Positions 1-64,000 of a stretch of 64,000 nt of DNA are shown one piece after another. The notes beneath the pieces are model-generated. The model worked only from the letters and a program-made list of their open reading frames with translations. It was not told the origin of the DNA and made no database searches. Source of the DNA: Hydrogenophilales bacterium 28-61-23 (GTDB lineage Bacteria > Pseudomonadota > Gammaproteobacteria > Burkholderiales > Thiobacillaceae). The position numbers and the translations under genes were made by a program. Position 1 is the stretch's first letter, and each line of letters begins with the position of its first letter. The stretch lies in assembly GCA_002281555.1 (NCBI GenBank), contig NCGJ01000005.1:1-64000 (forward strand), written 5' to 3'.

Positions 1-222
<222 letters not shown>

Positions 223-245
223 CTATAACTTCCTTACCGCCAAAC

Positions 246-319
<74 letters not shown>

Positions 320-367
320 ATCAGGCCGCTCGCTCCACTGCGCTAGCAGACCTGGCGCGGCTGAAAC

Positions 368-452
368 TGGTGGTGGGGGAAGGATTCGAACCTTCGAAGG
401 CAGAGCCGTCAGATTTACAGTCTGATCCCTTTGACCGCTCGGGAACCCCACC
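368..452 (-). tRNA. tRNA-Tyr (anticodon GTA)
   Basis: An 85-nt tRNA with a long variable arm, acceptor GGTGGGG/CCCCACC, anticodon loop CTGTAAA (anticodon GTA) and an encoded CCA. It is first in the tRNA-tuf transcript, 14 bases after the promoter -10 box. Confidence 0.97.
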
Positions 453-460
453 GGGAAAGC

Positions 461-479
461 GCGGCATTATCATTGCCGC
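461..479 (-). terminator. Hairpin after ychF, overlapping the tRNA promoter
   Basis: GCGGCA and TGCCGC pair around a 7-nt loop 16 bases past the ychF stop. There is only a short T-rich tail, so it is a weak terminator candidate. It overlaps the -10 region of the tRNA promoter. Confidence 0.3.
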
Positions 480-494
480 TTTCTTCATTGTCAA
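466..494 (-). promoter_or_regulatory. Sigma-70 promoter of the tRNA-tuf operon
   Basis: On the minus strand a perfect -35 TTGACA (494-489) is followed after 17 nt by GATAAT (471-466, five of six to consensus). The bases after the -10 are GC-rich (GCCGCGC), like the discriminator of stringently controlled stable-RNA promoters. The promoter starts immediately after the ychF stop codon. Confidence 0.8.
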
Positions 495-1586
495 TCAGAC
501 ATTGAAAAGGAAATTCAAAACATCGCCGTCTTTGACGACGTACTCCTTGCCTTCCGAACGCATTTTTCCGGCCTCTTTGGCGCCTTGTTCTCCACCGTAA
601 GCGATGAAATCATCGTAAGCGATGGTCTGCGCCCGGATGAAACCGCGTTCGAAGTCGGTGTGAATAACACCAGCCGCCTGGGGCGCGGTATCGCCTTTAT
701 GGATAGTCCAGGCGCGAACCTCCTTAACCCCCGCGGTGAAGTAAGTTTGCAATCCAAGCAAATCGTAACCAGCGCGGATCAGGCGATCCAAGCCAGGTTC
801 GTGCAATCCCATCGATTCCAGAAACTCGTTCCTGTCCGCTTCATCGAGGCTGGCGATCTCGGACTCGATCGCCGCGCACACCGCAACGACCGGCGCGCCT
901 TCCTTATCCGCCAGTTCCCGCAGGCGACTCAGATGCGGATTATTTTCAAAGCCATCTTCCGCAACATTAGCGACATACATCGCTGGCTTGATCGTCATCA
1001 GGCATAGCGGCGCCAGCAATGCCCTTTCCTCCTCGTTCAATCCCAAACTACGCGCCGGCTTGGCTTCATTCAGATGCGGCAGGAGCTTGTCGTAAAGCGC
1101 GATAAGTTTGATTGCGTCCTTGTCCCCCGCGCGCGCTTTCTTGCTATCGCGGTGATGCGCCTTTTCAACCGTACCCAAATCGGCCAGCGCCAACTCGGTG
1201 AGGATCACCTCGATATCGGATAGCGGATCGATGCGGCCCGCCACATGGATGACGTTCTCATCTTCGAAACAACGCACCACGTTAACGATGGCGTCGGTCT
1301 CACGAATATTGGCCAGAAACTGGTTGCCGAGGCCTTCACCCTTGCTGGCTCCCGCGACCAAACCGGCAATATCGACAAACTCGACAATCGCGGGCACCAC
1401 GCGCTGCGGCTTGACGATGGCGGAGAGCCGGGCCATGCGCGGGTCAGGCACCTCAACCACGCCGACGTTGGGCTCGATTGTGCAGAATGGATAGTTTTCA
1501 GCCGCAATGCCCGCTTTGGTCAATGCGTTGAAAAGGGTGGATTTACCCACGTTTGGCAACCCGACAATGCCGCATTTCAAGCTCAT
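495..1586 (-). CDS. ychF: Redox-regulated ribosome-binding ATPase YchF
   Basis: The 363-residue product is a full-length Obg-family P-loop protein. G1 is GLPNVGKST (9-17), the switch I region is around [10 protein letters not shown] (31-40), and G3 is DIAGL starting at 72. The G4 position has the NVAE-type sequence that makes YchF prefer ATP over GTP. A TGS domain forms the C-terminus. Family members bind the ribosome and affect oxidative-stress responses. The ATG overlaps the pth stop by four bases (ATGA), so the two genes are translationally coupled, the usual bacterial pairing. Confidence 0.97.
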
Positions 1587-2215
1587 GCTGGAGATTCCTT
1601 ACCTGATTTCGCAGTGACTGGCTGCGTGACCGATTTCGTATTCGCCCGCTTCATCGCGGCGTTCCAATCCGCCTCTTCAAGCAATGGCCAAAGCTCGAGC
1701 GCACGCTCAAGCGCGGCATCGATCTCAACCTGCTCTTCTCGACGCGGCGGCTTTAATACGTAATTAACAACCTCATTGCGATCGCCAGGATGGCCAATGC
1801 CAACGCGCAAGCGCCAGTAATCCTGGGTACCGAGATGCGCGGAAATATCCTTGAGGCCATTGTGCCCGCCCAGGCCGCCCCCGAATTTCAGGCGCAACTG
1901 CCCGGGAGAGATATCGAGCTCATCATGAACAACCAGAATTTCAGCCGGCGCAATTCGGTGAAAACGGACCAGGGCGCCAACCGACATACCCGAACGATTC
2001 ATGAAGACCTGGGGCATCAGCAACCAGAGTTTGGCGTCCCGTACATGCGCGACACGGCCATGAAAACGAGTTTCCGTCGAAAACCCCACATTCAACTTGG
2101 CCGCCAGACGCTGACAAAACCAAAACCCGGCGTTATGCCGGGTTTCAGCATATTCGTTGCCGGGATTGCCCAAACCGACAATCAGGCGAGGCCTGGCTTG
2201 CATCGGTTCGGACAT
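1583..2215 (-). CDS. pth: Peptidyl-tRNA hydrolase
   Basis: A 210-residue protein that cleaves peptidyl-tRNA released by stalled ribosomes. It begins close to the family signature [20 protein letters not shown] (11-30), which holds the catalytic His27. It also has QVFMNRSG (69-76) and the VVHDELD stretch with Asp98. The C-terminal ~20 residues are a basic/Ser-rich tail. A second ATG four codons in is possible as the start. It lies between rplY and ychF in the conserved prs-rplY-pth-ychF order. Confidence 0.96.
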
Positions 2216-2235
2216 TTTCCGGTATCAGAATACGA

Positions 2236-2844
2236 TCAAGCTGCAGCAGTCTCACCTTCGCCAGCGGCGGCACCGCCACGAACCGCGAGGATGTTGGCCA
2301 CACCATGGTCTTCACCGCGCGACAGGGAAGCGAACTCCACGCCCGCTGGCAAAACCAGATCGGACAAGTGGATGGTTTGACCTGTTTCCAAATTCGACAG
2401 ATCCACTTCGATGAACTCCGGCAGGACGCCAGGCAGACAAAGCACTTCCACCTCGGTCATGATGTGGCTGACCACGCCGCCCGCGAGCTTGACGCCAGGC
2501 GCGAATTCCGCATTCTTGAAGTGCAATGGCACCTTCATGTGTATTTTCTGATTCGCATCCACGCGCTGAAAGTCGATGTGCAGAACCAGCGGCTTGTACG
2601 GATGCATCTGAAAATCGCGCAACAGCACGGATTCCTTGACGCCATCCAGATTGAGCGACAACACGGAGGAATGGAACGCCTCGTTCTTGAGGCCAAAATA
2701 CAGGTCTTTGTGATTCAGATCCAAAGACTGGGCAGCCTGGCTGCCACCGTAAACGACACCGGGAACCCGGCCAGCGCGACGCAGGCGGCGGCTCGCTCCG
2801 GTGCCCTGCGTGTCACGCTTGCTTGCATTGATTTCGATTTGCAT
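2236..2844 (-). CDS. rplY: 50S ribosomal protein L25/general stress protein Ctc
   Basis: The 202-residue long (TL5/Ctc-type) form has an N-terminal 5S rRNA-binding L25 domain (about 1-95, including [20 protein letters not shown]) and a C-terminal beta domain. The last residues are Ala/Gly/Glu-rich. A good ribosome binding site (AAGGAG) precedes the ATG. It sits between prs and pth, as in most betaproteobacteria. Confidence 0.96.
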
Positions 2845-2905
2845 GTCTTACTCCTTGCGGTTGATAACGGGCCCCCGCGACCAGGCGACCCAACTTGGGA
2901 ATCCA

Positions 2906-3856
2906 CTATTCGCTGAACAGTGAACTCACGGAATCTTCATCGCTGATGCGACGGATGGTTTCGGCCATCAAATTTGCGACCGACAGCTGACGGATTCGCG
3001 GTGAAGCGCGCGCTTCGTCACGCAATGGAATGGTGTCAGTCACCACCAATTCATCAAGAGCCGAGGTATTGACACGCCCGACGGCACTGCCGGAAAGCAC
3101 GGCATGGGTGCAATAGGCGATTACGCGCTTGGCGCCATTGGCTTTGAGCGCACCCGCAGCCTCGCAAAGCGTATTGGCCGTATCGACCATGTCATCCATG
3201 ATCAGGCAGGTGCGATCCTTCACATCGCCGATGATGTTCATCACCTTTGCAACATTCGGCTTGGGGCGCCGCTTATCGATGATGGCGAGCTCGCACTCCA
3301 AACGCTTGGCCACCGCGCGGGCGCGCACCACGCCGCCCACGTCGGGAGACACCACCATCAGGTTGTCGTAATTCTGTTTCCAGATATCGCCCATCAGGAT
3401 CGGCGTGGAATAGATGTTATCGACCGGGATATCGAAGAAGCCCTGAATCTGATCCGAGTGCAAGTCCATGGTCAGCACGCGCTTGACACCGACCACTGTG
3501 AGCATGTCAGCCACCACGCGTGCGGTAATCGGCACCCGGGCGGAACGCACACGCCGATCCTGACGGGCATAACCGAAATAAGGAATCGCCGCGGTGATGC
3601 GGCCGGCGGAAGCACGACGCAGCGCATCCACCATCAACATGATTTCCATCAGGCTGTCGTTGGTCGGTTCACAGGTCGACTGCAGCACGAACACATCCTT
3701 GCCGCGCACGTTTTCCATGATTTCAACGTTGACTTCACCGTCGGAAAACCGCCCCACCGTCGCCCGCCCCAAGCGCAAATTGAGGTGACGCGCCACATCC
3801 TCGGCAAGCTTGGGATGGGCATTACCGGTGAACACCATCAAGCTGTCATATGCCAC
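2906..3856 (-). CDS. prs: Ribose-phosphate pyrophosphokinase (PRPP synthase)
   Basis: Makes PRPP from ribose-5-phosphate and ATP for nucleotide, His and Trp synthesis. With the GTG at 3856 the protein is 316 residues and begins [15 protein letters not shown], matching the family. It has a GGGGG ribosome binding site five bases upstream. A GTG 14 codons further out (3898) is in frame but falls inside the promoter at 3888-3915, so it was not chosen. The ATP-loop sequence [10 protein letters not shown] and the PRPP-binding loop DDMVDTANT are both present. Confidence 0.95.
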
Positions 3857-3887
3857 TTCGACCCCCAGGCCACTTCGAGCCCCGCGT

Positions 3888-3915
3888 ATTACATCCACGC
3901 GCTAACAGTTAACAA
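3888..3915 (-). promoter_or_regulatory. Probable prs promoter
   Basis: On the minus strand TTGTTA (3915-3910) and TGTAAT (3893-3888) are separated by 16 nt. They lie directly after the terminator at 3918-3952. This gives a short leader ending at the prs GTG at 3856. Confidence 0.5.
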
Positions 3916-3917
3916 AT

Positions 3918-3952
3918 CAAAAAACAAAAAGCGTGCAACCCACGCTGCACGC
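3918..3952 (-). terminator. Intrinsic terminator after tRNA-Gln
   Basis: GCGTGCA (3952-3946) pairs with TGCACGC (3937-3931) around an 8-nt loop and is followed on the minus strand by TTTTTG then TTTTTTG. It ends the lolB-ispE-tRNA-Gln transcript before prs. Confidence 0.85.
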
Positions 3953-3985
3953 TCATCGGCGTCCGCAATCAAGACGGACTGTATT

Positions 3986-4060
3986 TGGCTGGGGAGGTAG
4001 GGATCGAACCTACGAATGCCGGAATCAAAATCCGGTGCCTTACCACTTGGCGACTCCCCA
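3986..4060 (-). tRNA. tRNA-Gln (anticodon TTG)
   Basis: A 75-nt cloverleaf with acceptor TGGGGAG/CTCCCCA, anticodon loop TTTTGAT (anticodon TTG), T-loop TTCGATC and an encoded CCA. It lies 16 bases after ispE and before the terminator, so it is probably cut from the ispE transcript. Confidence 0.97.
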
Positions 4061-4076
4061 ATTTTGCCAACCGCCT

Positions 4077-4916
4077 TTAACCAGCAAACCCGTACATGGG
4101 ATGTTGATCAAGACCATCGGCAACAAAACCATTCATGTAGCCGGGGCGCATCGCGAACACCCGCTCCGCCTCGACCCGACTAGAAAACCCCGCAAAGACA
4201 CAGGCTCCGGAGCCAGTCATCCGCGCCTTACCCAAGCCCCCGCCATGTCGATCAAGCCAAACGAGATATTCTTCCACTTCGGGATAAGTCGACCTGACCA
4301 CAGGCTCAAGATCGTTGTGGCCAAAGCCATCAAAGAGGGCCGCGATTCTGATCGAGGGCGTATTACGTGTCAATCCCGGATTGGCGAATATAGCGGGCGT
4401 AGGAACATGAACCGGTGGCGTCAGCACCACATAACTGCTCGGCACGGGCGTCCATGGCGTTAGTTCGTCACCGACCCCCTCGGCAAAAGCGGAACGACCA
4501 AACACAAACACCGGCACATCCGCGCCCAAAGCCAATCCCAATGCCTGCAACTCCGCGCGCGGCAAATCAACGCCCCATAACCGATTCAAGGCCAACAACA
4601 CGGTTGCCGCGTCTGAACTGCCGCCGCCCAATCCACCGCCCATCGGCAAACGCTTGAGCAGGCCGATATCGGCGCCCCAGCGGCAACCGGTATGCGTCTG
4701 CAACAAATGCGCCGCGCGCCAGCACAGATCCTGGCGCTCCGGCACGCCTGGAAGCGGCGACAACAAACGGATCGCTCCATCCTGTCGTGGCGTAATTTCC
4801 AGGCTGTCTCCAAAATCCAGAAAACGGAAAACAGTCTGCAGAAGGTGATAACCATCCGCGCGCCTGCCGACCACATGCAGAAACAGATTGAGTTTGGCCG
4901 GCGCCGGATAACTCAC
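4077..4916 (-). CDS. ispE: 4-diphosphocytidyl-2-C-methyl-D-erythritol kinase
   Basis: A GHMP-family kinase of the non-mevalonate isoprenoid pathway that phosphorylates the 2-hydroxyl of CDP-methylerythritol. The 279-residue protein opens with [20 protein letters not shown], and the ATP-binding glycine loop [13 protein letters not shown] is at 91-103. A C-terminal [12 protein letters not shown] completes the GHMP pattern. Its ATG overlaps the lolB stop (ATGA), so lolB-ispE are coupled, a common betaproteobacterial arrangement. Confidence 0.97.
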
Positions 4917-5515
4917 GGCAATTTCCAGGAATCGATCACCAAGCGGACTTCCAGATCGTCGCCCCGCCTCGCCACCAGCTTGCCGGGGTGAAATTGGTTA
5001 TTGTGCAATTCATAACGGCTGAAATAGATCAGCCAGCCATCTTGCTCCAGTTCACCCAAGCGACCATCAGCATCGGGGCGTGCGCGATAAGTGGCCGCCG
5101 GCCGTGGCAAGCCGACCACCCACCAGGCCAGCCCACGCAAAGGCAACTCAAGGCCCAAAGCCTTACGCACCAGCGCATCGGCATCCGCCGCGTAAAAAAG
5201 GCGTCCTTCCGCGTCCTTCAGCTCCATTCCAGCCGGGCCGCCACGCAATTCGGCGATCCCCTGCCCCAGCGGAGTGCGCAACAGCAGTTCTTCGTCCGCC
5301 ACATCTCGCCGCCAAACCAAGCCGCCCGAGAATGACTCCTCACCAGCCTTGACTGAAACCCGCCCGTCCAGATGAAAAGCAGCGGGCTGTGCCGGAAGCG
5401 TCACAGCTATGCCAGATTCTTCCGGCTGAAAGCCCGGCCAATGCGAACATGCCGTCAATCCCAACGCCAGCAGGAACGGCAACACGGCTTGATTGCCGCG
5501 TCGGAACACCCCCAT
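4913..5515 (-). CDS. lolB: Outer-membrane lipoprotein insertase LolB
   Basis: LolB is the outer-membrane receptor that takes lipoproteins from LolA. The protein has a lipoprotein signal ending LALGLTAC with the lipidated Cys near residue 23, followed by a ~175-residue LolA/LolB beta-barrel domain. I chose the ATG at 5515, which overlaps the TPR-gene stop (TGATG); a TTG one codon earlier is possible. The gene is between the TPR lipoprotein gene and ispE in one operon. Confidence 0.9.
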
Positions 5516-7251
5516 CAAGGCTTCAGGCGCGATGTCGTTTCGCGCAGACTTTCGTTACCCGGGTGATTTTGCAGAGACCCGCTCCAGATACGCCGGGCCT
5601 CGTCCTTATCTCCATTCATCCATAACGCCTCACCCAGATGGGCCGCGATATCGGGATCGGGTTGGGCCGCATGAGCACGGCGCAGCATATCCGCCGCCTC
5701 GGCATAGCGCTTCGATTTGAATAACGCCCAACCCATACTATCCAGAATGAAAGGATCGTCTGGCGACAGGCTAAGCGCTTTTTCCAGCAGTTCGAGCGCT
5801 TCTTTAAGGCGCGGAGTACGGTCCGCCAGCGTATATCCCAGCGCGTTGTAGGCATGCGCGTAATTCGGTTTCAGCGCAATCAGGTGTCGCAAATCCGATT
5901 CCACGAGATCCAAGCGATTGATTTTCTCCGCCGCCATCGCTCGGTCATAAAGCAAATCGGGAGAGTCCGGCATCTTCTCGAGCGCCTTGGAAAGCGCCAC
6001 CACCGCGCCTTCAAAATTGCCCGCCTCACGCATGATTTGAGCCTCGGCCTGAGCGATCTTGACGCGCTCCTCGTCATCCGCGGCGGCAAGGTTGGACAAT
6101 CCTTGCAACGCATCGGCCGCACGCCCCTGCTTACTCAGTATCATGGCCGCTCGCAAATGGGCATCGAGTTTCTGCCGCCCCTTGATGACCGATCGATACC
6201 AAACCAAAGCTTGTTCCAAGCGTCCTCGCGCCTCAGCAAGTTGGCCGAGATGAAAACGCACACTGCCTTCATCCGGATGCTTGAGCTCCAAAGCCTTGGT
6301 GAAACTGCTCTCCGCGCTATCGAAATCATTGGTTTGCATTGCAATCAAGCCAATCGCCAGATGATTCTCCGGATTACCTGGCATTTCCTGCGCCAACAAT
6401 TCGAACTGCGTCCTCGACTCACCAAAGCGACTGGCACGCGCCAACTGTTTGGCATACGCCAGCCTTACCTCGCTCTCGCCCGGAGCTGAAGCCAGATAGT
6501 CGGCGAGAAATGCCAGCGCGGCGGCTTCACCCTGCATCTGCTGGAGGATTTGGGCCTTGAACAGCGGAGCCGGAGCCCAATTGGACTTCAACCGGATTGT
6601 TTCATCCAGGCCAGCAAGCGCCTTCGCTCCTTTGCCCGCATTCCAAGCCGCCTGAGCCACGGCAAAACGCGCCTCAGGATAAGCCGGATAGCCCACCGCC
6701 AAGTTCTCAACCAGATCCAGTACCGCGTTCTTGTCTTTTTGCCGGGCGAACAGACCATGTAATTGCAGAAAAACCGCGCCGCCCTCGCCGGTCTTGACCC
6801 AGGCATCGAGATAGGGCCTGGCTTCGCTCATGCGGCCCGCGCCTATCAACAGGGTAGAGAGGGTTTGCAGAGCCTTGGGGGAAGTTGGCTCCAGCTCTTG
6901 CCACAAACTTGCGTTCTTCAGCGCCAACTGAGGCAGCCGGGCATACAAGGCCGCCTCGGTTGCCCGTTTGGCGATACGCGCATCGCGAGTCCGCACGGCG
7001 AGGTCCGCATACGCTTCAGCGGATAGCTTCAACTCCCCGCGCTGACCGGCAATTTCGCCAAGCAAAAACTGGTAAAGCACCTGCGAAGTCAGCTCCTGCC
7101 GCGCTGGTGGCAAAGGCAATGCCTCGGAGACCCGCATATTCGGCGCCATATTCGGTAACTGGGCTGGCGACTGCGCACAAGCAGAAAGGGACATTGCCAG
7201 CCATGCAAGGCTAGCGGGTTTAACCCAAGACGAAGTAGACATAGCGCGCAT
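5515..7251 (-). CDS. TPR-repeat outer-membrane lipoprotein
   Basis: A 578-residue protein with a signal peptide ending in a lipobox-like LSAC, then tetratricopeptide repeats over most of its length. Clear TPR units are near GSVRFHLGQLAEARGRLEQA and PDDPFILDSMGWALFKSKRY in the C-terminal third. It is the tetratricopeptide protein usually found upstream of lolB-ispE in betaproteobacteria and is likely periplasmic, tethered to the outer membrane. A second ATG three codons in is an alternative start. Its molecular role is not known. Confidence 0.85.
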   Translation of the reverse strand: MRAMSTSSWVKPASLAWLAMSLSACAQSPAQLPNMAPNMRVSEALPLPPARQELTSQVLYQFLLGEIAGQRGELKLSAEAYADLAVRTRDARIAKRATEAALYARLPQLALKNASLWQELEPTSPKALQTLSTLLIGAGRMSEARPYLDAWVKTGEGGAVFLQLHGLFARQKDKNAVLDLVENLAVGYPAYPEARFAVAQAAWNAGKGAKALAGLDETIRLKSNWAPAPLFKAQILQQMQGEAAALAFLADYLASAPGESEVRLAYAKQLARASRFGESRTQFELLAQEMPGNPENHLAIGLIAMQTNDFDSAESSFTKALELKHPDEGSVRFHLGQLAEARGRLEQALVWYRSVIKGRQKLDAHLRAAMILSKQGRAADALQGLSNLAAADDEERVKIAQAEAQIMREAGNFEGAVVALSKALEKMPDSPDLLYDRAMAAEKINRLDLVESDLRHLIALKPNYAHAYNALGYTLADRTPRLKEALELLEKALSLSPDDPFILDSMGWALFKSKRYAEAADMLRRAHAAQPDPDIAAHLGEALWMNGDKDEARRIWSGSLQNHPGNESLRETTSRLKP

Positions 7252-7368
7252 CCAAGTAGATTCGAAGCATTATGCAAGACCGCATTCTTACAGGGAAGTT
7301 GCATATATCCATTGGCAACAGCCGTCAATTGCTTCGGATACCATCCGTTACCTTACCGAGTGACTTTC

Positions 7369-8184
7369 ATGCCCGAACTTCCCGAAGTTGAAACCGTTCG
7401 CCTTGGCCTGACGCCTCACTTGGCGGGCAGGATGCTTTATGGCGCATGCGTCAGAGAACCGCGTTTGCGCTGGCCGGTACCCGCCAAACTGAATGAATTG
7501 GTCGACGGGCAGCGGATACATCGCATCGACCGGCGCGGCAAGTACCTGCTGGTGCAAATGGATCAGGGCTCACTGATCATACATCTGGGCATGTCCGGCA
7601 GCCTGCGCCTGACCACGACAGCAACGAAACCGGAGAAACACGACCATCTCGACTTGCTTCTGGCAAACGATGGCGTACTTCGCTACCGCGATCCACGCCG
7701 ATTTGGCGCGCTACTCTGGAGTGCTCACCCGGAACAACACCCGCTCATCGCCCACCTCGGCTTGGAGCCGTTGGGAGAATCGTTCAGCGACGCCAGCCTG
7801 CACGCGCTTTGTCAGGGCCGCAAGACCGCAATCAAGTTATTGCTGATGGATGCGCACCTGATCGTCGGGGTGGGCAACATCTATGCAAACGAATCCCTGT
7901 TTCATGCCGGCATCGATCCGCTGCTCGCCGCCGGAAATCTGACCAGACCGCGCTGCGCCCGGCTGGTCGACGCCGTGAAAAATACCTTGACGAAATCCAT
8001 ACTCGCCGGCGGCAGCAGCTTGCGTGATTTTGTCGACGGTCACGGCAACCCTGGCTATTTCCAGCAGACTTACTTCGTCTACGGTCGCGCCGGAGAACCC
8101 TGTCGAGCCTGTGGCATTACCGTTCTGCAAATCCGACAGAGCAACCGCTCCACCTTCTATTGCCCTCATTGCCAGCGTCGATAA
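7369..8184 (+). CDS. mutM: Formamidopyrimidine-DNA glycosylase
   Basis: Removes 8-oxoguanine and Fapy lesions in base-excision repair. The ATG at 7369 gives a 271-residue protein starting MPELPEVETV, with the catalytic Pro2 and Glu3. The DNA-binding H2TH region is around VGVGNIYANE. The C-terminal zinc finger CRACG...CPHC is intact. It is transcribed divergently from the TPR-lolB-ispE operon and followed at 105 bases by the dynamin-like gene. Confidence 0.97.
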   Translation: MPELPEVETVRLGLTPHLAGRMLYGACVREPRLRWPVPAKLNELVDGQRIHRIDRRGKYLLVQMDQGSLIIHLGMSGSLRLTTTATKPEKHDHLDLLLANDGVLRYRDPRRFGALLWSAHPEQHPLIAHLGLEPLGESFSDASLHALCQGRKTAIKLLLMDAHLIVGVGNIYANESLFHAGIDPLLAAGNLTRPRCARLVDAVKNTLTKSILAGGSSLRDFVDGHGNPGYFQQTYFVYGRAGEPCRACGITVLQIRQSNRSTFYCPHCQRR

Positions 8185-8288
8185 CCGGCAGGCACGGAAG
8201 CTTCCCGCCCCCAATCCAAACAGGCTTTTATGCTAGAGTCCGGCCAACAAAAAACGCGCCAGACCAAGCTTCTGCTGGAGGCAGACCG

Positions 8289-10247
8289 ATGACCACACCA
8301 TCCCTCGTCAATGACTTCGAGGCATATAGCCAGTGGCGTACAGAACTGTCGCGCCGCATCGCCGAATATCGTACCTGGCTCGGCAAAGAAGACCTCAACG
8401 ATTCTCAGCGCGACCTTCGCCTGCAGCAGCTTATTGACCGCCTGGCGGAAGACAAACTGCATGTCGCTTTCGTTGCCGAGTTTTCACGCGGCAAATCGGA
8501 ACTTATCAATGCGATCTTTCTGTCCGACCTGAAGCAACGCCTGCTGCCATCCACCGCTGGCCGAACAACCATGTGTCCGACCGAACTCCTGTACGACGCG
8601 GCGCGGCCGGCCATGATCGAACTGTTGCCGATCGAAACGCGCACGACCAACGCGACCATATCCGAATACAAGGGCTACCCCGATGAATGGACCATCGTAC
8701 CGATGGACACTTCCTCGGCAGACAATGTTGCGCAAGCGATGCAGGAAGTTTGCCGGGTGAAACCGGTCTCCGTCGAAGAAGCCGCCAATCTCGGCCTCTA
8801 TATCCCGGAAGACCCTCAGGCCAGCATGAACCTGAACGCGGATGGCAGCGTCACCATTCCGGCCTGGCGTCACGCCATCATCAACTTCCCGCATCCCTTC
8901 CTTGAAAAAGGGCTGGTGGTTTACGACACACCAGGCCTCAACGCCATTGGCGTCGAGCCGGAGCTGACCTTTAATCTATTGCCCAATGCGCACGCTGTTC
9001 TGTTTGTGCTAGCCGCGGACACCGGCGTAACCAAATCCGACATCGAAGTCTGGCGCAGCCATATTTATGCGCGTGGCAAGAATCGGGGTCGCCTGGTTGC
9101 ATTGAACAAGATCGATGGCCTTTGGGACGATCTCAAAACCGAAGCGCAAATCAATGCGGAAATTGCCGGCCAGGTAAAATCCTGCGCCGATCTGCTGGGC
9201 ATCGAAGAAAGCCAGATATATCCCGTTTCGGCGCAAAAAGGCCTGCTGGCAAAAATCAACGGCGACGATGCCTTGTTGAAACGGAGCCGTCTGGCCGAGT
9301 TGGAACAAGCGCTTTCGGATGAATTGATCTCATCCAAGCAAGCCATCGTGCGCGATCAGACCGAGGCCGAACTCGGCGATCTTCTGGACAACAGCCTAGC
9401 GCTGGTTGAAACCAGACGACGCGGCATCGAGGAACAACTGAACGAGCTCAAAGGACTGCAAGGCAAGAACCAGGATGTCGTTGGCCACATCATGACCAAG
9501 ATCACCGCCGACAAAGAAACCTTCGAGCGCGGCTTGCAACAATTTCAGGCTCTACGCTCGGTCTATTCTCAGCAAAGCATCAAACTTTTCTCGCAGATCG
9601 GCATGGACATCCTGCGCGACGAAGTTCGGCGCGCCCGCGAAAGCATGGTGAGCAGCCGCTTCACCAAAGGAATTCGCGATGCGATGAGTAATTTCTTCAA
9701 AAGTGTCGACCAGAACCTGGAAAACGCCAACAACCAGATTGAAGAAATCAACAAGATGATGGAAGCCATGTACCACAAGTTGAATCTGGAGCATGGCATC
9801 AACCTGATCAGCATCCCGCCCTTCTCGATGTTGCGTTATCGCAAGGAGTTGCAACGACTCGAGGAAGCGTATGACCAGCAATTCAACACGATCTACACGC
9901 TGCTTACCACCGAGCAATACACGCTTACCACACGTTTCTTCGAAACATTGGCCAGCCGCGTCGTGCAAGTCTTCGAGATTTTGAACAAGGACGTGGAAAA
10001 CTGGCTGAAAGCCGTCATGTCACCCATGGAAGGCCAGGTACGAGAACATCAGATGCAATTGCGCCGTCGTCTGGAGAGCGTTAAACGCATCCACAAAGCG
10101 GCCGACACGCTGGACGACCGCATCGGCGAACTTGACCAGATGCACATCGAAGTCACACGCCAGCATGCCGAACTGAGCCAGCTTTCCGAAGGAATTCGGG
10201 CGGCCTTGATTCCCGCCAACCCAATCAAGGATCGACGCGCCGCCTGA
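8289..10247 (+). CDS. Bacterial dynamin-like GTPase
   Basis: The start at 8289 has a GGAGG ribosome binding site and gives 652 residues. The GTPase domain has G1 EFSRGKS (64-70), a G2 region GRTTMCPTE, G3 DTPG (213-216) and G4 NKID (273-276). The second half is predominantly helical with long coiled-coil stretches (about 380-520 and 560-640) and no obvious transmembrane segment. Bacterial dynamin-like proteins assemble on membranes for repair or remodelling, but the role of this betaproteobacterial form is unknown. It ends at a strong terminator. Confidence 0.85.
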   Translation: MTTPSLVNDFEAYSQWRTELSRRIAEYRTWLGKEDLNDSQRDLRLQQLIDRLAEDKLHVAFVAEFSRGKSELINAIFLSDLKQRLLPSTAGRTTMCPTELLYDAARPAMIELLPIETRTTNATISEYKGYPDEWTIVPMDTSSADNVAQAMQEVCRVKPVSVEEAANLGLYIPEDPQASMNLNADGSVTIPAWRHAIINFPHPFLEKGLVVYDTPGLNAIGVEPELTFNLLPNAHAVLFVLAADTGVTKSDIEVWRSHIYARGKNRGRLVALNKIDGLWDDLKTEAQINAEIAGQVKSCADLLGIEESQIYPVSAQKGLLAKINGDDALLKRSRLAELEQALSDELISSKQAIVRDQTEAELGDLLDNSLALVETRRRGIEEQLNELKGLQGKNQDVVGHIMTKITADKETFERGLQQFQALRSVYSQQSIKLFSQIGMDILRDEVRRARESMVSSRFTKGIRDAMSNFFKSVDQNLENANNQIEEINKMMEAMYHKLNLEHGINLISIPPFSMLRYRKELQRLEEAYDQQFNTIYTLLTTEQYTLTTRFFETLASRVVQVFEILNKDVENWLKAVMSPMEGQVREHQMQLRRRLESVKRIHKAADTLDDRIGELDQMHIEVTRQHAELSQLSEGIRAALIPANPIKDRRAA

Positions 10248-10262
10248 GACCCCACGCAGAAG

Positions 10263-10291
10263 AAAAAAGCGCGGTTGTACCGCGCTTTTTT
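10263..10291. terminator. Bidirectional intrinsic terminator
   Basis: AAAAAAGCGCGG (10263-10274), loop TTGTA, then CCGCGCTTTTTT: a perfect 12-bp stem with A-run and T-run on opposite sides. It can stop both the dynamin-like gene (plus) and the ferredoxin-side operon (minus). Confidence 0.92.
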
Positions 10292-10357
10292 CTTGTTTCT
10301 GAAATGTTGGCGGCAGAACGCCCTTAACCAGAACACGCCCGCCGAAACATCCTCATT

Positions 10358-10624
<267 letters not shown>

Positions 10625-11131
10625 TCAGTCCTGTTGAGCAAATCGTTCAGCCAGTTGCCTGGCCACCAAGGGATGCACGAAAGGTGAGACATCCCCGTGC
10701 AAACGCGCGATCTCGCGCACCATGCTAGCGGAAACGAACATGTACTGTTCCGCTGGCGTCAAAAAAACTGTTTCCATCTCAGGATACAAACACCGGTTCA
10801 TCCCCGCCAACTGAAATTCATATTCGAAATCAGATACCGCGCGCAAACCGCGCAACACCATGCGTGAACCCACGCTGCGGACGAAATTCACCAGCAAACC
10901 TTCGAACGGCTGAACCCTGACCCCAGGCAAACCAGCCAAGACCTGACAAGCCAGATCGACCCGTTCAGTCTGACTGAAACAGGGTTGCTTGGGCTCGTTA
11001 TTCGCCACGGCCACGACCACTTCATCGAAAAGACTCAGGGCGCGCCGGATGACGTCCTCATGACCACGTGTGATCGGATCGAAAGTTCCCGGATATACAA
11101 CGACTCGATGAGATGAATTCAACTGGCTCAA
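10625..11131 (-). CDS. coaD: Phosphopantetheine adenylyltransferase
   Basis: Catalyses the penultimate step of coenzyme A synthesis. The protein is 168 residues with the nucleotidyltransferase motif YPGTFDPITRGHED (His24) near the start and a C-terminal ISST-like VSASMVREIARLHGD. The start is a TTG overlapping the rsmD stop (TTGA), with GGAG five bases upstream; a second TTG three codons later is an alternative. It is coupled to rsmD, as is common. Confidence 0.95.
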   Translation of the reverse strand: MSQLNSSHRVVVYPGTFDPITRGHEDVIRRALSLFDEVVVAVANNEPKQPCFSQTERVDLACQVLAGLPGVRVQPFEGLLVNFVRSVGSRMVLRGLRAVSDFEYEFQLAGMNRCLYPEMETVFLTPAEQYMFVSASMVREIARLHGDVSPFVHPLVARQLAERFAQQD

Positions 11132-11679
11132 ACCGGCTCCAACAAGCAGAAATGAGATAAACCCGCCCGCCCCTGACGCAGTATCGAAAAGCCGACATCC
11201 CGCAAGGGCGCGGGAGATTCGGCGTAAATTTTACCGCCCGGCCGTAATCGTGTCGCCGCGTGTTGTATCGCCGGCGTCAACAAATCCATGCCAAACGGGG
11301 GGTCGAGAAAGATGACATCAAACAACTCACCCGGACGGGAAAGATACGCCAACGCATCCATTTGCAGAATATCCACCTTGCCGGCTTGCAGCAGACTGGC
11401 ATTTTGCCGCAAGGCATCGCGCGCCTTGCCGTCACGTTCCAGCATCACAACCCGCTCGGCGCCGCGCGATGCCGCCTCGAAACCCAGCGCACCGCTACCG
11501 GCGAAGGCATCGAGGCAGACCAGGCCATGCAGACGCTGACCGAGCCAATTGAACACGGTCTCCCGCACCCGGTCCGGCGTCGGCCGCAGACCGGGTGCAT
11601 CGGGAAAGTGCAGGATGCGGCTGCGGTATTCGCCGCCGATGATGCGAACTGAATTCTCGCGCTTCGACCGGCTGGGCAC
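11128..11679 (-). CDS. rsmD: 16S rRNA (guanine(966)-N(2))-methyltransferase RsmD
   Basis: A 183-residue SAM-dependent methyltransferase that modifies G966 in the 30S head. Motif I is LDAFAGSGALGFEAASRGA and the catalytic motif IV is FLDPPF. The N-terminal VRIIGGEYRSRIL is characteristic. The best start is GTG at 11679, one base after the M16 peptidase stop, without a strong ribosome binding site, suggesting coupled translation. Confidence 0.94.
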   Translation of the reverse strand: MPSRSKRENSVRIIGGEYRSRILHFPDAPGLRPTPDRVRETVFNWLGQRLHGLVCLDAFAGSGALGFEAASRGAERVVMLERDGKARDALRQNASLLQAGKVDILQMDALAYLSRPGELFDVIFLDPPFGMDLLTPAIQHAATRLRPGGKIYAESPAPLRDVGFSILRQGRAGLSHFCLLEPV

Positions 11680-11680
11680 T

Positions 11681-13018
11681 TTATTTGGCCGCGCCTTCGG
11701 ATTGTCCGGCCTCGGATTGCCCGCCCACGATCACCGCCATCATCGCCTCGGGTTTAACCCGCGCACGGAAGGCGCGCAGGATGTCTTCCCGCGTCACCGC
11801 CGCCACCTTGGCCGAATAGGTATCCAGCCAATCCAGCGGCAAGCGATAGAAACCGATCACCGCCAGGTATTCGAGAATCTTCTTGTTGCTGTCGATGCGC
11901 AGCGGAAAGCCGCCGATCAGGTTGTTCTTGGCCTGAGCCAGTTCCGTCTCGGAAGGCCCTTCCGCCAGATAACGCGCCAGTTCCTCGCGCGCCGTTCGCA
12001 CCGCCTCCAAGGTTGCATCGCGGCGGGTTTGCAAACCGATCTGGAACGGCCCGAGTTCTTGCATCGGGGCGAAATAACTGTAGACGCTGTAAGCCAGGCC
12101 TTTTTTCTGGCGGATGGCATCCATCAGGCGGGAATCGAAACCGCCGCCGCCCAACACATAGTTACCGACATAGAGCGGAAAATAATCCGGGTCTTCCCGC
12201 TTGATGCCGGGTTGACCCATGAACAGATGGCTCTGGGTGGCATGGTGCGGAATCGTGGTTTCCCGGCCTTGCGCATTGATCCGCACAGCGGCGATCGGCG
12301 CGGGCGGCTCGCCTCTCGGCAAATCCGCCGCCAATCGTTCGGCGATGGCCGCCGCCTCGGCCCGGCTCACATCGCCCATCAGCGCCACAACCATATTTTT
12401 CGCCCGGTAATGGGCGCGGTGAAACGCGGCCAGATCGTCCGGCATCAGCACTTTCACCGTCGCCACCTCGCCAGCCTCGTTCAAACCATAGGGATGGTCG
12501 CCATAAAGCGCGGCCTGAAAAGCTTTCTCGCCGATGTTTTCCGGCTTGGTGGCGGCCTCCTCCAGACCCGCGACGACGCGCGCCTTTTCGCGCTCCAGCA
12601 CGGCGGCATCGAATCTCGGCTGCGACAGAATCGCCGCCAGCACGCTGACCGACTGATCTCGCTCCGCTTTGCCGCTCAAGGTGCGCAAGGACAATCCGGC
12701 GCGATCCGCGTCGAAACGGCCTGACATCACCGCGCCCACATCGGCAAGCTTCTCGGCGATATCGCGCTCCGAATAAACGCCCGCGCCCAGCGTCATCAAG
12801 TGGCTTGTAAGATTGGCCAAGCCTGATTTTTCGCGGCTATCGCGCGCACTGCCGGCGGAGAAATCGACACTCAGGTCGAGCATCGGCAAATCGTGGTTTT
12901 CCACGAACACCACGCGCGCGCCCTGCGAGGTTGTCCAGGATTGAATATTCAGCCCGGCCAAGACTGCCGGCGCAAACAACAAGGCCGAGAAAAAGAACAG
13001 AACAGACTTAGCGAACAT
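11681..13018 (-). CDS. M16-family peptidase-like subunit, lacking the zinc motif
   Basis: A 445-residue exported protein with a signal peptide (cut near ALFAPAVLAG). It has the two-domain M16 fold, but the HxxEH site is absent: the equivalent region reads GLANLTSHLMTLG. It is therefore the non-catalytic partner of the next gene, as in the M16B pairs of proteobacteria. It overlaps that gene by 11 bases. Likely periplasmic; substrate unknown. Confidence 0.9.
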   Translation of the reverse strand: MFAKSVLFFFSALLFAPAVLAGLNIQSWTTSQGARVVFVENHDLPMLDLSVDFSAGSARDSREKSGLANLTSHLMTLGAGVYSERDIAEKLADVGAVMSGRFDADRAGLSLRTLSGKAERDQSVSVLAAILSQPRFDAAVLEREKARVVAGLEEAATKPENIGEKAFQAALYGDHPYGLNEAGEVATVKVLMPDDLAAFHRAHYRAKNMVVALMGDVSRAEAAAIAERLAADLPRGEPPAPIAAVRINAQGRETTIPHHATQSHLFMGQPGIKREDPDYFPLYVGNYVLGGGGFDSRLMDAIRQKKGLAYSVYSYFAPMQELGPFQIGLQTRRDATLEAVRTAREELARYLAEGPSETELAQAKNNLIGGFPLRIDSNKKILEYLAVIGFYRLPLDWLDTYSAKVAAVTREDILRAFRARVKPEAMMAVIVGGQSEAGQSEGAAK

Positions 13019-14378
13019 GACCGGCTCCGATCGAATTATGTTGCACCGCCGTCTTGCCTTCTGGCATCGGCAGCGGGTCTAGCACCGCGACGGTAAGTCG
13101 GTCGTCGACCAGATATTTCCTGGCGACATCGCGCACCTGTTCGGAGGTGACCGCCTTGAGTTTGGCGTAGCGGGTATCGCGCGCCTTGTAATCGAGGCCC
13201 GCCGTCGTCCACTCGCCGATCTGCATGGCCTGATAGAACAAGGAGTCCTGCTGATAAACCTGGCTGGCAAGCACTTGCGCCTTGACCCGGCTCAATTCGG
13301 ATTCGCTGACGCCATCCTTGATCAGGCGGGCTATCTCACCCTTCAAAGCCGCCTCGACCACCGCAACGGTTTGCCCTTCCACCGGCGAAGCATCGACCGA
13401 GAACATGCCCGGCCCACGCGAGATCGCGTCATAGCCGGCGCTTGCCTCGGTGGCGAGTTGTTTATCGCGCACCAAAGACTGATTCAAACGCGCGGAAGCA
13501 TGGCCATCGAGCACGCCGGCCAGAATTTCCAGCGCATACGGCTCACTATCGTTAGCCGGATCGGTCAAATGCGGCGCTTGCCAAACCAGCGCAACCACTG
13601 GCAATTTGGCCGGCGCCCGCACCGTGACCCGCTTCATGCCGATCTGATCCGGCTCCTGCTGCGGCTTGCGCTCGGGCAACGCGCGACTGGGCATGACGCC
13701 GAAATATTGCCTGGCCCAGGCAAGCACCTGAACCGGATCGACATCGCCGGCAACCACCAGCGTTGCGTTGTTGGGCGTGTACCAATTGCCATACCAATGG
13801 CGCGCATCGGCCACCGTCATGTTCTTCAGATCGTCCATCCAGCCGATCACCGGGTGTCGGTAGGGATGCGTCTGATACGCCGTCGCCATCAGCGCTTCAT
13901 ACAACTTGGATTGCGCGCTGTCCTCGGTTCGCATGCGGCGCTCTTCCATGACCACATTGATTTCCTTGGCGAATTCATCGGCGGACAGCACCAGATTGGC
14001 CATGCGATCCGCTTCCAGTTTCAGCGCCAACTCCAGGCGGTCTTTTTGCAAAGTCTGGAAATACGCCGTGTGGTCGCGCGAGGTAAACGCATTTTCGCGC
14101 CCGCCCGCCGCCGCGATGCGTTTGGAAAATTCGCCGGCCGGCACCTCCTTCGTACCTTTGAACATCATATGTTCCAGCACGTGAGCGACGCCGGTGCTAC
14201 CGTAACTTTCATCCATGCTGCCGGCGCGGTACCAGACCTGGGACACAGCCACGGGCGCGCGCCGGTCGGTCTTGACGATCACTTTCAGGCCGTTGGGCAG
14301 AATCTGTTCGACGATTTCGGCGCGAACCGGCGAGGCCATCGCCAGGGTCAAACCAACAACAGCTAGCGTTCGTTTCAT
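13008..14378 (-). CDS. M16-family zinc metallopeptidase, catalytic subunit
   Basis: Starting at the ATG at 14378 the protein opens with a textbook signal peptide (MKRTLAVVGLTLAMASPVRA) and totals 456 residues. The inverted zinc motif HVLEH is at 66-70, with the downstream Glu in the helix after it. Upstream in-frame ATGs at 14393 and 14411 exist, but no clear ribosome binding site separates them. Pairs with the non-catalytic subunit encoded next. Periplasmic; probably degrades small peptides. Confidence 0.9.
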   Translation of the reverse strand: MKRTLAVVGLTLAMASPVRAEIVEQILPNGLKVIVKTDRRAPVAVSQVWYRAGSMDESYGSTGVAHVLEHMMFKGTKEVPAGEFSKRIAAAGGRENAFTSRDHTAYFQTLQKDRLELALKLEADRMANLVLSADEFAKEINVVMEERRMRTEDSAQSKLYEALMATAYQTHPYRHPVIGWMDDLKNMTVADARHWYGNWYTPNNATLVVAGDVDPVQVLAWARQYFGVMPSRALPERKPQQEPDQIGMKRVTVRAPAKLPVVALVWQAPHLTDPANDSEPYALEILAGVLDGHASARLNQSLVRDKQLATEASAGYDAISRGPGMFSVDASPVEGQTVAVVEAALKGEIARLIKDGVSESELSRVKAQVLASQVYQQDSLFYQAMQIGEWTTAGLDYKARDTRYAKLKAVTSEQVRDVARKYLVDDRLTVAVLDPLPMPEGKTAVQHNSIGAGHVR

Positions 14379-14467
14379 AAGGAGAGAAGTCATGGGGGAA
14401 AGGGCTCGCATGATAGAATTTATGGGCATCCAATGCAGTAACCGCGCAGCCAAAGACCGCCCCATCC

Positions 14468-15472
14468 GTGTTTAGTTTCTTCAAATCTGGAAAATCCGAG
14501 CCCGCTCCGGTTGCGGTCGACGAAACATCCACCGCCGCCGAAGTCACCCCGGAATCGCCACGCCTGTCCTGGGCGCAGCGGCTCAAACAAGGACTTGCCC
14601 GCACACGCGGCGCATTCACCGGACAGATCGCCGGCCTGTTCGGCGTCGGCGCGAAGATCGACGAAGCCCTGTTTGAAGAACTGGAAACCGTGTTGCTGTC
14701 CGCCGATGTCGGTGTCGAAGCCACCCAGCACCTGACCGATCGGCTGCGCGCCCGGGTCAAAAAAGACAAGCTGACCGAGGCCGAACAACTCAAATCCGCG
14801 CTCAAAAGCGAACTGGCCGAATTGCTCGCCCCGCTGGAAAAACCGCTCGATATCAATAGCGCGAAGCCCTTTGTCATCATGCTGGCCGGCATCAATGGCG
14901 CCGGCAAAACCACGACCATCGGCAAGCTTGCCTGCCGCTTCCAGGCCGAAGGCAAAAGCGTGCTCCTGGCCGCCGGCGACACCTTCCGGGCCGCCGCGCG
15001 CGAACAACTGGCCGAATGGGGCAAGCGCAACAACGTCGAAGTCATTTCATCGCAAGGCGGCGACCCGGCGGCAGTGATTTTCGATGCCATTCAATCCGCC
15101 AAGGCGCGCGGCATCGACGTCGTGCTGGCCGACACCGCCGGCCGCCTGCCCACGCAATTGAACCTGATGGACGAGATTCGCAAGGTCAAACGCGTCATCC
15201 AGAAAGCCGAACCCAGCGCCCCGCATGAAGTCCTGCTGGTGCTCGATGCCAACATCGGCCAGAACGCGCTGACCCAGGTCAAAGCCTTCGACGACGCGCT
15301 CGGCCTGACCGGCCTGGTCATGACCAAACTCGACGGCACCGCCAAAGGCGGCGTCATCGCCGCGCTGGCGAAAAAGCAGCCGGTACCGGTACGCTTCATC
15401 GGCATCGGCGAAGGGCTGGAAGATTTGCAGCCGTTCCAGGTCGCCGAATTCGTCGACGCATTGTTTTCGTGA
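14468..15472 (+). CDS. ftsY: Signal recognition particle receptor FtsY
   Basis: The SRP receptor GTPase that docks ribosome-nascent chains at the inner membrane. The 334-residue form has a short acidic N-terminal region, the NG domain with G1 GINGAGKTT (141-149), DTAGR and TKLDGTAKGG. The start is GTG at 14468. It opens the ftsY-ftsE-ftsX operon and is divergent from the M16 pair. Confidence 0.96.
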   Translation: MFSFFKSGKSEPAPVAVDETSTAAEVTPESPRLSWAQRLKQGLARTRGAFTGQIAGLFGVGAKIDEALFEELETVLLSADVGVEATQHLTDRLRARVKKDKLTEAEQLKSALKSELAELLAPLEKPLDINSAKPFVIMLAGINGAGKTTTIGKLACRFQAEGKSVLLAAGDTFRAAAREQLAEWGKRNNVEVISSQGGDPAAVIFDAIQSAKARGIDVVLADTAGRLPTQLNLMDEIRKVKRVIQKAEPSAPHEVLLVLDANIGQNALTQVKAFDDALGLTGLVMTKLDGTAKGGVIAALAKKQPVPVRFIGIGEGLEDLQPFQVAEFVDALFS

Positions 15473-15479
15473 CCCCGGC

Positions 15480-16133
15480 ATGATCGAACTTTCCGACGTC
15501 ACCAAACGCTATCCCGGCGGCCACGAGGCGGTGTCCAACCTCTCGTTGACCATCCAGCAGGGTGAACTGGTGTTCCTCACCGGCCATTCCGGCGCGGGGA
15601 AAAGCACCCTGCTCAAGCTGATCGCCGCCATCGAACGGCCCACCACCGGCAATGTCGTGGTCAACGGCCAGAACGTCGGCCGCATGAAACGCCCCGCCCT
15701 GCCCTTCTTCCGCCGCAACATCGGCCTGATCTTCCAGGATCACAAACTGCTTTACGACCGCAGCGTGTTCGACAACGTGCTGCTGCCACTGCACATCCAG
15801 GGCATGACCGGCTCGGATGCGGCCAAGCGCGTGCGCGCCGCGCTCGACAAGGTCGGCCTGCTGAAGAAGGAAAAAACCCGCCCGATCACGCTTTCGGGCG
15901 GCGAACAACAGCGTCTGTGCATTGCCCGCGCCATCGTCAGCCGGCCGGCGCTGGTACTGGCCGACGAACCGACCGCCAATCTCGATGACGCCTATGCCCG
16001 CGACATCATGGACATGTTCCGCGCCTTCAACGAAGTCGGCGTCACGCTGGTCATCTCCACGCACGACCAGGCATTGATCCACCGCTACGGCGGCCGTTCG
16101 GTCAACCTGGCTTATGGAAAACTGGTGGCATGA
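15480..16133 (+). CDS. ftsE: Cell division ATP-binding protein FtsE
   Basis: ABC ATPase that partners FtsX at the divisome to activate peptidoglycan hydrolysis through periplasmic factors. The 217-residue protein has Walker [10 protein letters not shown] (35-43), the signature LSGGEQQR (138-145) and Walker B ending DEPT (162-165). It begins seven bases after ftsY and overlaps ftsX by four. Confidence 0.96.
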
Positions 16134-17035
16134 AAGCCTGGCTCACCCACCATCTGTTCAGCCTGAAAATCGCCGCCCAGCGTTTCCGCGAAGCGCCACT
16201 GGCGACGCTGTTCACGATTCTGGTCATTGGCATCGCGGTTGCCATGCCGAGCGGACTTTATGCCATGCTCAGCAACCTCGATCGCGCCGCCGGCGGCGTC
16301 AAACCGCAAGTCGAACTGACCCTGTTCATCAAGGCGGAAACGCCCGAAAGTGAAGCCAAAGCGCTCGCCGCCCGCCTCGCCAAAGAGGCCGACATCGCCC
16401 GGGTCAGCTTCATCGGCAAAGCCGAAGGCATCCGCAAACTGGAAGCCGCCGGACTGTCCGACATCACCGCCGGCCTGCCCGCAAACCCGCTGCCGGACAG
16501 CCTGATCATCACGCCGAGAGACAGCAACCCGGCCGCGCTCGAAGCCTTGAGCAACCGCCTCAAAAACATGGAACCCACACAGCGGATCGTGATGGACGCT
16601 GACTGGATAAAACGCCTGTCCGCGCTGATGGGCCTGGGTGAAAACCTGGTCATCCTGCTGGCCGCGCTGCTTGGCCTGGCGCTTGCCGCGATTACCGCCA
16701 ACACCATCCGCCTGCAGATTTATGCCCAAAAAGATGAAATCGAAGTCGCCCAACTGATTGGCGCGACCGACCGCTTCATCCGCCGCCCATTCCTTTATTT
16801 CGGCGGCATCCAGGGCCTGATCGGCGGCCTCGCCGGCGGCCTGATCGTCATGCTGGGCGGCTACTTCATCGAAAGCAGCGTCGCCCAGGTTGCCGCCGCC
16901 TACGGCGCTTCGTTCGACCTGACCGGTCTGAGCCTAGGCGAATTGGCGCTGCTGCTCGGCCTTAGCACCCTGCTAGGCTGGCTGGGCGCCTATTTCTCGG
17001 TCAACCAGGCCCTGCGTTCCTTCGCGAATCCCTGA
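16130..17035 (+). CDS. ftsX: Cell division permease FtsX
   Basis: A 301-residue membrane protein. One N-terminal transmembrane helix (about 25-45), a periplasmic loop (about 50-165) and three C-terminal helices (about 170-195, 220-245, 270-290) give the FtsX topology. Its ATG overlaps the ftsE stop. With FtsE it links cytosolic ATP hydrolysis to septal wall splitting. Confidence 0.95.
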   Translation: MKAWLTHHLFSLKIAAQRFREAPLATLFTILVIGIAVAMPSGLYAMLSNLDRAAGGVKPQVELTLFIKAETPESEAKALAARLAKEADIARVSFIGKAEGIRKLEAAGLSDITAGLPANPLPDSLIITPRDSNPAALEALSNRLKNMEPTQRIVMDADWIKRLSALMGLGENLVILLAALLGLALAAITANTIRLQIYAQKDEIEVAQLIGATDRFIRRPFLYFGGIQGLIGGLAGGLIVMLGGYFIESSVAQVAAAYGASFDLTGLSLGELALLLGLSTLLGWLGAYFSVNQALRSFANP

Positions 17036-17230
17036 TTTATCTCTGATGCACCCGCTGAAGCGCGACAAAGCGCTATAGGCGCAAGCCTCACCTCGATGGC
17101 GGCCTTCCGTGGCATCGGGGCAGGCGTGGCGAAGCTAGCTTTTTCCAGCTTCCAGTCGGCCGGCGCGATCGGTTGCGGCTATGCTAGGCAGGGTGTGCCA
17201 TTCAACGCTGCGGGTCGGCGAAACAACTCA

Positions 17231-18349
17231 ATGCGGCAAACGCTTTTTCTGAACAACCAGCCATTCAACCTGGTCAACCTTGGCGAGCCCTGGTTATGGC
17301 AGGTCACTAGCGTACTTTTGGTCATCGTGGCGATCAACATCGGCGCTTATTTCCTGCTGCGCCATATCGAGAAAATGGCCGCCCGAACCGTTTCCATCTG
17401 GGACGATGCGCTCATCAAGGCGGCCCGCCAACCCGTGACGCTACTGCTCTGGACACTGGGAACCGCGATTGCTCTGAGGATCATTCATCAGCATGCCGGC
17501 GTAGCCTATTTCGACCTGGTGATGCCGGGCCGGAATGTACTCATCATCCTGGCGCTGGCCTGGTTTTTACTGCGCCTGATCACGAACGCGGCCAATAACG
17601 TGATCACCCCCCATGAAGCCGGCAAGGAGGGAATCGATCGCACCACCGTCGATGCGCTAAGCAAGCTGGGCCGTATTTCAGTAGTCGTGGTTGCCGGTCT
17701 GACCGTGCTGCAAACGCTGGGCGTCAGCATTGCCGGGGTGCTTGCCTTCGGCGGCATAGGCGGAATCGCGGTTGGATTTGCCGCCAAGGATCTATTCGCC
17801 AACCTGCTTGGCGGCCTGACCATCTACCTGGATCGCCCGTTTACCGAAGGGGAATGGATCCGCTCACCGGACAAAAATCTTGAAGGCACCGTTGAACACA
17901 TCGGCTGGCGCAATACACGGATACGGGCGTTCAACAAGAATGCGATCTTTGTGCCCAACGCGCTGTTCACCAATATCGTCGTGGAAAACCCTTCCCGCAT
18001 GACGCACCGACGGATCAAGGAAACCATACGCCTGAGATATCAGGACATCGGAAAAATGGGGCACATTGTGGCGGGGGTCAAAGAAATGCTGCTGAACCAT
18101 CCGGATATCGACCCGGAAGCCACGGTTGTGGTCAGCTTCAATACATTCAGCGATTCCTCGCTCGACTTCCTCATTTACGCCTTCACACAAACCACCGACT
18201 GGGCGTCCTATCATGAAGTCAAACAAGATGTTCTGCTCAAGATTGCGGACATCATTGCCGATAACAAGGCGGAATTTGCCTACCCAACCCGTTCATTGCA
18301 TATCGAAACCAGCAACGATCAGACCAGCAGCCCACAAGCAGAGATGTAA
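17231..18349 (+). CDS. MscS-family mechanosensitive ion channel
   Basis: A 372-residue channel with several N-terminal transmembrane helices and the pore region GVSIAGVLAFGGIGGIAVGF followed by AAKDLFANLLGG, then the beta domain DRPFTEGEWI. This is the conserved MscS core; it should open on osmotic downshock. No strong ribosome binding site precedes the ATG at 17231, so the start is uncertain (an in-frame start at 17096 lies in low-quality coding sequence). The 195 bases between ftsX and this gene show no other feature. Confidence 0.88.
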   Translation: MRQTLFLNNQPFNLVNLGEPWLWQVTSVLLVIVAINIGAYFLLRHIEKMAARTVSIWDDALIKAARQPVTLLLWTLGTAIALRIIHQHAGVAYFDLVMPGRNVLIILALAWFLLRLITNAANNVITPHEAGKEGIDRTTVDALSKLGRISVVVVAGLTVLQTLGVSIAGVLAFGGIGGIAVGFAAKDLFANLLGGLTIYLDRPFTEGEWIRSPDKNLEGTVEHIGWRNTRIRAFNKNAIFVPNALFTNIVVENPSRMTHRRIKETIRLRYQDIGKMGHIVAGVKEMLLNHPDIDPEATVVVSFNTFSDSSLDFLIYAFTQTTDWASYHEVKQDVLLKIADIIADNKAEFAYPTRSLHIETSNDQTSSPQAEM

Positions 18350-18413
18350 AAATCAAAGCCCATACTTCCGCTATCCTTCCCCCTATGTTTAATTTCTAGC
18401 CGGAGAAAACGTC

Positions 18414-18905
18414 ATGTCAGAAGATAAATCCACACCCGCCAAGCGCACGACTAAAAAAGCCGCCGTCTCTACAGACACCGTCAAACCGACAAAGACGGCA
18501 GCCAGCGCCGCCAAAACCACACCCGCCACGCCAGCAAAAACGACGAAGAAGGCGGCTCCCGTCGCCGCCGATCCGATTGAACCTAAAAAAGCCACGGCCG
18601 CGCCGGCAAAGGCGGCAAAGAAACCCGCAGCCACTGTAAAAGCCGCACCAGCGAAAACCGTCGCAAAATCCGCCGCCGCGCCCAAAGCAGTAGCCCCAAA
18701 AGTCGAAGCCGAACCCAAGAAGAAAGCTTCCGCCACCAGGAAATCCGTCAGCAAACCCGCGGCGCCCAGCCTGGAAGAGCGTCAACGCTGGATCGCGACC
18801 GCCGCATTCCACCGCGCCGAGAAGCGCGGATTCGCGCCTGGCTACGAGGAACAGGACTGGTTTGATGCGGAAGCGGAAATCGACGAAATGATCGGCAAAG
18901 CCTGA
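18414..18905 (+). CDS. Lys/Ala/Pro-rich histone-H1-like protein with DUF2934 C-terminus
   Basis: A 163-residue protein with GGAG seven bases before the ATG. Residues about 5-118 are low-complexity Lys/Ala/Pro/Thr with repeated AAKKPAA/KTTKKAA units, like bacterial histone-H1-type tails. Residues about 118-160 (ERQRWIATAAFHRAEKRGFA then YEEQDWFDAEAEID) match DUF2934. The basic tail suggests binding to nucleic acid; this is inference. It stands alone and ends at a strong hairpin. Confidence 0.85.
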   Translation: MSEDKSTPAKRTTKKAAVSTDTVKPTKTAASAAKTTPATPAKTTKKAAPVAADPIEPKKATAAPAKAAKKPAATVKAAPAKTVAKSAAAPKAVAPKVEAEPKKKASATRKSVSKPAAPSLEERQRWIATAAFHRAEKRGFAPGYEEQDWFDAEAEIDEMIGKA

Positions 18906-18933
18906 TAGCGGCTTAAGCGGTAAATTCGAGCAG

Positions 18934-18970
18934 CATGCAAAGAGGGCGCTTCTAGCGCCCTCTTTGCATG
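18934..18970 (+). terminator. 17-bp perfect hairpin after the DUF2934 gene
   Basis: Positions 18934-18950 pair perfectly with 18954-18970 around a TCT loop. The 3' arm contains CTCTTTGC instead of a long T-run. It lies 28 bases after the stop codon and probably terminates transcription. Confidence 0.75.
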
Positions 18971-19038
18971 GCCATGAAATTGACCTGATAACCCGGGAAT
19001 TGCATACTTTGCCCTCTTCATAGTTCTTGAATATTCAA

Positions 19039-19788
19039 ATGTTCACCAGATTGCGGGAAGACATTCGTGTTGTTTTCGACCGCGATCCGGCGGCGCGCAC
19101 TTTCTTTGAAGTGCTAACCACCTACCCCGGTTTGCACGCAATCCTGTTGCACCGCGTTTCGCACATGCTGTGGCGGGCGGACTTCAAGTGGTTGGCGCGC
19201 TTTTCAAGTTATTGCGCGCGCTGGCTGACCGGCATCGAAATCCACCCTGGCGCGACTATTGGCCGACGCGTGTTCATCGATCACGGCATGGGCGTGGTGA
19301 TCGGCGAAACCGCCGAGATCGGCGACGATTGCACGCTCTATCACGGCGTCACCTTGGGTGGCACGTCCTGGAACAAAGGCAAACGGCACCCTACTTTGAA
19401 GTCCGGTGTAATTGTTGGCGCGGGCGCAAAGATTCTTGGCCCTATCACCCTGGGCGCGGGCGCCAAGGTCGGCTCCAACGCCGTGGTGGTGAAGGATGTG
19501 CCGGATGGCGCGACCGCAATCGGCATTCCGGCCCGTATTCTGGATGCGGAACTGGACAAGGCGCGTGAAGCTGTCGCCAAGAAACTGGGCTTTTCGGCTT
19601 ATGCCGTGTCGAGCGACATGAACGATCCGATGGTGAAGGCGATCCACGGCCTGATCGACCATTCCGCCCATACCGATCAGCGTCTGGCCTGGGTCATGGC
19701 CGAGTTGGCGCGTCTGGGCGGCGGCAAGGAAAGTGGCAAGGTCGATGATCACTTCGACCCCGCCTCGTTGAACAAGATGGTCGATTGA
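19039..19788 (+). CDS. cysE: Serine O-acetyltransferase
   Basis: Makes O-acetylserine for cysteine synthesis. From the ATG at 19039 the 249-residue protein starts [20 protein letters not shown], the usual beginning; a TTG four codons upstream was rejected. The left-handed beta-helix with hexapeptide repeats runs from about [20 protein letters not shown] to GIPARIL. The C-terminal tail lacks the classic -DGI ending. It directly precedes the isc operon, placing cysteine supply beside the cysteine desulfurase. Confidence 0.95.
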
Positions 19789-19821
19789 CAGCTTATCTGT
19801 TGCCAACAAATTCTGAATTGA

Positions 19822-19846
19822 ATAGTTGACTAATTTAATCGGGATT
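19822..19846 (+). promoter_or_regulatory. IscR type 1 operator overlapping the iscR -35 box
   Basis: The 25-nt stretch starts ATAGTTGACT and ends TCGGGATT. It matches the IscR type 1 consensus ATASYYGACT-R-WWW-Y-AGTC-RRSTAT at all positions of the left half and most of the right. Its TTGACT (19826-19831) is also a -35 box, with TACAGT 17 nt downstream. This predicts repression by [2Fe-2S]-IscR. Confidence 0.75.
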
Positions 19847-19886
19847 AGTACAGTGTCGACATCCATTTTCCACAGCGAGGCACATC

Positions 19887-20411
19887 ATGCGGCTGACCAC
19901 CAAGGGACGTTTTGCGGTAACGGCGATGATTGATCTGGGCATGCGTCATCAACGCGGTCCCGTCACTCTGGCCGGCATCAGCGAGCGGCAGCGGATTTCA
20001 CTGTCTTACCTCGAACAACTTTTCGGCCGCCTGCGCCGCCAAGGCATAGTCGACAGCGTGCGCGGCCCGGGTGGCGGCTACACCCTGGCGCAGGCCATGA
20101 CTGAAATTACCGTGGCCGACATCATTCGCGCCGTCGACGAACCGATCGACGCGACGCAATGCGGCGGCCTGGGCAATTGCCATGACGATCGCGAATGCAT
20201 GACGCACGATTTGTGGATGGCCCTGAATGCGCGCATTTACGATTATCTGGATTCGGTAAATCTGGATGAGCTGGTGCGCAAGGAGTTGGAAAAGCAGGCT
20301 GAAGAAGCGCTCACTGGCCACACCTCTGGCCACAAACAGGAAACTCGCCATGTCGTGGGCTCAGCGGAGATCAAACCCGGCATCGAACGTAAAGTCGCCG
20401 TAACCAGTTGA
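19887..20411 (+). CDS. iscR: Fe-S cluster-sensing transcription regulator IscR
   Basis: A 174-residue Rrf2-family regulator. The winged helix is at about 1-75 and the cluster ligands Cys92, Cys98, Cys104 and His107 are at exactly the positions known from E. coli IscR. The last ~40 residues are a charged, non-conserved tail. It probably represses its own operon through the site at 19822-19846. The stop overlaps an ATG that begins a possible extended iscS. Confidence 0.96.
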
Positions 20412-20425
20412 TGGAGCAAGAAAAG

Positions 20426-21637
20426 ATGGTCAAAACCCCCATTTATCTCGATTACTCCGCGACCACGCCGGTAGACCCGCGCGTCGCCGCGAAGATGATT
20501 CCTTATCTGACCGAGATGTTCGGCAACCCGGCTTCGCGCTCGCATGTATTCGGCTGGGATGCCGACAAGGCGGTTGAAGAGGCGCGCGGCCACGTCGCCG
20601 CGTTGGTGAATGCCGACCCGAAAGAAATCGTCTGGACTTCCGGCGCGACCGAATCCAACAACCTCGCCATCAAGGGCGCGGCGCATTTCTATCACGGCAA
20701 AGGCAAGCACCTGATCACCGTCAAAACCGAGCACAAAGCAGTGCTGGATACCTGTCGCGAGCTGGAGCGGGAAGGCTTCGAGGTGACCTATCTGGGCGTG
20801 CGGCCGGACGGCCTGATCGACATGGAAGAACTCAAGGCGGCGATTCGCCCCGATACGCTGCTGGTCTCGGTGATGTATGTGAACAACGAAATCGGCGTGA
20901 TTCAGGACATCCCCGCCATTGGCGAACTCTGCCGCGAAAAAGGCGTGTTGTTCCATGTCGACGCGGCGCAGGCCACAGGCAAGGTGGAAATCGATCTGGG
21001 CAAGCTCAAGGTCGATCTGATGTCCTTCTCCGCCCACAAGACCTATGGCCCAAAAGGCATCGGCGCGTTGTATGTGCGGCGCAAACCGCGCGTGCGCCTG
21101 GAAGCGCAGATGCACGGCGGCGGCCACGAGCGCGGCATGCGTTCCGGCACGCTGGCGACGCATCAGATCGTCGGCATGGGCGAAGCCTTCCGTCTCGCCA
21201 AGCTGGAAATGGGCGCCGAGACCGAACGCATCCGCAGCCTGCGCGACAAGCTCTATCGTGGTTTCCAGGACATGGAAGAAGTGCATCTGAACGGCGATTT
21301 CGAACGCCGCATCGCCGGCAACCTGAATGTCAGTTTCAACTTCGTCGAAGGCGAGAGCCTGATCATGGCGATCAAGGATCTGGCCGTTTCATCCGGTTCC
21401 GCCTGCACTTCCGCCAGCCTGGAGCCGTCATATGTGCTGAAAGCATTAGGCCGCAACGACGAACTGGCGCACAGCTCGATTCGATTCACCATCGGCCGCT
21501 TCACCACCGAGGAAGAGATCGACTACACCATCAAACTGCTGCACGAGAAGATCGGCAAGCTGCGCGAGATGTCTCCTCTATGGGAGATGTTCAAAGACGG
21601 AATCGACTTGAATACCGTGCAATGGGCTGCACATTAA
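20426..21637 (+). CDS. iscS: Cysteine desulfurase IscS
   Basis: PLP enzyme that takes sulfur from cysteine for Fe-S assembly, tRNA thiolation and cofactors. The ATG at 20426 has GGAG upstream and gives 403 residues starting [19 protein letters not shown]. The PLP lysine is in [12 protein letters not shown] and the persulfide-carrying Cys in [12 protein letters not shown]. The ATG at 20411, overlapping the iscR stop, would add five residues and cannot be excluded. Confidence 0.96.
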
Positions 21638-21656
21638 TTTTGAGGAAACGTGGAAA

Positions 21657-21722
21657 GTGAAACGTGACTTGCCGCTTCGCGGCTGCGGTGAAACGTGAAA
21701 CACGCCGCAATTCACATTTCAC
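21657..21722. repeat. GTGAAACGTGA repeats in the iscS-iscU spacer
   Basis: GTGAAACGTGA occurs at 21657-21667 and GTGAAACGTGAAA at 21688-21700, with the inverted TTCACATTTCAC at 21711-21722. The same family of words fills the iscA-hscB spacer. The elements can form hairpins in the isc transcript. Confidence 0.65.
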
Positions 21723-21771
21723 CGGCGGCGCAGCCGCATCACTCTTCACCGGCGACATAAGGAGCAAGAAA

Positions 21772-22203
21772 ATGGCATACAGCGAACAGGTTCTGGATCA
21801 CTACGAAAACCCGCGTAACGTCGGCGCCTTCGGCAAGGATGACGCCGGCGTCGGTACCGGCATGGTCGGCGCACCCGCTTGCGGCGACGTCATGAAGCTG
21901 CAAATCCGCGTCAACGAGCAAGGCATCATCGAAGACGCCAAGTTCAAGACCTATGGTTGCGGTTCCGCCATTGCGTCTTCATCCCTGGTGACCGAATGGG
22001 TCAAGGGCAAGACGCTGGACGAAGCGATGAACCTCAAGAACACCCAGATCGCCGAAGAACTCGCGCTACCGCCGGTGAAAATCCATTGTTCGATCCTGGC
22101 CGAGGATGCGATCAAGGCGGCGGTCGCCGATTACAAACAGAAGCATGGCAACACGGCGGGCAGCAGCGAATACACCGCCTGCAACCCGCCTGTTACGGCC
22201 TAA
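21772..22203 (+). CDS. iscU: Fe-S cluster scaffold IscU
   Basis: The scaffold on which [2Fe-2S] and [4Fe-4S] clusters are built. The ATG at 21772 follows AAGGAG. The 143-residue protein has Cys37, Asp39, Cys63 and His105-Cys106, the full ligand set. It is about 15 residues longer than E. coli IscU at the C-terminus, with an extra tail containing TACNPP. Confidence 0.96.
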   Translation: MAYSEQVLDHYENPRNVGAFGKDDAGVGTGMVGAPACGDVMKLQIRVNEQGIIEDAKFKTYGCGSAIASSSLVTEWVKGKTLDEAMNLKNTQIAEELALPPVKIHCSILAEDAIKAAVADYKQKHGNTAGSSEYTACNPPVTA

Positions 22204-22224
22204 AGCCGAAAGGAGTCGAGCATC

Positions 22225-22560
22225 ATGACTGTCAGCACCGGAGTTACTCTTTCTGAACGCGCCGCCACCCACATCAAGAATTTTCTCGCCAAGCGCGGCA
22301 GCGGTGTCGGCCTCAAACTGGGCGTGCGCACTTCCGGCTGCTCCGGCATGGCTTACAAGCTGGAATTCGCCGATGTGGCCGACCCGGAAGACCTCACCTT
22401 CGAATGTCACGGCGTCACCGTGTTCATCGACCCGAAGAGCCTGAGCTACCTGGAAGGCACCGAGCTCGATTTCGTGCGCGAAGGCTTGAACGAAGGCTTC
22501 AAGTTCAATAACCCGAACGTCAAATCCGAGTGCGGCTGCGGCGAGTCGTTCAACGTTTGA
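22225..22560 (+). CDS. iscA: Iron-sulfur assembly protein IscA
   Basis: A-type carrier, 111 residues, starting after GAAAGGAG. The three conserved cysteines are Cys39 ([14 protein letters not shown]) and Cys103/Cys105 (ECGCGESF). It binds iron or a cluster and delivers it to targets, especially [4Fe-4S] proteins. Confidence 0.96.
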
Positions 22561-22565
22561 GGACT

Positions 22566-22621
22566 GTGAAATGTGAAACGTGAAGGTGTTCTTCTTTCAC
22601 GTTCCACCCTTCACGTTTCAC
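22566..22621. repeat. Inverted GTGAAACGTGAA repeat in the iscA-hscB spacer
   Basis: A 14-bp perfect inverted repeat: GTGAAACGTGAAGG (22573-22586) and its complement (22608-22621), with a 21-nt loop. The same core word appears in the iscS-iscU spacer. Confidence 0.7.
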
Positions 22622-22631
22622 CCAACGCAAG

Positions 22632-23162
22632 ATGTCCCTCGACTTCTCCCGCAACCACTTCGACCTGTTCGGCCTGCCGATGACCTTTGCCATCGACGCC
22701 GAAAAGCTCGATCAGGCTTACCGGGGCATACAGGCGGAGATTCATCCGGACAAATTCGCCCACGCGGGCGAAGCCGAACAGCGCCTCTCCATGCAATGGT
22801 CCACGCGCGTCAACGAGGCCTACCAGACCTTGCGCAAGCCGTTCGAGCGCGCCCGTTATCTGCTCGAACTGAATGGCGTCGACGCAATGGATGCCAAGAA
22901 CACATCGATGCCGGCGGATTTCCTGATGCAGCAGATGGAATGGCGCGAAGCCCTGATGGATGCCCGCGCGGGCCGCGACATGACCGCATTGCAAGCGGTG
23001 GAAAACGAGTTGAAAACGCATGCCGGAAATCTGCAAACCCGGCTCGCCAGCCTGCTCGATGAACAACGCGATTATGTCGAAGCCGGCAACGTGCTGCGCA
23101 AGGTTCGTTTCATGGACAAACTGCTGGCGGAAATCGACTCGGCCTATGAGGAAATCGAGTAA
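22632..23162 (+). CDS. hscB: Fe-S co-chaperone HscB
   Basis: J-type co-chaperone that brings IscU to HscA. The 176-residue protein has an N-terminal J domain with the HPD motif at 38-40 (EIHPDKFAHA) and a C-terminal helical IscU-binding domain from about 90. Placed between iscA and hscA as usual. Confidence 0.95.
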   Translation: MSLDFSRNHFDLFGLPMTFAIDAEKLDQAYRGIQAEIHPDKFAHAGEAEQRLSMQWSTRVNEAYQTLRKPFERARYLLELNGVDAMDAKNTSMPADFLMQQMEWREALMDARAGRDMTALQAVENELKTHAGNLQTRLASLLDEQRDYVEAGNVLRKVRFMDKLLAEIDSAYEEIE

Positions 23163-23244
23163 GTCATAATTTGTATCGTTATGCCGCGCGCTTTTCGCGC
23201 TTCTTTCACCAAGTCGGCTGCCCCCACCGAACACCGCTCATTCA

Positions 23245-25128
<1,884 letters not shown>

Positions 25129-25129
25129 C

Positions 25130-25993
25130 ATGAGTCTGTTCGAACCCGAATTCATCGCCTCTCTGCAAGATCGTCTGGACCGGCATCCGATCTACGCCGC
25201 GGTCGAAAGCGTCGAAGACTTGCGCGTTTTCATGCAACACCATGTCCATTCCGTGTGGGACTTCATGTCCCTGATCAAGTACCTGCAATACAGCGTCGCG
25301 CCCGCGCGCTGGCCGTGGACGCCGGGCGCCGACCCGACTGTCCAGCGTTTCATCAATGAACTGGTGCTGGAAGAAGAGACCGACGCGGCCGGACCCGATG
25401 CGCCGGGCGAGTTTTCCAGCCACTTCGCGCTTTATCTGGGCGCCATGCGCGAAATCGGCGCCGACGCGGACAAGCCGGCGCGTTTTGTCGAAATCGCCGG
25501 CCGCGACGGTATCGAAACCGCGCTGGCCGCTGGCCTGGCACCCGACCCCTCCGCGCGCTTCAACCGCGCCTCCTTCGCCTACATCGATGGAGGCAAACCG
25601 CATGAAGTTGCCGCCGCGCTGGCACTCGGCCGCGAACACATCATCCCGACGATGTTCCGCGCCATGCTCAAGCGCATGGCGGTGACGGAAGAACAGGCGC
25701 CGATCTTCCATTACTACCTCAAGCGCCATATCCACCTCGACGAAGACTTCCACGCGCCGCTGTCTTTACGCCTGCTTTACGGACTTTGCGGCGACGATCC
25801 GGTAAAACTGGCCGAAGCGCGCGCCGCCGCCATCCGCGCCGTGGAAGCCAGGGTCGAATTCTGGGATGGCGTCCTGGCCGCGCTGCCCTCGCAAAAGAAG
25901 GACACCGGATTCGCAAGCACTGAAGTGCCAACGAATCCGTCGCCGAACTCGACGAACAAAACCACCAAACAGGAAGCCGCATGCCCCAACTGA
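25130..25993 (+). CDS. DUF3050 protein (heme-oxygenase-fold-like), inserted in the isc operon
   Basis: A 287-residue, mostly helical protein with GGAG seven bases before the ATG. I recognise it as DUF3050; I infer a heme-oxygenase-like fold. His, Glu and Asp are clustered as possible metal ligands: HHVH (37-40), E-rich 81-83, E94-x3-H98, E169-H170, and H200-I-H202-L-D204-E-D206-F-H208. The last ~30 residues are Pro/Ser/Thr/Asn-rich and look disordered. It starts one base after hscA and overlaps fdx by 13 bases, so it is translated with the ISC proteins. No function has been shown; a diiron or other metal oxidase, or an iron-handling protein, is possible. Confidence 0.8.
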   Translation: MSLFEPEFIASLQDRLDRHPIYAAVESVEDLRVFMQHHVHSVWDFMSLIKYLQYSVAPARWPWTPGADPTVQRFINELVLEEETDAAGPDAPGEFSSHFALYLGAMREIGADADKPARFVEIAGRDGIETALAAGLAPDPSARFNRASFAYIDGGKPHEVAAALALGREHIIPTMFRAMLKRMAVTEEQAPIFHYYLKRHIHLDEDFHAPLSLRLLYGLCGDDPVKLAEARAAAIRAVEARVEFWDGVLAALPSQKKDTGFASTEVPTNPSPNSTNKTTKQEAACPN

Positions 25994-26319
25994 TCGTCCT
26001 GCCCCACGTCGAACTGTGTCCCGATGGCGCCGTCATCGATGTGCAAAACGGCGTTTCCATCTGCGATATCCTGCTCGACAACGGCATCGACATCGAACAT
26101 TCCTGCGAAAAGTCCTGCGCCTGCACCACCTGCCATGTCGTGGTGCGCGAAGGTTTCAATACCCTGTCGGAAGCGACCGAAACCGAAGACGACCTGCTCG
26201 ACAAAGCCTGGGGACTGGAACCGACCTCGCGCTTATCCTGCCAGGCCCTGATGGGCAAGGACGATGTGGTGATCGAAATTCCGAAATACACCATCAACAT
26301 GGTGAAGGAAGGCCATTAG
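25981..26319 (+). CDS. fdx: ISC-type [2Fe-2S] ferredoxin
   Basis: A 112-residue adrenodoxin-like ferredoxin that supplies electrons for cluster assembly. The ligands are Cys42, Cys48, Cys51 and Cys87, with the extra Cys46 also found in the E. coli protein. It overlaps the DUF3050 gene and precedes iscX. Confidence 0.96.
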   Translation: MPQLIVLPHVELCPDGAVIDVQNGVSICDILLDNGIDIEHSCEKSCACTTCHVVVREGFNTLSEATETEDDLLDKAWGLEPTSRLSCQALMGKDDVVIEIPKYTINMVKEGH

Positions 26320-26352
26320 GCTCAACCCGCAAACTGGACCAGGGGACTCGAC

Positions 26353-26547
26353 ATGAAATGGACTGACACCCTCGATATCGCGATTGCTTTGACCGAGCAT
26401 CATCCCGATGTCGACCCGCGCACGATCCGCTTTACCGACCTACATCGCTGGGTCATGGCGCTACCCGAATTCGCCGACGACGCCAACCGTTCCGGCGAGA
26501 AGATACTGGAAGCCATCCAGACCGCCTGGATCGAGGAAATGGATTGA
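26353..26547 (+). CDS. iscX: Fe-S assembly modulator IscX
   Basis: A 64-residue acidic protein that begins MKWTDTLDIAIAL and ends AIQTAWIEEMD, the IscX pattern. It binds IscS and tunes its activity. A purine-rich AGGGGA lies about eight bases before the ATG. Confidence 0.95.
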   Translation: MKWTDTLDIAIALTEHHPDVDPRTIRFTDLHRWVMALPEFADDANRSGEKILEAIQTAWIEEMD

Positions 26548-27098
26548 ATCCACGCCCCATCAAGCTCCTGCTCGGCGCGATGCTGTTATTGGCCGCCAGA
26601 CCAGTCTTGGCTGAAGCCGAAAAACTCGGCTTCAAAGGCGTCGAACTCGGCTCCAACCTGGCCCAAATAGCCAGCAACCCGAAGTTCGATTGCCGGGTCG
26701 TCAGCACCCCGATCGCCGACAAGGTATGCGGCCTACGCCCGCGCGAGAAAGAAACCATCGCCGGCGCGCCAGTCGACTCGTTGTTCTATTTCTACGACCA
26801 GACCGGCTTGACCGGCATCGTCGTCAATCTGGACGAAAAACACTTTCAGCCGGTGGTCGCGGCGCTGACCGAGAAGTTCGGCAGCCCCGGCCTGAAGACG
26901 GAAACGGTGAAAAGCCTGAAAGGTGTCGCCTTCGAAAATCGCACCTACCGTTGGACTCGGCCGGAAGGTTCGCTCCTGGCCGAGCGCTACGCCGGCCGGC
27001 TCGACAAATCCACGATCCGCTACACCGACGACAGCGCAGCCCAGCGCGTCCGGCAACGCCGCGCGCTGCTCGCGAAAGACCCGCGCAAAGACCTTTAA
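26544..27098 (+). CDS. Secreted protein of unknown function coupled to iscX
   Basis: A 184-residue protein starting at a TTG that overlaps the iscX stop, with GAGG seven bases upstream. It opens with a signal peptide (KLLLGAMLLLAARPVLAEAE). The mature part has two Cys (around 51 and 63), which could form a disulfide, and the repeated theme KGVELGSNLAQIASNPKF / DSLFYFYDQTGLTGIVVNLD typical of small periplasmic proteins of unknown role. The C-terminus is highly basic. Family not recognised with certainty. Confidence 0.65.
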   Translation: MNPRPIKLLLGAMLLLAARPVLAEAEKLGFKGVELGSNLAQIASNPKFDCRVVSTPIADKVCGLRPREKETIAGAPVDSLFYFYDQTGLTGIVVNLDEKHFQPVVAALTEKFGSPGLKTETVKSLKGVAFENRTYRWTRPEGSLLAERYAGRLDKSTIRYTDDSAAQRVRQRRALLAKDPRKDL

Positions 27099-27110
27099 CG
27101 GCGCAACTTT

Positions 27111-27908
27111 TCAGTCGGCAAGCGCTTGCGCGCCGGGACGCCGACGCCTGATCTGAAAGCCGATCAAACCCAGCCCCACCAGCAGCAATGCCCAGGTTTC
27201 CGGCTCCGGCACGGCCGCCGCCATATAGCTTGCGCCTGTGCCCGTACCGATATCGCCGTTGACGCTGATGCCGAAAGTCGCCGTGTCACCGAAATTTGCC
27301 GCACCCACGCCGGTAGCCGCCGCGCCGAATACGCTGGTCAGATAAAACGTGGTGCCATATTCGTAATTGAAGCTGCCGGTCAATACGGTATGAACCGGGC
27401 CGGCGCTGGTGTCGCTATCGGCCATACCGCTCATCACCAGTTCAATACCCGACGGCAACGCAACGCCGCCATCCATAAAGGCCATCAGCTCCCAAGGCAT
27501 GACCGGGGTTTCCGCCTTCAACAGCATGTAACCCGCCATGGCATAGGGCGCGGCGCGAAACTCGCCGTCGATGCTCAGGCTGACATTGGCGATACCGTTG
27601 CCGGTGCCCCCGGTCATCGTGAAAGCATCCGCCCAAGCCGACACCGCGCCGAATCGCGTAGCGCTCTCGTCGCCCATCGCGACGACATGGTGGACGCCCA
27701 TTCCGGTTTGCGCCCAACTGTTTTGGTACAGCGCCGGAAGCGTCGTCGAGCCATCAAACGTCCATTCTTCGACAGCCATGTAGAGATTATCGGCATCGGT
27801 AGCCGCGGCGTAAGCGTAAGGGCCCAAGCCCATATTGGCTTGAGCCGAACTGCTCAGCGCCAGGCTCAACAAGGCGGTGGCGGCAACAATCTGAATGGAC
27901 TTGGACAT
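27111..27908 (-). CDS. PEP-CTERM sorting-domain protein
   Basis: A 265-residue exported protein. AGGAG precedes the ATG at 27908, and the signal peptide ends ALSSSAQA. The C-terminus has the exosortase signal: VPEPETWALLLVGLGLIGF followed by RRRR. Between them is a Gly/Ala/Thr-rich beta domain. PEP-CTERM proteins are processed by exosortase (not in this window) and are linked to extracellular polysaccharide and floc formation. Its promoter is the sigma-54-type site at 27950-27968. Confidence 0.88.
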   Translation of the reverse strand: MSKSIQIVAATALLSLALSSSAQANMGLGPYAYAAATDADNLYMAVEEWTFDGSTTLPALYQNSWAQTGMGVHHVVAMGDESATRFGAVSAWADAFTMTGGTGNGIANVSLSIDGEFRAAPYAMAGYMLLKAETPVMPWELMAFMDGGVALPSGIELVMSGMADSDTSAGPVHTVLTGSFNYEYGTTFYLTSVFGAAATGVGAANFGDTATFGISVNGDIGTGTGASYMAAAVPEPETWALLLVGLGLIGFQIRRRRPGAQALAD

Positions 27909-27949
27909 GCTGTTCTCCTGGATGGATGAGGTCTTCATGCCAGTACCAT

Positions 27950-27968
27950 GAGCAATCGGCGTGCCAGG
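27950..27968 (-). promoter_or_regulatory. Sigma-54 (-24/-12) promoter of the PEP-CTERM gene
   Basis: On the minus strand CTGGCACGCCGATTGCTC matches YTGGCACG-N4-TTGCW fully. The predicted transcription start is about 30 bases before the PEP-CTERM ATG, leaving room for its AGGAG. RpoN control through the PrsK/PrsR two-component system is established for PEP-CTERM genes in floc-forming betaproteobacteria. Confidence 0.75.
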
Positions 27969-28045
27969 TTGGCCACGCATCGAATTCTCGATTGCCTCGA
28001 GTCGGATGGATAATCCGCGCACCGTTCAGGGATGATGGATACAAC

Positions 28046-29662
28046 ATGCAAATTACGCTTGTCCACCCCGCTGGCTTCAACTTCGTGCCCGGCCAACCGG
28101 ATTTCTCCGTGCTGGCCAACCGCATGCCACCCATCGGCATACTGCAATTGGCGTCCTGGCTGGAGAAACACGGCCACCCGACCCAGGTGCATGACTGCCT
28201 CGGGCCGCATGCGCCGCAGGGCATCGAGGCCAATGCCGACCACGTGCTGGCCACCGGGCCGGAACTGGTCGGGCTGTCCGCGACGACCTGCGGCTTCATG
28301 GAGGCAGTGGATATGGCGGCCTACATCAAGCTGAAGCGGCCGGAGATCATGATCGTGATCGGCAACGTGCATGCCTCTTCCATCGGCGCGCCGCTGCTGG
28401 AGCGTTTTCCAGTCATCGACGCCCTGTGCATCGGCGAAGGCGAAGGCGCCATGCTCGATCTGGCCGAGGGCAAGCCGCTGGCCGGCATCGACAATCTGAT
28501 CTTCCGCGAGGGCGAGCGCATCGTGGTCAACCCGCGCCGCAATCGCATCCTCGACCTGGACGAACTGCCCTTCCCGGCCTACGAAAAACTGGCCGGATTT
28601 CCACGCGACTATTACCTGCCGCTGTTCGCTTATGAACAACGCTGGGGCGCGACCATGATCACCTCGCGCGGCTGCCCCTACACCTGCTCGTTCTGCGACC
28701 GCACGGTGTTCGAGCGTCTGTACAAGGTGAACTCGGCCGAATACATCTACGCACACATGAAGTACCTGCGCGACCGGTTCGGCGTCCATCACGTCAATTT
28801 CTACGACGACCTGTTCACCGCCAGCAAGAAACGCGTATTCGCGCTGTGCCAACTGCTGATCGAGAAGCCGCTCGGCATGCACTTCAACTGCGCCATCCGC
28901 ACCGGCCACACTTCCGACGAAATGCTGGGCAAGATCAAGCAGGCCGGCGGCCTGATGGTGTCGATGGGCATCGAATCCGCCGACCCGGGCATGATGGAGC
29001 GGCACAAGGCCGGCGTCACGCTGGCCGAGGTGAAGAAGACGGTCGAGCAGATTCACGCCGCCGGACTGCGCGCCAAGGGCCTGTTCATTTTCGGCCTGCC
29101 CGGCGAGACGCCGGAAACGCTGAAGGCCACCAGCGACTTCATCCTGTCGCTCGACCTGGATGAAATGAACATGACCAAGTTCAGCCCGATGTACGGCGCG
29201 CCGATCTGGGACGAATGCGTCAGCGGCGAAGAGGGCGAGTTCAACGAGGACTGGCGCCTGATGAACTGTCTCAACTTCGTGTTTCTACCGAAAGGCTTCT
29301 CATCGCGGGAAGAAATGGATGCGCTGTACAACTGGCATATCCGCCGTTTCTACGACAGCAAGGCCTATCGCCGCCGCTTCGCCAAACGTCTGTGGCAACA
29401 CCGCTGGAGTCTCTGGCATCTGATCAGGAACCTGCCGCGGGTGATGCAGGCCGCGCGCTATTTCAGCGCCAACAAGGCGCAGCTCGACGCGCTGAAACGG
29501 GACTTTCCGTTGCACCCGGACCAGCCGACGCGGCTGCAACCCTTTCTCAGCCCCGAGTTGAAGGCCGACGCCATCGTGGCCATGTCGCCGGTGAAGCTCT
29601 CGCGTCGTCCGCGTCCCGAGGCCGAAGAATCAGAGCTCAAGGACTGTCAGTCGTGTGCATGA
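28046..29662 (+). CDS. B12-binding domain radical SAM enzyme
   Basis: A 538-residue protein with an N-terminal cobalamin-binding-type Rossmann domain (about 1-140), a radical SAM core with Cys210-x3-Cys214-x2-Cys217 (SRGCPYTCSFC), and a C-terminal extension (about 400-538). Class B radical SAM enzymes methylate unactivated carbon or rearrange rings. It opens the plus-strand arm of the pigment cluster, 98 bases before the halogenase. The substrate is not known; a modification of the polyene, its aryl head or its lipid anchor is inference. Confidence 0.85.
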   Translation: MQITLVHPAGFNFVPGQPDFSVLANRMPPIGILQLASWLEKHGHPTQVHDCLGPHAPQGIEANADHVLATGPELVGLSATTCGFMEAVDMAAYIKLKRPEIMIVIGNVHASSIGAPLLERFPVIDALCIGEGEGAMLDLAEGKPLAGIDNLIFREGERIVVNPRRNRILDLDELPFPAYEKLAGFPRDYYLPLFAYEQRWGATMITSRGCPYTCSFCDRTVFERLYKVNSAEYIYAHMKYLRDRFGVHHVNFYDDLFTASKKRVFALCQLLIEKPLGMHFNCAIRTGHTSDEMLGKIKQAGGLMVSMGIESADPGMMERHKAGVTLAEVKKTVEQIHAAGLRAKGLFIFGLPGETPETLKATSDFILSLDLDEMNMTKFSPMYGAPIWDECVSGEEGEFNEDWRLMNCLNFVFLPKGFSSREEMDALYNWHIRRFYDSKAYRRRFAKRLWQHRWSLWHLIRNLPRVMQAARYFSANKAQLDALKRDFPLHPDQPTRLQPFLSPELKADAIVAMSPVKLSRRPRPEAEESELKDCQSCA

Positions 29663-29760
29663 TCTAACTGCCAGTAGGGTTATTTGGGTAGCATTCGTTC
29701 GTTTTACACTCCAGGCAGGCAAGCCATTTTTCGACCCTGCCGCCAACCCGGGAGATAGTC

Positions 29761-31104
29761 GTGCCAAACGATTCCATGCAAACCAGCTCCACCGAACACC
29801 ACTGTGACGTTCTGGTGATCGGTGGCGGCCCGGCCGGCTCCACCGCCGCCACCTTGCTGGCGGAAAAGGGCCACCGGGTGACCTTGCTGGAAAAGGCGCG
29901 CCACCCCCGCTTCCATATCGGCGAATCGCTGTTGCCGGCCAATCTGCCGCTGTTGGACAAGCTGGGCATACGCGCCGAAGTGGAGGCCATCGGCATGGAG
30001 AAATGGGGCGCGGAATTCGTCTCGCCCTGGCACGACAACAGTCAGTCCTTCGAATTCGCCGATGCCTGGGACAAGTCCATGCCACACGCTTACCAGGTGC
30101 GCCGTTCCGAGTTCGACGAAATACTGATTCGCAATGCGGCGCGTAAAGGCGCCGAGGTCCTCGAAGGCTGCCGCGTGCGCGACGTCGAATTCCTGCCCAA
30201 CGATGCCGGCGCGATTGTCCGAGCAGAACATGACGATGGCCGTAGCGAAACCTGGCAATGCCGCTTCCTGATCGATGCTTCCGGACGCGACACCTTCCTC
30301 GGCAACCGCTTCAAAGCCAAGCAACGCAATCCCAAGCACAACAGCTCCTCGCTCTACGGCCACTTCAAGGGCGCCAAGCGGCACGAAGGCAAGAAGGAAG
30401 GCTACATCACCATTTTCTGGTTCGATCACGGCTGGTTCTGGTTCATTCCACTCGCCAACGGCATCACCAGCGTCGGGGCGGTCACCTGGCCCTACTTCAT
30501 GAAGACGCGCAAGAAGCCAATGCGCGAATTCTTCATGGATCTGATCGCCATGTGTCCGGCATTGAGCGAGCGACTGAAGGACGCGGAACTGGTCTCGGAG
30601 GTGGATGCCACCGGCAACTTCTCCTATGCCTGCGACCGCGCCCACGGCACCAACTACCTGCTGCTGGGCGATGCCTACGCCTTCATCGATCCGGTCTTCT
30701 CGTCCGGTGTCATGCTGGCCATGAACAGCGCCTTCGCCGGCGCCGACGCGGTCGACATCTGCCTGCGCCAACCGGACAAGGCGGCGCAAGCCCTGCGCCA
30801 ATTCGACCGGGTGATGAAGCATGGGCCGAAGGAGTTTTCCTGGTTCATCTACCGCGTCACCAACCCGACCATGCGCGACATGTTCATGTCGCCGCGCAAT
30901 GTTTTCCGGGTCAAGGAAGCGCTGCTGTCGGTGCTGGCCGGCGACATTTTCGGCAAGACCCCGATCTGGCGTGCGCTGTTGATATTCAAGGCGATCTATT
31001 ACCTCGCCTCGCTGGCCAATCTGAGGCGCACGCTGACGGCTTGGCGGCGGCGCAAGCTGAACATCCGCTATGTGGACGATGCGGAAGGAGCCGGCGCGCA
31101 ATGA
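29761..31104 (+). CDS. Flavin-dependent halogenase of the pigment cluster
   Basis: A 447-residue FAD enzyme starting at GTG after GGGAG. The FAD-binding GGGPAGS is at 21-27, GESLLP at 54-59, and KWGAEF at 81-86 places a Lys where phenolic halogenases have their catalytic Lys. The halogenase signature WxWxIP is present as WFWFIP (225-230). Xanthomonadin clusters contain a comparable enzyme and xanthomonadins are brominated, so halogenation of the aryl head is likely. A geranylgeranyl-reductase-like oxidoreductase is the alternative. Confidence 0.82.
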   Translation: MPNDSMQTSSTEHHCDVLVIGGGPAGSTAATLLAEKGHRVTLLEKARHPRFHIGESLLPANLPLLDKLGIRAEVEAIGMEKWGAEFVSPWHDNSQSFEFADAWDKSMPHAYQVRRSEFDEILIRNAARKGAEVLEGCRVRDVEFLPNDAGAIVRAEHDDGRSETWQCRFLIDASGRDTFLGNRFKAKQRNPKHNSSSLYGHFKGAKRHEGKKEGYITIFWFDHGWFWFIPLANGITSVGAVTWPYFMKTRKKPMREFFMDLIAMCPALSERLKDAELVSEVDATGNFSYACDRAHGTNYLLLGDAYAFIDPVFSSGVMLAMNSAFAGADAVDICLRQPDKAAQALRQFDRVMKHGPKEFSWFIYRVTNPTMRDMFMSPRNVFRVKEALLSVLAGDIFGKTPIWRALLIFKAIYYLASLANLRRTLTAWRRRKLNIRYVDDAEGAGAQ

Positions 31105-32177
31105 AGCCCGCCGGCGAAGGGATTCTGAGCCTGGAATACCTGCCCGCTTCCCGGCTTGGCCAACAGAGCCAACACTGGCGGGACAGCGTGCTTGGCGGCA
31201 TCTGCTTCTCCCGTCCGGCCATCCGTTTCGATGCGGCGGAACTGCCGTTACTGTCCGTCGACATGATCCCGCCGCCCGGCGGGGAAGCGATCTGCGAGGT
31301 TTGGCATAGCCGGGAAGCGCTGCAATCGGGCCGGCACGGCGCCATCCGCTACCGTCAGGGCGATGCCTTGCTGTTCGGCTGCCTGAGCCTGGAAGAATCG
31401 GCCGCCGAGGCGCCTCGGGATGCAGCATCGGTTGCGGCATCGGTTGCGTCTCCCCCGCTGCAGGCAACGACCGAAGCCGCCTACCGGAAAATCTTCGAAT
31501 TGCTCGAAGCGCGCGGCTACCCATCCGTTTTGCGTTTCTGGAATTACTTTCCCGCGATCAATCTGGAAAGCCATGCCATGGAGCGCTACCGCCAGTTCAA
31601 CGTCGGCCGCCAGGACGCCTTCATTTCGCGGGGGCGCTCGGTCATCGGCAATGTGCCGGCCGCCTGCGCGCTGGGCAGCGCCGCTGGCGGCCTGCACATC
31701 GCCTTCCTGGCTTCACGGGAGGTGGCGATCGGCATCGAAAACCCGCGCCAGGTCAGCGCTTACAACTATCCCAGCCAATACGGCCCGCGCAGCCCGTCGT
31801 TCTCGCGCGCCGGCCTGGTCAACCTGGCCGGGCATGACGTGCTGTTCATTTCCGGCACCGCCAGCATCGTCGGCCATCAAACCATGCACCCCGGCGACGT
31901 GGCGGCGCAGACGCGGGAATGTCTGCAAAACATCGCATTCGTCGTCGAGGAAGCCAACCGCATGTCCACCACTGCCGACTTCCGCCTCAACGATCTGGCC
32001 TACACAATCTATGTTCGCCACACCGAAGATATGGACACGGTACGCAGAGAAATCGAACGATTCATTGGCGCACCGACGCCCACCCTCTACATGCAAGCCG
32101 ATGTCTGCCGGGCCGATCTCCTGGTCGAAATCGAAGCCTCCGGCGGCCATGCCTCGAGCGCTTATGGCATCGCCTGA
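31101..32177 (+). CDS. Chorismatase/3-hydroxybenzoate synthase (XanB2/FkbO/Hyg5 family)
   Basis: The ATG overlaps the halogenase stop (ATGA); 358 residues. The C-terminal half has the YjgF/RidA-like pattern ISGTASIVGHQTMHPGDVAA and the IENPRQVSAYNYPSQYGPR stretch of pteridine-dependent-deoxygenase-like chorismatases. In Xanthomonas the homologue XanB2 makes 3- and 4-hydroxybenzoate from chorismate as the pigment starter. The N-terminal ~110 residues are less conserved, with an Ala/Ser/Glu linker near 110-125. Confidence 0.85.
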   Translation: MKPAGEGILSLEYLPASRLGQQSQHWRDSVLGGICFSRPAIRFDAAELPLLSVDMIPPPGGEAICEVWHSREALQSGRHGAIRYRQGDALLFGCLSLEESAAEAPRDAASVAASVASPPLQATTEAAYRKIFELLEARGYPSVLRFWNYFPAINLESHAMERYRQFNVGRQDAFISRGRSVIGNVPAACALGSAAGGLHIAFLASREVAIGIENPRQVSAYNYPSQYGPRSPSFSRAGLVNLAGHDVLFISGTASIVGHQTMHPGDVAAQTRECLQNIAFVVEEANRMSTTADFRLNDLAYTIYVRHTEDMDTVRREIERFIGAPTPTLYMQADVCRADLLVEIEASGGHASSAYGIA

Positions 32178-32196
32178 AAAAACCTGGATCCCCGCC

Positions 32197-33042
32197 ATGC
32201 CTGACTGCCGCCGCCTGACCCTATTCGTTGCCGTCCTGCTGCTCGCCAGCGCGCCGTTTGGCGTTGCCCGGGCGGTGGAAAAGCCACTCTGGGAACTCGG
32301 CGCCGGCCTCAGTGCCCTCTCCTTCCCCGACTATCGAGGTTCGGACGAAAGCCGTCTCTACGCCATACCGTTTCCCTACCTGATCTATCGCGGCGAATTC
32401 CTCAAGGCGGATCGGAACGGCATACGCGGCACCTTGCTCGACTCCGACCGGATCGAACTCAACATCAGCGTCGGCGCCTCGCTGCCAGTGAACAGCGAGG
32501 ACAGCAGCGCCCGCCGCGGCATGCCCGACCTGGATCCCAGCGTGGAAATCGGCCCTTCCCTGGACATCAACCTGTGGCGCGCGAACGATCGCCGCTACAA
32601 GCTGGACCTGCGTCTGCCGGTGCGTACCGCCATGACCGTCCGCAACGGCATGCACGACATCGGCTGGGTGTTTTCGCCGCGCATCAATCTGGACATCACC
32701 GATGTCGCCGGGCTGCCCAGCTGGAATCTGGGCGTACTGGCCGGCCCCATGTACGGCTCCGAGCGTAACCATGAGCACTTCTACTCGGTCGCCACCGCCT
32801 ACGCCACGGCGGCTCGCCCGGCCTTCGACGCCAAGGCCGGCTATGCCGGCGGCCAGTTTCTGCTTTCCTTGTCGAAGCGCTATCCGAAATACTGGATCGG
32901 CGCCTTCGCGCGCTGGGACACGCTCGACGGCGCCGCCTTCGCCGCCAGCCCACTGGTCAAGACCGATCATTACTTCGCCGCCGGCATCGGCATCGCATGG
33001 GTTCTGGGCGAGTCCGCCAGCCGGGTCGAGGCGGACGAGTGA
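32197..33042 (+). CDS. MipA/OmpV-family outer-membrane protein
   Basis: 281 residues from the ATG at 32197, with a signal peptide ending GVARAVEK. The mature part is a beta-barrel-like sequence (ELGAGLSALSFPDYRGSDES is the family opening) ending near KTDHYFAAGIGIAWVLGES. An in-frame ATG at 32164 is an alternative start. It probably helps place or pass the pigment at the outer membrane; this is inferred from context. Confidence 0.83.
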   Translation: MPDCRRLTLFVAVLLLASAPFGVARAVEKPLWELGAGLSALSFPDYRGSDESRLYAIPFPYLIYRGEFLKADRNGIRGTLLDSDRIELNISVGASLPVNSEDSSARRGMPDLDPSVEIGPSLDINLWRANDRRYKLDLRLPVRTAMTVRNGMHDIGWVFSPRINLDITDVAGLPSWNLGVLAGPMYGSERNHEHFYSVATAYATAARPAFDAKAGYAGGQFLLSLSKRYPKYWIGAFARWDTLDGAAFAASPLVKTDHYFAAGIGIAWVLGESASRVEADE

Positions 33043-33872
33043 TGCCTGCTGACATGAGAACGTCGCCTGACCAAGAGCCACGCGCCATGCACAGGCTCTA
33101 CGAATATGCCGCGCTGTGGTTCGGTCTGGGCCTGCTGGGCACGATTACGCTGACCTGGTCGCTGCTCTCTGTGCCCCTCTACCATCTGCTGCCGAAGCGC
33201 TGGGCCGTCCCGCTCGGGCGATTGGCCATCACCACCGGATTTCGCATCTACCTGGGCGCGCTTGCGCTGGTCGGCGCGGTCCGCTTCGATTTCCGCGCCC
33301 TCGATGGCCTGCGCGACCAAGGCCCGCTGGTGATCGCGCCCAATCACCCCTGCCTGCTGGACGCCCTGATGGTGATCTCGCGCCTGCCCAACCTCGCCTG
33401 CATCATGAAAGCGAGCATCGTCGACAACATCTTTCTTGGCGCGGGCGCGCGGCTGGCCGGCTACATCCGCAACGACGCGCAACTGAGCATGATCAAGCAA
33501 TCGGTGGCCGAGCTGAAAAACGGCAGATCCCTGCTGATCTTTCCGGAAGGCACCCGCACCACCCGCTGGCCGGTCAATACCTGCAAGGGAACCGCCGCGC
33601 TCATCGCCGCGCGCGCCAAAGTACCGATCCAGACGGTGTTCATCGAGACCGACTCGGCCTATCTCAGCAAGGGCTGGCCGCTGTTCCGCCGCCCAGAGAT
33701 GCCGATCACCTACCGCATCCGCCTCGGTCGCCGCTTCGACCCGCCGCGACGTGCCGCGGCTTTCACCCAGGAACTGGAGGCGTACTTCATCGACGCGCTG
33801 CGCGACGCCCCACATTTCCTGCCACCCGATACCGCGCAATCCGGGCAAACCGGCGCGGCGCTGACGACATGA
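33042..33872 (+). CDS. PlsC-type 1-acylglycerol-3-phosphate acyltransferase
   Basis: 276 residues; the ATG overlaps the upstream stop (TGATG). There are N-terminal hydrophobic helices, then the acyltransferase motifs NHPCLLDALM (HX4D) and FPEGTRTT. It could esterify the aryl polyene, or lipid carrying it, in the inner membrane. The C-terminal end overlaps the glycosyltransferase gene by four bases. Confidence 0.88.
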   Translation: MPADMRTSPDQEPRAMHRLYEYAALWFGLGLLGTITLTWSLLSVPLYHLLPKRWAVPLGRLAITTGFRIYLGALALVGAVRFDFRALDGLRDQGPLVIAPNHPCLLDALMVISRLPNLACIMKASIVDNIFLGAGARLAGYIRNDAQLSMIKQSVAELKNGRSLLIFPEGTRTTRWPVNTCKGTAALIAARAKVPIQTVFIETDSAYLSKGWPLFRRPEMPITYRIRLGRRFDPPRRAAAFTQELEAYFIDALRDAPHFLPPDTAQSGQTGAALTT

Positions 33873-34636
33873 TGGACGCCTCCAGTTCGCATCTGGTGCT
33901 CATCCCCAGCTACAACCCGGGGCCCAAGGTCTATGACACCGTGCTCGCCGCGCGTCGGCAGTGGACGCCGGTCTGGGTCGTGGTGGACGGCAGCACCGAC
34001 GATAGCGCGGCCGGACTTGAGCGGATGGCCGCAACCGACGCCGGCCTCAGAATCGTGGTGTTGCCCGTGAACGTCGGCAAGGGCGCGGCGGTCTTGCACG
34101 GTCTCGACCTCGCCGCGCAAGAAGGTTTCACCCACGCCCTGACCATGGACTCGGACGGCCAGCATCCGGCCGACCTGATCCCCGAATTCATGGCGGCCTC
34201 GATGGCCGCCCCGAGTTGCATGGTGCTGGGGGTACCGGTGTTCGACGCCAGCGCGCCGAACCTGCGCGTGCAGGGCCGCAAGTTATCCAACTGGTGGGCC
34301 AACGTGGAGACCCTCTGGATGGGCATCGGCGACTCCCTCTACGGCTTCCGCGTCTATCCCATCGAACCCCTGCGCCAAATCATGCAAAGCCAGCGCTGGA
34401 TGCGCCGCTTCGACTTCGACCCCGAGGCGGTGGTGCGCCTGTGCTGGCGCGGCGTGCGCCCGCTCAACCTGCCCGCGCCGGTGAAATACCTGCGCGCCGA
34501 CGAAGGCGGCGTGTCCCATTTCAACTACCTGCGCGACAACATCCTGCTGACCTGGATGCACAGCCGGTTGATGCTGGGGTTTGTGATTCGGCTGCCGTTG
34601 CTGGTGGCGCGGCGGATCGGGTTTTTCCGCTCTTAG
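33869..34636 (+). CDS. Family 2 glycosyltransferase
   Basis: 255 residues of GT-A fold with VVDGSTDDS near 38-46, GKGAAVLHGL and the metal-binding DSDGQHP. The C-terminal region is hydrophobic/basic. Aryl polyene clusters often carry a GT2 or a GT2-acyltransferase fusion used to attach a sugar to the polyene lipid. It is the last gene of the plus-strand arm. Confidence 0.88.
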   Translation: MMDASSSHLVLIPSYNPGPKVYDTVLAARRQWTPVWVVVDGSTDDSAAGLERMAATDAGLRIVVLPVNVGKGAAVLHGLDLAAQEGFTHALTMDSDGQHPADLIPEFMAASMAAPSCMVLGVPVFDASAPNLRVQGRKLSNWWANVETLWMGIGDSLYGFRVYPIEPLRQIMQSQRWMRRFDFDPEAVVRLCWRGVRPLNLPAPVKYLRADEGGVSHFNYLRDNILLTWMHSRLMLGFVIRLPLLVARRIGFFRS

Positions 34637-34697
34637 GGGTTAGCCGCGTTGGCCGGGCAGCGCATGATCTGTTGCCGCCGCCTTGAAAACACCCGTG

Positions 34698-34724
34698 CGG
34701 CGATCTGCCTGCTGAAGATCGCCG
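34698..34724. terminator. Hairpin between the two convergent pigment operons
   Basis: CGGCGATC (34698-34705) and GATCGCCG (34717-34724) pair perfectly around an 11-nt loop in the short spacer between the converging operons. There is no T-run on either strand, so terminator function is only a guess. Confidence 0.3.
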
Positions 34725-34733
34725 TCGGCCCCT

Positions 34734-35702
34734 TCATCGCCCGTAAAGCTGCGCCAGCAGTTCCTGGAACGCGGACTGTTGCGCTCGCGGCGTGGCGCGG
34801 ACAATGCCCTCGCGCTGAAAAACCTCGATCAACTTGTGTGGCGTGACCCCCGATTCACCGACAATTTCGACGTGTCCGGCGGCAACTTCGATGTCAGTGG
34901 TTCGCGGTGCATGGGTGACTGGCGGAAAGCGCTGCTCCTGCACGCTGAAAATATAGTCGTCTTTGACGCATTGGCCGGCTTCGTTGCGACGCCGGCAAGT
35001 TCCGCGCTCGTCGGTGACCACCTTGAGATGGCTGCGCACTTGCGGCAGCAGATTGCCTGGAGACTGGATGAAATCGGACGCATGCGTTATCTCATACCAG
35101 TTATCGCCGCTGACCAGCCAGCAAACAAGATCATTCAGGCCGATCGTGACCAACCGAAGCGCTGGCGCCGCGCACATACGCGCGGCGGCGATGCCGGCAA
35201 ATGGCGCCGAGACGGTGACCAGGCGTAAGTCCATTTGCGTGTTGCGCAACGCTGCGGGATGGTTCTCGACGAGGGCTTTACGGGCAACGAGGCCGCCCAT
35301 GCTGTGGCCAATCACGGTGATTTCCGGTTTTTCCAGATGCTCTGCAAGCGTATCCACCGCCTTGGCCAATTGGCCGGAACTCAGCATCAGGCTATCGCGA
35401 TCGTCGTATTCGAAACAGGCGGATTGCTGACCATGAAAAGCGAGTACTTCCGCCAATGCCTGGAATCTCCCGGTGGAGCCGTTACAGCCATGCACCAGCA
35501 GGTTGATCGGCTGACTCGGATCGATTCGCAGCGTGCGCTCGGCGGCATCGTTGCATGGGCGCAGACCGGCAATGCTCACCGCCCGTTGCGCCGAAGGCAG
35601 GCGCCCTGGATCGGCGATCTCGCTCGCACCCGGCCGCGGCGTGGAAGAGCAGCCAGCCAGAGCGATGGCAAGCAGCAGTGAAAGAAAAAACGGTATCGAC
35701 AT
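34734..35702 (-). CDS. Lipase-like alpha/beta-hydrolase lipoprotein
   Basis: 322 residues from the ATG at 35702, which has AGGAG nine bases upstream. A lipoprotein signal ends LAGCSS. The alpha/beta-hydrolase nucleophile elbow is GHSMGG, with an oxyanion-side NLLVHGCNGS. It is the last gene of the minus-strand pigment operon, 35 bases after the antiporter. It may act on esterified pigment or lipids in the periplasm; substrate unknown. Confidence 0.8.
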   Translation of the reverse strand: MSIPFFLSLLLAIALAGCSSTPRPGASEIADPGRLPSAQRAVSIAGLRPCNDAAERTLRIDPSQPINLLVHGCNGSTGRFQALAEVLAFHGQQSACFEYDDRDSLMLSSGQLAKAVDTLAEHLEKPEITVIGHSMGGLVARKALVENHPAALRNTQMDLRLVTVSAPFAGIAAARMCAAPALRLVTIGLNDLVCWLVSGDNWYEITHASDFIQSPGNLLPQVRSHLKVVTDERGTCRRRNEAGQCVKDDYIFSVQEQRFPPVTHAPRTTDIEVAAGHVEIVGESGVTPHKLIEVFQREGIVRATPRAQQSAFQELLAQLYGR

Positions 35703-35737
35703 CGTTCTTCGGCTCCTTTCCCGAATCAATGGCGCGG

Positions 35738-37054
35738 TCAACCGCGCGCCGGCACCGTCACGCCGATCTTCGGCAACCAGCGCCGCAACCCCGGCGTCGT
35801 GATCACCGTGCTGAAAATCGCCATCAGCACCAGCATGGTGAACACCTTCTGCGAAATGACGCCGAGGTCGAAGCCGACGTTGATGACGATGAGTTCCATC
35901 AGGGCGCGGGTATTCATCATGATGCCGATCAGTTTGCCTTCGTGATGCGACATGCCGGCCCAGCGCGCGGCGAGGTAGCTGGCGCCGAATTTGCCCAGCG
36001 TGGCGAGCGAGATCAGCAACAAACACCAGCCCCAGTCGGCCGCCGTACCCAGGCTGCCGACGTTGGTGCGCAGGCCGGTGTAGGTGAAGAAGATGGGCAG
36101 GAAGAAGACCATGACGAAGTGGCCGATGCGTTCTTTCCAGGCTTCGATGAGTTCGTGTTCGTCATGCAGGATCACGCCCATCATGAAGCCGCCGAAGATG
36201 GCGAAGATGCCGATCTGGTAGGTGGTCATCGCCGAGATGAAGATGCCGGCGAGCACGATGCCGAGCAGGTTGTGGGTCAACTTGCCGCGTCCGGCCTTCT
36301 CGCCCGTCGGCGCCGGTCCGAACTGGCTGGCGCGGATGATGCGCTTCATCAACGGCCGCACCACGAACCACCAACACACGAAGAAACCCGCCACCAGGGC
36401 CACCTTCAACGCAAACGCGGTGGCGCTGAATTCGGCCAGCGTCAGCGCGGTGACCAGGGCGAGCAGCAGCCAGCCGACCACATCGTTGATCGCCGCCGCG
36501 CTGATGGCGATAACGCCGATCGGCAGGCGGGTGATTTTGAACTCGATCATCATGCGGCCCAGGATGGGCAGCGCGGTGATGGAGAAGGCGGTGGCGATGA
36601 ACAGCGCCGTGGTGAGCGGGTCGACGCCGGGCGATAGCAGCGGCGCGGTGGTGTAGCCGAAGACGAAGCCGAGGCCGAACGGAACCAGCATGCTGGCGCT
36701 GGCGATATAGGTGACGGCGCGGCGGTTTTGCCGCTCGACCAGATGCGCGAAATCGAACTCCAGGCCGATCTGGAACATCAGCAGAATCAGGCCGATCTGC
36801 GACAGCATCTGCATCGGCGCCGGCGGCGTCGAACGGAATACATACTGAAACAGGTCGGGAGCGAGCAGGCCGAACAGCGACGGCCCGAGCAGGATGCCGA
36901 CGATGATTTCGCCCACCGCCGGCGATTGGCCGACGCGGTGCGCGATTTCGCCGCCGAAACGCCCGGCCAGGACGATGACCGTCAGTTGCAGCAGCGTGAA
37001 AAACAGCAGGAGTTCAGTCTGGTGAACGGCGAGTGCATGAGCGGGCGCGCTCAA
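35738..37054 (-). CDS. CPA2-type cation:proton antiporter
   Basis: 438 residues from a TTG that overlaps the fabG stop, with GGAGG six bases upstream. There are about 12 hydrophobic helices. The core contains VGEIIVGILLGPSLFG and AISAAAINDVVGWLL, the Kef/NhaP-type pattern, with no C-terminal TrkA-N domain. An antiporter is not a standard part of aryl polyene clusters; it may supply the ion gradient for the MMPL exporter or simply ride in the operon. Confidence 0.85.
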   Translation of the reverse strand: MSAPAHALAVHQTELLLFFTLLQLTVIVLAGRFGGEIAHRVGQSPAVGEIIVGILLGPSLFGLLAPDLFQYVFRSTPPAPMQMLSQIGLILLMFQIGLEFDFAHLVERQNRRAVTYIASASMLVPFGLGFVFGYTTAPLLSPGVDPLTTALFIATAFSITALPILGRMMIEFKITRLPIGVIAISAAAINDVVGWLLLALVTALTLAEFSATAFALKVALVAGFFVCWWFVVRPLMKRIIRASQFGPAPTGEKAGRGKLTHNLLGIVLAGIFISAMTTYQIGIFAIFGGFMMGVILHDEHELIEAWKERIGHFVMVFFLPIFFTYTGLRTNVGSLGTAADWGWCLLLISLATLGKFGASYLAARWAGMSHHEGKLIGIMMNTRALMELIVINVGFDLGVISQKVFTMLVLMAIFSTVITTPGLRRWLPKIGVTVPARG

Positions 37055-37770
37055 ATCATGCCTCCATTGACCGAGATGATCTGGCCGCTGATATAGCTGG
37101 CCTGTTCCGAGGCGAGAAAACCGACCAGGTCGGCGACTTCTTCCGGCTTGCCGGCCCGCTTCATCGGCACCATGCCGGCGATGGTTTTTTCGTCGAAAAC
37201 GCCTTCGATCATGCCGGTCTGAATGATGCCCGGCGCGACGGCGTTGACCGTGATGCCGCGACTGGCCAGTTCCAGCGAGAGCGACTTGGTGGCGGCGTGC
37301 AGCGCGCCCTTGGCGGCGGCATAGTTGACCTGGCCGCGGTTGCCGACCAGGCCGGCGATGGAGGTGATGTTGACGATGCGGCCCCAGCGGCTGCGCAGCA
37401 TCGGCAGGGTCAGCGGCTGGGTGACGTTGAAGAAGCCGTTGAGCGACACATCCAGCACCGTGTGCCATTGCATCGCGCTCATGCCGGGAAAGACTGCGTC
37501 GTCATGCACGCCGGCATTGTTGACCAGGATCTGTATCGGCGATTCTTCGACCAGGGCTTCCAGGATGGCGCGGCTGGATTCGGCATCGGTGACATCGAAG
37601 GCGATGGCTTCGGCCGCGCCGCCGGCGCCGCGAATTTCCGCCACCAGCGCCTCGGCCTTGGCCAGGTTCCGGTTGGCGTGCACGTAGACGTAACAGCCGT
37701 CGGCGGCCAGGCGCTGGCAGATCGCCGCGCCGATGCCGCCGCTGCCGCCAGTAACGAGGGCGCGTTTCAT
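37051..37770 (-). CDS. fabG: 3-oxoacyl-ACP reductase of the pigment cluster
   Basis: 239-residue short-chain dehydrogenase with NADPH loop GGSGGIG (8-14), Asn111, Ser137, Tyr150 and Lys154. It reduces the beta-keto intermediate in each elongation cycle and corresponds to ApeQ. It overlaps the antiporter start and lies eight bases after the dehydratase gene. Confidence 0.9.
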   Translation of the reverse strand: MKRALVTGGSGGIGAAICQRLAADGCYVYVHANRNLAKAEALVAEIRGAGGAAEAIAFDVTDAESSRAILEALVEESPIQILVNNAGVHDDAVFPGMSAMQWHTVLDVSLNGFFNVTQPLTLPMLRSRWGRIVNITSIAGLVGNRGQVNYAAAKGALHAATKSLSLELASRGITVNAVAPGIIQTGMIEGVFDEKTIAGMVPMKRAGKPEEVADLVGFLASEQASYISGQIISVNGGMI

Positions 37771-37778
37771 GTTGGGTT

Positions 37779-38240
37779 TCAACCTGGACGCCCCAGTTTC
37801 GCCGCATCCAGCACGACGATGGCGCGGCCGTTCAACAGCACGCGCCCACCGGCGGAAATGCTGAAACCGTAAAGAACCGTGTTGTCGTCGCCAGACAGAT
37901 GCTCCGCCTCGATAGTCAGATCCGTCTCGATGTCGTCCAGTCGCCCGACATGCAGTTCGACCGCGCGCACGCTGGCCAGGTAGCCGGCGCGTGGTTTGCC
38001 TGGGTCGGCGCTGTCGGCCTTCGCCAGCAAGCCGCCATGCGCGGCCATGGCCTGGGCGGCGTATTCGATGCCGCAGGCGGCACCCAACTGGCCATGGCCG
38101 CGCAACGGGTTGTCCACGGCGCGGTGGCTGCTGGCCGTGCAGTGGATGCGCTGCGCGTCCCAGTCCTCGATGCCGTCGAGCAGACACATGCCGCCCTGGT
38201 GCGGGATATGGGCGAGCAGCCAGTCGCGGTCTAGCCGCAT
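37779..38240 (-). CDS. ApeP-like hot-dog dehydratase
   Basis: 153 residues from the ATG at 38240, overlapping the chain-length-factor stop. It starts LLAHIPHQGGMCLLDGIEDW, the ApeP/FabZ-related hot-dog pattern with the catalytic His of HIPHQG. It dehydrates 3-hydroxyacyl-ACP to the trans-2-enoyl form that leaves conjugated double bonds in the polyene. Confidence 0.85.
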   Translation of the reverse strand: MRLDRDWLLAHIPHQGGMCLLDGIEDWDAQRIHCTASSHRAVDNPLRGHGQLGAACGIEYAAQAMAAHGGLLAKADSADPGKPRAGYLASVRAVELHVGRLDDIETDLTIEAEHLSGDDNTVLYGFSISAGGRVLLNGRAIVVLDAAKLGRPG

Positions 38241-39046
38241 GGTTGAATCTCCACCGCCAGACCGAGCGGGCTCAGGTAGTCCAGCACCACGCGGCCCGGG
38301 CGGCCGCTGGCCAAAGCTTGCAGCAAGGGCAAGCCACGCGCGCATGGAATCTGGCGACGCAGGGCTTCCAGTTCGGCGTTTTCCAGCACGTCCGCCGTTG
38401 CTTCCACCAGCTCGATCTGTATCCGCGCCAGCGAGCGCGGGCCGGGTTGCGGCATCAACGCCAGGGCCAGGCCGAAGGCGGAGGGAAGCGGCCGCTTGGA
38501 CTGTAGCGGCTCCGGGTAGGGCGCTTCGTAAGCCACCAGCAACACGCCAACGGCATCGACGCTGACCTGGACCACGGCTTCCAGCAAACCCGCGCCGAAA
38601 CTGGCGTCGTAGGCGCACACCACGTTGGCCGGTGTCATCGCGCCGGAGGCGATGCCCCAGTAGCCGGCCGGCGCGTTGTGCACCGAGTTGTGGAAACGGG
38701 TCGGCGAGATATGGCGGCCGTCCGAGGCCAGCGCCGCGCAGATCGCGTCGCAGTTGTCGCCATCCGCGCCGGAGGACGCGAACACGGCGGCGAGCTGCCT
38801 GGCATCGGCCTGGGCTGCGGCGACCGCTTCCTGCGCCACGGCCAGCGCCACTTTCACGGTCAGGCCGACGCGGCGGCGTTCCGCCGGTGGCAATGCCATC
38901 GGCGCGGGCACGACGAGCGACTGCGACACATAGTCGGCGACGCCAGCCAGAATCGGCCGCGCCGCCGGCCAGTTTTCCAAGCCGGGCCCAAGCAGGCCGA
39001 TGCCGTCGATCCAGGCGTTGAGGGTGTGTGTGTTGGAAATCGACAT
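38231..39046 (-). CDS. Beta-ketoacyl synthase chain-length factor (ApeC-like)
   Basis: 271 residues with the ketosynthase N-terminal-like fold but no nucleophilic Cys; the equivalent position is in VCAYDASFGAGLLE. It also has FASSGADGDNCDA and RFHNSVHNAPAGYWGI. In APE systems such a factor pairs with the ketosynthase and sets chain length. It starts one base after the ketosynthase. Confidence 0.87.
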   Translation of the reverse strand: MSISNTHTLNAWIDGIGLLGPGLENWPAARPILAGVADYVSQSLVVPAPMALPPAERRRVGLTVKVALAVAQEAVAAAQADARQLAAVFASSGADGDNCDAICAALASDGRHISPTRFHNSVHNAPAGYWGIASGAMTPANVVCAYDASFGAGLLEAVVQVSVDAVGVLLVAYEAPYPEPLQSKRPLPSAFGLALALMPQPGPRSLARIQIELVEATADVLENAELEALRRQIPCARGLPLLQALASGRPGRVVLDYLSPLGLAVEIQPCG

Positions 39047-39047
39047 C

Positions 39048-40244
39048 TCAGCCGGCCCGCCCCAGCACCAGGCTGCAATTGGTGCCGCCGAAGCCGAAGG
39101 AATTGCTCAGCACCCGCTTGGGCGCCGCATCGAGGTTGGCGGTCAGATAGCGGATCGGAATGTTCGGGTCGAGTTGGCGGGTGTTGCAGCCGCCGGGCAG
39201 GAAGCCGTGTTGCAAGGCGATGGCGCAAACGATCGCCTCCAGGCCGCCGGCCGCGCCCAGCGTGTGGCCGGTGGCGCCCTTGGTCGAGCTGCACGGCGTC
39301 CGCTCGCCGAACAGCCCCGCCACCGCCTTGCCCTCGGCGGCATCGTTGCCCGGGGTCGCGGTGCCATGCAGGTTGATGTAGTCGATATCGGTCGCCTGCA
39401 AACCGGCCGATTGCAGCGCCGCCGCCATCGCCATGCGGGCGCCCAGGCCTTCGGGATGCGGCGACGACATGTGGTGCGCATCGCTGCTTTCGCCGACGCC
39501 CAGCAGCAGAACGGCATCCGCACCCAGGTTGTCCGCCGGTCTCTCCAGCAGGATGAAAGCGGCCGCCTCGCCGATGGACAGACCCTGCCGCTCAGCATCG
39601 AACGGTCGGCAGGGTTCCGGCGCCAGCAACTCCAGCGAATTGAAGCCGTACAACGTGGTCAGGCAGAGGGAATCGACGCCGCCGACCAGCGCCGCATCGA
39701 TCAGCCCCGCCTCGATCATGCGCGCCGCCGCCCCGAACACCTTGGCGCTGGAAGAGCAGGCGGTCGAGACCACCATCGCCGGCCCTTCGAGCTGGAAATA
39801 ATGACGCACGAAATCGGCTACCGAATAAGTGTTGTGCGTGGTGCGGTAGATGAAGTCGTCCGGCAATGCGCCGGAAACCGGGTCACGCCGACGGTAGGCC
39901 AGCTCGGTCTGCAGAATGCCGGCGGTACTGGTGCCAAGAAACACACCAACCCTACGCCGGCCATGGCGGGCGATGGCGGCCTCGACGGCGGCGCTGAAGC
40001 CATCCTGGCGCAGACCCAGCCAGGCCAGGCGATTGTTGCGGCATTCGTATTCGGCGAACGGGGCCGGCAGCGGTGCCGCATCCACATCCGGCGCTTCGCC
40101 GATGAATGTTTCAAGATCGTTCACCGACTCGAACCGGCAGGGCAGCAGACCGCTTTTCCGTTGCCGCAACATGGCCTGCATGGCATCGAGGCCATGTCCC
40201 AGGCAACTGCTGGCGGTAAAGCGGGAAAGATGGAGTGGGGTCAC
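39048..40244 (-). CDS. Beta-ketoacyl-ACP synthase of the pigment cluster (ApeO-like)
   Basis: 398-residue type II ketosynthase with the catalytic triad Cys163 (VSTACSSSAK), His293 (NLHGTATPGND) and His327 (GATGHTLGAAG). It extends the aryl-primed chain with malonyl units. The start is GTG with no strong ribosome binding site. Confidence 0.92.
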   Translation of the reverse strand: MTPLHLSRFTASSCLGHGLDAMQAMLRQRKSGLLPCRFESVNDLETFIGEAPDVDAAPLPAPFAEYECRNNRLAWLGLRQDGFSAAVEAAIARHGRRRVGVFLGTSTAGILQTELAYRRRDPVSGALPDDFIYRTTHNTYSVADFVRHYFQLEGPAMVVSTACSSSAKVFGAAARMIEAGLIDAALVGGVDSLCLTTLYGFNSLELLAPEPCRPFDAERQGLSIGEAAAFILLERPADNLGADAVLLLGVGESSDAHHMSSPHPEGLGARMAMAAALQSAGLQATDIDYINLHGTATPGNDAAEGKAVAGLFGERTPCSSTKGATGHTLGAAGGLEAIVCAIALQHGFLPGGCNTRQLDPNIPIRYLTANLDAAPKRVLSNSFGFGGTNCSLVLGRAG

Positions 40245-40388
40245 GCGGAGATAGGGTCGGTCTGGTATTGCGCTGAATTCTAACTGACGTTACTGCCCCG
40301 GTTTTTCCGTCCTACAGGGGCTGGAATTACTGTGTTGGAGCCGTACGACTAGAACTATGGAAGTGTTCCCTGCTTCCCCCGCAACACC

Positions 40389-40433
40389 GGCGATGGCCTA
40401 CCGGGCGACCCGGCTGCTAGGCCGGTCGTCGCC
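40389..40433. other. Nested dyad that can fold as a three-level hairpin
   Basis: Three stems are nested: GGCGA (40389-40393) with TCGCC (40429-40433), GGCCTA (40395-40400) with TAGGCC (40418-40423), and CCGGG (40401-40405) with CCCGG (40409-40413). It lies in the 205-base gap between the entericidin-like gene and the ketosynthase, with no T-run. Confidence 0.5.
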
Positions 40434-40449
40434 CTGTCAATGAGTTCGA

Positions 40450-40602
40450 TTACTTGTTCTCATTGGCCTTGTCCTTGATGGCCCCTCCTGCCTGCTGAAT
40501 ATCCTGTCCCGCGCCTTCCATCGTGTTGCAGGCAGTAAATGTCGCGGTAGCGCCGACAATGGACAGCATGGTGAGCAGTGTCACGAAAATACGCTTGATC
40601 AT
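40450..40602 (-). CDS. Entericidin EcnA/B-family lipoprotein
   Basis: 50 residues from the ATG at 40602, with a GGGGG tract upstream. The lipoprotein signal ends ATFTAC, followed by NTMEGAGQDIQQAGGAIKD, the entericidin pattern. These small outer-membrane lipoproteins are often stress-induced. It sits inside the pigment cluster but is not coupled to its neighbours, so it may be separately transcribed. Confidence 0.88.
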   Translation of the reverse strand: MIKRIFVTLLTMLSIVGATATFTACNTMEGAGQDIQQAGGAIKDKANENK

Positions 40603-40743
40603 GGTTAAACCCCCGCTAGAGAAAATGGAACAACGAACGGAGTGCACGAAGCAAATGCTTAAGCACCACCGGCTTTCAGCCTGCGCCGATAGGCTGGATC
40701 TTTCTGTTCGCTATCGAACATTGGCGAATATTCCAGGCTGAAC

Positions 40744-41571
40744 TCAAAGCGCGGAACGCAGGGGGATGGACTTGAGGCCGGCGGCGGCGGCGGCTTCCAG
40801 TACGCGCGGCAGAACAGACAGGATCACCGGCTGGCCGGCGGCGCTTCGCGCGGCGTTGCCGTCGTGCAGCAGCAGGATGTCGCCGGCGGCGAGGTTGCGG
40901 GTCAGACGCCGGGTCACGTCGTCGGCGTCGCGGTTGCGGGTGTCGTAACCGCGTCGCGTCCAGCTGACCAGATGCAGGCCGTGCCGGGCCAGGATCGGTT
41001 CCAGAAAGGGATTGCGCAGGCCGGCAGTGGGGCGGAAAAACAGCGGGCGCTGGCCGGTGATCGCGGCGAGGCTGTCCTGACCAAGCACCACCTCGCCGGC
41101 CATGCGGCGCGGCCCGAACAGGGAGAAATGATGGCGGTGGTGCTGGCTGTGGTTTTCCACAGCATGGCCGCGCCGCACGATCTCGCGGCATAGTTCGGGG
41201 TGGCGTTCGGCCTGGCTGCCGATGCAGAAGAAGCTGGCGCGGGCATCGTAGCGATCGAGGATGTCGAGCACTTGCGGCGTCACCGCCGGATCGGGGCCGT
41301 CGTCGATGGTGATGGCGATATGGCCTGGCGCCGCGGCGGCCGGCAGGCGCACCCAGTTCGGGCCGAGACACTTGCCGCGCGGCCAGAGGCCGGCGGCGCT
41401 AAGGAGCAGGTGATTCGCGGCCAGCGCGACCAGTGCCCAGAACCACCATTCCGGCCGCAGCGCGAGCAGAACCAGGACGCCGAGGTGCAGCGCGAACGTG
41501 GCCCGCAACAACGGCGTCGGCCGCCACTTGCGCGCGGGATGCGGCGGCGGCGTTATGGGCAAGTACGTCAT
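40744..41571 (-). CDS. Polysaccharide deacetylase (NodB-type)
   Basis: 275 residues from the ATG at 41571. N-terminal hydrophobic helices are followed by a NodB domain: TIDDGPDP with the first Asp pair, and the zinc-binding region of HAVENHSQHHRHHFSL. It could deacetylate a sugar attached to the lipid-polyene. A TTG two codons upstream is an alternative start. Confidence 0.85.
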   Translation of the reverse strand: MTYLPITPPPHPARKWRPTPLLRATFALHLGVLVLLALRPEWWFWALVALAANHLLLSAAGLWPRGKCLGPNWVRLPAAAAPGHIAITIDDGPDPAVTPQVLDILDRYDARASFFCIGSQAERHPELCREIVRRGHAVENHSQHHRHHFSLFGPRRMAGEVVLGQDSLAAITGQRPLFFRPTAGLRNPFLEPILARHGLHLVSWTRRGYDTRNRDADDVTRRLTRNLAAGDILLLHDGNAARSAAGQPVILSVLPRVLEAAAAAGLKSIPLRSAL

Positions 41572-41599
41572 AGGCAAGTGCGCACTGGCAAGTGCGTCG

Positions 41600-43993
41600 C
41601 TAGCGCCGCGCCAGGATGGCGGAGAAGATCAGCGCGAGGATGGCGCCCGGCGCCACCGTGACGCCGATGGCGTTAAGCACCGGCACGCTGGAGAAACCCA
41701 TGATGCCGAAGCCGGCCACGGTCGTGCTGGTGGCCACCAGCAAGGAGGCCAGCGTGCGCGGCTGGATGTCGCCCGTGTTGGCGTCCCCACTCGCACCCTG
41801 GTCGAAGAACAGCGCGTAATTGGAGCCGACCGCAACCACCAGCAGCATGCCGACCAGATGCAGGATGGTGAGTTGCTGGCCCGCCAGAACCAGGCTGGCG
41901 ATGACCACGGCGACGGCGATCGCCAGCGGCGTGGCGATGCGCAGCACTCGCCGCGCGGAACGGGTGGTGGCGAACAGCAGGCCGAGAATGGCGGCCAGAC
42001 CTGCAAGCGACAGCAGAATCGCTTCGCGCAGATAGCTTTCGTAGAGGCGGTTGGATTCGCCCTTGAGATCGACGAAATAAACACCGGCCAGGCTGGTCTC
42101 GGCCAGCGCGGCGCGTACTTGCGCCGCGTCGATGACCTGCTGCTTGCCGGCCGCCGCGCGCAGCGGCAACAGGGCGGTCCAGTGCGCTTCGGTTTGCACC
42201 AGCAGCGCATCGACCCCCTGGGCCAGCGACGTGCCTTCGAGGTCTTGCCGGGTCAATGGCAGCCGGCCGCGCGATTTCTCCACGTCAGCGAAAAATGGCT
42301 CGAATCGATCCGCCCGCAGGGACAGATCGGCGATGGCGGTCTGGAAGCGCCGGCGCAGTTCGGCCTCGGGCGGCAGGCTGGCCAGACGCTGGCGCTGGCT
42401 GGCCTGGCTGGGCAGGTAGAAAGAAGGACTCTCGAAGCTGTCGATGACGCCCGCCGCCGCCAGCTTGCGCAGCGAGGTCGCGACGCGTTCGCTGGCGGCG
42501 AGCGCCGCCTCGCGTTCGGCGGCGGTCACCACGATCAGGTAACGCACATCGGGGGCGCCCAGGTCGGCGCGCATGGTCATATCGAGGGCCTGATCGGCGG
42601 CGGAAACCGGGCTCAATGCCGACAGCTCCTGGTTCCACATGCCGTCGCCCCGCGCTGCCAGCACGACGCAGGCGGCGCCGAACAGGATCAGCACCGGCGC
42701 GCGCAATCGGCCCGCCCAAGTCACCGCGACATGCAGCTTCTGGCCGAAAGCGGTGACATCGCGAATGCGCAGCTTGGCCGGCAGCAGATGCGGCAGCACA
42801 AAACGCGTCGTCAGCGCGGCGGTAACCAGCCCGGCGATGGAATACAGGCCCAGTTGGGCCAGGCCGGGGAAGCCGGAAAACAGCAGCGAGGCAAAGCCGA
42901 ACACCGAGGTCAGCACGCCGATCCGGATCGTCGGCCAGTAATTGGCCAGCCAGTGTTGTTCGCCCACCGCGCCATGCGCGCCCGCCTTGTCCCGCTCGGT
43001 CTGCATCAGCAGGTAGATGGAATAGTCCACCGCCTCGCCGATCAACGCGGTGCCGAAGCCCAGGGTGATGCCGTGGATCGTGCCGAAGCCGAGGCTGACC
43101 GCCGCCACGCCGGCCAGGGCACCGGACAGCACCGGCAGCAGGCCGAGCAGCAGCGCGGTGAAAGAGCGATAGATCAGCCAGAGCAGGCCGACGATGATCA
43201 GCGCGCCGATGCCGGACAGCTTGGCCACCTCGCCCTTGATGGTGGCGCGCGCCGCCACGGAAAAGGGGCCCGGGCCGGTCAGCGACAAATGCATGGTCGG
43301 ACTCGCCGTAGCCTGCGTTGTTGCCTGCGTTGTTGCCTCAAACGCGGCGCGGATCGCCGCGACGGTCTGCTCCTGACCGTCGGTGTCGGCGCCCTCGGCG
43401 CGGGTGCGGGCCAGCAGCAGCGCGCGCTGGCCGTCGCGCGAGACCCAGACGCCGTCGGCCATTTGCGGTTGGTGTTTGCCACCCGCGCCGCCCGCCATGG
43501 TGTCGAGCAGTCGCATGAATTCGCCGGTCGGGTCGCGCGGCAGCAGCGCCTTGCTGAACATGCCGGCGGAGGTGGCGAGAAGATCGATGCTGTCCTCGAC
43601 GCCGGCACGCAAGCCGTCCACCGTGAAGCGCTCGGCATTCACCGCCGGACTGAGCAGATAGCGGTTGTCGAGCAGAATCTGGCGGTCGCGTTCCAGGCCG
43701 AGGCTTTCGCCATTGGCGACATGCAGAAAGCGGGCATCGGCGCGCAGGCGAGCGGCCAAGTCGAGCGAGACGCGGGCGCGCGCGGCCTGATCGCCGCCGT
43801 CGATGCCGATCAGGATCAGGCGCGAGGCGATGCCGGATTTGAGTTGCTCGACCAGAAGTTGCTGTTCCTGGGTCGGCGTGCGCGGCAGAAAGGCGGACAG
43901 GTCGGCGGTGAAACTGGCCCGGCTCACCAGCCAGATACAGGCCGCCAGAAAAACCAGCCAGAGGGCGATGGCGGCACTGCCACGTCGACTCAT
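41600..43993 (-). CDS. MMPL-family exporter of the pigment cluster
   Basis: 797 residues with the 12-helix RND/MMPL architecture: a transmembrane helix at the N-terminus, a large periplasmic domain, helices 2-6 near 245-420, a second periplasmic domain and C-terminal helices. Homologues in aryl polyene clusters are thought to move the lipid-linked pigment to the outer membrane. It overlaps the LolA-like gene by four bases. Confidence 0.9.
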   Translation of the reverse strand: MSRRGSAAIALWLVFLAACIWLVSRASFTADLSAFLPRTPTQEQQLLVEQLKSGIASRLILIGIDGGDQAARARVSLDLAARLRADARFLHVANGESLGLERDRQILLDNRYLLSPAVNAERFTVDGLRAGVEDSIDLLATSAGMFSKALLPRDPTGEFMRLLDTMAGGAGGKHQPQMADGVWVSRDGQRALLLARTRAEGADTDGQEQTVAAIRAAFEATTQATTQATASPTMHLSLTGPGPFSVAARATIKGEVAKLSGIGALIIVGLLWLIYRSFTALLLGLLPVLSGALAGVAAVSLGFGTIHGITLGFGTALIGEAVDYSIYLLMQTERDKAGAHGAVGEQHWLANYWPTIRIGVLTSVFGFASLLFSGFPGLAQLGLYSIAGLVTAALTTRFVLPHLLPAKLRIRDVTAFGQKLHVAVTWAGRLRAPVLILFGAACVVLAARGDGMWNQELSALSPVSAADQALDMTMRADLGAPDVRYLIVVTAAEREAALAASERVATSLRKLAAAGVIDSFESPSFYLPSQASQRQRLASLPPEAELRRRFQTAIADLSLRADRFEPFFADVEKSRGRLPLTRQDLEGTSLAQGVDALLVQTEAHWTALLPLRAAAGKQQVIDAAQVRAALAETSLAGVYFVDLKGESNRLYESYLREAILLSLAGLAAILGLLFATTRSARRVLRIATPLAIAVAVVIASLVLAGQQLTILHLVGMLLVVAVGSNYALFFDQGASGDANTGDIQPRTLASLLVATSTTVAGFGIMGFSSVPVLNAIGVTVAPGAILALIFSAILARR

Positions 43994-44577
43994 GGCGTGG
44001 CGATCTTCCGGATAGTCATCACAGCGCGGTCGCCGTCGGCCAGCAGAATTTCCATCGTGCGCACTTCATCCCGCGCGCCATCCATCCGGATGCGGGCGAC
44101 GACGCCGCCGACCTTGGCATCGAGCGGAATCAGCACCAGGGTCCAACGTTCGCCGCCGCCGGTCAGGGTCAGGTGATAGACCCGTTCCAGCGCCTTGCGG
44201 TCGCCAGCCAGGGTGGCGCGTATGCTTTCGATCATGCCGGCGATTTCCGGGTATTTCTTCAGTTGCAGGACATGCTTCTGCCGCCCGCGCTCGACGCTGA
44301 GGACATCGCCGTCCAGCACCAGGCTTTCCTGCCTGGGCTTCAGAGTGCGTTTCTCCAGGCGATTGGGTGGCACGAACAGGAGTTCGCCGGACGACTCGAC
44401 CGGCTCGTCCAGGATGGAAATGTATTTTTTCTCGCTGAAGCTGGCCGCGCCGTGCTTGTTGTTGGCCAAGGCGTCCATGAGCTGGCCGATGCCGAATTGC
44501 GCGGCCTGGGCGGGCAGCGCCGCCAGCAGGAACAGGGCGACAAGCAGAAACAGGGCGACAAGCCGGGACTGGGTCAT
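43990..44577 (-). CDS. LolA-like outer-membrane lipid carrier of the pigment cluster
   Basis: 195 residues from the ATG at 44577. The signal peptide ends LAALPAQAAQ, and the mature part is a LolA/LolB-type beta fold (FSEKKYISILDEPVESSGEL). It likely receives the pigment-lipid from the MMPL protein. It is coupled to both neighbours by ATGA overlaps. Confidence 0.85.
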   Translation of the reverse strand: MTQSRLVALFLLVALFLLAALPAQAAQFGIGQLMDALANNKHGAASFSEKKYISILDEPVESSGELLFVPPNRLEKRTLKPRQESLVLDGDVLSVERGRQKHVLQLKKYPEIAGMIESIRATLAGDRKALERVYHLTLTGGGERWTLVLIPLDAKVGGVVARIRMDGARDEVRTMEILLADGDRAVMTIRKIATP

Positions 44578-45512
44578 GCCGGGTCGCGCCTGGCATTGCT
44601 CGACGGCCGCCAGAAATCGAAGAAGTTGAACCAGTTGAACGGCGTCGCGCGGCAGTGCCGCTCCAGGCAATCGGCATAGGCCGCAACGGCTTGCCGGATG
44701 GCGGCGTCCCGCTCCTTGCGCTCGATGTGCGTGAAATCGGCCAGCGGCTCGAAATGGATGGCGTAGCGGTTGCCGCCCAGATAGACGCCGCACATGAACA
44801 GCACCGGGCGCTTGAGGATGGCCGCCAGACGCATGGGGCCGAGCGGGATTTCCGCCGGCTCGCCGAGAAACGGCAGCGCCAGGGCGGGGTCGCTATCGAG
44901 CGTGCGATCTGCCAGCACCCCGAGCACCAAGCCCTCATCCAGCCGCGCCTGCACCCGCAGCATGGAATCGAGCTGGCCGAGCGGGATGATGTCTTGGATG
45001 GCGGCCGGATTGATGGCGGCAAGGGCGGCGTTGATCTTGCGGGCGTTTTCTTCGTACATGACCATGGCCACCCGCAAACCGGGCTGTTGCCGACCGACCG
45101 CGCGCACCACCTCGAAACTGCCCATGTGGGCGCCCATCAGAATGGCGCCCTGCCCGGAAGCCAGGACAGCCTTGATCAGCGCGTCGCCGTGCACCTCGAT
45201 ATCGAATAGATCGAAGCGGTCGTTGAGCAGGTAAATCCGGTCATGGATACAGGCGGCGAAGCTGTGGAAATGGCGAAAAATCTCGCCCAGGCGCGGCGGC
45301 CGTTGCAAAACGTGGCGCAGGTAGTTGCGCGAGGCATGACGCGCGTCGCGAGCGAAAAGCAGGAAATAAAGGCTGATGCCGAGCAGAACGACGCGGGACA
45401 AGCGCCGCCCGAGACGCAGCGAAATCCAGGTCATCAGCCGCAACATGCTGCTGTTGCTGCGTTCCCGCTGCCGCACCCATTCGGCTTGGTGCGAGAGATG
45501 GGATGCGCTCAC
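44574..45512 (-). CDS. LpxL/HtrB-type lysophospholipid acyltransferase
   Basis: 312 residues from a GTG that overlaps the dehydratase stop. An N-terminal membrane helix is followed by the HX4(D/E) motif GAHMGSFEVV and a distal LADRTLDSDPA/LPFLGEPAEIP. Homologues in APE clusters are proposed to attach the polyene acid to a lipid. Confidence 0.87.
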   Translation of the reverse strand: MSASHLSHQAEWVRQRERSNSSMLRLMTWISLRLGRRLSRVVLLGISLYFLLFARDARHASRNYLRHVLQRPPRLGEIFRHFHSFAACIHDRIYLLNDRFDLFDIEVHGDALIKAVLASGQGAILMGAHMGSFEVVRAVGRQQPGLRVAMVMYEENARKINAALAAINPAAIQDIIPLGQLDSMLRVQARLDEGLVLGVLADRTLDSDPALALPFLGEPAEIPLGPMRLAAILKRPVLFMCGVYLGGNRYAIHFEPLADFTHIERKERDAAIRQAVAAYADCLERHCRATPFNWFNFFDFWRPSSNARRDPA

Positions 45513-45835
45513 GCCGCGCCATCCTGTGGAGGCGTTACTGGGAAGGCGAAGATGCCGCTGGCCGCGACGCGCTCGCCGGCCAGAACTTCGAAGCGAAAAA
45601 CGCCCGCGGCCGTCTCGCTGAAATGCAAACGCAAAGATTCTCCCGGACTGACCGGACTCAAAAATTTTGCCGCTTTGATCTGGCCGCTGGCGGCATCCAA
45701 CCCATTCTGGCCGGCCAGAGCCTGGATGGCCTCATCCAGCAACAGCACGCCGGGCAGGATGGGACGTCCCGGGAAATGGCCGGCGTAGGCCGGGTGATCG
45801 GCGGCGACGGACAAGGCAAGGGACAGGTCTGTCAT
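45509..45835 (-). CDS. FabZ-like 3-hydroxyacyl-ACP dehydratase (small ApeI-type)
   Basis: 108-residue hot-dog protein with the clear FabA/FabZ signature HPAYAGHFPGRPILPGVLLL, including the catalytic His. Second dehydratase of the cluster. It overlaps the ligase stop by four bases. Confidence 0.88.
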   Translation of the reverse strand: MTDLSLALSVAADHPAYAGHFPGRPILPGVLLLDEAIQALAGQNGLDAASGQIKAAKFLSPVSPGESLRLHFSETAAGVFRFEVLAGERVAASGIFAFPVTPPQDGAA

Positions 45836-47220
45836 GCCGGGATGCGGTGCGTGGTTTGCGCCAGCAAGCTCGCCAGGAACGCCCGCGCCGCCTGACTGGG
45901 CAGCTTGCCGGTGGCGTTGCGCGGCAGCGCGTCGACGAACAGCAACGGCCGCGGCAGAAAAATCGGGTCGATGCGTTCGCGCAGGGCCTGCATCAGCGCG
46001 GCGGGCGTCAGTTCCGGCGCGACCACCAGCGCGGAAAGACGGCGGACGCTTTCCGGGGCGCCATCGCCGCCATCGTCCGGTTGCAGAAAGATGCCATCGA
46101 GCACGCCGGGGATCGCGTTGAGCTGTTGATTGAGATAGGCCAGCGAAGTGCGTTTGCCGGCGATATTGACCAGATCGGCATGGCGGCCGTGCAGCAAGAA
46201 ACGGGTCGGATTCGCGTCCACCAGCTCGATTTCGTCGTTGAGCCGCGTCGCCACCTCGATATGTCCGCCTTCGGCCCAGACCGCATCGCCCTCGCGCCGC
46301 AGCCGGACGCCCGCGAAGGTCTGCCAGGCCGCGCCGGCCGTGGTGCGGCGGGTGGCCAGTTGGCCGGTTTCGGTGCAGCCGTAGATTTCATGCAGGGGGC
46401 AGGAAAAGGCGGCTTCGGCGGCTGCGGCCAGGTCTCCCGACAGCGGCGCCGTGGCGGACAGCAGCAGGTCCGCGGCGGGTGGCGCGACCTGCCCAGCCAG
46501 CAGCGCACGCAGATGATAGGGTGTGGTGACCAGCACGCGCGGCCGCGGCAACGCATCCAGCGCCGCGCAGATGTCGGCCGGATAGAACGGGTGGCCGGTG
46601 TGCAGCGCGGCGCCGCTCTGCAGCGGCATCAACACGGTGGATTCGAGGCCGTACATATGTTGCGCCGGCACCGTGCCGACCACGGCATGCCGCGCGCCAA
46701 TGCCCAGAAGCGCCGCCTCGGCCCGCACATTGCGCACCAGATTGCCCCAACGCTTGGCGTGGGGCAGCGGCATGCCGGTGGAACCGGAGGTGAATACCTG
46801 GACGACGACCTGATCGCAGTCGATTTGCGGGATCGAGACAGCGTCCATCGACCACGCCATCGGTTCCGGGTAGCGAAACACCGGCAGATCGACTCCGCCT
46901 TTGTCCTGATCGGAAATGCAGAACAGATCGGGAGCGATGCGCCGCATCTGGCCGACCATCTCGGGGGTATGGGCGGACGGCAGCAGGCTGACCCGGCCGC
47001 TGACGATGCTGGCCATGAGCGCAACGGTAAAGCGGTAACGGTCGCCGCACAGATTCAGGACATGGCGCCCCGGCGGCAGTTGCTCGGCAACCTGTCCAAC
47101 CTCCTGTAGAAACTGCCTGGCGCCGACCGGCACGCCGCCGCGCCAGGCGATGACGGCATCGAGATCGCGATGGGCTATCAGTGGCAAGGTCGGTGGCAAG
47201 GTCAGCGGCGGAGTCGGCAT
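45832..47220 (-). CDS. Aryl/acyl-ACP ligase (XanA2/ApeH-like adenylate-forming enzyme)
   Basis: 462-residue ANL-superfamily protein with the P-loop-like FTSGSTGMPLPHAKRW, the aromatic-acid-type YGCTETGQ, and the C-terminal lysine region RNATGKLPSQA. In Xanthomonas, XanA2 loads 3-hydroxybenzoate onto the ACP XanC. With one ACP and a chorismatase present, this enzyme probably does the same here. Confidence 0.87.
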   Translation of the reverse strand: MPTPPLTLPPTLPLIAHRDLDAVIAWRGGVPVGARQFLQEVGQVAEQLPPGRHVLNLCGDRYRFTVALMASIVSGRVSLLPSAHTPEMVGQMRRIAPDLFCISDQDKGGVDLPVFRYPEPMAWSMDAVSIPQIDCDQVVVQVFTSGSTGMPLPHAKRWGNLVRNVRAEAALLGIGARHAVVGTVPAQHMYGLESTVLMPLQSGAALHTGHPFYPADICAALDALPRPRVLVTTPYHLRALLAGQVAPPAADLLLSATAPLSGDLAAAAEAAFSCPLHEIYGCTETGQLATRRTTAGAAWQTFAGVRLRREGDAVWAEGGHIEVATRLNDEIELVDANPTRFLLHGRHADLVNIAGKRTSLAYLNQQLNAIPGVLDGIFLQPDDGGDGAPESVRRLSALVVAPELTPAALMQALRERIDPIFLPRPLLFVDALPRNATGKLPSQAARAFLASLLAQTTHRIPA

Positions 47221-47241
47221 GGGCGGGCGGGACGCACCGGC

Positions 47242-47928
47242 CTAACGGCTGTCGGGCGAAGCGGCGGAATGCGCGCGCGGCGCGACGGGCGTTTTCCAGT
47301 AGGCGAGCATGCTGTCCTTGATGCTGTGCTTCTCCATATTTGGCAGCATGCGCAGGCGAACCAGATACTCGGCGACGAACATCAGCAGGATCAACGGGAA
47401 AGACAGGAAGTTGGCGAAGATCGACCAGACCTCGATGGGGGCGAACAGAAACAGCAGCGTGGAAGTCAGACTGACCGCCAGGAAAAACAGCGTCCAGGCC
47501 AACGTGACATGGCGGGTGTAGCGCGCCACGTCGGGCGCGACGGCGCCGTGGACGGCTTCGGCAAAGCGGGTGCAGAGCGGTTGTTTATCAGCCGACAGGG
47601 TGACGCCGAACACCGCCGCCAGCATCACGTTGGTGCCGGCATGCTGAAGAAAATAGACCCAGTTGAAATTCCGTTCCAGCGCGCCCCAGAACATCCACAG
47701 CAGCACACCGATGCCCGCGCATGCCAGCGACATGAGCAGACGCCGGGGCGAACGCCAGGCCAGCATCAGCAGGATGGCCAGGGATGGCGCCAGCGAAACG
47801 GCGACCCCCAGGGAGGGAAAGGTGGTTGCCGCCGAAGTGGCCGAACTGTAATGCGCCAGCACGGAATATCCGATCACACCGATTGCGATGGCCGCCCAGC
47901 GCAAGCCCTTGAGCAGGGTCGAATTCAC
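47242..47928 (-). CDS. COG4648-family membrane protein
   Basis: 228 residues with about six transmembrane segments. It is the COG4648-type integral membrane protein found in aryl polyene clusters, with the recurring GVTLSADKQPLCTRFAEAVH loop. The GTG start overlaps the ACP stop (GTGA). Its role in pigment assembly is not known. Confidence 0.85.
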   Translation of the reverse strand: MNSTLLKGLRWAAIAIGVIGYSVLAHYSSATSAATTFPSLGVAVSLAPSLAILLMLAWRSPRRLLMSLACAGIGVLLWMFWGALERNFNWVYFLQHAGTNVMLAAVFGVTLSADKQPLCTRFAEAVHGAVAPDVARYTRHVTLAWTLFFLAVSLTSTLLFLFAPIEVWSIFANFLSFPLILLMFVAEYLVRLRMLPNMEKHSIKDSMLAYWKTPVAPRAHSAASPDSR

Positions 47929-48194
47929 TTTACGCGGTGCTCCGCGATATGTTGGGTCAGGCTGGCGAGCGAACTGAAAATATGCACGTTGTCCGCGTTA
48001 TCGGCGCGCAACTGGAATCCGTAACGCTTGGACACGGCCAGCGCCACCTCCAGGATGTCGATCGAGTCGAGGCCGAGTCCCTCACCGTACAGGGGCGCGT
48101 CGGGCAGAATCTCATCCGGGCCAATGTCGAGATTGAGGGCGCTGACGACGAGCGCGGCGACTTCGTTTTGAAGTTCTTGCTTGGTAGCTGACAT
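47925..48194 (-). CDS. Acyl carrier protein of the pigment cluster
   Basis: 89 residues from the ATG at 48194, with the phosphopantetheine serine at 44 in GLDSIDILE. It is the only ACP in the cluster, as in the Xanthomonas xan set (XanC), unlike enterobacterial APE clusters that have two. A GTG four codons upstream is an alternative start. It is the first gene of the minus-strand operon. Confidence 0.9.
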   Translation of the reverse strand: MSATKQELQNEVAALVVSALNLDIGPDEILPDAPLYGEGLGLDSIDILEVALAVSKRYGFQLRADNADNVHIFSSLASLTQHIAEHRVK

Positions 48195-48479
48195 GATTGG
48201 TTTCACAAAAAACGGGAAGAACGGCCCGCCGAGGCCGGCCTGGGCGCGATTATATTGGGTAAGCGGCTCGACTTAGCGTCTATTCGGCACGCCACAGCAT
48301 CCGTGCCGAGCGGCGCCTCGCTGAACATGCCCGCAAAAGGGGCTTGCAGCTTTCCAAGTACGCCCCCCCGGTGCCGTGCAGGGCATCTGGATGGTATGGC
48401 GGATGTGGGCGGCAATCTTGGCGTTGAATCAACCGGAGCCGTCGCGATAGGCAAACCAGGCCATAACAGCCAGAATGCG
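48195..48479. other. Divergent spacer between the pigment operon and the Phd/PIN pair
   Basis: About 285 bases with no convincing gene. It holds the -10-like TATAAT for the ACP operon and a 10-bp palindrome AGGCCGGCCT near 48233-48242. The rest looks like non-coding sequence, though one strand stays open. Confidence 0.5.
48249..48254 (-). promoter_or_regulatory. Candidate -10 box for the ACP-led pigment operon
   Basis: A perfect TATAAT on the minus strand, 55 bases before the ACP ATG. No good -35 box lies at the right distance, so an activator may be needed. Confidence 0.4.
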
Positions 48480-48495
48480 TGAAATAGCTATTTCA
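48480..48495. promoter_or_regulatory. Perfect 16-bp palindrome before the antitoxin gene
   Basis: TGAAATAGCTATTTCA is a perfect palindrome ending 11 bases before the Phd/YefM-type start at 48507. Antitoxins of this family repress their own operons at such sites. Confidence 0.6.
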
Positions 48496-48506
48496 TGGAG
48501 TCAAAT

Positions 48507-48776
48507 ATGATCGCTGTAACCTCAGTTGAAGCGCAAAGCCGCTTTGGCGAATTGATCGACCGTTCACAGCGCGAGCCGATCGAAGTGACGCGACGCGGGC
48601 GCACCGTGGCTTACGTGGTGTCTGAACACGACATGAAAGAACTGGTCGATGTACGTAAACGGCGCGAGGAGGCCGCCCGCTGGTATGCGCAGTACCGCAA
48701 GCAATTGCCTGCTACGCCCGATGCCGCGGCACTGACCGACGCGGACATCAATCAGCTCGTGCATGAACTTCGCTAG
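48507..48776 (+). CDS. Phd/YefM-family antitoxin
   Basis: 89 residues from the ATG at 48507 (GGAG six bases upstream; an ATG at 48495 is less likely). It starts MIAVTSVEAQSRFGELIDRS and has RRGRTVAYVVSEHD, the Phd/YefM fold. It overlaps the PIN-domain gene by 14 bases and should neutralise that toxin. Confidence 0.88.
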   Translation: MIAVTSVEAQSRFGELIDRSQREPIEVTRRGRTVAYVVSEHDMKELVDVRKRREEAARWYAQYRKQLPATPDAAALTDADINQLVHELR

Positions 48777-49179
48777 ACGCATCGTGGTGGATACGGGCGT
48801 ATTGGTCAGCGCGGCCATCCGTCCGGAATCCATTCCCGCGTTGGCATTGGAAAAAGCCTTCTTGCTGTTTGAGGTTTGCGTGTGCGTATCGACCCTGGCC
48901 GAACTGGAAACGGTGTTGCTGCGCGACAAGTTCGACCGCTATGCGGCACGCGCCGAGCGCGAGGTTTTCATCGAGGGTTTTCGTGCACGCGCCTTGATGC
49001 TGCCTGTCAGCCAAATAGTGACGGATTGCCCTGACCCGAAAGACAACATATTTCTTGCGCTGGCCGATACAGTGCAGGCCGAGATGCTGATTTCCAGCGA
49101 CCCGCATCTGGTTGATATGCACCCTTGGCGAGGAATTCCGATACTGCCACCCGCCGCTTTTTTGGTGGGTATTCGATAG
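48763..49179 (+). CDS. PIN-domain toxin (VapC-like, COG1569 type)
   Basis: 138 residues with a PIN nuclease acidic set: Asp10, Glu47, Asp91/Asp94 (CPDPKDNIFL) and Asp113. It likely cleaves RNA when its antitoxin is lost. Translation is coupled to the overlapping antitoxin gene. Confidence 0.88.
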   Translation: MNFARRIVVDTGVLVSAAIRPESIPALALEKAFLLFEVCVCVSTLAELETVLLRDKFDRYAARAEREVFIEGFRARALMLPVSQIVTDCPDPKDNIFLALADTVQAEMLISSDPHLVDMHPWRGIPILPPAAFLVGIR

Positions 49180-49202
49180 TGATGCGGACGGAGGTCTGAC
49201 CC

Positions 49203-49268
49203 ATGCCGCTGTCTTGGAACGAGATCAAGGATCGCGCCCTGGCCTTTTCCTTGAAGGGGCGACCATAG
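49203..49268 (+). pseudogene. N-terminal remnant of a DNA methyltransferase
   Basis: The reading MPLSWNEIKDRALAFSLKG then stop matches, from memory, the conserved start of large class I SAM-dependent DNA methyltransferases (MxLSWNEIKxRAxxFSKEW). Shortly after the stop another frame reads REGLADAPR, similar to the following KEWADA-type residues. This suggests a decayed gene after a frameshift. Confidence 0.4.
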
Positions 49269-49463
49269 CCCGCATGCGGGAAGGACTGGCGGACGCACCT
49301 CGGCTTAACCGATCGCGCACTTGCTTTGCCGACTGGGGTATCGAGCCTAGCCCCTGGCCCCCTGCTGCGGACGAGGTAGCCGCTCAGCAGGGAAATGTGG
49401 TGCGTCTCCTATTTCGCTGCATGACAACCATCGGGAATATAGGGTGATGGTGAAGGTGAAGTC

Positions 49464-49612
49464 GTAGGGCGGAAAAGCGCAGCGCCTTCCGCCGCATGCA
49501 AGGTATCCGCGCAATCTCCTGGTCAGCACGCCCGGATGGTCTGGTCTGGTCGTTGGTGGTGCCTCGCCAGGGTGTTTCATTCGGCGGAAGGCGCTGCGCT
49601 TTTCCGACCTAC
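49464..49612. repeat. 30-bp inverted repeat, 149-base element
   Basis: The arms at 49464-49493 and 49583-49612 are inverted copies with one mismatch. They begin GTAGGGCGGAAAAGCG and end at CCTAC. The 89 bases between them encode nothing obvious. A related copy is at 63072. It resembles a small non-autonomous repeat. Confidence 0.8.
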
Positions 49613-49884
49613 GCGGGCTGGATGCAAGACCAAAGCCGGCGGCGGGCAACGTCTCTGGATTCCGGTGCCAGTTGACGGCATTCAACCGTTCAAATGCCTG
49701 CAACGACAGGGGTTGAGAGTAGAAGAGATTTTTAGCCTTGCTTCGCGGGCGACGGGTCGTAGGCCAAAGCGGTCATTGTGACTATTTCAGGGTTGTATTA
49801 ACTTGCAGTTATCCACCAATCGCTGACCCCGTCGTGTTTGTTGGCAGGGCATGACGTATTAGAAACACAGACTCGGGAGAATCA

Positions 49885-50718
49885 ATGAGCGGCCTTAACC
49901 TCGGAAATCAGTTAAACCAAATCGTACAGACGGCGAAGCACGCGATGTTCGATCAGGGCGAGCTTGCTCAGCTTACCTATGGTGCTTTCGACATTGCGGC
50001 TCGGAGCATGCAGGAGATGGAACACGAGGAAATCGAAGTTACTTTCCCAGTCGGTTGCAACCCAGACAAGACGGCCATCCAAAGCACACGGACATATCGC
50101 AAAGAACAGCTTCTTTCAAAGTACCAGTTCCTGGCTTTCCACCAACTGAGCATCAACGCCTTGGTGCAATTAGTGACGCTCATTGAAACGATGCTAAGTG
50201 ATGTAGTTCGCGCTGTAGTTGTGCGCTATCCCCAAAAGCTTGGTGGCAAACGCAGTGTTCCGCTTCAAGTAGTGCTGGAAGCGACTTCCCTTGAGGAAGT
50301 CCACATTCGAGCTACTGATACGTTCTTGAATGAGCTTGCGTACAAGTCGCCTGGCGAATTTTCCGAGTCAGTGGCGCAGTTGCTATCTGTCAATCTTCTT
50401 GAATGCCCGGCATTTCATCGCTACATGGAGATCAAAGCTACACGAGATATCTTCGTTCACAACAGCGGCATTGCAAACGACGTATACATCCGAAAGGCGG
50501 GATCGCATTCTCGTGTTAAGTCCGGTATGGACTTGCCTGCGGATATTCAATACTTCCTCGAGTCCTACGAGTGCTGCCTTCAAATTGCAGAGTGGCTTGA
50601 AATCGAATTGCATGGGCATTGGCACAGCACGGAGTACGAAGACCGCAAGACCCCGCAATTCGAGCTTCCAATTTCTAAGAACAATACGGGACAGACCACA
50701 TTTATTGAAGAAAACTAG
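49885..50718 (+). CDS. HEPN-motif protein of unknown function
   Basis: 277 residues after GGGAG. The middle is helical and the sequence has the HEPN ribonuclease motif RX4H: Arg187-DIFV-His192 followed by Asn193. The last residues (NNTGQTTFIEEN) are encoded by one of the 12-bp repeats. HEPN proteins are often RNases in toxin or anti-phage systems. No antitoxin partner is adjacent. Confidence 0.7.
   Translation: MSGLNLGNQLNQIVQTAKHAMFDQGELAQLTYGAFDIAARSMQEMEHEEIEVTFPVGCNPDKTAIQSTRTYRKEQLLSKYQFLAFHQLSINALVQLVTLIETMLSDVVRAVVVRYPQKLGGKRSVPLQVVLEATSLEEVHIRATDTFLNELAYKSPGEFSESVAQLLSVNLLECPAFHRYMEIKATRDIFVHNSGIANDVYIRKAGSHSRVKSGMDLPADIQYFLESYECCLQIAEWLEIELHGHWHSTEYEDRKTPQFELPISKNNTGQTTFIEEN
50688..50699 (+). 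repeat. 12-bp repeat copy 1 (GGGACAGACCAC)
   Basis: Same orientation as copies at 50900 and 51759, sharing the longer pattern AATA-N2-GGGACAGACCAC-RTTT. It falls in the end of the HEPN gene. Confidence 0.8.
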
Positions 50719-50727
50719 GTCGGAAGC

Positions 50728-50886
50728 TCATGCTGCAATCCGATTGCCCCGTGTGCGATCTCCCACTCCCATGAGCAGCCACTGGACGCTGATGTCTTCA
50801 TCCAGTTCGTCCCAATGGATACCTGTCCCGTTGCCGGAAAACTCGTATTGCTGGCGTTGCTGTGGTGTGGCCGCCAGCAAGCGTGG
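50728..50886 (-). pseudogene. Truncated duplicate of the DUF2442 gene
   Basis: The last 52 codons plus stop are nearly identical to the C-terminus of the intact DUF2442 gene at 51799-52053 (from PRLLAATPQQ to the stop). The N-terminal ~32 codons are missing; upstream sequence does not match. It is a partial duplication. Confidence 0.85.
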
Positions 50887-50899
50887 GACGCAACAATAT

Positions 50900-50911
50900 G
50901 GGACAGACCAC
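50900..50911 (+). repeat. 12-bp repeat copy 2 (GGGACAGACCAC)
   Basis: Lies 13 bases past the 5' break of the truncated DUF2442 copy, followed by GATTTGAA. Confidence 0.8.
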
Positions 50912-50929
50912 GATTTGAAGTCTGAAATC

Positions 50930-51334
50930 TCATGCAACAACTCCCACTCCTGCTCGGCGTGCGGCGTCATGTAACGCGCCATCCTTCGCAGCAATTGGCA
51001 GGCCAAGGCGTATGGCTAGGTCGAGATAGGCAGCGTCGTAGCTGCTCAGGCCATGCCGGAGTGCGAGTTCGAGGTTTGCCGCCGTGGTGGTTGCGGTGTA
51101 GTCCACTGAGAGGGGGAGCTTTTCAGCTTCCGCGATGATCTCCAGCGCGCTTTCGGACGCCAGCTTGCGGCCCATGATGGCTTTGCGCAGGACGTTGGAG
51201 AATTCCAGCACCCAGAGGGCGGGAACGTGGGCGGTGTCGGCTTTGAGCCTGTCCAGCACACTATCGGTGTAGTCCGTGGCCTGACTGGGAAAGAACCACG
51301 CGACAACCACGGAGTTGTCGACCACAAACGGCAT
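50930..51334 (-). CDS. vapC: PIN-domain toxin VapC
   Basis: 134 residues with PIN residues Asp6, Glu44, Asp100 (SSYDAAYLDLA) and Asp118. It overlaps the upstream antitoxin stop by one base (ATGA arrangement on the minus strand). Confidence 0.9.
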   Translation of the reverse strand: MPFVVDNSVVVAWFFPSQATDYTDSVLDRLKADTAHVPALWVLEFSNVLRKAIMGRKLASESALEIIAEAEKLPLSVDYTATTTAANLELALRHGLSSYDAAYLDLAIRLGLPIAAKDGALHDAARRAGVGVVA

Positions 51335-51597
51335 CAGTCGCGACCTTCTTCGATGGCCTCACGGATGTCAAAGTCGCCAATGTCACGGCTGACGCGGCGG
51401 TTCTTGATGTGATCTATCAATGCCTGGGTCGATTGATAGGATTCGCTTTGAGTGCGGGCAATGGCTTGACGTTCACGTTCCAGGAAGATGGACAGGGCTT
51501 CATTCAACATGTCGGCTTCAGCTCGGTGGGTCTTCTCGGCCAGAGCGTGCAGCCCGGCGCGGATGTCCGGACGAATTTCCAGGGTGTCGGTTTGCAT
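51334..51597 (-). CDS. Ribbon-helix-helix-type antitoxin (VapB-like)
   Basis: 87 residues from the ATG at 51597, preceded by GGGGGA. The N-terminus MQTDTLEIRPDIRAGLHALA is of CopG/Arc ribbon-helix-helix kind. It is the likely antitoxin for the following VapC. Confidence 0.8.
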   Translation of the reverse strand: MQTDTLEIRPDIRAGLHALAEKTHRAEADMLNEALSIFLERERQAIARTQSESYQSTQALIDHIKNRRVSRDIGDFDIREAIEEGRD

Positions 51598-51680
51598 GTG
51601 GCGGTCCCCCAAGTTGATGGCGGGATGTTACCTGTTGACGTTCCTTGTCGGTAACCCGGCCCTGTTCAATACCCGCACTT

Positions 51681-51728
51681 TCAACCCCGTTTGAGCACCG
51701 GCTTCAAATCCTTCCCGGCATGACCAAC
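51681..51728 (-). pseudogene. Remnant of a second uvrA 3' end
   Basis: The minus strand reads GHAGKDLKPVLKRG then stop, close to the UvrA C-terminus [13 protein letters not shown], which ends 590 bases away at 52315. The DNA is about 80% similar over ~30 bases. The DUF4160-DUF2442 module lies between the real end and this remnant. Confidence 0.6.
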
Positions 51729-51758
51729 CTCAGCGATTCGCTTTTTTGCGAAATAACC

Positions 51759-51770
51759 GGGACAGACCAC
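51759..51770 (+). repeat. 12-bp repeat copy 3 (GGGACAGACCAC)
   Basis: Lies between the uvrA remnant and the intact DUF2442 gene, followed by GATTTTTGAA. Confidence 0.8.
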
Positions 51771-51798
51771 GATTTTTGAATAAACCGCGCTCAGTAAC

Positions 51799-52053
51799 TC
51801 ATGCGGCGATCTGATTGCCCCGCGTGCGATCCCCCACTCCCATGAGCAGTCCCTGCACGCTGATGTCTTCATCCAGTTCGTCCCAATGGATGCCTGTCCC
51901 GTTGCCGGAAAACTCGTATTGCTGGCGTTGCTGTGGTGTGGCCGCCAGCAAGCGTGGGAAATAGGCCAGGGGTATGCCGAGTTTGCGGCCATCGACAAGG
52001 GTGACCCACATCATGTTGTTGTCGAAACTCAGTTCATTCGCCGAAGTGTTCAT
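51799..52053 (-). CDS. DUF2442 protein
   Basis: 84 residues, with the C-terminal GIHWDELDEDISVQGLL pattern of DUF2442. It overlaps the DUF4160 gene by 20 bases. DUF4160-DUF2442 pairs recur in bacteria and are suspected toxin-antitoxin modules; the activity is not established. Confidence 0.88.
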   Translation of the reverse strand: MNTSANELSFDNNMMWVTLVDGRKLGIPLAYFPRLLAATPQQRQQYEFSGNGTGIHWDELDEDISVQGLLMGVGDRTRGNQIAA

Positions 52054-52276
52054 GCCATGCCCTTTCGATTACGTCCTGGTTGTCGCTGACCACGCGGGTC
52101 ATATCGCTGAGTTCATGCGCTGCGAAGCCGATGTTTTCCGCCACAGCCACCGGGTTAAGCCAGAACTTGGCGCGGGCGCCATGGCAACGAACATGGATGT
52201 GTACGGGTTCGCGCGGATCGCCCTCGTTCGAGAAAAAGAAGAATTTGCATCCCTTCCAGCGAAAAACAACCGGCAT
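52034..52276 (-). CDS. DUF4160 protein
   Basis: 80 residues with the family opening MPVVFRWKGCKFFFFSNEGD and PVHIHVR, and the ending IERAWHEHFGE. Coupled to DUF2442. It starts 38 bases after the uvrA stop. Confidence 0.9.
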   Translation of the reverse strand: MPVVFRWKGCKFFFFSNEGDPREPVHIHVRCHGARAKFWLNPVAVAENIGFAAHELSDMTRVVSDNQDVIERAWHEHFGE

Positions 52277-52314
52277 TTTCCACGCCCCCTCATTCTCGCC
52301 CGTTGCTGGGAATT

Positions 52315-55140
52315 CTAGCGCTTCAACACCGGCTTCAAATACTTCCCGGTATGGCTCGCCTTGTTCTTCGCCACCTGTTCCGGCGTGCCTTCGGCAATGA
52401 TTTGCCCGCCGCCTTCGCCGCCTTCCGGGCCTAAATCGATGACCCAGTCGGCGGTTTTGATGACGTCGAGGTTGTGTTCGATGACAACGACGGTGTTGCC
52501 GTTGCCGACCAGGCGTTGCAGCACCGTGAGCAGCATGTCGATGTCGTGGAAATGCAGGCCGGTGGTGGGTTCGTCGAGGATGTAGAGGGTGCGGCCGGTA
52601 TCGCGTTTGGACAGTTCCAGCGCCAGTTTGACGCGCTGCGCTTCGCCGCCGGACAGCGTGGTGGCGGCTTGCCCCAGGCGGATGTAGGACAGGCCGACGT
52701 CGATCAGCGTTTTCAGTTTGCGCGCGACGCTGGGCACGGCGTTGAAGAAGGCGTAGGCCTCTTCAACGGTCATCTGCAGGACTTCGTGGATGTTCTTGCC
52801 CTTGTATTGCACTTCCAGCGTTTCGCGGTTGTAGCGCTGGCCGTGGCAGACGTCGCACGGCACGTAGATGTCGGGCAGGAAATGCATTTCCACCTTGATC
52901 ATGCCGTCGCCCTGGCAGGCTTCGCAGCGGCCGCCTTTGACGTTGAACGAGAAGCGGCCGACCTCGTAGCCGCGTTCGCGCGCTGGCACGGTGCCGGCGA
53001 ACAGTTCGCGGATCGGCGTGAACAGGCCGGTGTAGGTGGCCGGGTTGGAACGCGGCGTGCGGCCGATGGGCGCCTGGTCGACGTTGACCACCTTGTCGAA
53101 ATATTCGACGCCCTCGATGGACTCGAACGGCGCCGGTTCGTGCGCCGCGCCGTTCAACTGGTTGGCGGTGATGGCGTACAGCGTGTCGTTGATCAGCGTC
53201 GATTTGCCGGAACCGGAAACGCCGGTCACGCAGACGAATATTCCTGTCGGCAGGCTCAGCGTGACGTTTTTCAGGTTGTTGCCGCTGGCGCCGATCAGCT
53301 TCAGCACGCGGCCTTCGCGCGCGCTGCGGCGGCTTTCCGGCATCGGGATGGATTTCTGGCCGGACAGGTATTGCCCGGTCAGCGAATTCGGGTTGGCCAA
53401 GATGTCGGCCAGCTTGCCTTCGGCGACGATCTCGCCGCCGTGTTCGCCGGCGCCCGGCCCCATGTCGACGATGTAATCGGCGTGGCGGATGGCGTCCTCG
53501 TCGTGCTCGACCACGATCACCGAATTGCCCAGGTCGCGCAGATGTTTCAGCGTGCCGAGCAGGCGGTCGTTGTCGCGCTGGTGCAGGCCGATGGAGGGTT
53601 CGTCGAGCACGTACATGACGCCGGTGAGGCCGGAGCCGATCTGCGACGCCAGCCGGATGCGCTGCGCCTCGCCGCCGGACAGCGTGTCGGCGGAACGGTC
53701 GAGGCTGAGGTAATCGAGGCCGACATCGTTGAGGAAGGTCAGCCGGGCGGAGATTTCCTTGATGATCCGGTCGGCGACCTGGGCGCGGTTGCCTTCCAGC
53801 TTCAGTTCCTCGAAGAACTTCAGCGACTGGCGGATCGGCAGGCGGGAAAGATCGTGCAATGTCCAGTTGCCGATGGTGACGTTGCGCGCTTCGATGCGCA
53901 GGCGCGAACCGCCGCATTCCGGGCACGGCCGGGTGGCGATGAACTTGCTCAACTCTTCGCGCAGCAGTTGCGATTCGCTGTCCTTGTAACGCCGCTCCAG
54001 ACTGGGAATGACGCCGTCGAACGTATGTTTGCGCGTCACCTTGCGGCCGCCATCGCCGAGGTACTGGAAGGCGATTTCCTCGCGCCCGCTGCCGTGCAGG
54101 ATGATCTGCTGGATGCCGCTTGGCAGGTCTTCCCACGCGGTTTCCAGTTCGAAGCCATAGTGCATCGCCAGCGATTCCAGCATCCGGTAGAAGAACGCGT
54201 TGCGCCGATCCCAACCTTTCACCGCGCCGGACGCCAGCGATAGATGCGGAAAAGCGACCACGCGCGCCGGGTCGAAAAAGGTGATCTGGCCGAGGCCGTC
54301 GCACTTCGGGCAGGCGCCCATCGGGTTGTTGAACGAGAAGATGCGCGGTTCCAATTCTGAAAGCGCGAAATCGCACACCGGGCAGGCGAACTTGGCGGAG
54401 AACAGCATTTCTCGTCCGCTATCCATCTCCACGGCCAACGCCTTGCCGTCGGAATGGCGCAGCGCGGTTTCGAAGCTTTCCGCCAGGCGCTGCTTCATGT
54501 CCGGCCGCACTTTCAGCCGATCCACCACCGCCTCTACGGTGTGTTTCTTGTTCTTTTCCAGCGGCGGCAGGCTGTCTATATCGAACACCTCGCCATCGAC
54601 GCGCAGTCGGACGAAACCCTGCGCGCGCAGTTCGTCGAACAGCCCGGCCTGCTCGCCCTTGCGACCGACGATCAGCGGCGCCAGGATCATCAGCTTGGTC
54701 TCTTCCGGCAACTGCAACACGGTATCGACCATCTGCGACACGGTCTGCGCCGCCAGTTCGATGCCGTGATGCGGACAACGCGGCGTGCCGGCGCGGGCGA
54801 ACAGCAGGCGCAGGTAATCGTGGATTTCGGTCACCGTGCCGACCGTGGAACGCGGATTGTGCGAAGTCGCCTTCTGCTCGATGGAAATCGCTGGCGACAG
54901 GCCTTCGATCAGGTCCACATCCGGCTTTTCCATCAGTTGCAGAAACTGCCGCGCGTAGGCGGAAAGCGATTCCACGTACCGCCGCTGGCCTTCGGCATAC
55001 AGCGTATCGAACGCCAGCGAAGACTTGCCCGAGCCGGACAGCCCGGTGATCACCACCAGCTGGTGCGCCGGCAGATCGACGTTGACGTTCTTGAGGTTGT
55101 GGGTGCGGGCGCCGCGGACGCGGATCATGGTTGAGGCCAT
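52315..55140 (-). CDS. uvrA: Excinuclease ABC subunit UvrA
   Basis: 941 residues from the ATG at 55140. It has two ABC ATPase halves: Walker [10 protein letters not shown] near 32-40 and GVSGSGKST in the second half. Zinc fingers are CPVC...CPKC and CEAC...CDVC. It finds DNA damage for nucleotide excision repair. A TTG one codon upstream or the ATG at 55128 are alternative starts. Confidence 0.96.
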
Positions 55141-55279
55141 CAAATCGAAACAGTCGAATATACGCGCCCGGGGCGGGTCGGCTCAAACCCCGCACCTTGA
55201 TCAGCCGACATATACATGACCAACTCACCCGCACGGCGTTAGCATTCGTGCGAGTCATTTTCTACCAGGGAATTCCGCC

Positions 55280-55579
55280 ATGAATCCGAATCTACACTTG
55301 CCGAATGAGGTGATTGCGCGCTTCTGTCGTGAACATGCGGTACGCGAACTAGCGTTGTTCGGTTCTGTCGTTCGCGCCGATTTTCGTGAAGACAGTGATG
55401 TCGATATCTTGATTGATCTGAAGGACGAAGCGCGGGTTGGTCTGGTTACCATGCAGCGAATGCGTGAGGAACTCTCAGTGATTATTGGCAGGTCTGTGGA
55501 TCTGATCACGCGCAATGGGCTTAACCGCCATATCAGAGACGATGTGCTCAAAGAGGCGGAAGTCATCTATGCGGAGTGA
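55280..55579 (+). CDS. mntA: MntA-type nucleotidyltransferase antitoxin
   Basis: 99 residues with the nucleotidyltransferase signature GS...DVD: Gly28-Ser29 and Asp40/Asp42 in FGSVVRADFREDSDVDI. MntA antitoxins AMPylate the HepT toxin. It overlaps hepT by 11 bases. Confidence 0.9.
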   Translation: MNPNLHLPNEVIARFCREHAVRELALFGSVVRADFREDSDVDILIDLKDEARVGLVTMQRMREELSVIIGRSVDLITRNGLNRHIRDDVLKEAEVIYAE

Positions 55580-55898
55580 TCGGCTATATCTTGCCGACAT
55601 CCTGGACGCCATCACACTGATCGAACATTGGTTGTCAGCCTCTGATGAAGACCGATTTCTTGGCAATGAGCTGCTCCAGAGCGCCGTTCTGCAAAAACTC
55701 GCGACCATAGGCGAAGCAGCCGCACGGCTGAGTGAGGAAACAAAGCGTGCTTCGCAGGACGTTCCCTGGAAGGAAATAATCGGCTTTCGCAATACTGCGG
55801 TGCATGCCTATTTTTCTGTCGATTGGCGGATTGTGTTTGTCACGGCGAAGGATGATTTGCCGGCTCTTCGTTTTGCCGTGAAGCGCCTGCTCGGCTGA
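55569..55898 (+). CDS. hepT: HepT-type HEPN toxin
   Basis: 109 residues with the HEPN motif RX4HXY: Arg74-NTAV-His79-Ala-Tyr81. HepT is an RNase silenced by AMPylation by MntA. The pair forms a type VII toxin-antitoxin module. Confidence 0.9.
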   Translation: MRSDRLYLADILDAITLIEHWLSASDEDRFLGNELLQSAVLQKLATIGEAAARLSEETKRASQDVPWKEIIGFRNTAVHAYFSVDWRIVFVTAKDDLPALRFAVKRLLG

Positions 55899-55970
55899 GG
55901 CCGCGTGCCCAGTGCTGGATCGGCTGTTTGCTGGTCAAGCAGTCAGTCGATATACCCTGCGCTTTGTAAA

Positions 55971-56612
55971 TCAGAACGGCACATCGTCATCGTCAATCGC
56001 CGCGAAGTTGCCGGTGCTGTCGCCCGACGGCGCCGCGCCGGACGGCGGCGCATCGTTGCGCACCACGCTTTCGCGCAGATTGCCGACCAGTTTGTCGAGC
56101 GCCTGGCCGGCGCGGTTGCCGGAGATGATCTCGGCCGGCGTGCTGCGGTCGCTTGGGTCGTAGAACTGGGCGATCTTCATACTGACGTAGGTCTTGCCTT
56201 CCCACAGGCGTTCTTCGCGCTGCAACAGTACGCCGATCGGCTTGTTCATCAGGTCCGGAAAGGTCTGCGCTTCGGTCGGCATCATCGTGCCGGCGGCCTG
56301 GTTCCATTCGTCCACCGTAGCCGGCGTGGATTCGATGTTTTTGACGTTCAGGCAAGCCATCAACGCCGACAGCAGGCTGTACGGGTACTCGATCTTTTCG
56401 CCATTGGCGCGGGTCAGCCACAGCGACAGATAGCGCGCGACGCGGCCGTCTTCCGCCTCGAAGTTGAATTCGATGCCCTTGGTGCCGGTCTTGGCGGTTT
56501 TTTCCTTGGCCAGCGTAAAGATGCCGACATAGGCACCTGAGGTTTCGATGCGGCCGCCGACGTTGGTTTCGGGCTGAACGGCGAGCTGGTCGTCGCGGGT
56601 GTAGGAGGTCAT
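55971..56612 (-). CDS. Protein with an SSB-like acidic C-terminal tip
   Basis: 213 residues. It ends IDDDDVPF, like the C-terminal tip of SSB that recruits repair proteins, after a Pro/Gly/Ser linker (about 185-204). The N-terminal part has GGRIETSGAYVGIFTLAKEK and is beta-rich; it is not recognisably the usual OB-fold SSB and resembles phage-type ssDNA-binding proteins. It is 51 bases after trpD, on the same strand. A role in single-stranded DNA binding is inferred. Confidence 0.6.
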   Translation of the reverse strand: MTSYTRDDQLAVQPETNVGGRIETSGAYVGIFTLAKEKTAKTGTKGIEFNFEAEDGRVARYLSLWLTRANGEKIEYPYSLLSALMACLNVKNIESTPATVDEWNQAAGTMMPTEAQTFPDLMNKPIGVLLQREERLWEGKTYVSMKIAQFYDPSDRSTPAEIISGNRAGQALDKLVGNLRESVVRNDAPPSGAAPSGDSTGNFAAIDDDDVPF

Positions 56613-56663
56613 GGGGGTTCCTTGGGGGGTAGGTGGGCGGAGCGGGATGCTTACGAAATCGGG

Positions 56664-57674
56664 TCAGCCGAACGCCCGCAACGCTTCCAACTTGGCCATG
56701 GCCGCGCCGGAGGCAATGGCGGTGCGCGCCCGCTCGACGCCATCGGCCAGACTGTCGGCGATGCCGGCGGCGTAGATCGCCGCGCCGGCGTTGAGCGTGA
56801 CCACATCGCGTTCCGCGCCGGGTTCGTCGCGCAGCACTTTCAGGATGCGGTCGCGCGACTCTTCCACCGTCGCCACCTGCAAGGCGCGTATGTCATGCAC
56901 GCCGAGGCCGAACTGCTCCGGGCTGACCACGTATTCGCGCACCTCGCCGTCGCGCAGTTCGCCGACCAGGGTTTCGCCGGAAATCGAAATTTCATCCAGG
57001 CCCTCGCGACCGAACACGGTCAGCGCGCGCGCGCTGCCCAAGCGTTGCAGCACATGCACCTGGATGCCGACCAGATCGGGATGGAACACGCCCATGACCT
57101 GATTCGGCGCGCCGGCCGGGTTGGTCAGTGGCCCCAGAATGTTGAACAGCGTGCGCACGCCCAATTCCTTGCGCACCGGCGCGGCGTGCTTCATCGCGCT
57201 GTGATAGTTGGGCGCGAACATGAAACCGAGGCCGACTTCGGCGATGGCGGCGGCCACCTTTTCCGGCGGCAGATTGATGTCGATGCCGAGCGCCTCCAGC
57301 ACATCGGCGCTGCCCGACTTAGACGACACCGAACGCCCGCCGTGCTTGGCCACGCGCGCGCCGGCGCCGGCCGCGACGAAGGTGGCGGCGGTGGAGATGT
57401 TGAAGGTATGCGCGGAGTCGCCGCCGGTACCGCAGGTATCGACCAGATGCGCGGTATCGGAGACCGGCACCTTGGTGGAGAGCTCGCGCATCACCATCGC
57501 GGCGGCGGTGATTTCGCCTATGGTTTCCTTCTTCACGCGCAGGCCGGTAATCAACGCGGCGATCAGCACCGGGCTGACCTCGCCGGCCATGATCTGGCGC
57601 ATCAGCGACAGCATTTCCTCGTGGAATATCTCGCGGTGTTCGATCAGGCGCAACAGCGCTTCCTGGGGCTTCAT
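56664..57674 (-). CDS. trpD: Anthranilate phosphoribosyltransferase
   Basis: 336 residues with the PRPP/anthranilate loop [18 protein letters not shown] and [20 protein letters not shown]. Joins PRPP to anthranilate in tryptophan synthesis. It overlaps trpG by four bases. trpC does not follow, unlike the usual betaproteobacterial trpEGDC order. Confidence 0.96.
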
Positions 57675-58243
57675 GCGCGGGTCTCCGTCAAAAAGTTCTT
57701 CAGCAGCGCGTGGCCGTGCTCGGTCAACACCGATTCCGGATGGAACTGCACGCCTTCCACAGCCAGCGTCTTGTGGCGCACGCCCATGATTTCGCCGTCG
57801 TCGGTCCAGGCGGTTATTTCCAGGCAGTCCGGCAGCGTTTCGCGCTCGATCACCAGCGAGTGGTAGCGGGTGGCCGTGAACGGATTCGGCAGGCCGCGAA
57901 ACACGCCGATGTCGGCATGATGGATCGGCGAGGTCTTGCCATGCATGAGCTGTTTGGCATGCACGATCTTGCCGCCGAACGCCTGGCCGATGCTCTGATG
58001 ACCCAGACACACGCCGAGCAGCGGGATGCGGCCGGCGAAGGCGGTAATCGCCGGTACCGAAATGCCCGCCTCGTTCGGCGTGCACGGCCCGGGCGAAATG
58101 ACGATGCGATCCGGCCGCATCGCCTCGATGTCCGCCACGCCGATTTCGTCGTTGCGGTAGACCCGCACCTCTTCGCCCAGCTCGCTGAAATACTGCACGA
58201 GGTTGTAGGTGAAGCTGTCGTAGTTATCGATCATTAGCAGCAT
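57671..58243 (-). CDS. trpG: Anthranilate synthase glutaminase subunit
   Basis: 190 residues from the ATG at 58243, starting [19 protein letters not shown]. Class I glutaminase triad: Cys79 in GVCLGHQ, and His/Glu in GVQFHPES. It may also serve p-aminobenzoate synthesis. trpE is not adjacent; parC is 58 bases upstream. Confidence 0.95.
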
Positions 58244-58301
58244 GGCGCAGGTATCCAATTGATTTTCAAGGATTTCATCGTCCCAGAGTCAGTCGCTCGA
58301 A

Positions 58302-60686
58302 TCAGCCGCCAGACAGCGTTTCGACGCGGCCGAGCCGATCCAGTTCATGGCCTTTGCGGGCGCGGTGCAAGCGGTATTTTTCCAGCGCTTCGCCGCTCAG
58401 GCTGGCGCTGCCCGGTTTGCCGGCGCGGTTCTTGCCGGTCAGTTGCAGGCGTTGGTCACCGGGTTGACCACCAAAGCAGGTCAGCGCGGTCAGGCGCTCA
58501 TTTGCTTCCAGTTTCATGATCTGCACGCCCTTGCCGCCGGTCAGCGTTTTCATTTCTTCCAGCGGGAAGACCAGCAGTTTGCCGTTGTCGGCGGCGGCGG
58601 CGACCCAATCGCCTTGCAGGTACATCGGCGGCAACGGCGCGCCGCCCTCCTCCAGGGTCAGGAAAGCCTTGCCGGCGCGTTGGCGCGAGAGCAGGTCGGA
58701 TAGCTGGCAGATGAAGCCGTAACCGCTGTCGCTGGCGATCAGCAATCGGGTTTCCGGCGCGGCCGAGAGCGCGAACATCAGGCGCGCGCCGCGCCCCATT
58801 TCGAGCAGGCTGGACATCGGCACGCCGTCGCCGCGCCCGGTGGGCAGGTCGGAAATGCGGATGCTGTAACTGCGGCCGGCGGAATCGAGCAGCACCAGCG
58901 GCCACACGGTACGGGTTTCGATTACCGCCAGCGCGGCGTCACCGGCCTTGTATTGCATGGCGGCGAGGTCGAGACCATGCCCTCCTCTGGCGCGCATCCA
59001 GCCGTTTTTCGACACGATGACCGTGACCGGTTCGTCGGCGATGGCGGCGTCCGCGCTGGAGGCGGTCACCGCCGCCGAGGTTTCGATCAGGGTGCGGCGG
59101 TCGTCGCCGTATTTCTTGGCATCGGCGCGAATCTCCGCGACCACGACTCGCTTCAGTTCGACCTCGTCGCCGAGGATGCGCAGCAAACCGTCGCGCTCGT
59201 CGCGCAGTTCGCCGAGTTCCTTCTCGATCTTGATGCCTTCCAGCCGCGCCAACTGGCGCAAGCGGATTTCGAGGATGTCCTCGGCCTGGATTTCGCTTAA
59301 GGAGAACGCGGCGATCAGGTCGGCTTTCGGATCGTCGGCTTCGCGGATGACGCGGATGACCTCGTCGATATTGAGCAGAACCGCTTGCCGGCCTTCCAGG
59401 ATGTGCATGCGGCGATTGACCGCGTCGAGGCGGAACTGGCTGCGCCGGCGCACCGAGACGAGGCGGAAATCGACCCATTCCAGCAGCAGGTCGCGCAGCC
59501 CCTTCTGGCCAGGACGACCGTCGCGACCGACCACGGTGAGGTTCATCGGCGCGGTGGTTTCCAGGCTGGTCTGCGCCAGCAGCAGGCGCATGAAGGCTTC
59601 CGGCTCCTGATTGCGCGATTGCGGTTCCAGCACGATGCGCACCGGCGCTTTCTCGTCCGATTCGTCGCGCACGGTTTCCAGCGCGGCCAGCATCGCGGTC
59701 TTCAGCGTCTTCTGTTCCTGGCTGAGTTCCTTCTTGCCGGTCTTGATCTGCGGATTGGTGATGGCGTCGATCTGGGTCAGGATCTGGGCGGTGGACACGC
59801 CGGGCGGCAACTGCGTGACGACGATGCGCCACTGCCCACGCGCCAGCGGTTCCACTTCCCAGCGCGCCCGCACGCGCAGGCTGCCGCGTCCGGTTTCGTA
59901 GGCGGCCTGGATGTCGGCCGGCGCGGAAATGATCTGGCCACCACCGGGGAAGTCCGGGCCGGGGATGTGCGCCATCAGATCGTGCGTGGTGGTTTCCGGA
60001 TGCTTCAGCACCTGGATCGCGGCTTCGGCGATTTCGCGCAGGTTGTGCGGCGGCATTTCGGTCGCCATGCCGACCGCGATGCCGGAGGCGCCGTTGGCCA
60101 GCAGCATCGGCAGCCGCGCCGGCAACAGCGCGGGTTCCTGAAAGGCGCCGTCGTAATTGGGTTTGAAGTCGACCGTGCCGGCGTCGATCTCGGCCAGCAG
60201 CAGTTCGGCGATGGGGGTCAGCCGGCTTTCGGTGTAACGCATCGCCGCCGCGCCGTCGCCGTCGCGCGAGCCGAAATTGCCCTGGCCGTCGATCAGCGGA
60301 TAGCGCAGCGTGAAACTCTGCGCCATGCGCACCATCGCGTCGTACACCGACTGGTCGCCGTGCGGGTGCAGTTTGCCGATGACGTCGCCGACCACGCGCG
60401 CGGATTTGACGTGTTTGGTCGCCGAACCCAGACCCATCTCGCGCATCGAGAACAGGATGCGGCGCTGCACCGGCTTCATGCCGTCTTCCACGTTGGGCAG
60501 CGCGCGGCCTTTCACCACGCTCATCGCGTAGGCGAGATAACAGCGCTCGGCGTAATCGGCGAGCGACAGGTAATCCTTGGGTTCTTCGCCGTCGGAAGCA
60601 GGCGGCGGTGGCGGCGCGGGCGGTTGCTGTGCGGCGGCGGTCGTATCGTTGAACAGGTCCGGCGTCAGCGTATCTTCAGTCTGCAT
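58302..60686 (-). CDS. parC: DNA topoisomerase IV subunit A
   Basis: 794 residues from the ATG at 60686. After a Pro-rich N-terminal tail ([11 protein letters not shown]) comes the breakage-reunion domain with catalytic Tyr151 ([11 protein letters not shown]). The C-terminal beta-pinwheel domain starts near 535. It overlaps the stop of the zinc-protein gene by one base (TGATG). Decatenates chromosomes with ParE. Confidence 0.96.
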
Positions 60687-61042
60687 CACTGGCTTTTCTT
60701 GACCGACGCCAGATGCGCTTTCGAGCGTGCGTGGCAGTCGGCGCATTTCCAGCGTTTGGTGCCGTTGGCGCACAGCGCCATGACGCCGCCGAGCACCGGT
60801 TTGGTGCGGCTGCAACTGGAACAGAAGCGGCGTTCGTCGGCCGCCGCGGCCGCTGCCGCGGCGGCACGACTATCCGGCGTCTCGGCGGGGCTCTCGGTCG
60901 GGACAATCGCCGGCTCGGCCTTCACTTTCTCGACCTTGACCTTCTCAGCCGCCACTTTCTCGACCTTGACCTTTTCGACCTTGACCTTCTCGACCTTCTC
61001 GACCTTGGCCTTCTCGGCCTTTTGTTTGGTGGTACTGCTCAT
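60686..61042 (-). CDS. Lys/Val/Glu-repeat zinc-ribbon protein between parE and parC
   Basis: 118 residues. Residues 8-43 repeat VEKVK-type pentads, followed by a nine-Ala run. The C-terminus has Cys74-x2-Cys77, Cys91 and Cys100-x2-Cys103, a zinc-ribbon-like set. Its ATG overlaps the parE stop (four bases) and its stop overlaps the parC ATG, so it is made with topoisomerase IV. Function unknown. Confidence 0.78.
60914..61021. repeat. 15-bp coding tandem repeat
   Basis: Degenerate 15-bp units encoding VEKVK, five or more copies, within the zinc-ribbon gene. In-frame slippage would change the repeat number without breaking the gene. Confidence 0.75.
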
Positions 61043-63027
61043 ATATCCGCCTCCACGGTATTTCCTTTCAATTCCATCCACTCGCGCCGCGCGCTGGCCT
61101 CGCCCTTGCCCATCAGCATGTCGAACATCGCCACGGCGGATTCCATTTCCGCGCGCGTCACCCGCACCGGCAGCACCCGCCGCGTCGCCGGGCTCATCGC
61201 GGTCTCGCGCAACTGCTCCGGATTCATCTCGCCCAGGCCTTTGAAGCGACCGACCTCAATCGCTTCCTGTTTGATGCCCTCACGCACCAGACGATCCTGA
61301 ATCGCCACCAGCTCGTCGTCATCCAGCGCGTAAAAGCGGCGCATCGGCTTCTTGCCCCGCGCCGGCACATCGACTCGATACAGCGGCGGTTGTGCGATGT
61401 GGATGCGGCCCTGTTCCACCAATTGGGGGAAATGCTTGAAAAACAAGGTCAGCAGCAAGGTCTGGATATGCGAACCGTCGACGTCGGCATCGCTCATCAC
61501 CACGACTTTGCCGTAGCGCAGGCCAGACATATCCGGGCTGTCGTTGAAACTGTGCCGCTCGACGCCCAGCGCCACCGCGATGTCATGCACTTCGTTGTTG
61601 GCGTAGAGCCGTTCCGGCTCCACTTCCCAGGTGTTCAGCACCTTGCCGCGCAAGGGCAGGATGGCCTGGGTTTCGCGGTCGCGCGCCTGTTTGGCGGAGC
61701 CGCCGGCGGAATCGCCCTCGACCAGGAAGATTTCCAGGTCTTCCGGATTGGAGCCGGACGCATCGGACAGCTTGCCAGGCAACACGACGACGGAAGACTG
61801 CTTTTTCTTTTCGACTTTCTGCGCCGATTTGAGCCGCGCGGCGGCGGCGCGGCTGGCCAGTTCGGCCAGCGCCTTGCCGTGTTCGACATGGCTGTTGAGC
61901 CAGACCTCGAACGGATCGCGCACCATCGCCGAGACCAGTTTTACCGCCTCGCGCGAGTTGAGTTTTTCCTTCACCTGGCCCTGGAACTGCGGATCGAGAA
62001 TGCGCGCCGAGAGCACGAAACTCATGCGGCCGCAGACGTCTTCCTGGCGCAATTGCACGCCGCGCGGCAGCAGGCCGTGATGTTCGGCGAAGCTTTTCAC
62101 CGCGTCGAACACGCCGGCTTTCAGGCCGGCTTCGTGGGTACCGCCCTGGGCGGTGTGGATCAGGTTGACGAAACTTTCCGCCGCCAGCGCGCCCACCCCG
62201 GCTTCCGACCAGGTGAACACCCAGGCCGCGCCCTCGCCCTTGGCGAAACCACCGGCCTCGCCATCGGCATAACGCTCGCCGCCAAAGGGCGGAATCAGGG
62301 TTTCCACCGGGTTTACGTCACCGCCCAGCAATTCGTTCAGGTATTGCGGCAAGCCGTTCGGGTAAGTCCAGATTTTTTCCTGATCCGGCTGACCCTCGCG
62401 CTCGATGGAAAGTTTCACCGTGACGCCCGGCAGCAAAACCGCCTTGGCGCGCAGCAATCGCTCCATTTCATTCAGCGAGATGCGCGGCGAATCGAAGAAG
62501 CTCGCATCCGGCCAGGCGCGCACCAGGGTTCCGGTGTCTTTCTTGGCGCACTTGCCAGTCACCGCCAGCGGCACGGCGAGCACACCGCCGTTGGCGAATT
62601 CGAGCGAAGAAATCTCGCCATCGCGCTTCACTGTGACGGCCAGGCGCGTCGACAGCGCATTGGTCACCGAAACGCCGACACCATGCAGGCCGCCGGAGAA
62701 GGCATAAGCGCCATCGCCGGTGGTCTTGTCGAACTTGCCGCCGGCATGCAGACGGGTGAACACGACGACGACGGTCGGCTCCTTCTCGGTCGGATGCGGC
62801 CCGACCGGAATGCCGCGCCCGTCGTCTTCGACCGATACCGAGCCATCCAGATGGATCTTCACCGACAAGGTTCTGGCGTAGCCGGCCAGCGCCTCGTCGG
62901 CGGCGTTGTCGATGACTTCCTGGATGATGTGCGTCGGCGTATCCGTGCGCGTGTACATGCCCGGCCGCGCACGCACCGGCTCCAGGCCTTTGAGCACGCG
63001 GATGGAAGATTCGTTGTATTGGTTCAA
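61039..63027 (-). CDS. parE: DNA topoisomerase IV subunit B
   Basis: 662 residues from a TTG at 63027 (MNQYNESSIRVLKGLEPVR), the first plausible start by alignment with ParE; no ATG is available upstream and repeats fill that region. GHKL ATPase features EVIDNAADEAL and GGLHGVGVSVTNAL, and the TOPRIM EGDSAGGSAKQARDR are present. Confidence 0.93.
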   Translation of the reverse strand: MNQYNESSIRVLKGLEPVRARPGMYTRTDTPTHIIQEVIDNAADEALAGYARTLSVKIHLDGSVSVEDDGRGIPVGPHPTEKEPTVVVVFTRLHAGGKFDKTTGDGAYAFSGGLHGVGVSVTNALSTRLAVTVKRDGEISSLEFANGGVLAVPLAVTGKCAKKDTGTLVRAWPDASFFDSPRISLNEMERLLRAKAVLLPGVTVKLSIEREGQPDQEKIWTYPNGLPQYLNELLGGDVNPVETLIPPFGGERYADGEAGGFAKGEGAAWVFTWSEAGVGALAAESFVNLIHTAQGGTHEAGLKAGVFDAVKSFAEHHGLLPRGVQLRQEDVCGRMSFVLSARILDPQFQGQVKEKLNSREAVKLVSAMVRDPFEVWLNSHVEHGKALAELASRAAAARLKSAQKVEKKKQSSVVVLPGKLSDASGSNPEDLEIFLVEGDSAGGSAKQARDRETQAILPLRGKVLNTWEVEPERLYANNEVHDIAVALGVERHSFNDSPDMSGLRYGKVVVMSDADVDGSHIQTLLLTLFFKHFPQLVEQGRIHIAQPPLYRVDVPARGKKPMRRFYALDDDELVAIQDRLVREGIKQEAIEVGRFKGLGEMNPEQLRETAMSPATRRVLPVRVTRAEMESAVAMFDMLMGKGEASARREWMELKGNTVEADI

Positions 63028-63071
63028 TGGATTCGGACTGCTAAGGATTTGGCGAATGATATCGGCTGTGC

Positions 63072-63216
63072 GTAGGGCGGAAAAGCGGAGGGCGGAAGGC
63101 GCTACGGTTTCCCGTAGGTCGGCAATCCCTTGCCGACGCCCCCATCGCGGCGGGAGGTCGCCGCCCATTCATGCAAAAGCAATCAGACGGTGGACCGGCG
63201 GGAAAGGATTCCCGCC
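63072..63216. repeat. Repeat-rich spacer before parE
   Basis: GTAGGGCGGAAAAGCG (63072-63087) and GGCGGAAGGCGCT (63091-63103) are copies of the 49.5-kb inverted-repeat arms. Two further hairpins follow: GTCGGCAA/TTGCCGAC (about 63118-63137) and GGCGGGAA/TTCCCGCC (63197-63216). Confidence 0.7.
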
Positions 63217-63230
63217 CTACAGCGCCACGC

Positions 63231-64000
63231 TTACAAAACATAGCGCGCCAGATCTTCGCTCGCCGCCAATTCCTTCAGACGCGCATCGACGTAATCCGCG
63301 TCGACCTTCAGCGTTTCGCCGGCGCGCTGGTCGGCGTCGAACGACAACTCGTCGAGCAGGCGTTCCATCACCGTGTACAAGCGCCGCGCGCCGATGTTTT
63401 CGGTGCGTTCGTTGACCTGCCAGGCCAGCTCGGCCAGGCGGCGGATGGCGTCATCGGTGAATTCAAGTTTGACCCCTTCGGTTTCCATCAAGGCCTGATA
63501 CTGCCGAGTCAGACAGGCGTCGGTGCCGGTCAGGATGCGCTCGAAGTCGGCGACGGAAAGACTTTGCAGTTCGACCCGGATCGGGAAACGGCCTTGCAAT
63601 TCGGGAATCAGGTCGGACGGTTTGGACAGGTGAAACGCGCCGCTGGCGATGAACAGGATGTGGTCGGTCTTGATCATGCCGAACTTGGTCGAAACGGTGG
63701 CCCCTTCGACCAGCGGCAACAGATCGCGCTGCACGCCTTGGCGTGAGACGTCCGGCCCGGTTCCCTCGCGGCCGGCGATCTTGTCGATCTCGTCGAGGAA
63801 CACGATGCCGTTGGATTCGACATTGCGCACCGCCGCGAGCTTGATTTCCTCCTCGTTGACGAAGCGGCCGGCCTCTTCGTCGACGAGTTGCTTCATCGCC
63901 TCGGAAATCTTCAACTTGCGTTTCTGGCTGCGTTTCTGGCCCAGGTTCTGGAACATGCCCTGCAACTGCGTGGTGAGTTCTTCCATGCCGGGCGGCGCGA
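63231..64000 (-). CDS. hslU: ATP-dependent protease ATPase HslU, C-terminal part (cut by window edge)
   Basis: The reading frame continues to the right edge; about 256 residues are visible. Walker B is [13 protein letters not shown], and the C-terminal [20 protein letters not shown] and ending DLARYVL are HslU-specific (the final residues enter HslV). It unfolds substrates for HslV. Confidence 0.95.

Follow-up and report, generated by a model that had tools for sequence, protein, structure and literature searches.

Positions 28046 to 48206 of the window, the whole 64-kb stretch of DNA that was analysed, hold a two-arm, convergent aryl-polyene cluster of the xanthomonadin/arcuflavin type, a class that is already known. 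The cluster extends from the ATG of a gene for a B12-binding radical SAM protein (rSAM) to the GTG of an acyl carrier protein (ACP) gene. The plus-strand arm opens with the rSAM gene (28046..29662), whose 538-aa product contains a CPYTCSFC motif and matches the Pfam Radical_SAM (1.4e-22) and B12-binding (4.7e-13) domains. It is followed by the genes for an ArcA-like FAD-dependent halogenase (29776..31104; Trp_halogenase, 1.9e-31), a chorismatase of the XanB2/ArcB type (3-/4-hydroxybenzoate synthase; 31101..32177), an ArcC-like MipA-type outer membrane protein (32197..33042; PF06629, 6e-42), an ArcD-like LPLAT acyltransferase (33087..33872; PF01553, 6e-15) and an ArcE-like family 2 glycosyltransferase (GT2; 33869..34636; PF00535, 2.7e-15). 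The chorismatase, the sole PF21168 match within the genome, scores above the cut-off of that family (3.5e-38) and below the cut-off of NCBIfam model TIGR04444 (1.9e-69; 234 against 325 bits).

The minus-strand arm encodes, in the direction of transcription, the ArcV-like ACP (47925..48206; PF00550, 1.7e-7; NF006617, 1.9e-40, above cut-off), an ArcU-like membrane protein (47242..47928), an ArcT-like aryl AMP-ligase (45832..47220; PF00501, AMP-binding, 1.1e-19) assigned at the family level with a putative substrate specificity, an ArcS-like, FabA-like dehydratase (45509..45835; PF07977, 3.1e-9, above cut-off; PF22818, ApeI-like, 1.7e-5, below cut-off), an ArcR-like acyltransferase of the LpxL type (44574..45512; PF03279, Lip_A_acyltrans, 1.9e-11), an ArcQ-like LolA-like carrier (43990..44577; PF19574, LolA_3, 5.8e-20), an ArcP-like MMPL exporter (41600..43993; PF03176, 9.5e-20) and an ArcN-like polysaccharide deacetylase (40744..41571; PF01522, 1.1e-26). 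An entericidin-like small lipoprotein (40450..40602; PF08085, 2.1e-7) lies in the only wide gap of the arm. Next come an ArcK-like ketosynthase (KS) of the PRK09185 type (39048..40244; NF006618, 1.6e-166, above cut-off) with the Cys-His-His motifs at residues 162, 293 and 326, an ArcJ-like, short KS-like chain-length-factor protein (CLF; 38231..39046; PF13723, Ketoacyl-synt_2, 1.4e-26), an ArcI-like second dehydratase (37779..38240), an ArcH-like ketoreductase (KR; 37051..37770; FabG model NF004200, 9.1e-110, above cut-off; KR, 7.8e-54), an ArcG-like antiporter of the Na/H exchanger family (35738..37050, start codon uncertain; PF00999, 6.9e-49) and an alpha/beta-hydrolase lipoprotein with a lipobox-like N-terminus (34734..35702; PF12146, 1.7e-8). 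Neither the second dehydratase nor the ArcU-like protein has a Pfam or NCBIfam match; the former is so named because it sits between CLF and KR, like arcI in the arc cluster, with homologues in the same place of related loci, and homologues of the latter are found between the ligase and the ACP in related loci.

Start and stop codons overlap, according to the coordinates, between halogenase and chorismatase, between LPLAT and GT2, between CLF and second dehydratase, along the series MMPL-LolA-LpxL-FabA-like dehydratase-ligase, and between membrane protein and ACP. Besides the chorismatase and the ligase, the cluster comprises a polyketide synthase (KS, CLF, KR, ACP and dehydratases, the second of these assigned via position and homologues only) and functions for export and lipid attachment (MMPL, LolA, acyltransferases, glycosyltransferase), and its predicted product is a yellow aryl-polyene pigment of the membrane. 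The first-pass annotation had proposed a xanthomonadin-type cluster from a betaproteobacterium, with chorismatase, ACP, ligase, KS, CLF, two dehydratases, KR, LpxL-type, LolA-like and MMPL genes, a halogenase and a B12 radical SAM enzyme. All of these genes were found in place in the Pfam/NCBIfam analysis, gene content and order agree with the cluster class, and the betaproteobacterial host is supported, the closest rSAM relative among the matches listed being a Thiobacillaceae MAG. The genes for MipA, LPLAT, GT2, polysaccharide deacetylase, antiporter, alpha/beta-hydrolase lipoprotein and entericidin-like peptide are additional to that list. An Rfam scan of the 64-kb window at gathering scores returned four tRNAs only, and hence no cobalamin riboswitch; a promoter scan returned 0 sites against 3.5 expected, an uninformative difference.

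The gene content corresponds almost gene for gene to Table 1 of the report on the arc (arcuflavin) cluster of Azoarcus sp. BH72 (PMC3949708). Shared parts are the halogenase, chorismatase, MipA, glycosyltransferase, antiporter, KR, KS/CLF, ligase, ACP, two acyltransferases, two dehydratases, polysaccharide deacetylase, exporter and LolA. The Azoarcus genes are distributed over two unlinked loci and include the dialkylresorcinol (DAR) genes as well as arcF, arcL, arcM and arcO, whereas the window has a single locus, with no cluster methyltransferase by Pfam and with two genes of its own, rSAM and the alpha/beta hydrolase, the latter absent from the arc Table 1 (PMC3949708). By published description, the Xanthomonas xan and Lysobacter clusters resemble the window in their type II polyketide synthase, unusual CLF and XanB2-type chorismatase; Xanthomonas, like the window, has a halogenase and Lysobacter has none (PMC3691225), and the term "radical SAM" does not occur in the main text of that paper. 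The new and unusual element of the locus is the B12-binding rSAM gene, the other parts, the pigment type and the halogenase being already known.

In the gammaproteobacterium Lamprocystis purpurea DSM 4197 (L072, L151-L153), the genes running from ACP to halogenase are arranged and oriented as in the window, and the proteins are 61-83% identical (halogenase 82%, antiporter 83%, KS 77%). The Lamprocystis rSAM gene is located at the opposite end, beside the ACP, with DarB nearby, and no match for KR or the alpha/beta hydrolase was found at this locus. Because of this match in gene order, and since a search of 22 other genomes of the window's genus found no halogenase (E<=1e-60), horizontal spread of the locus is likely.

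For the ArcA-like protein, the first-pass annotation had named a halogenase with the motif WFWFIP, and the sequence scores favour a halogenase over a geranylgeranyl reductase. Seven of the top eight PDB matches are halogenases (171-203 bits), the eighth being 3nix, named flavoprotein/dehydrogenase, while a digeranylgeranyl reductase reaches 48 bits; among NCBIfam profiles CmlS scores best (211 bits) versus 134 bits for the geranylgeranyl reductase, both below their own cut-offs. The protein carries the GxGxxG and WxWxIP motifs and the aligned Lys, which we take to be the catalytic Lys of FAD-dependent halogenases. Residue K76 and the WxWxIP and DP..SG residues are invariant across 59 of 59 aligned rows, an alignment in which some loci occur twice and from which rows with fewer than 380 positions or more than 99% identity to the window were excluded. 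Set against this conservation and the CmlS and PDB scores is the reading that the protein is a hydroxylase or maturase and no working halogenase, which is in keeping with the QhpG (175 bits) and LodB (132 bits) profile scores, with the missed CmlS cut-off of 900 bits, and with arcuflavin being non-brominated despite arcA in its cluster (PMC3949708); we consider it quite improbable. The pigment, which the first-pass annotation had predicted to be halogenated and perhaps C-methylated, is possibly halogenated. Given arcA in the Azoarcus cluster, the halogenase is no novelty; clusters of this kind normally include one.

Among the rSAM loci compared (the best 80 of 111 relatives), 57 have rSAM linked to polyene genes, 54 of them to at least two. 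Three kinds of linked arrangement occur: rSAM-halogenase (44 loci), GT2-rSAM (7) and rSAM next to the ACP (6). In a family sample of 199 genomes the halogenase was found in 34, namely in 23 of the 33 rSAM genomes versus 11 of the 166 others (Fisher, 1.8e-14 by genome; 10/14 versus 6/54 by genus, 1.8e-5; both uncorrected for relatedness), and in some genomes a long distance separates the two genes, or they lie on different contigs. All five rSAM genomes of an order sample of 300, the window's own included, are among its 34 halogenase genomes. The rSAM gene is not a core component of the pathway, since 11 of 34 (family sample) and 29 of 34 (order sample) halogenase genomes have no rSAM match at E<=1e-100; conversely, of the 33 family-sample genomes with rSAM, 10 have no halogenase match.

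These halogenase genomes without rSAM would also fit an ordinary arc/xan locus in which rSAM is a neighbour brought in by gene transfer and serving another process. In 23 of the 80 loci (best 80 of 111) the surrounding DNA examined contains no polyene genes, and when whole genomes were searched for 19 of these, nine had no polyene KS and one a weak match only. Five of five Holophagaceae rSAM genomes have neither a polyene KS nor a chorismatase-family match, rSAM adjoining queC-like genes in four, and an Akkermansiaceae MAG and some betaproteobacterial genomes likewise possess rSAM without a polyene KS or chorismatase match. A mere hitch-hiker is nevertheless somewhat unlikely, because rSAM is joined to polyene genes in three different arrangements and co-occurs with the halogenase even when distant or on a different contig.

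The B12-binding domain of rSAM, which scores above the Pfam cut-off, precedes a radical SAM domain with the CxxxCxxC motif, as expected of a cobalamin-dependent radical SAM enzyme, and the three cysteines are invariant in 77 of 77 rSAM rows (four short rows, L078, L084, L094 and L098, were left out of the tree). The same domain order is found in AprD4, TsrM, MgmA, OxsB, TokK and CysS, the structure matches of an AF2 model of rSAM, but identity to these proteins is only 16-21%; no listed radical SAM model of NCBIfam reached its cut-off, the listed methylase models all falling below theirs. Confidence in this model is low (mean pLDDT 68.8, below 50 near the SAM cysteines). Several of the fold neighbours are B12 radical SAM C-methylases, and methylation is described as the commonest reaction among B12-dependent radical SAM enzymes (PMC11659888); C-methylation of the pigment is our best guess. 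The best fold match is AprD4 (TMq 0.60), a diol-dehydratase and not a methylase, which, like the missed NCBIfam cut-offs, would suit a non-methylase acting in the pathway, for instance by dehydrating or isomerising the polyene or its head group through radical chemistry, or by oxidising it without oxygen; the B12-binding domain and the prevalence of methylation speak against this reading, which we judge unlikely.

A UbiE-like methyltransferase present in sister clusters has no match in the window's genome (E<=1e-25), and Pfam found no other methyltransferase within the cluster. The two enzymes occur together in six loci (best 80 of 111 relatives) and also in L012, so rSAM is not a plain substitute for the SAM methyltransferase. 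A role restricted to a dialkylresorcinol part was also rejected, as DarB was found in just 25 of 43 distinct rSAM genomes (the search covered 47 genomes, 26 of them with DarB and three without an rSAM match; G060 and G364, representing the same place, were counted once). The window's genome (98% complete) has no match for a DarB-type KASIII (E<=1e-30), which makes an arcuflavin-like dialkylresorcinol ester an unlikely product.

From the observed gene content, order, conserved motifs, linkage and co-occurrence we infer the chemistry of the pathway, above all the reaction and substrate of rSAM. By homology, the chorismatase would supply 3-hydroxybenzoate, with which the ligase would charge the ACP; KS and CLF, KR and the two dehydratases would then build the conjugated polyene. 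The halogenase may brominate or chlorinate the aryl head, given available halide, and GT2, the acyltransferases, deacetylase, LolA, MMPL and MipA are presumably involved in attachment to a lipid-like carrier and placement in the outer membrane. The rSAM protein would be an optional tailoring enzyme, in all likelihood a C-methyltransferase that depends on methylcobalamin and modifies either the aryl or the polyene part. We give this model as a whole, a horizontally spread pigment locus with such a tailoring enzyme, an even chance.

Xanthomonadin-type pigments are described as shielding cells against oxidants and light; neither the methylation nor the release of the Lysobacter pigment had been assigned to an enzyme (PMC3691225). 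We found no paper among the open-licence PMC articles searched that joins rSAM with these pigments; the arcuflavin supplementary tables for Dechloromonas and Sideroxydans may list it. Passages retrieved from papers with both radical SAM and xanthomonadin or aryl polyene concern RiPPs, a Xanthomonas motility region, reference lists and a general count of tailoring enzymes. Tentatively, and with slightly less than even confidence, we propose that rSAM could be the founder of a hitherto undescribed family of B12-dependent radical enzymes, which would tailor type II polyketide synthase aryl polyenes by C-methylation or another radical reaction. They would define an unseen pigment subclass that gene transfer has carried through beta- and gammaproteobacteria, with another use in Holophagaceae. 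Found repeatedly in linkage, the B12 radical SAM gene offers a concrete candidate for such tailoring, amenable to deletion and assay in culturable Azonexus or Dechloromonas strains. Many of the loci also carry, between rSAM and the halogenase, a frame of about 200 aa, without a Pfam match in the one copy scanned.

The locus at 28046-48206 is a variant within a known type of pigment cluster, and its interest lies less in the halogenase than in a B12 radical SAM enzyme that recurs alongside the pigment genes and seems not to have been studied. All genes listed for it in the first-pass annotation were recovered by ORF and profile scans. The plus-strand arm runs from the B12-binding radical SAM protein (rSAM; 28046-29662, +) through an ArcA-like, FAD-dependent halogenase (29776-31104, +), a chorismatase, MipA and an LPLAT acyltransferase to a family 2 glycosyltransferase (GT2). 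The minus-strand arm, read downwards from 48206, consists of ACP, a membrane protein, an AMP-ligase, a dehydratase, an LpxL-type acyltransferase, LolA, MMPL, a polysaccharide deacetylase, an entericidin-like small lipoprotein (40450-40602, -) in the arm's sole wide gap, a ketosynthase (KS), a chain-length factor, a dehydratase, a ketoreductase, an antiporter and an alpha/beta hydrolase. Start/stop overlaps between genes suggest that the cluster genes are co-transcribed. The cluster is flanked on the left by hscB, hscA, fdx, an IscX-like gene and a PEP-CTERM protein gene, and on the right by uvrA and topoisomerase genes. A DUF3050 gene (25130-25993, +) lies between hscA and fdx within the isc operon, an ORF with a PEP-CTERM motif (27111-28022, -) is the immediate left neighbour of rSAM on the opposite strand, and a PIN-domain gene (50930-51612, -) adjoins a small ORF, possibly as a toxin-antitoxin pair.

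The locus is a near gene-for-gene match to the arcuflavin (arc) genes of Azoarcus sp. BH72 described by Schoner et al. (PMC3949708), with no counterparts seen of arcF, arcL, arcM and arcO. The Azoarcus pigment is reported there as a non-brominated heptaene from 3-hydroxybenzoate, with one methionine-derived methyl group and joined to a dialkylresorcinol (PMC3949708). Such an ester is unlikely in the pigment of the window genome, because DarB, the KASIII for dialkylresorcinol, has no match in it at E<=1e-30. Elsewhere in this genome (L118, 745-2790), a KASIII gene lies next to an NAD-dependent epimerase-like ORF, a possible Ole-type pair by resemblance.

Among the eight best-scoring PDB entries for the halogenase, seven are halogenases (171-203 bits) and one, 3nix (172 bits), is named a flavoprotein/dehydrogenase; a digeranylgeranyl reductase scored 48 bits. 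The best NCBIfam model was CmlS (211 bits), with QhpG at 175 and GG-reductase at 134, none reaching its own cut-off. Lys76, the W, W, I and P of WxWxIP and the D, P, S and G of FIDPxFSSG are identical in 59/59 aligned rows, some of which are the same locus in duplicate. The enzyme should halogenate, but the presence of such a gene does not assure a halogenated pigment: arcuflavin, from a cluster with a halogenase, is non-brominated (PMC3949708).

The rSAM protein combines B12-binding and radical SAM domains and passed no NCBIfam cut-off. Among the best 80 of 111 relatives from a genome scan, 57 loci counted as linked, the criterion being a match of >=35% identity to one or more of 14 polyene genes within the locus DNA examined (54 via at least two genes, three via the halogenase only). 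The rSAM gene lies immediately 5' of the halogenase in 44 linked loci, downstream of GT2 in seven (Gallionellaceae and kin) and next to ACP in six (Azoarcus, strain MS502-43, Chromatiaceae). The window protein groups with that of a Parasulfuritortus MAG (85% identity; SH-aLRT 92, below the starred level of 95). Four loci (L019, L021, L022, L033) have an extra KS immediately upstream of rSAM, which may be darJ/darC-like (names from PMC3949708), and L021 and L033 also an ACP.

In an order sample of 300 genomes (E<=1e-100, own included), rSAM was found in five and the halogenase in 34, together in all five rSAM genomes. Among 199 genomes of an rSAM-rich family the numbers were 33 and 34, with both in 23 (Fisher 1.8e-14; by genus 1.8e-5, kinship ignored in both). 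These 23 pairs share a contig in 14 genomes, at <1 kb in seven, 21-26 kb in four and >700 kb in three (on circular contigs the distance would still be some 400 kb at least), and occupy separate contigs in nine; the tie is thus more than linkage alone.

C-methylation of the pigment is the favoured role for rSAM, because Pfam recognises no further methyltransferase among the cluster genes and the genome has no homologue, at E<=1e-25, of the UbiE-like methyltransferase of sister clusters. The domain pair and the fold neighbours (AprD4, TsrM, MgmA, OxsB, TokK, CysS) of a structure model of modest quality, unsure around the SAM cysteines, would allow methylation or other radical chemistry. At 23 of the 80 loci, some on short contigs (e.g. 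L084, L094), no polyene genes were seen in the DNA examined. A polyene KS was searched for in 21 genomes, 19 with unlinked and two with linked rSAM loci (L027, L079, L082 and L089 were left out); among the 19, nine encode one elsewhere (63-72% identity), one a weak match (45%), and nine none at E<=1e-60. All five Holophagaceae genomes searched are among the nine with none, and they lack chorismatase matches as well. In this family, with Pfam run on one member per group of neighbour genes, a queC-like gene lies 5' of rSAM in L086, L087, L088 and L092, four loci without polyene genes in the DNA examined, and a queF-like gene 3' of it in L088, L089 and L092; L093 has neither at rSAM. The enzyme, or its family, can thus probably also act beyond pigment making. 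An HPPK-like gene is also near rSAM in L088 and L092.

Halogenase matches (E<=1e-60) occurred in 5/61 genomes of the 'relatives' sample and rSAM matches in 2/61, own included; neither was matched in the 22 other genomes of the genus, some of them incomplete, and G033, from another genus within the family, encodes a 68% match to the halogenase. The G+C content of the cluster (0.649, against 0.588 to the left and 0.613 to the right) is a weak sign of transfer, because other stretches of the genome also reach 0.63-0.64. The closest full locus found, in Lamprocystis purpurea, has its genes between ACP and halogenase arranged alike in order and orientation, with identities of 61-83%, and differs by having no match for the ketoreductase or alpha/beta hydrolase. 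The patchy occurrence and this beta-gamma collinearity point to horizontal transfer of the cluster.
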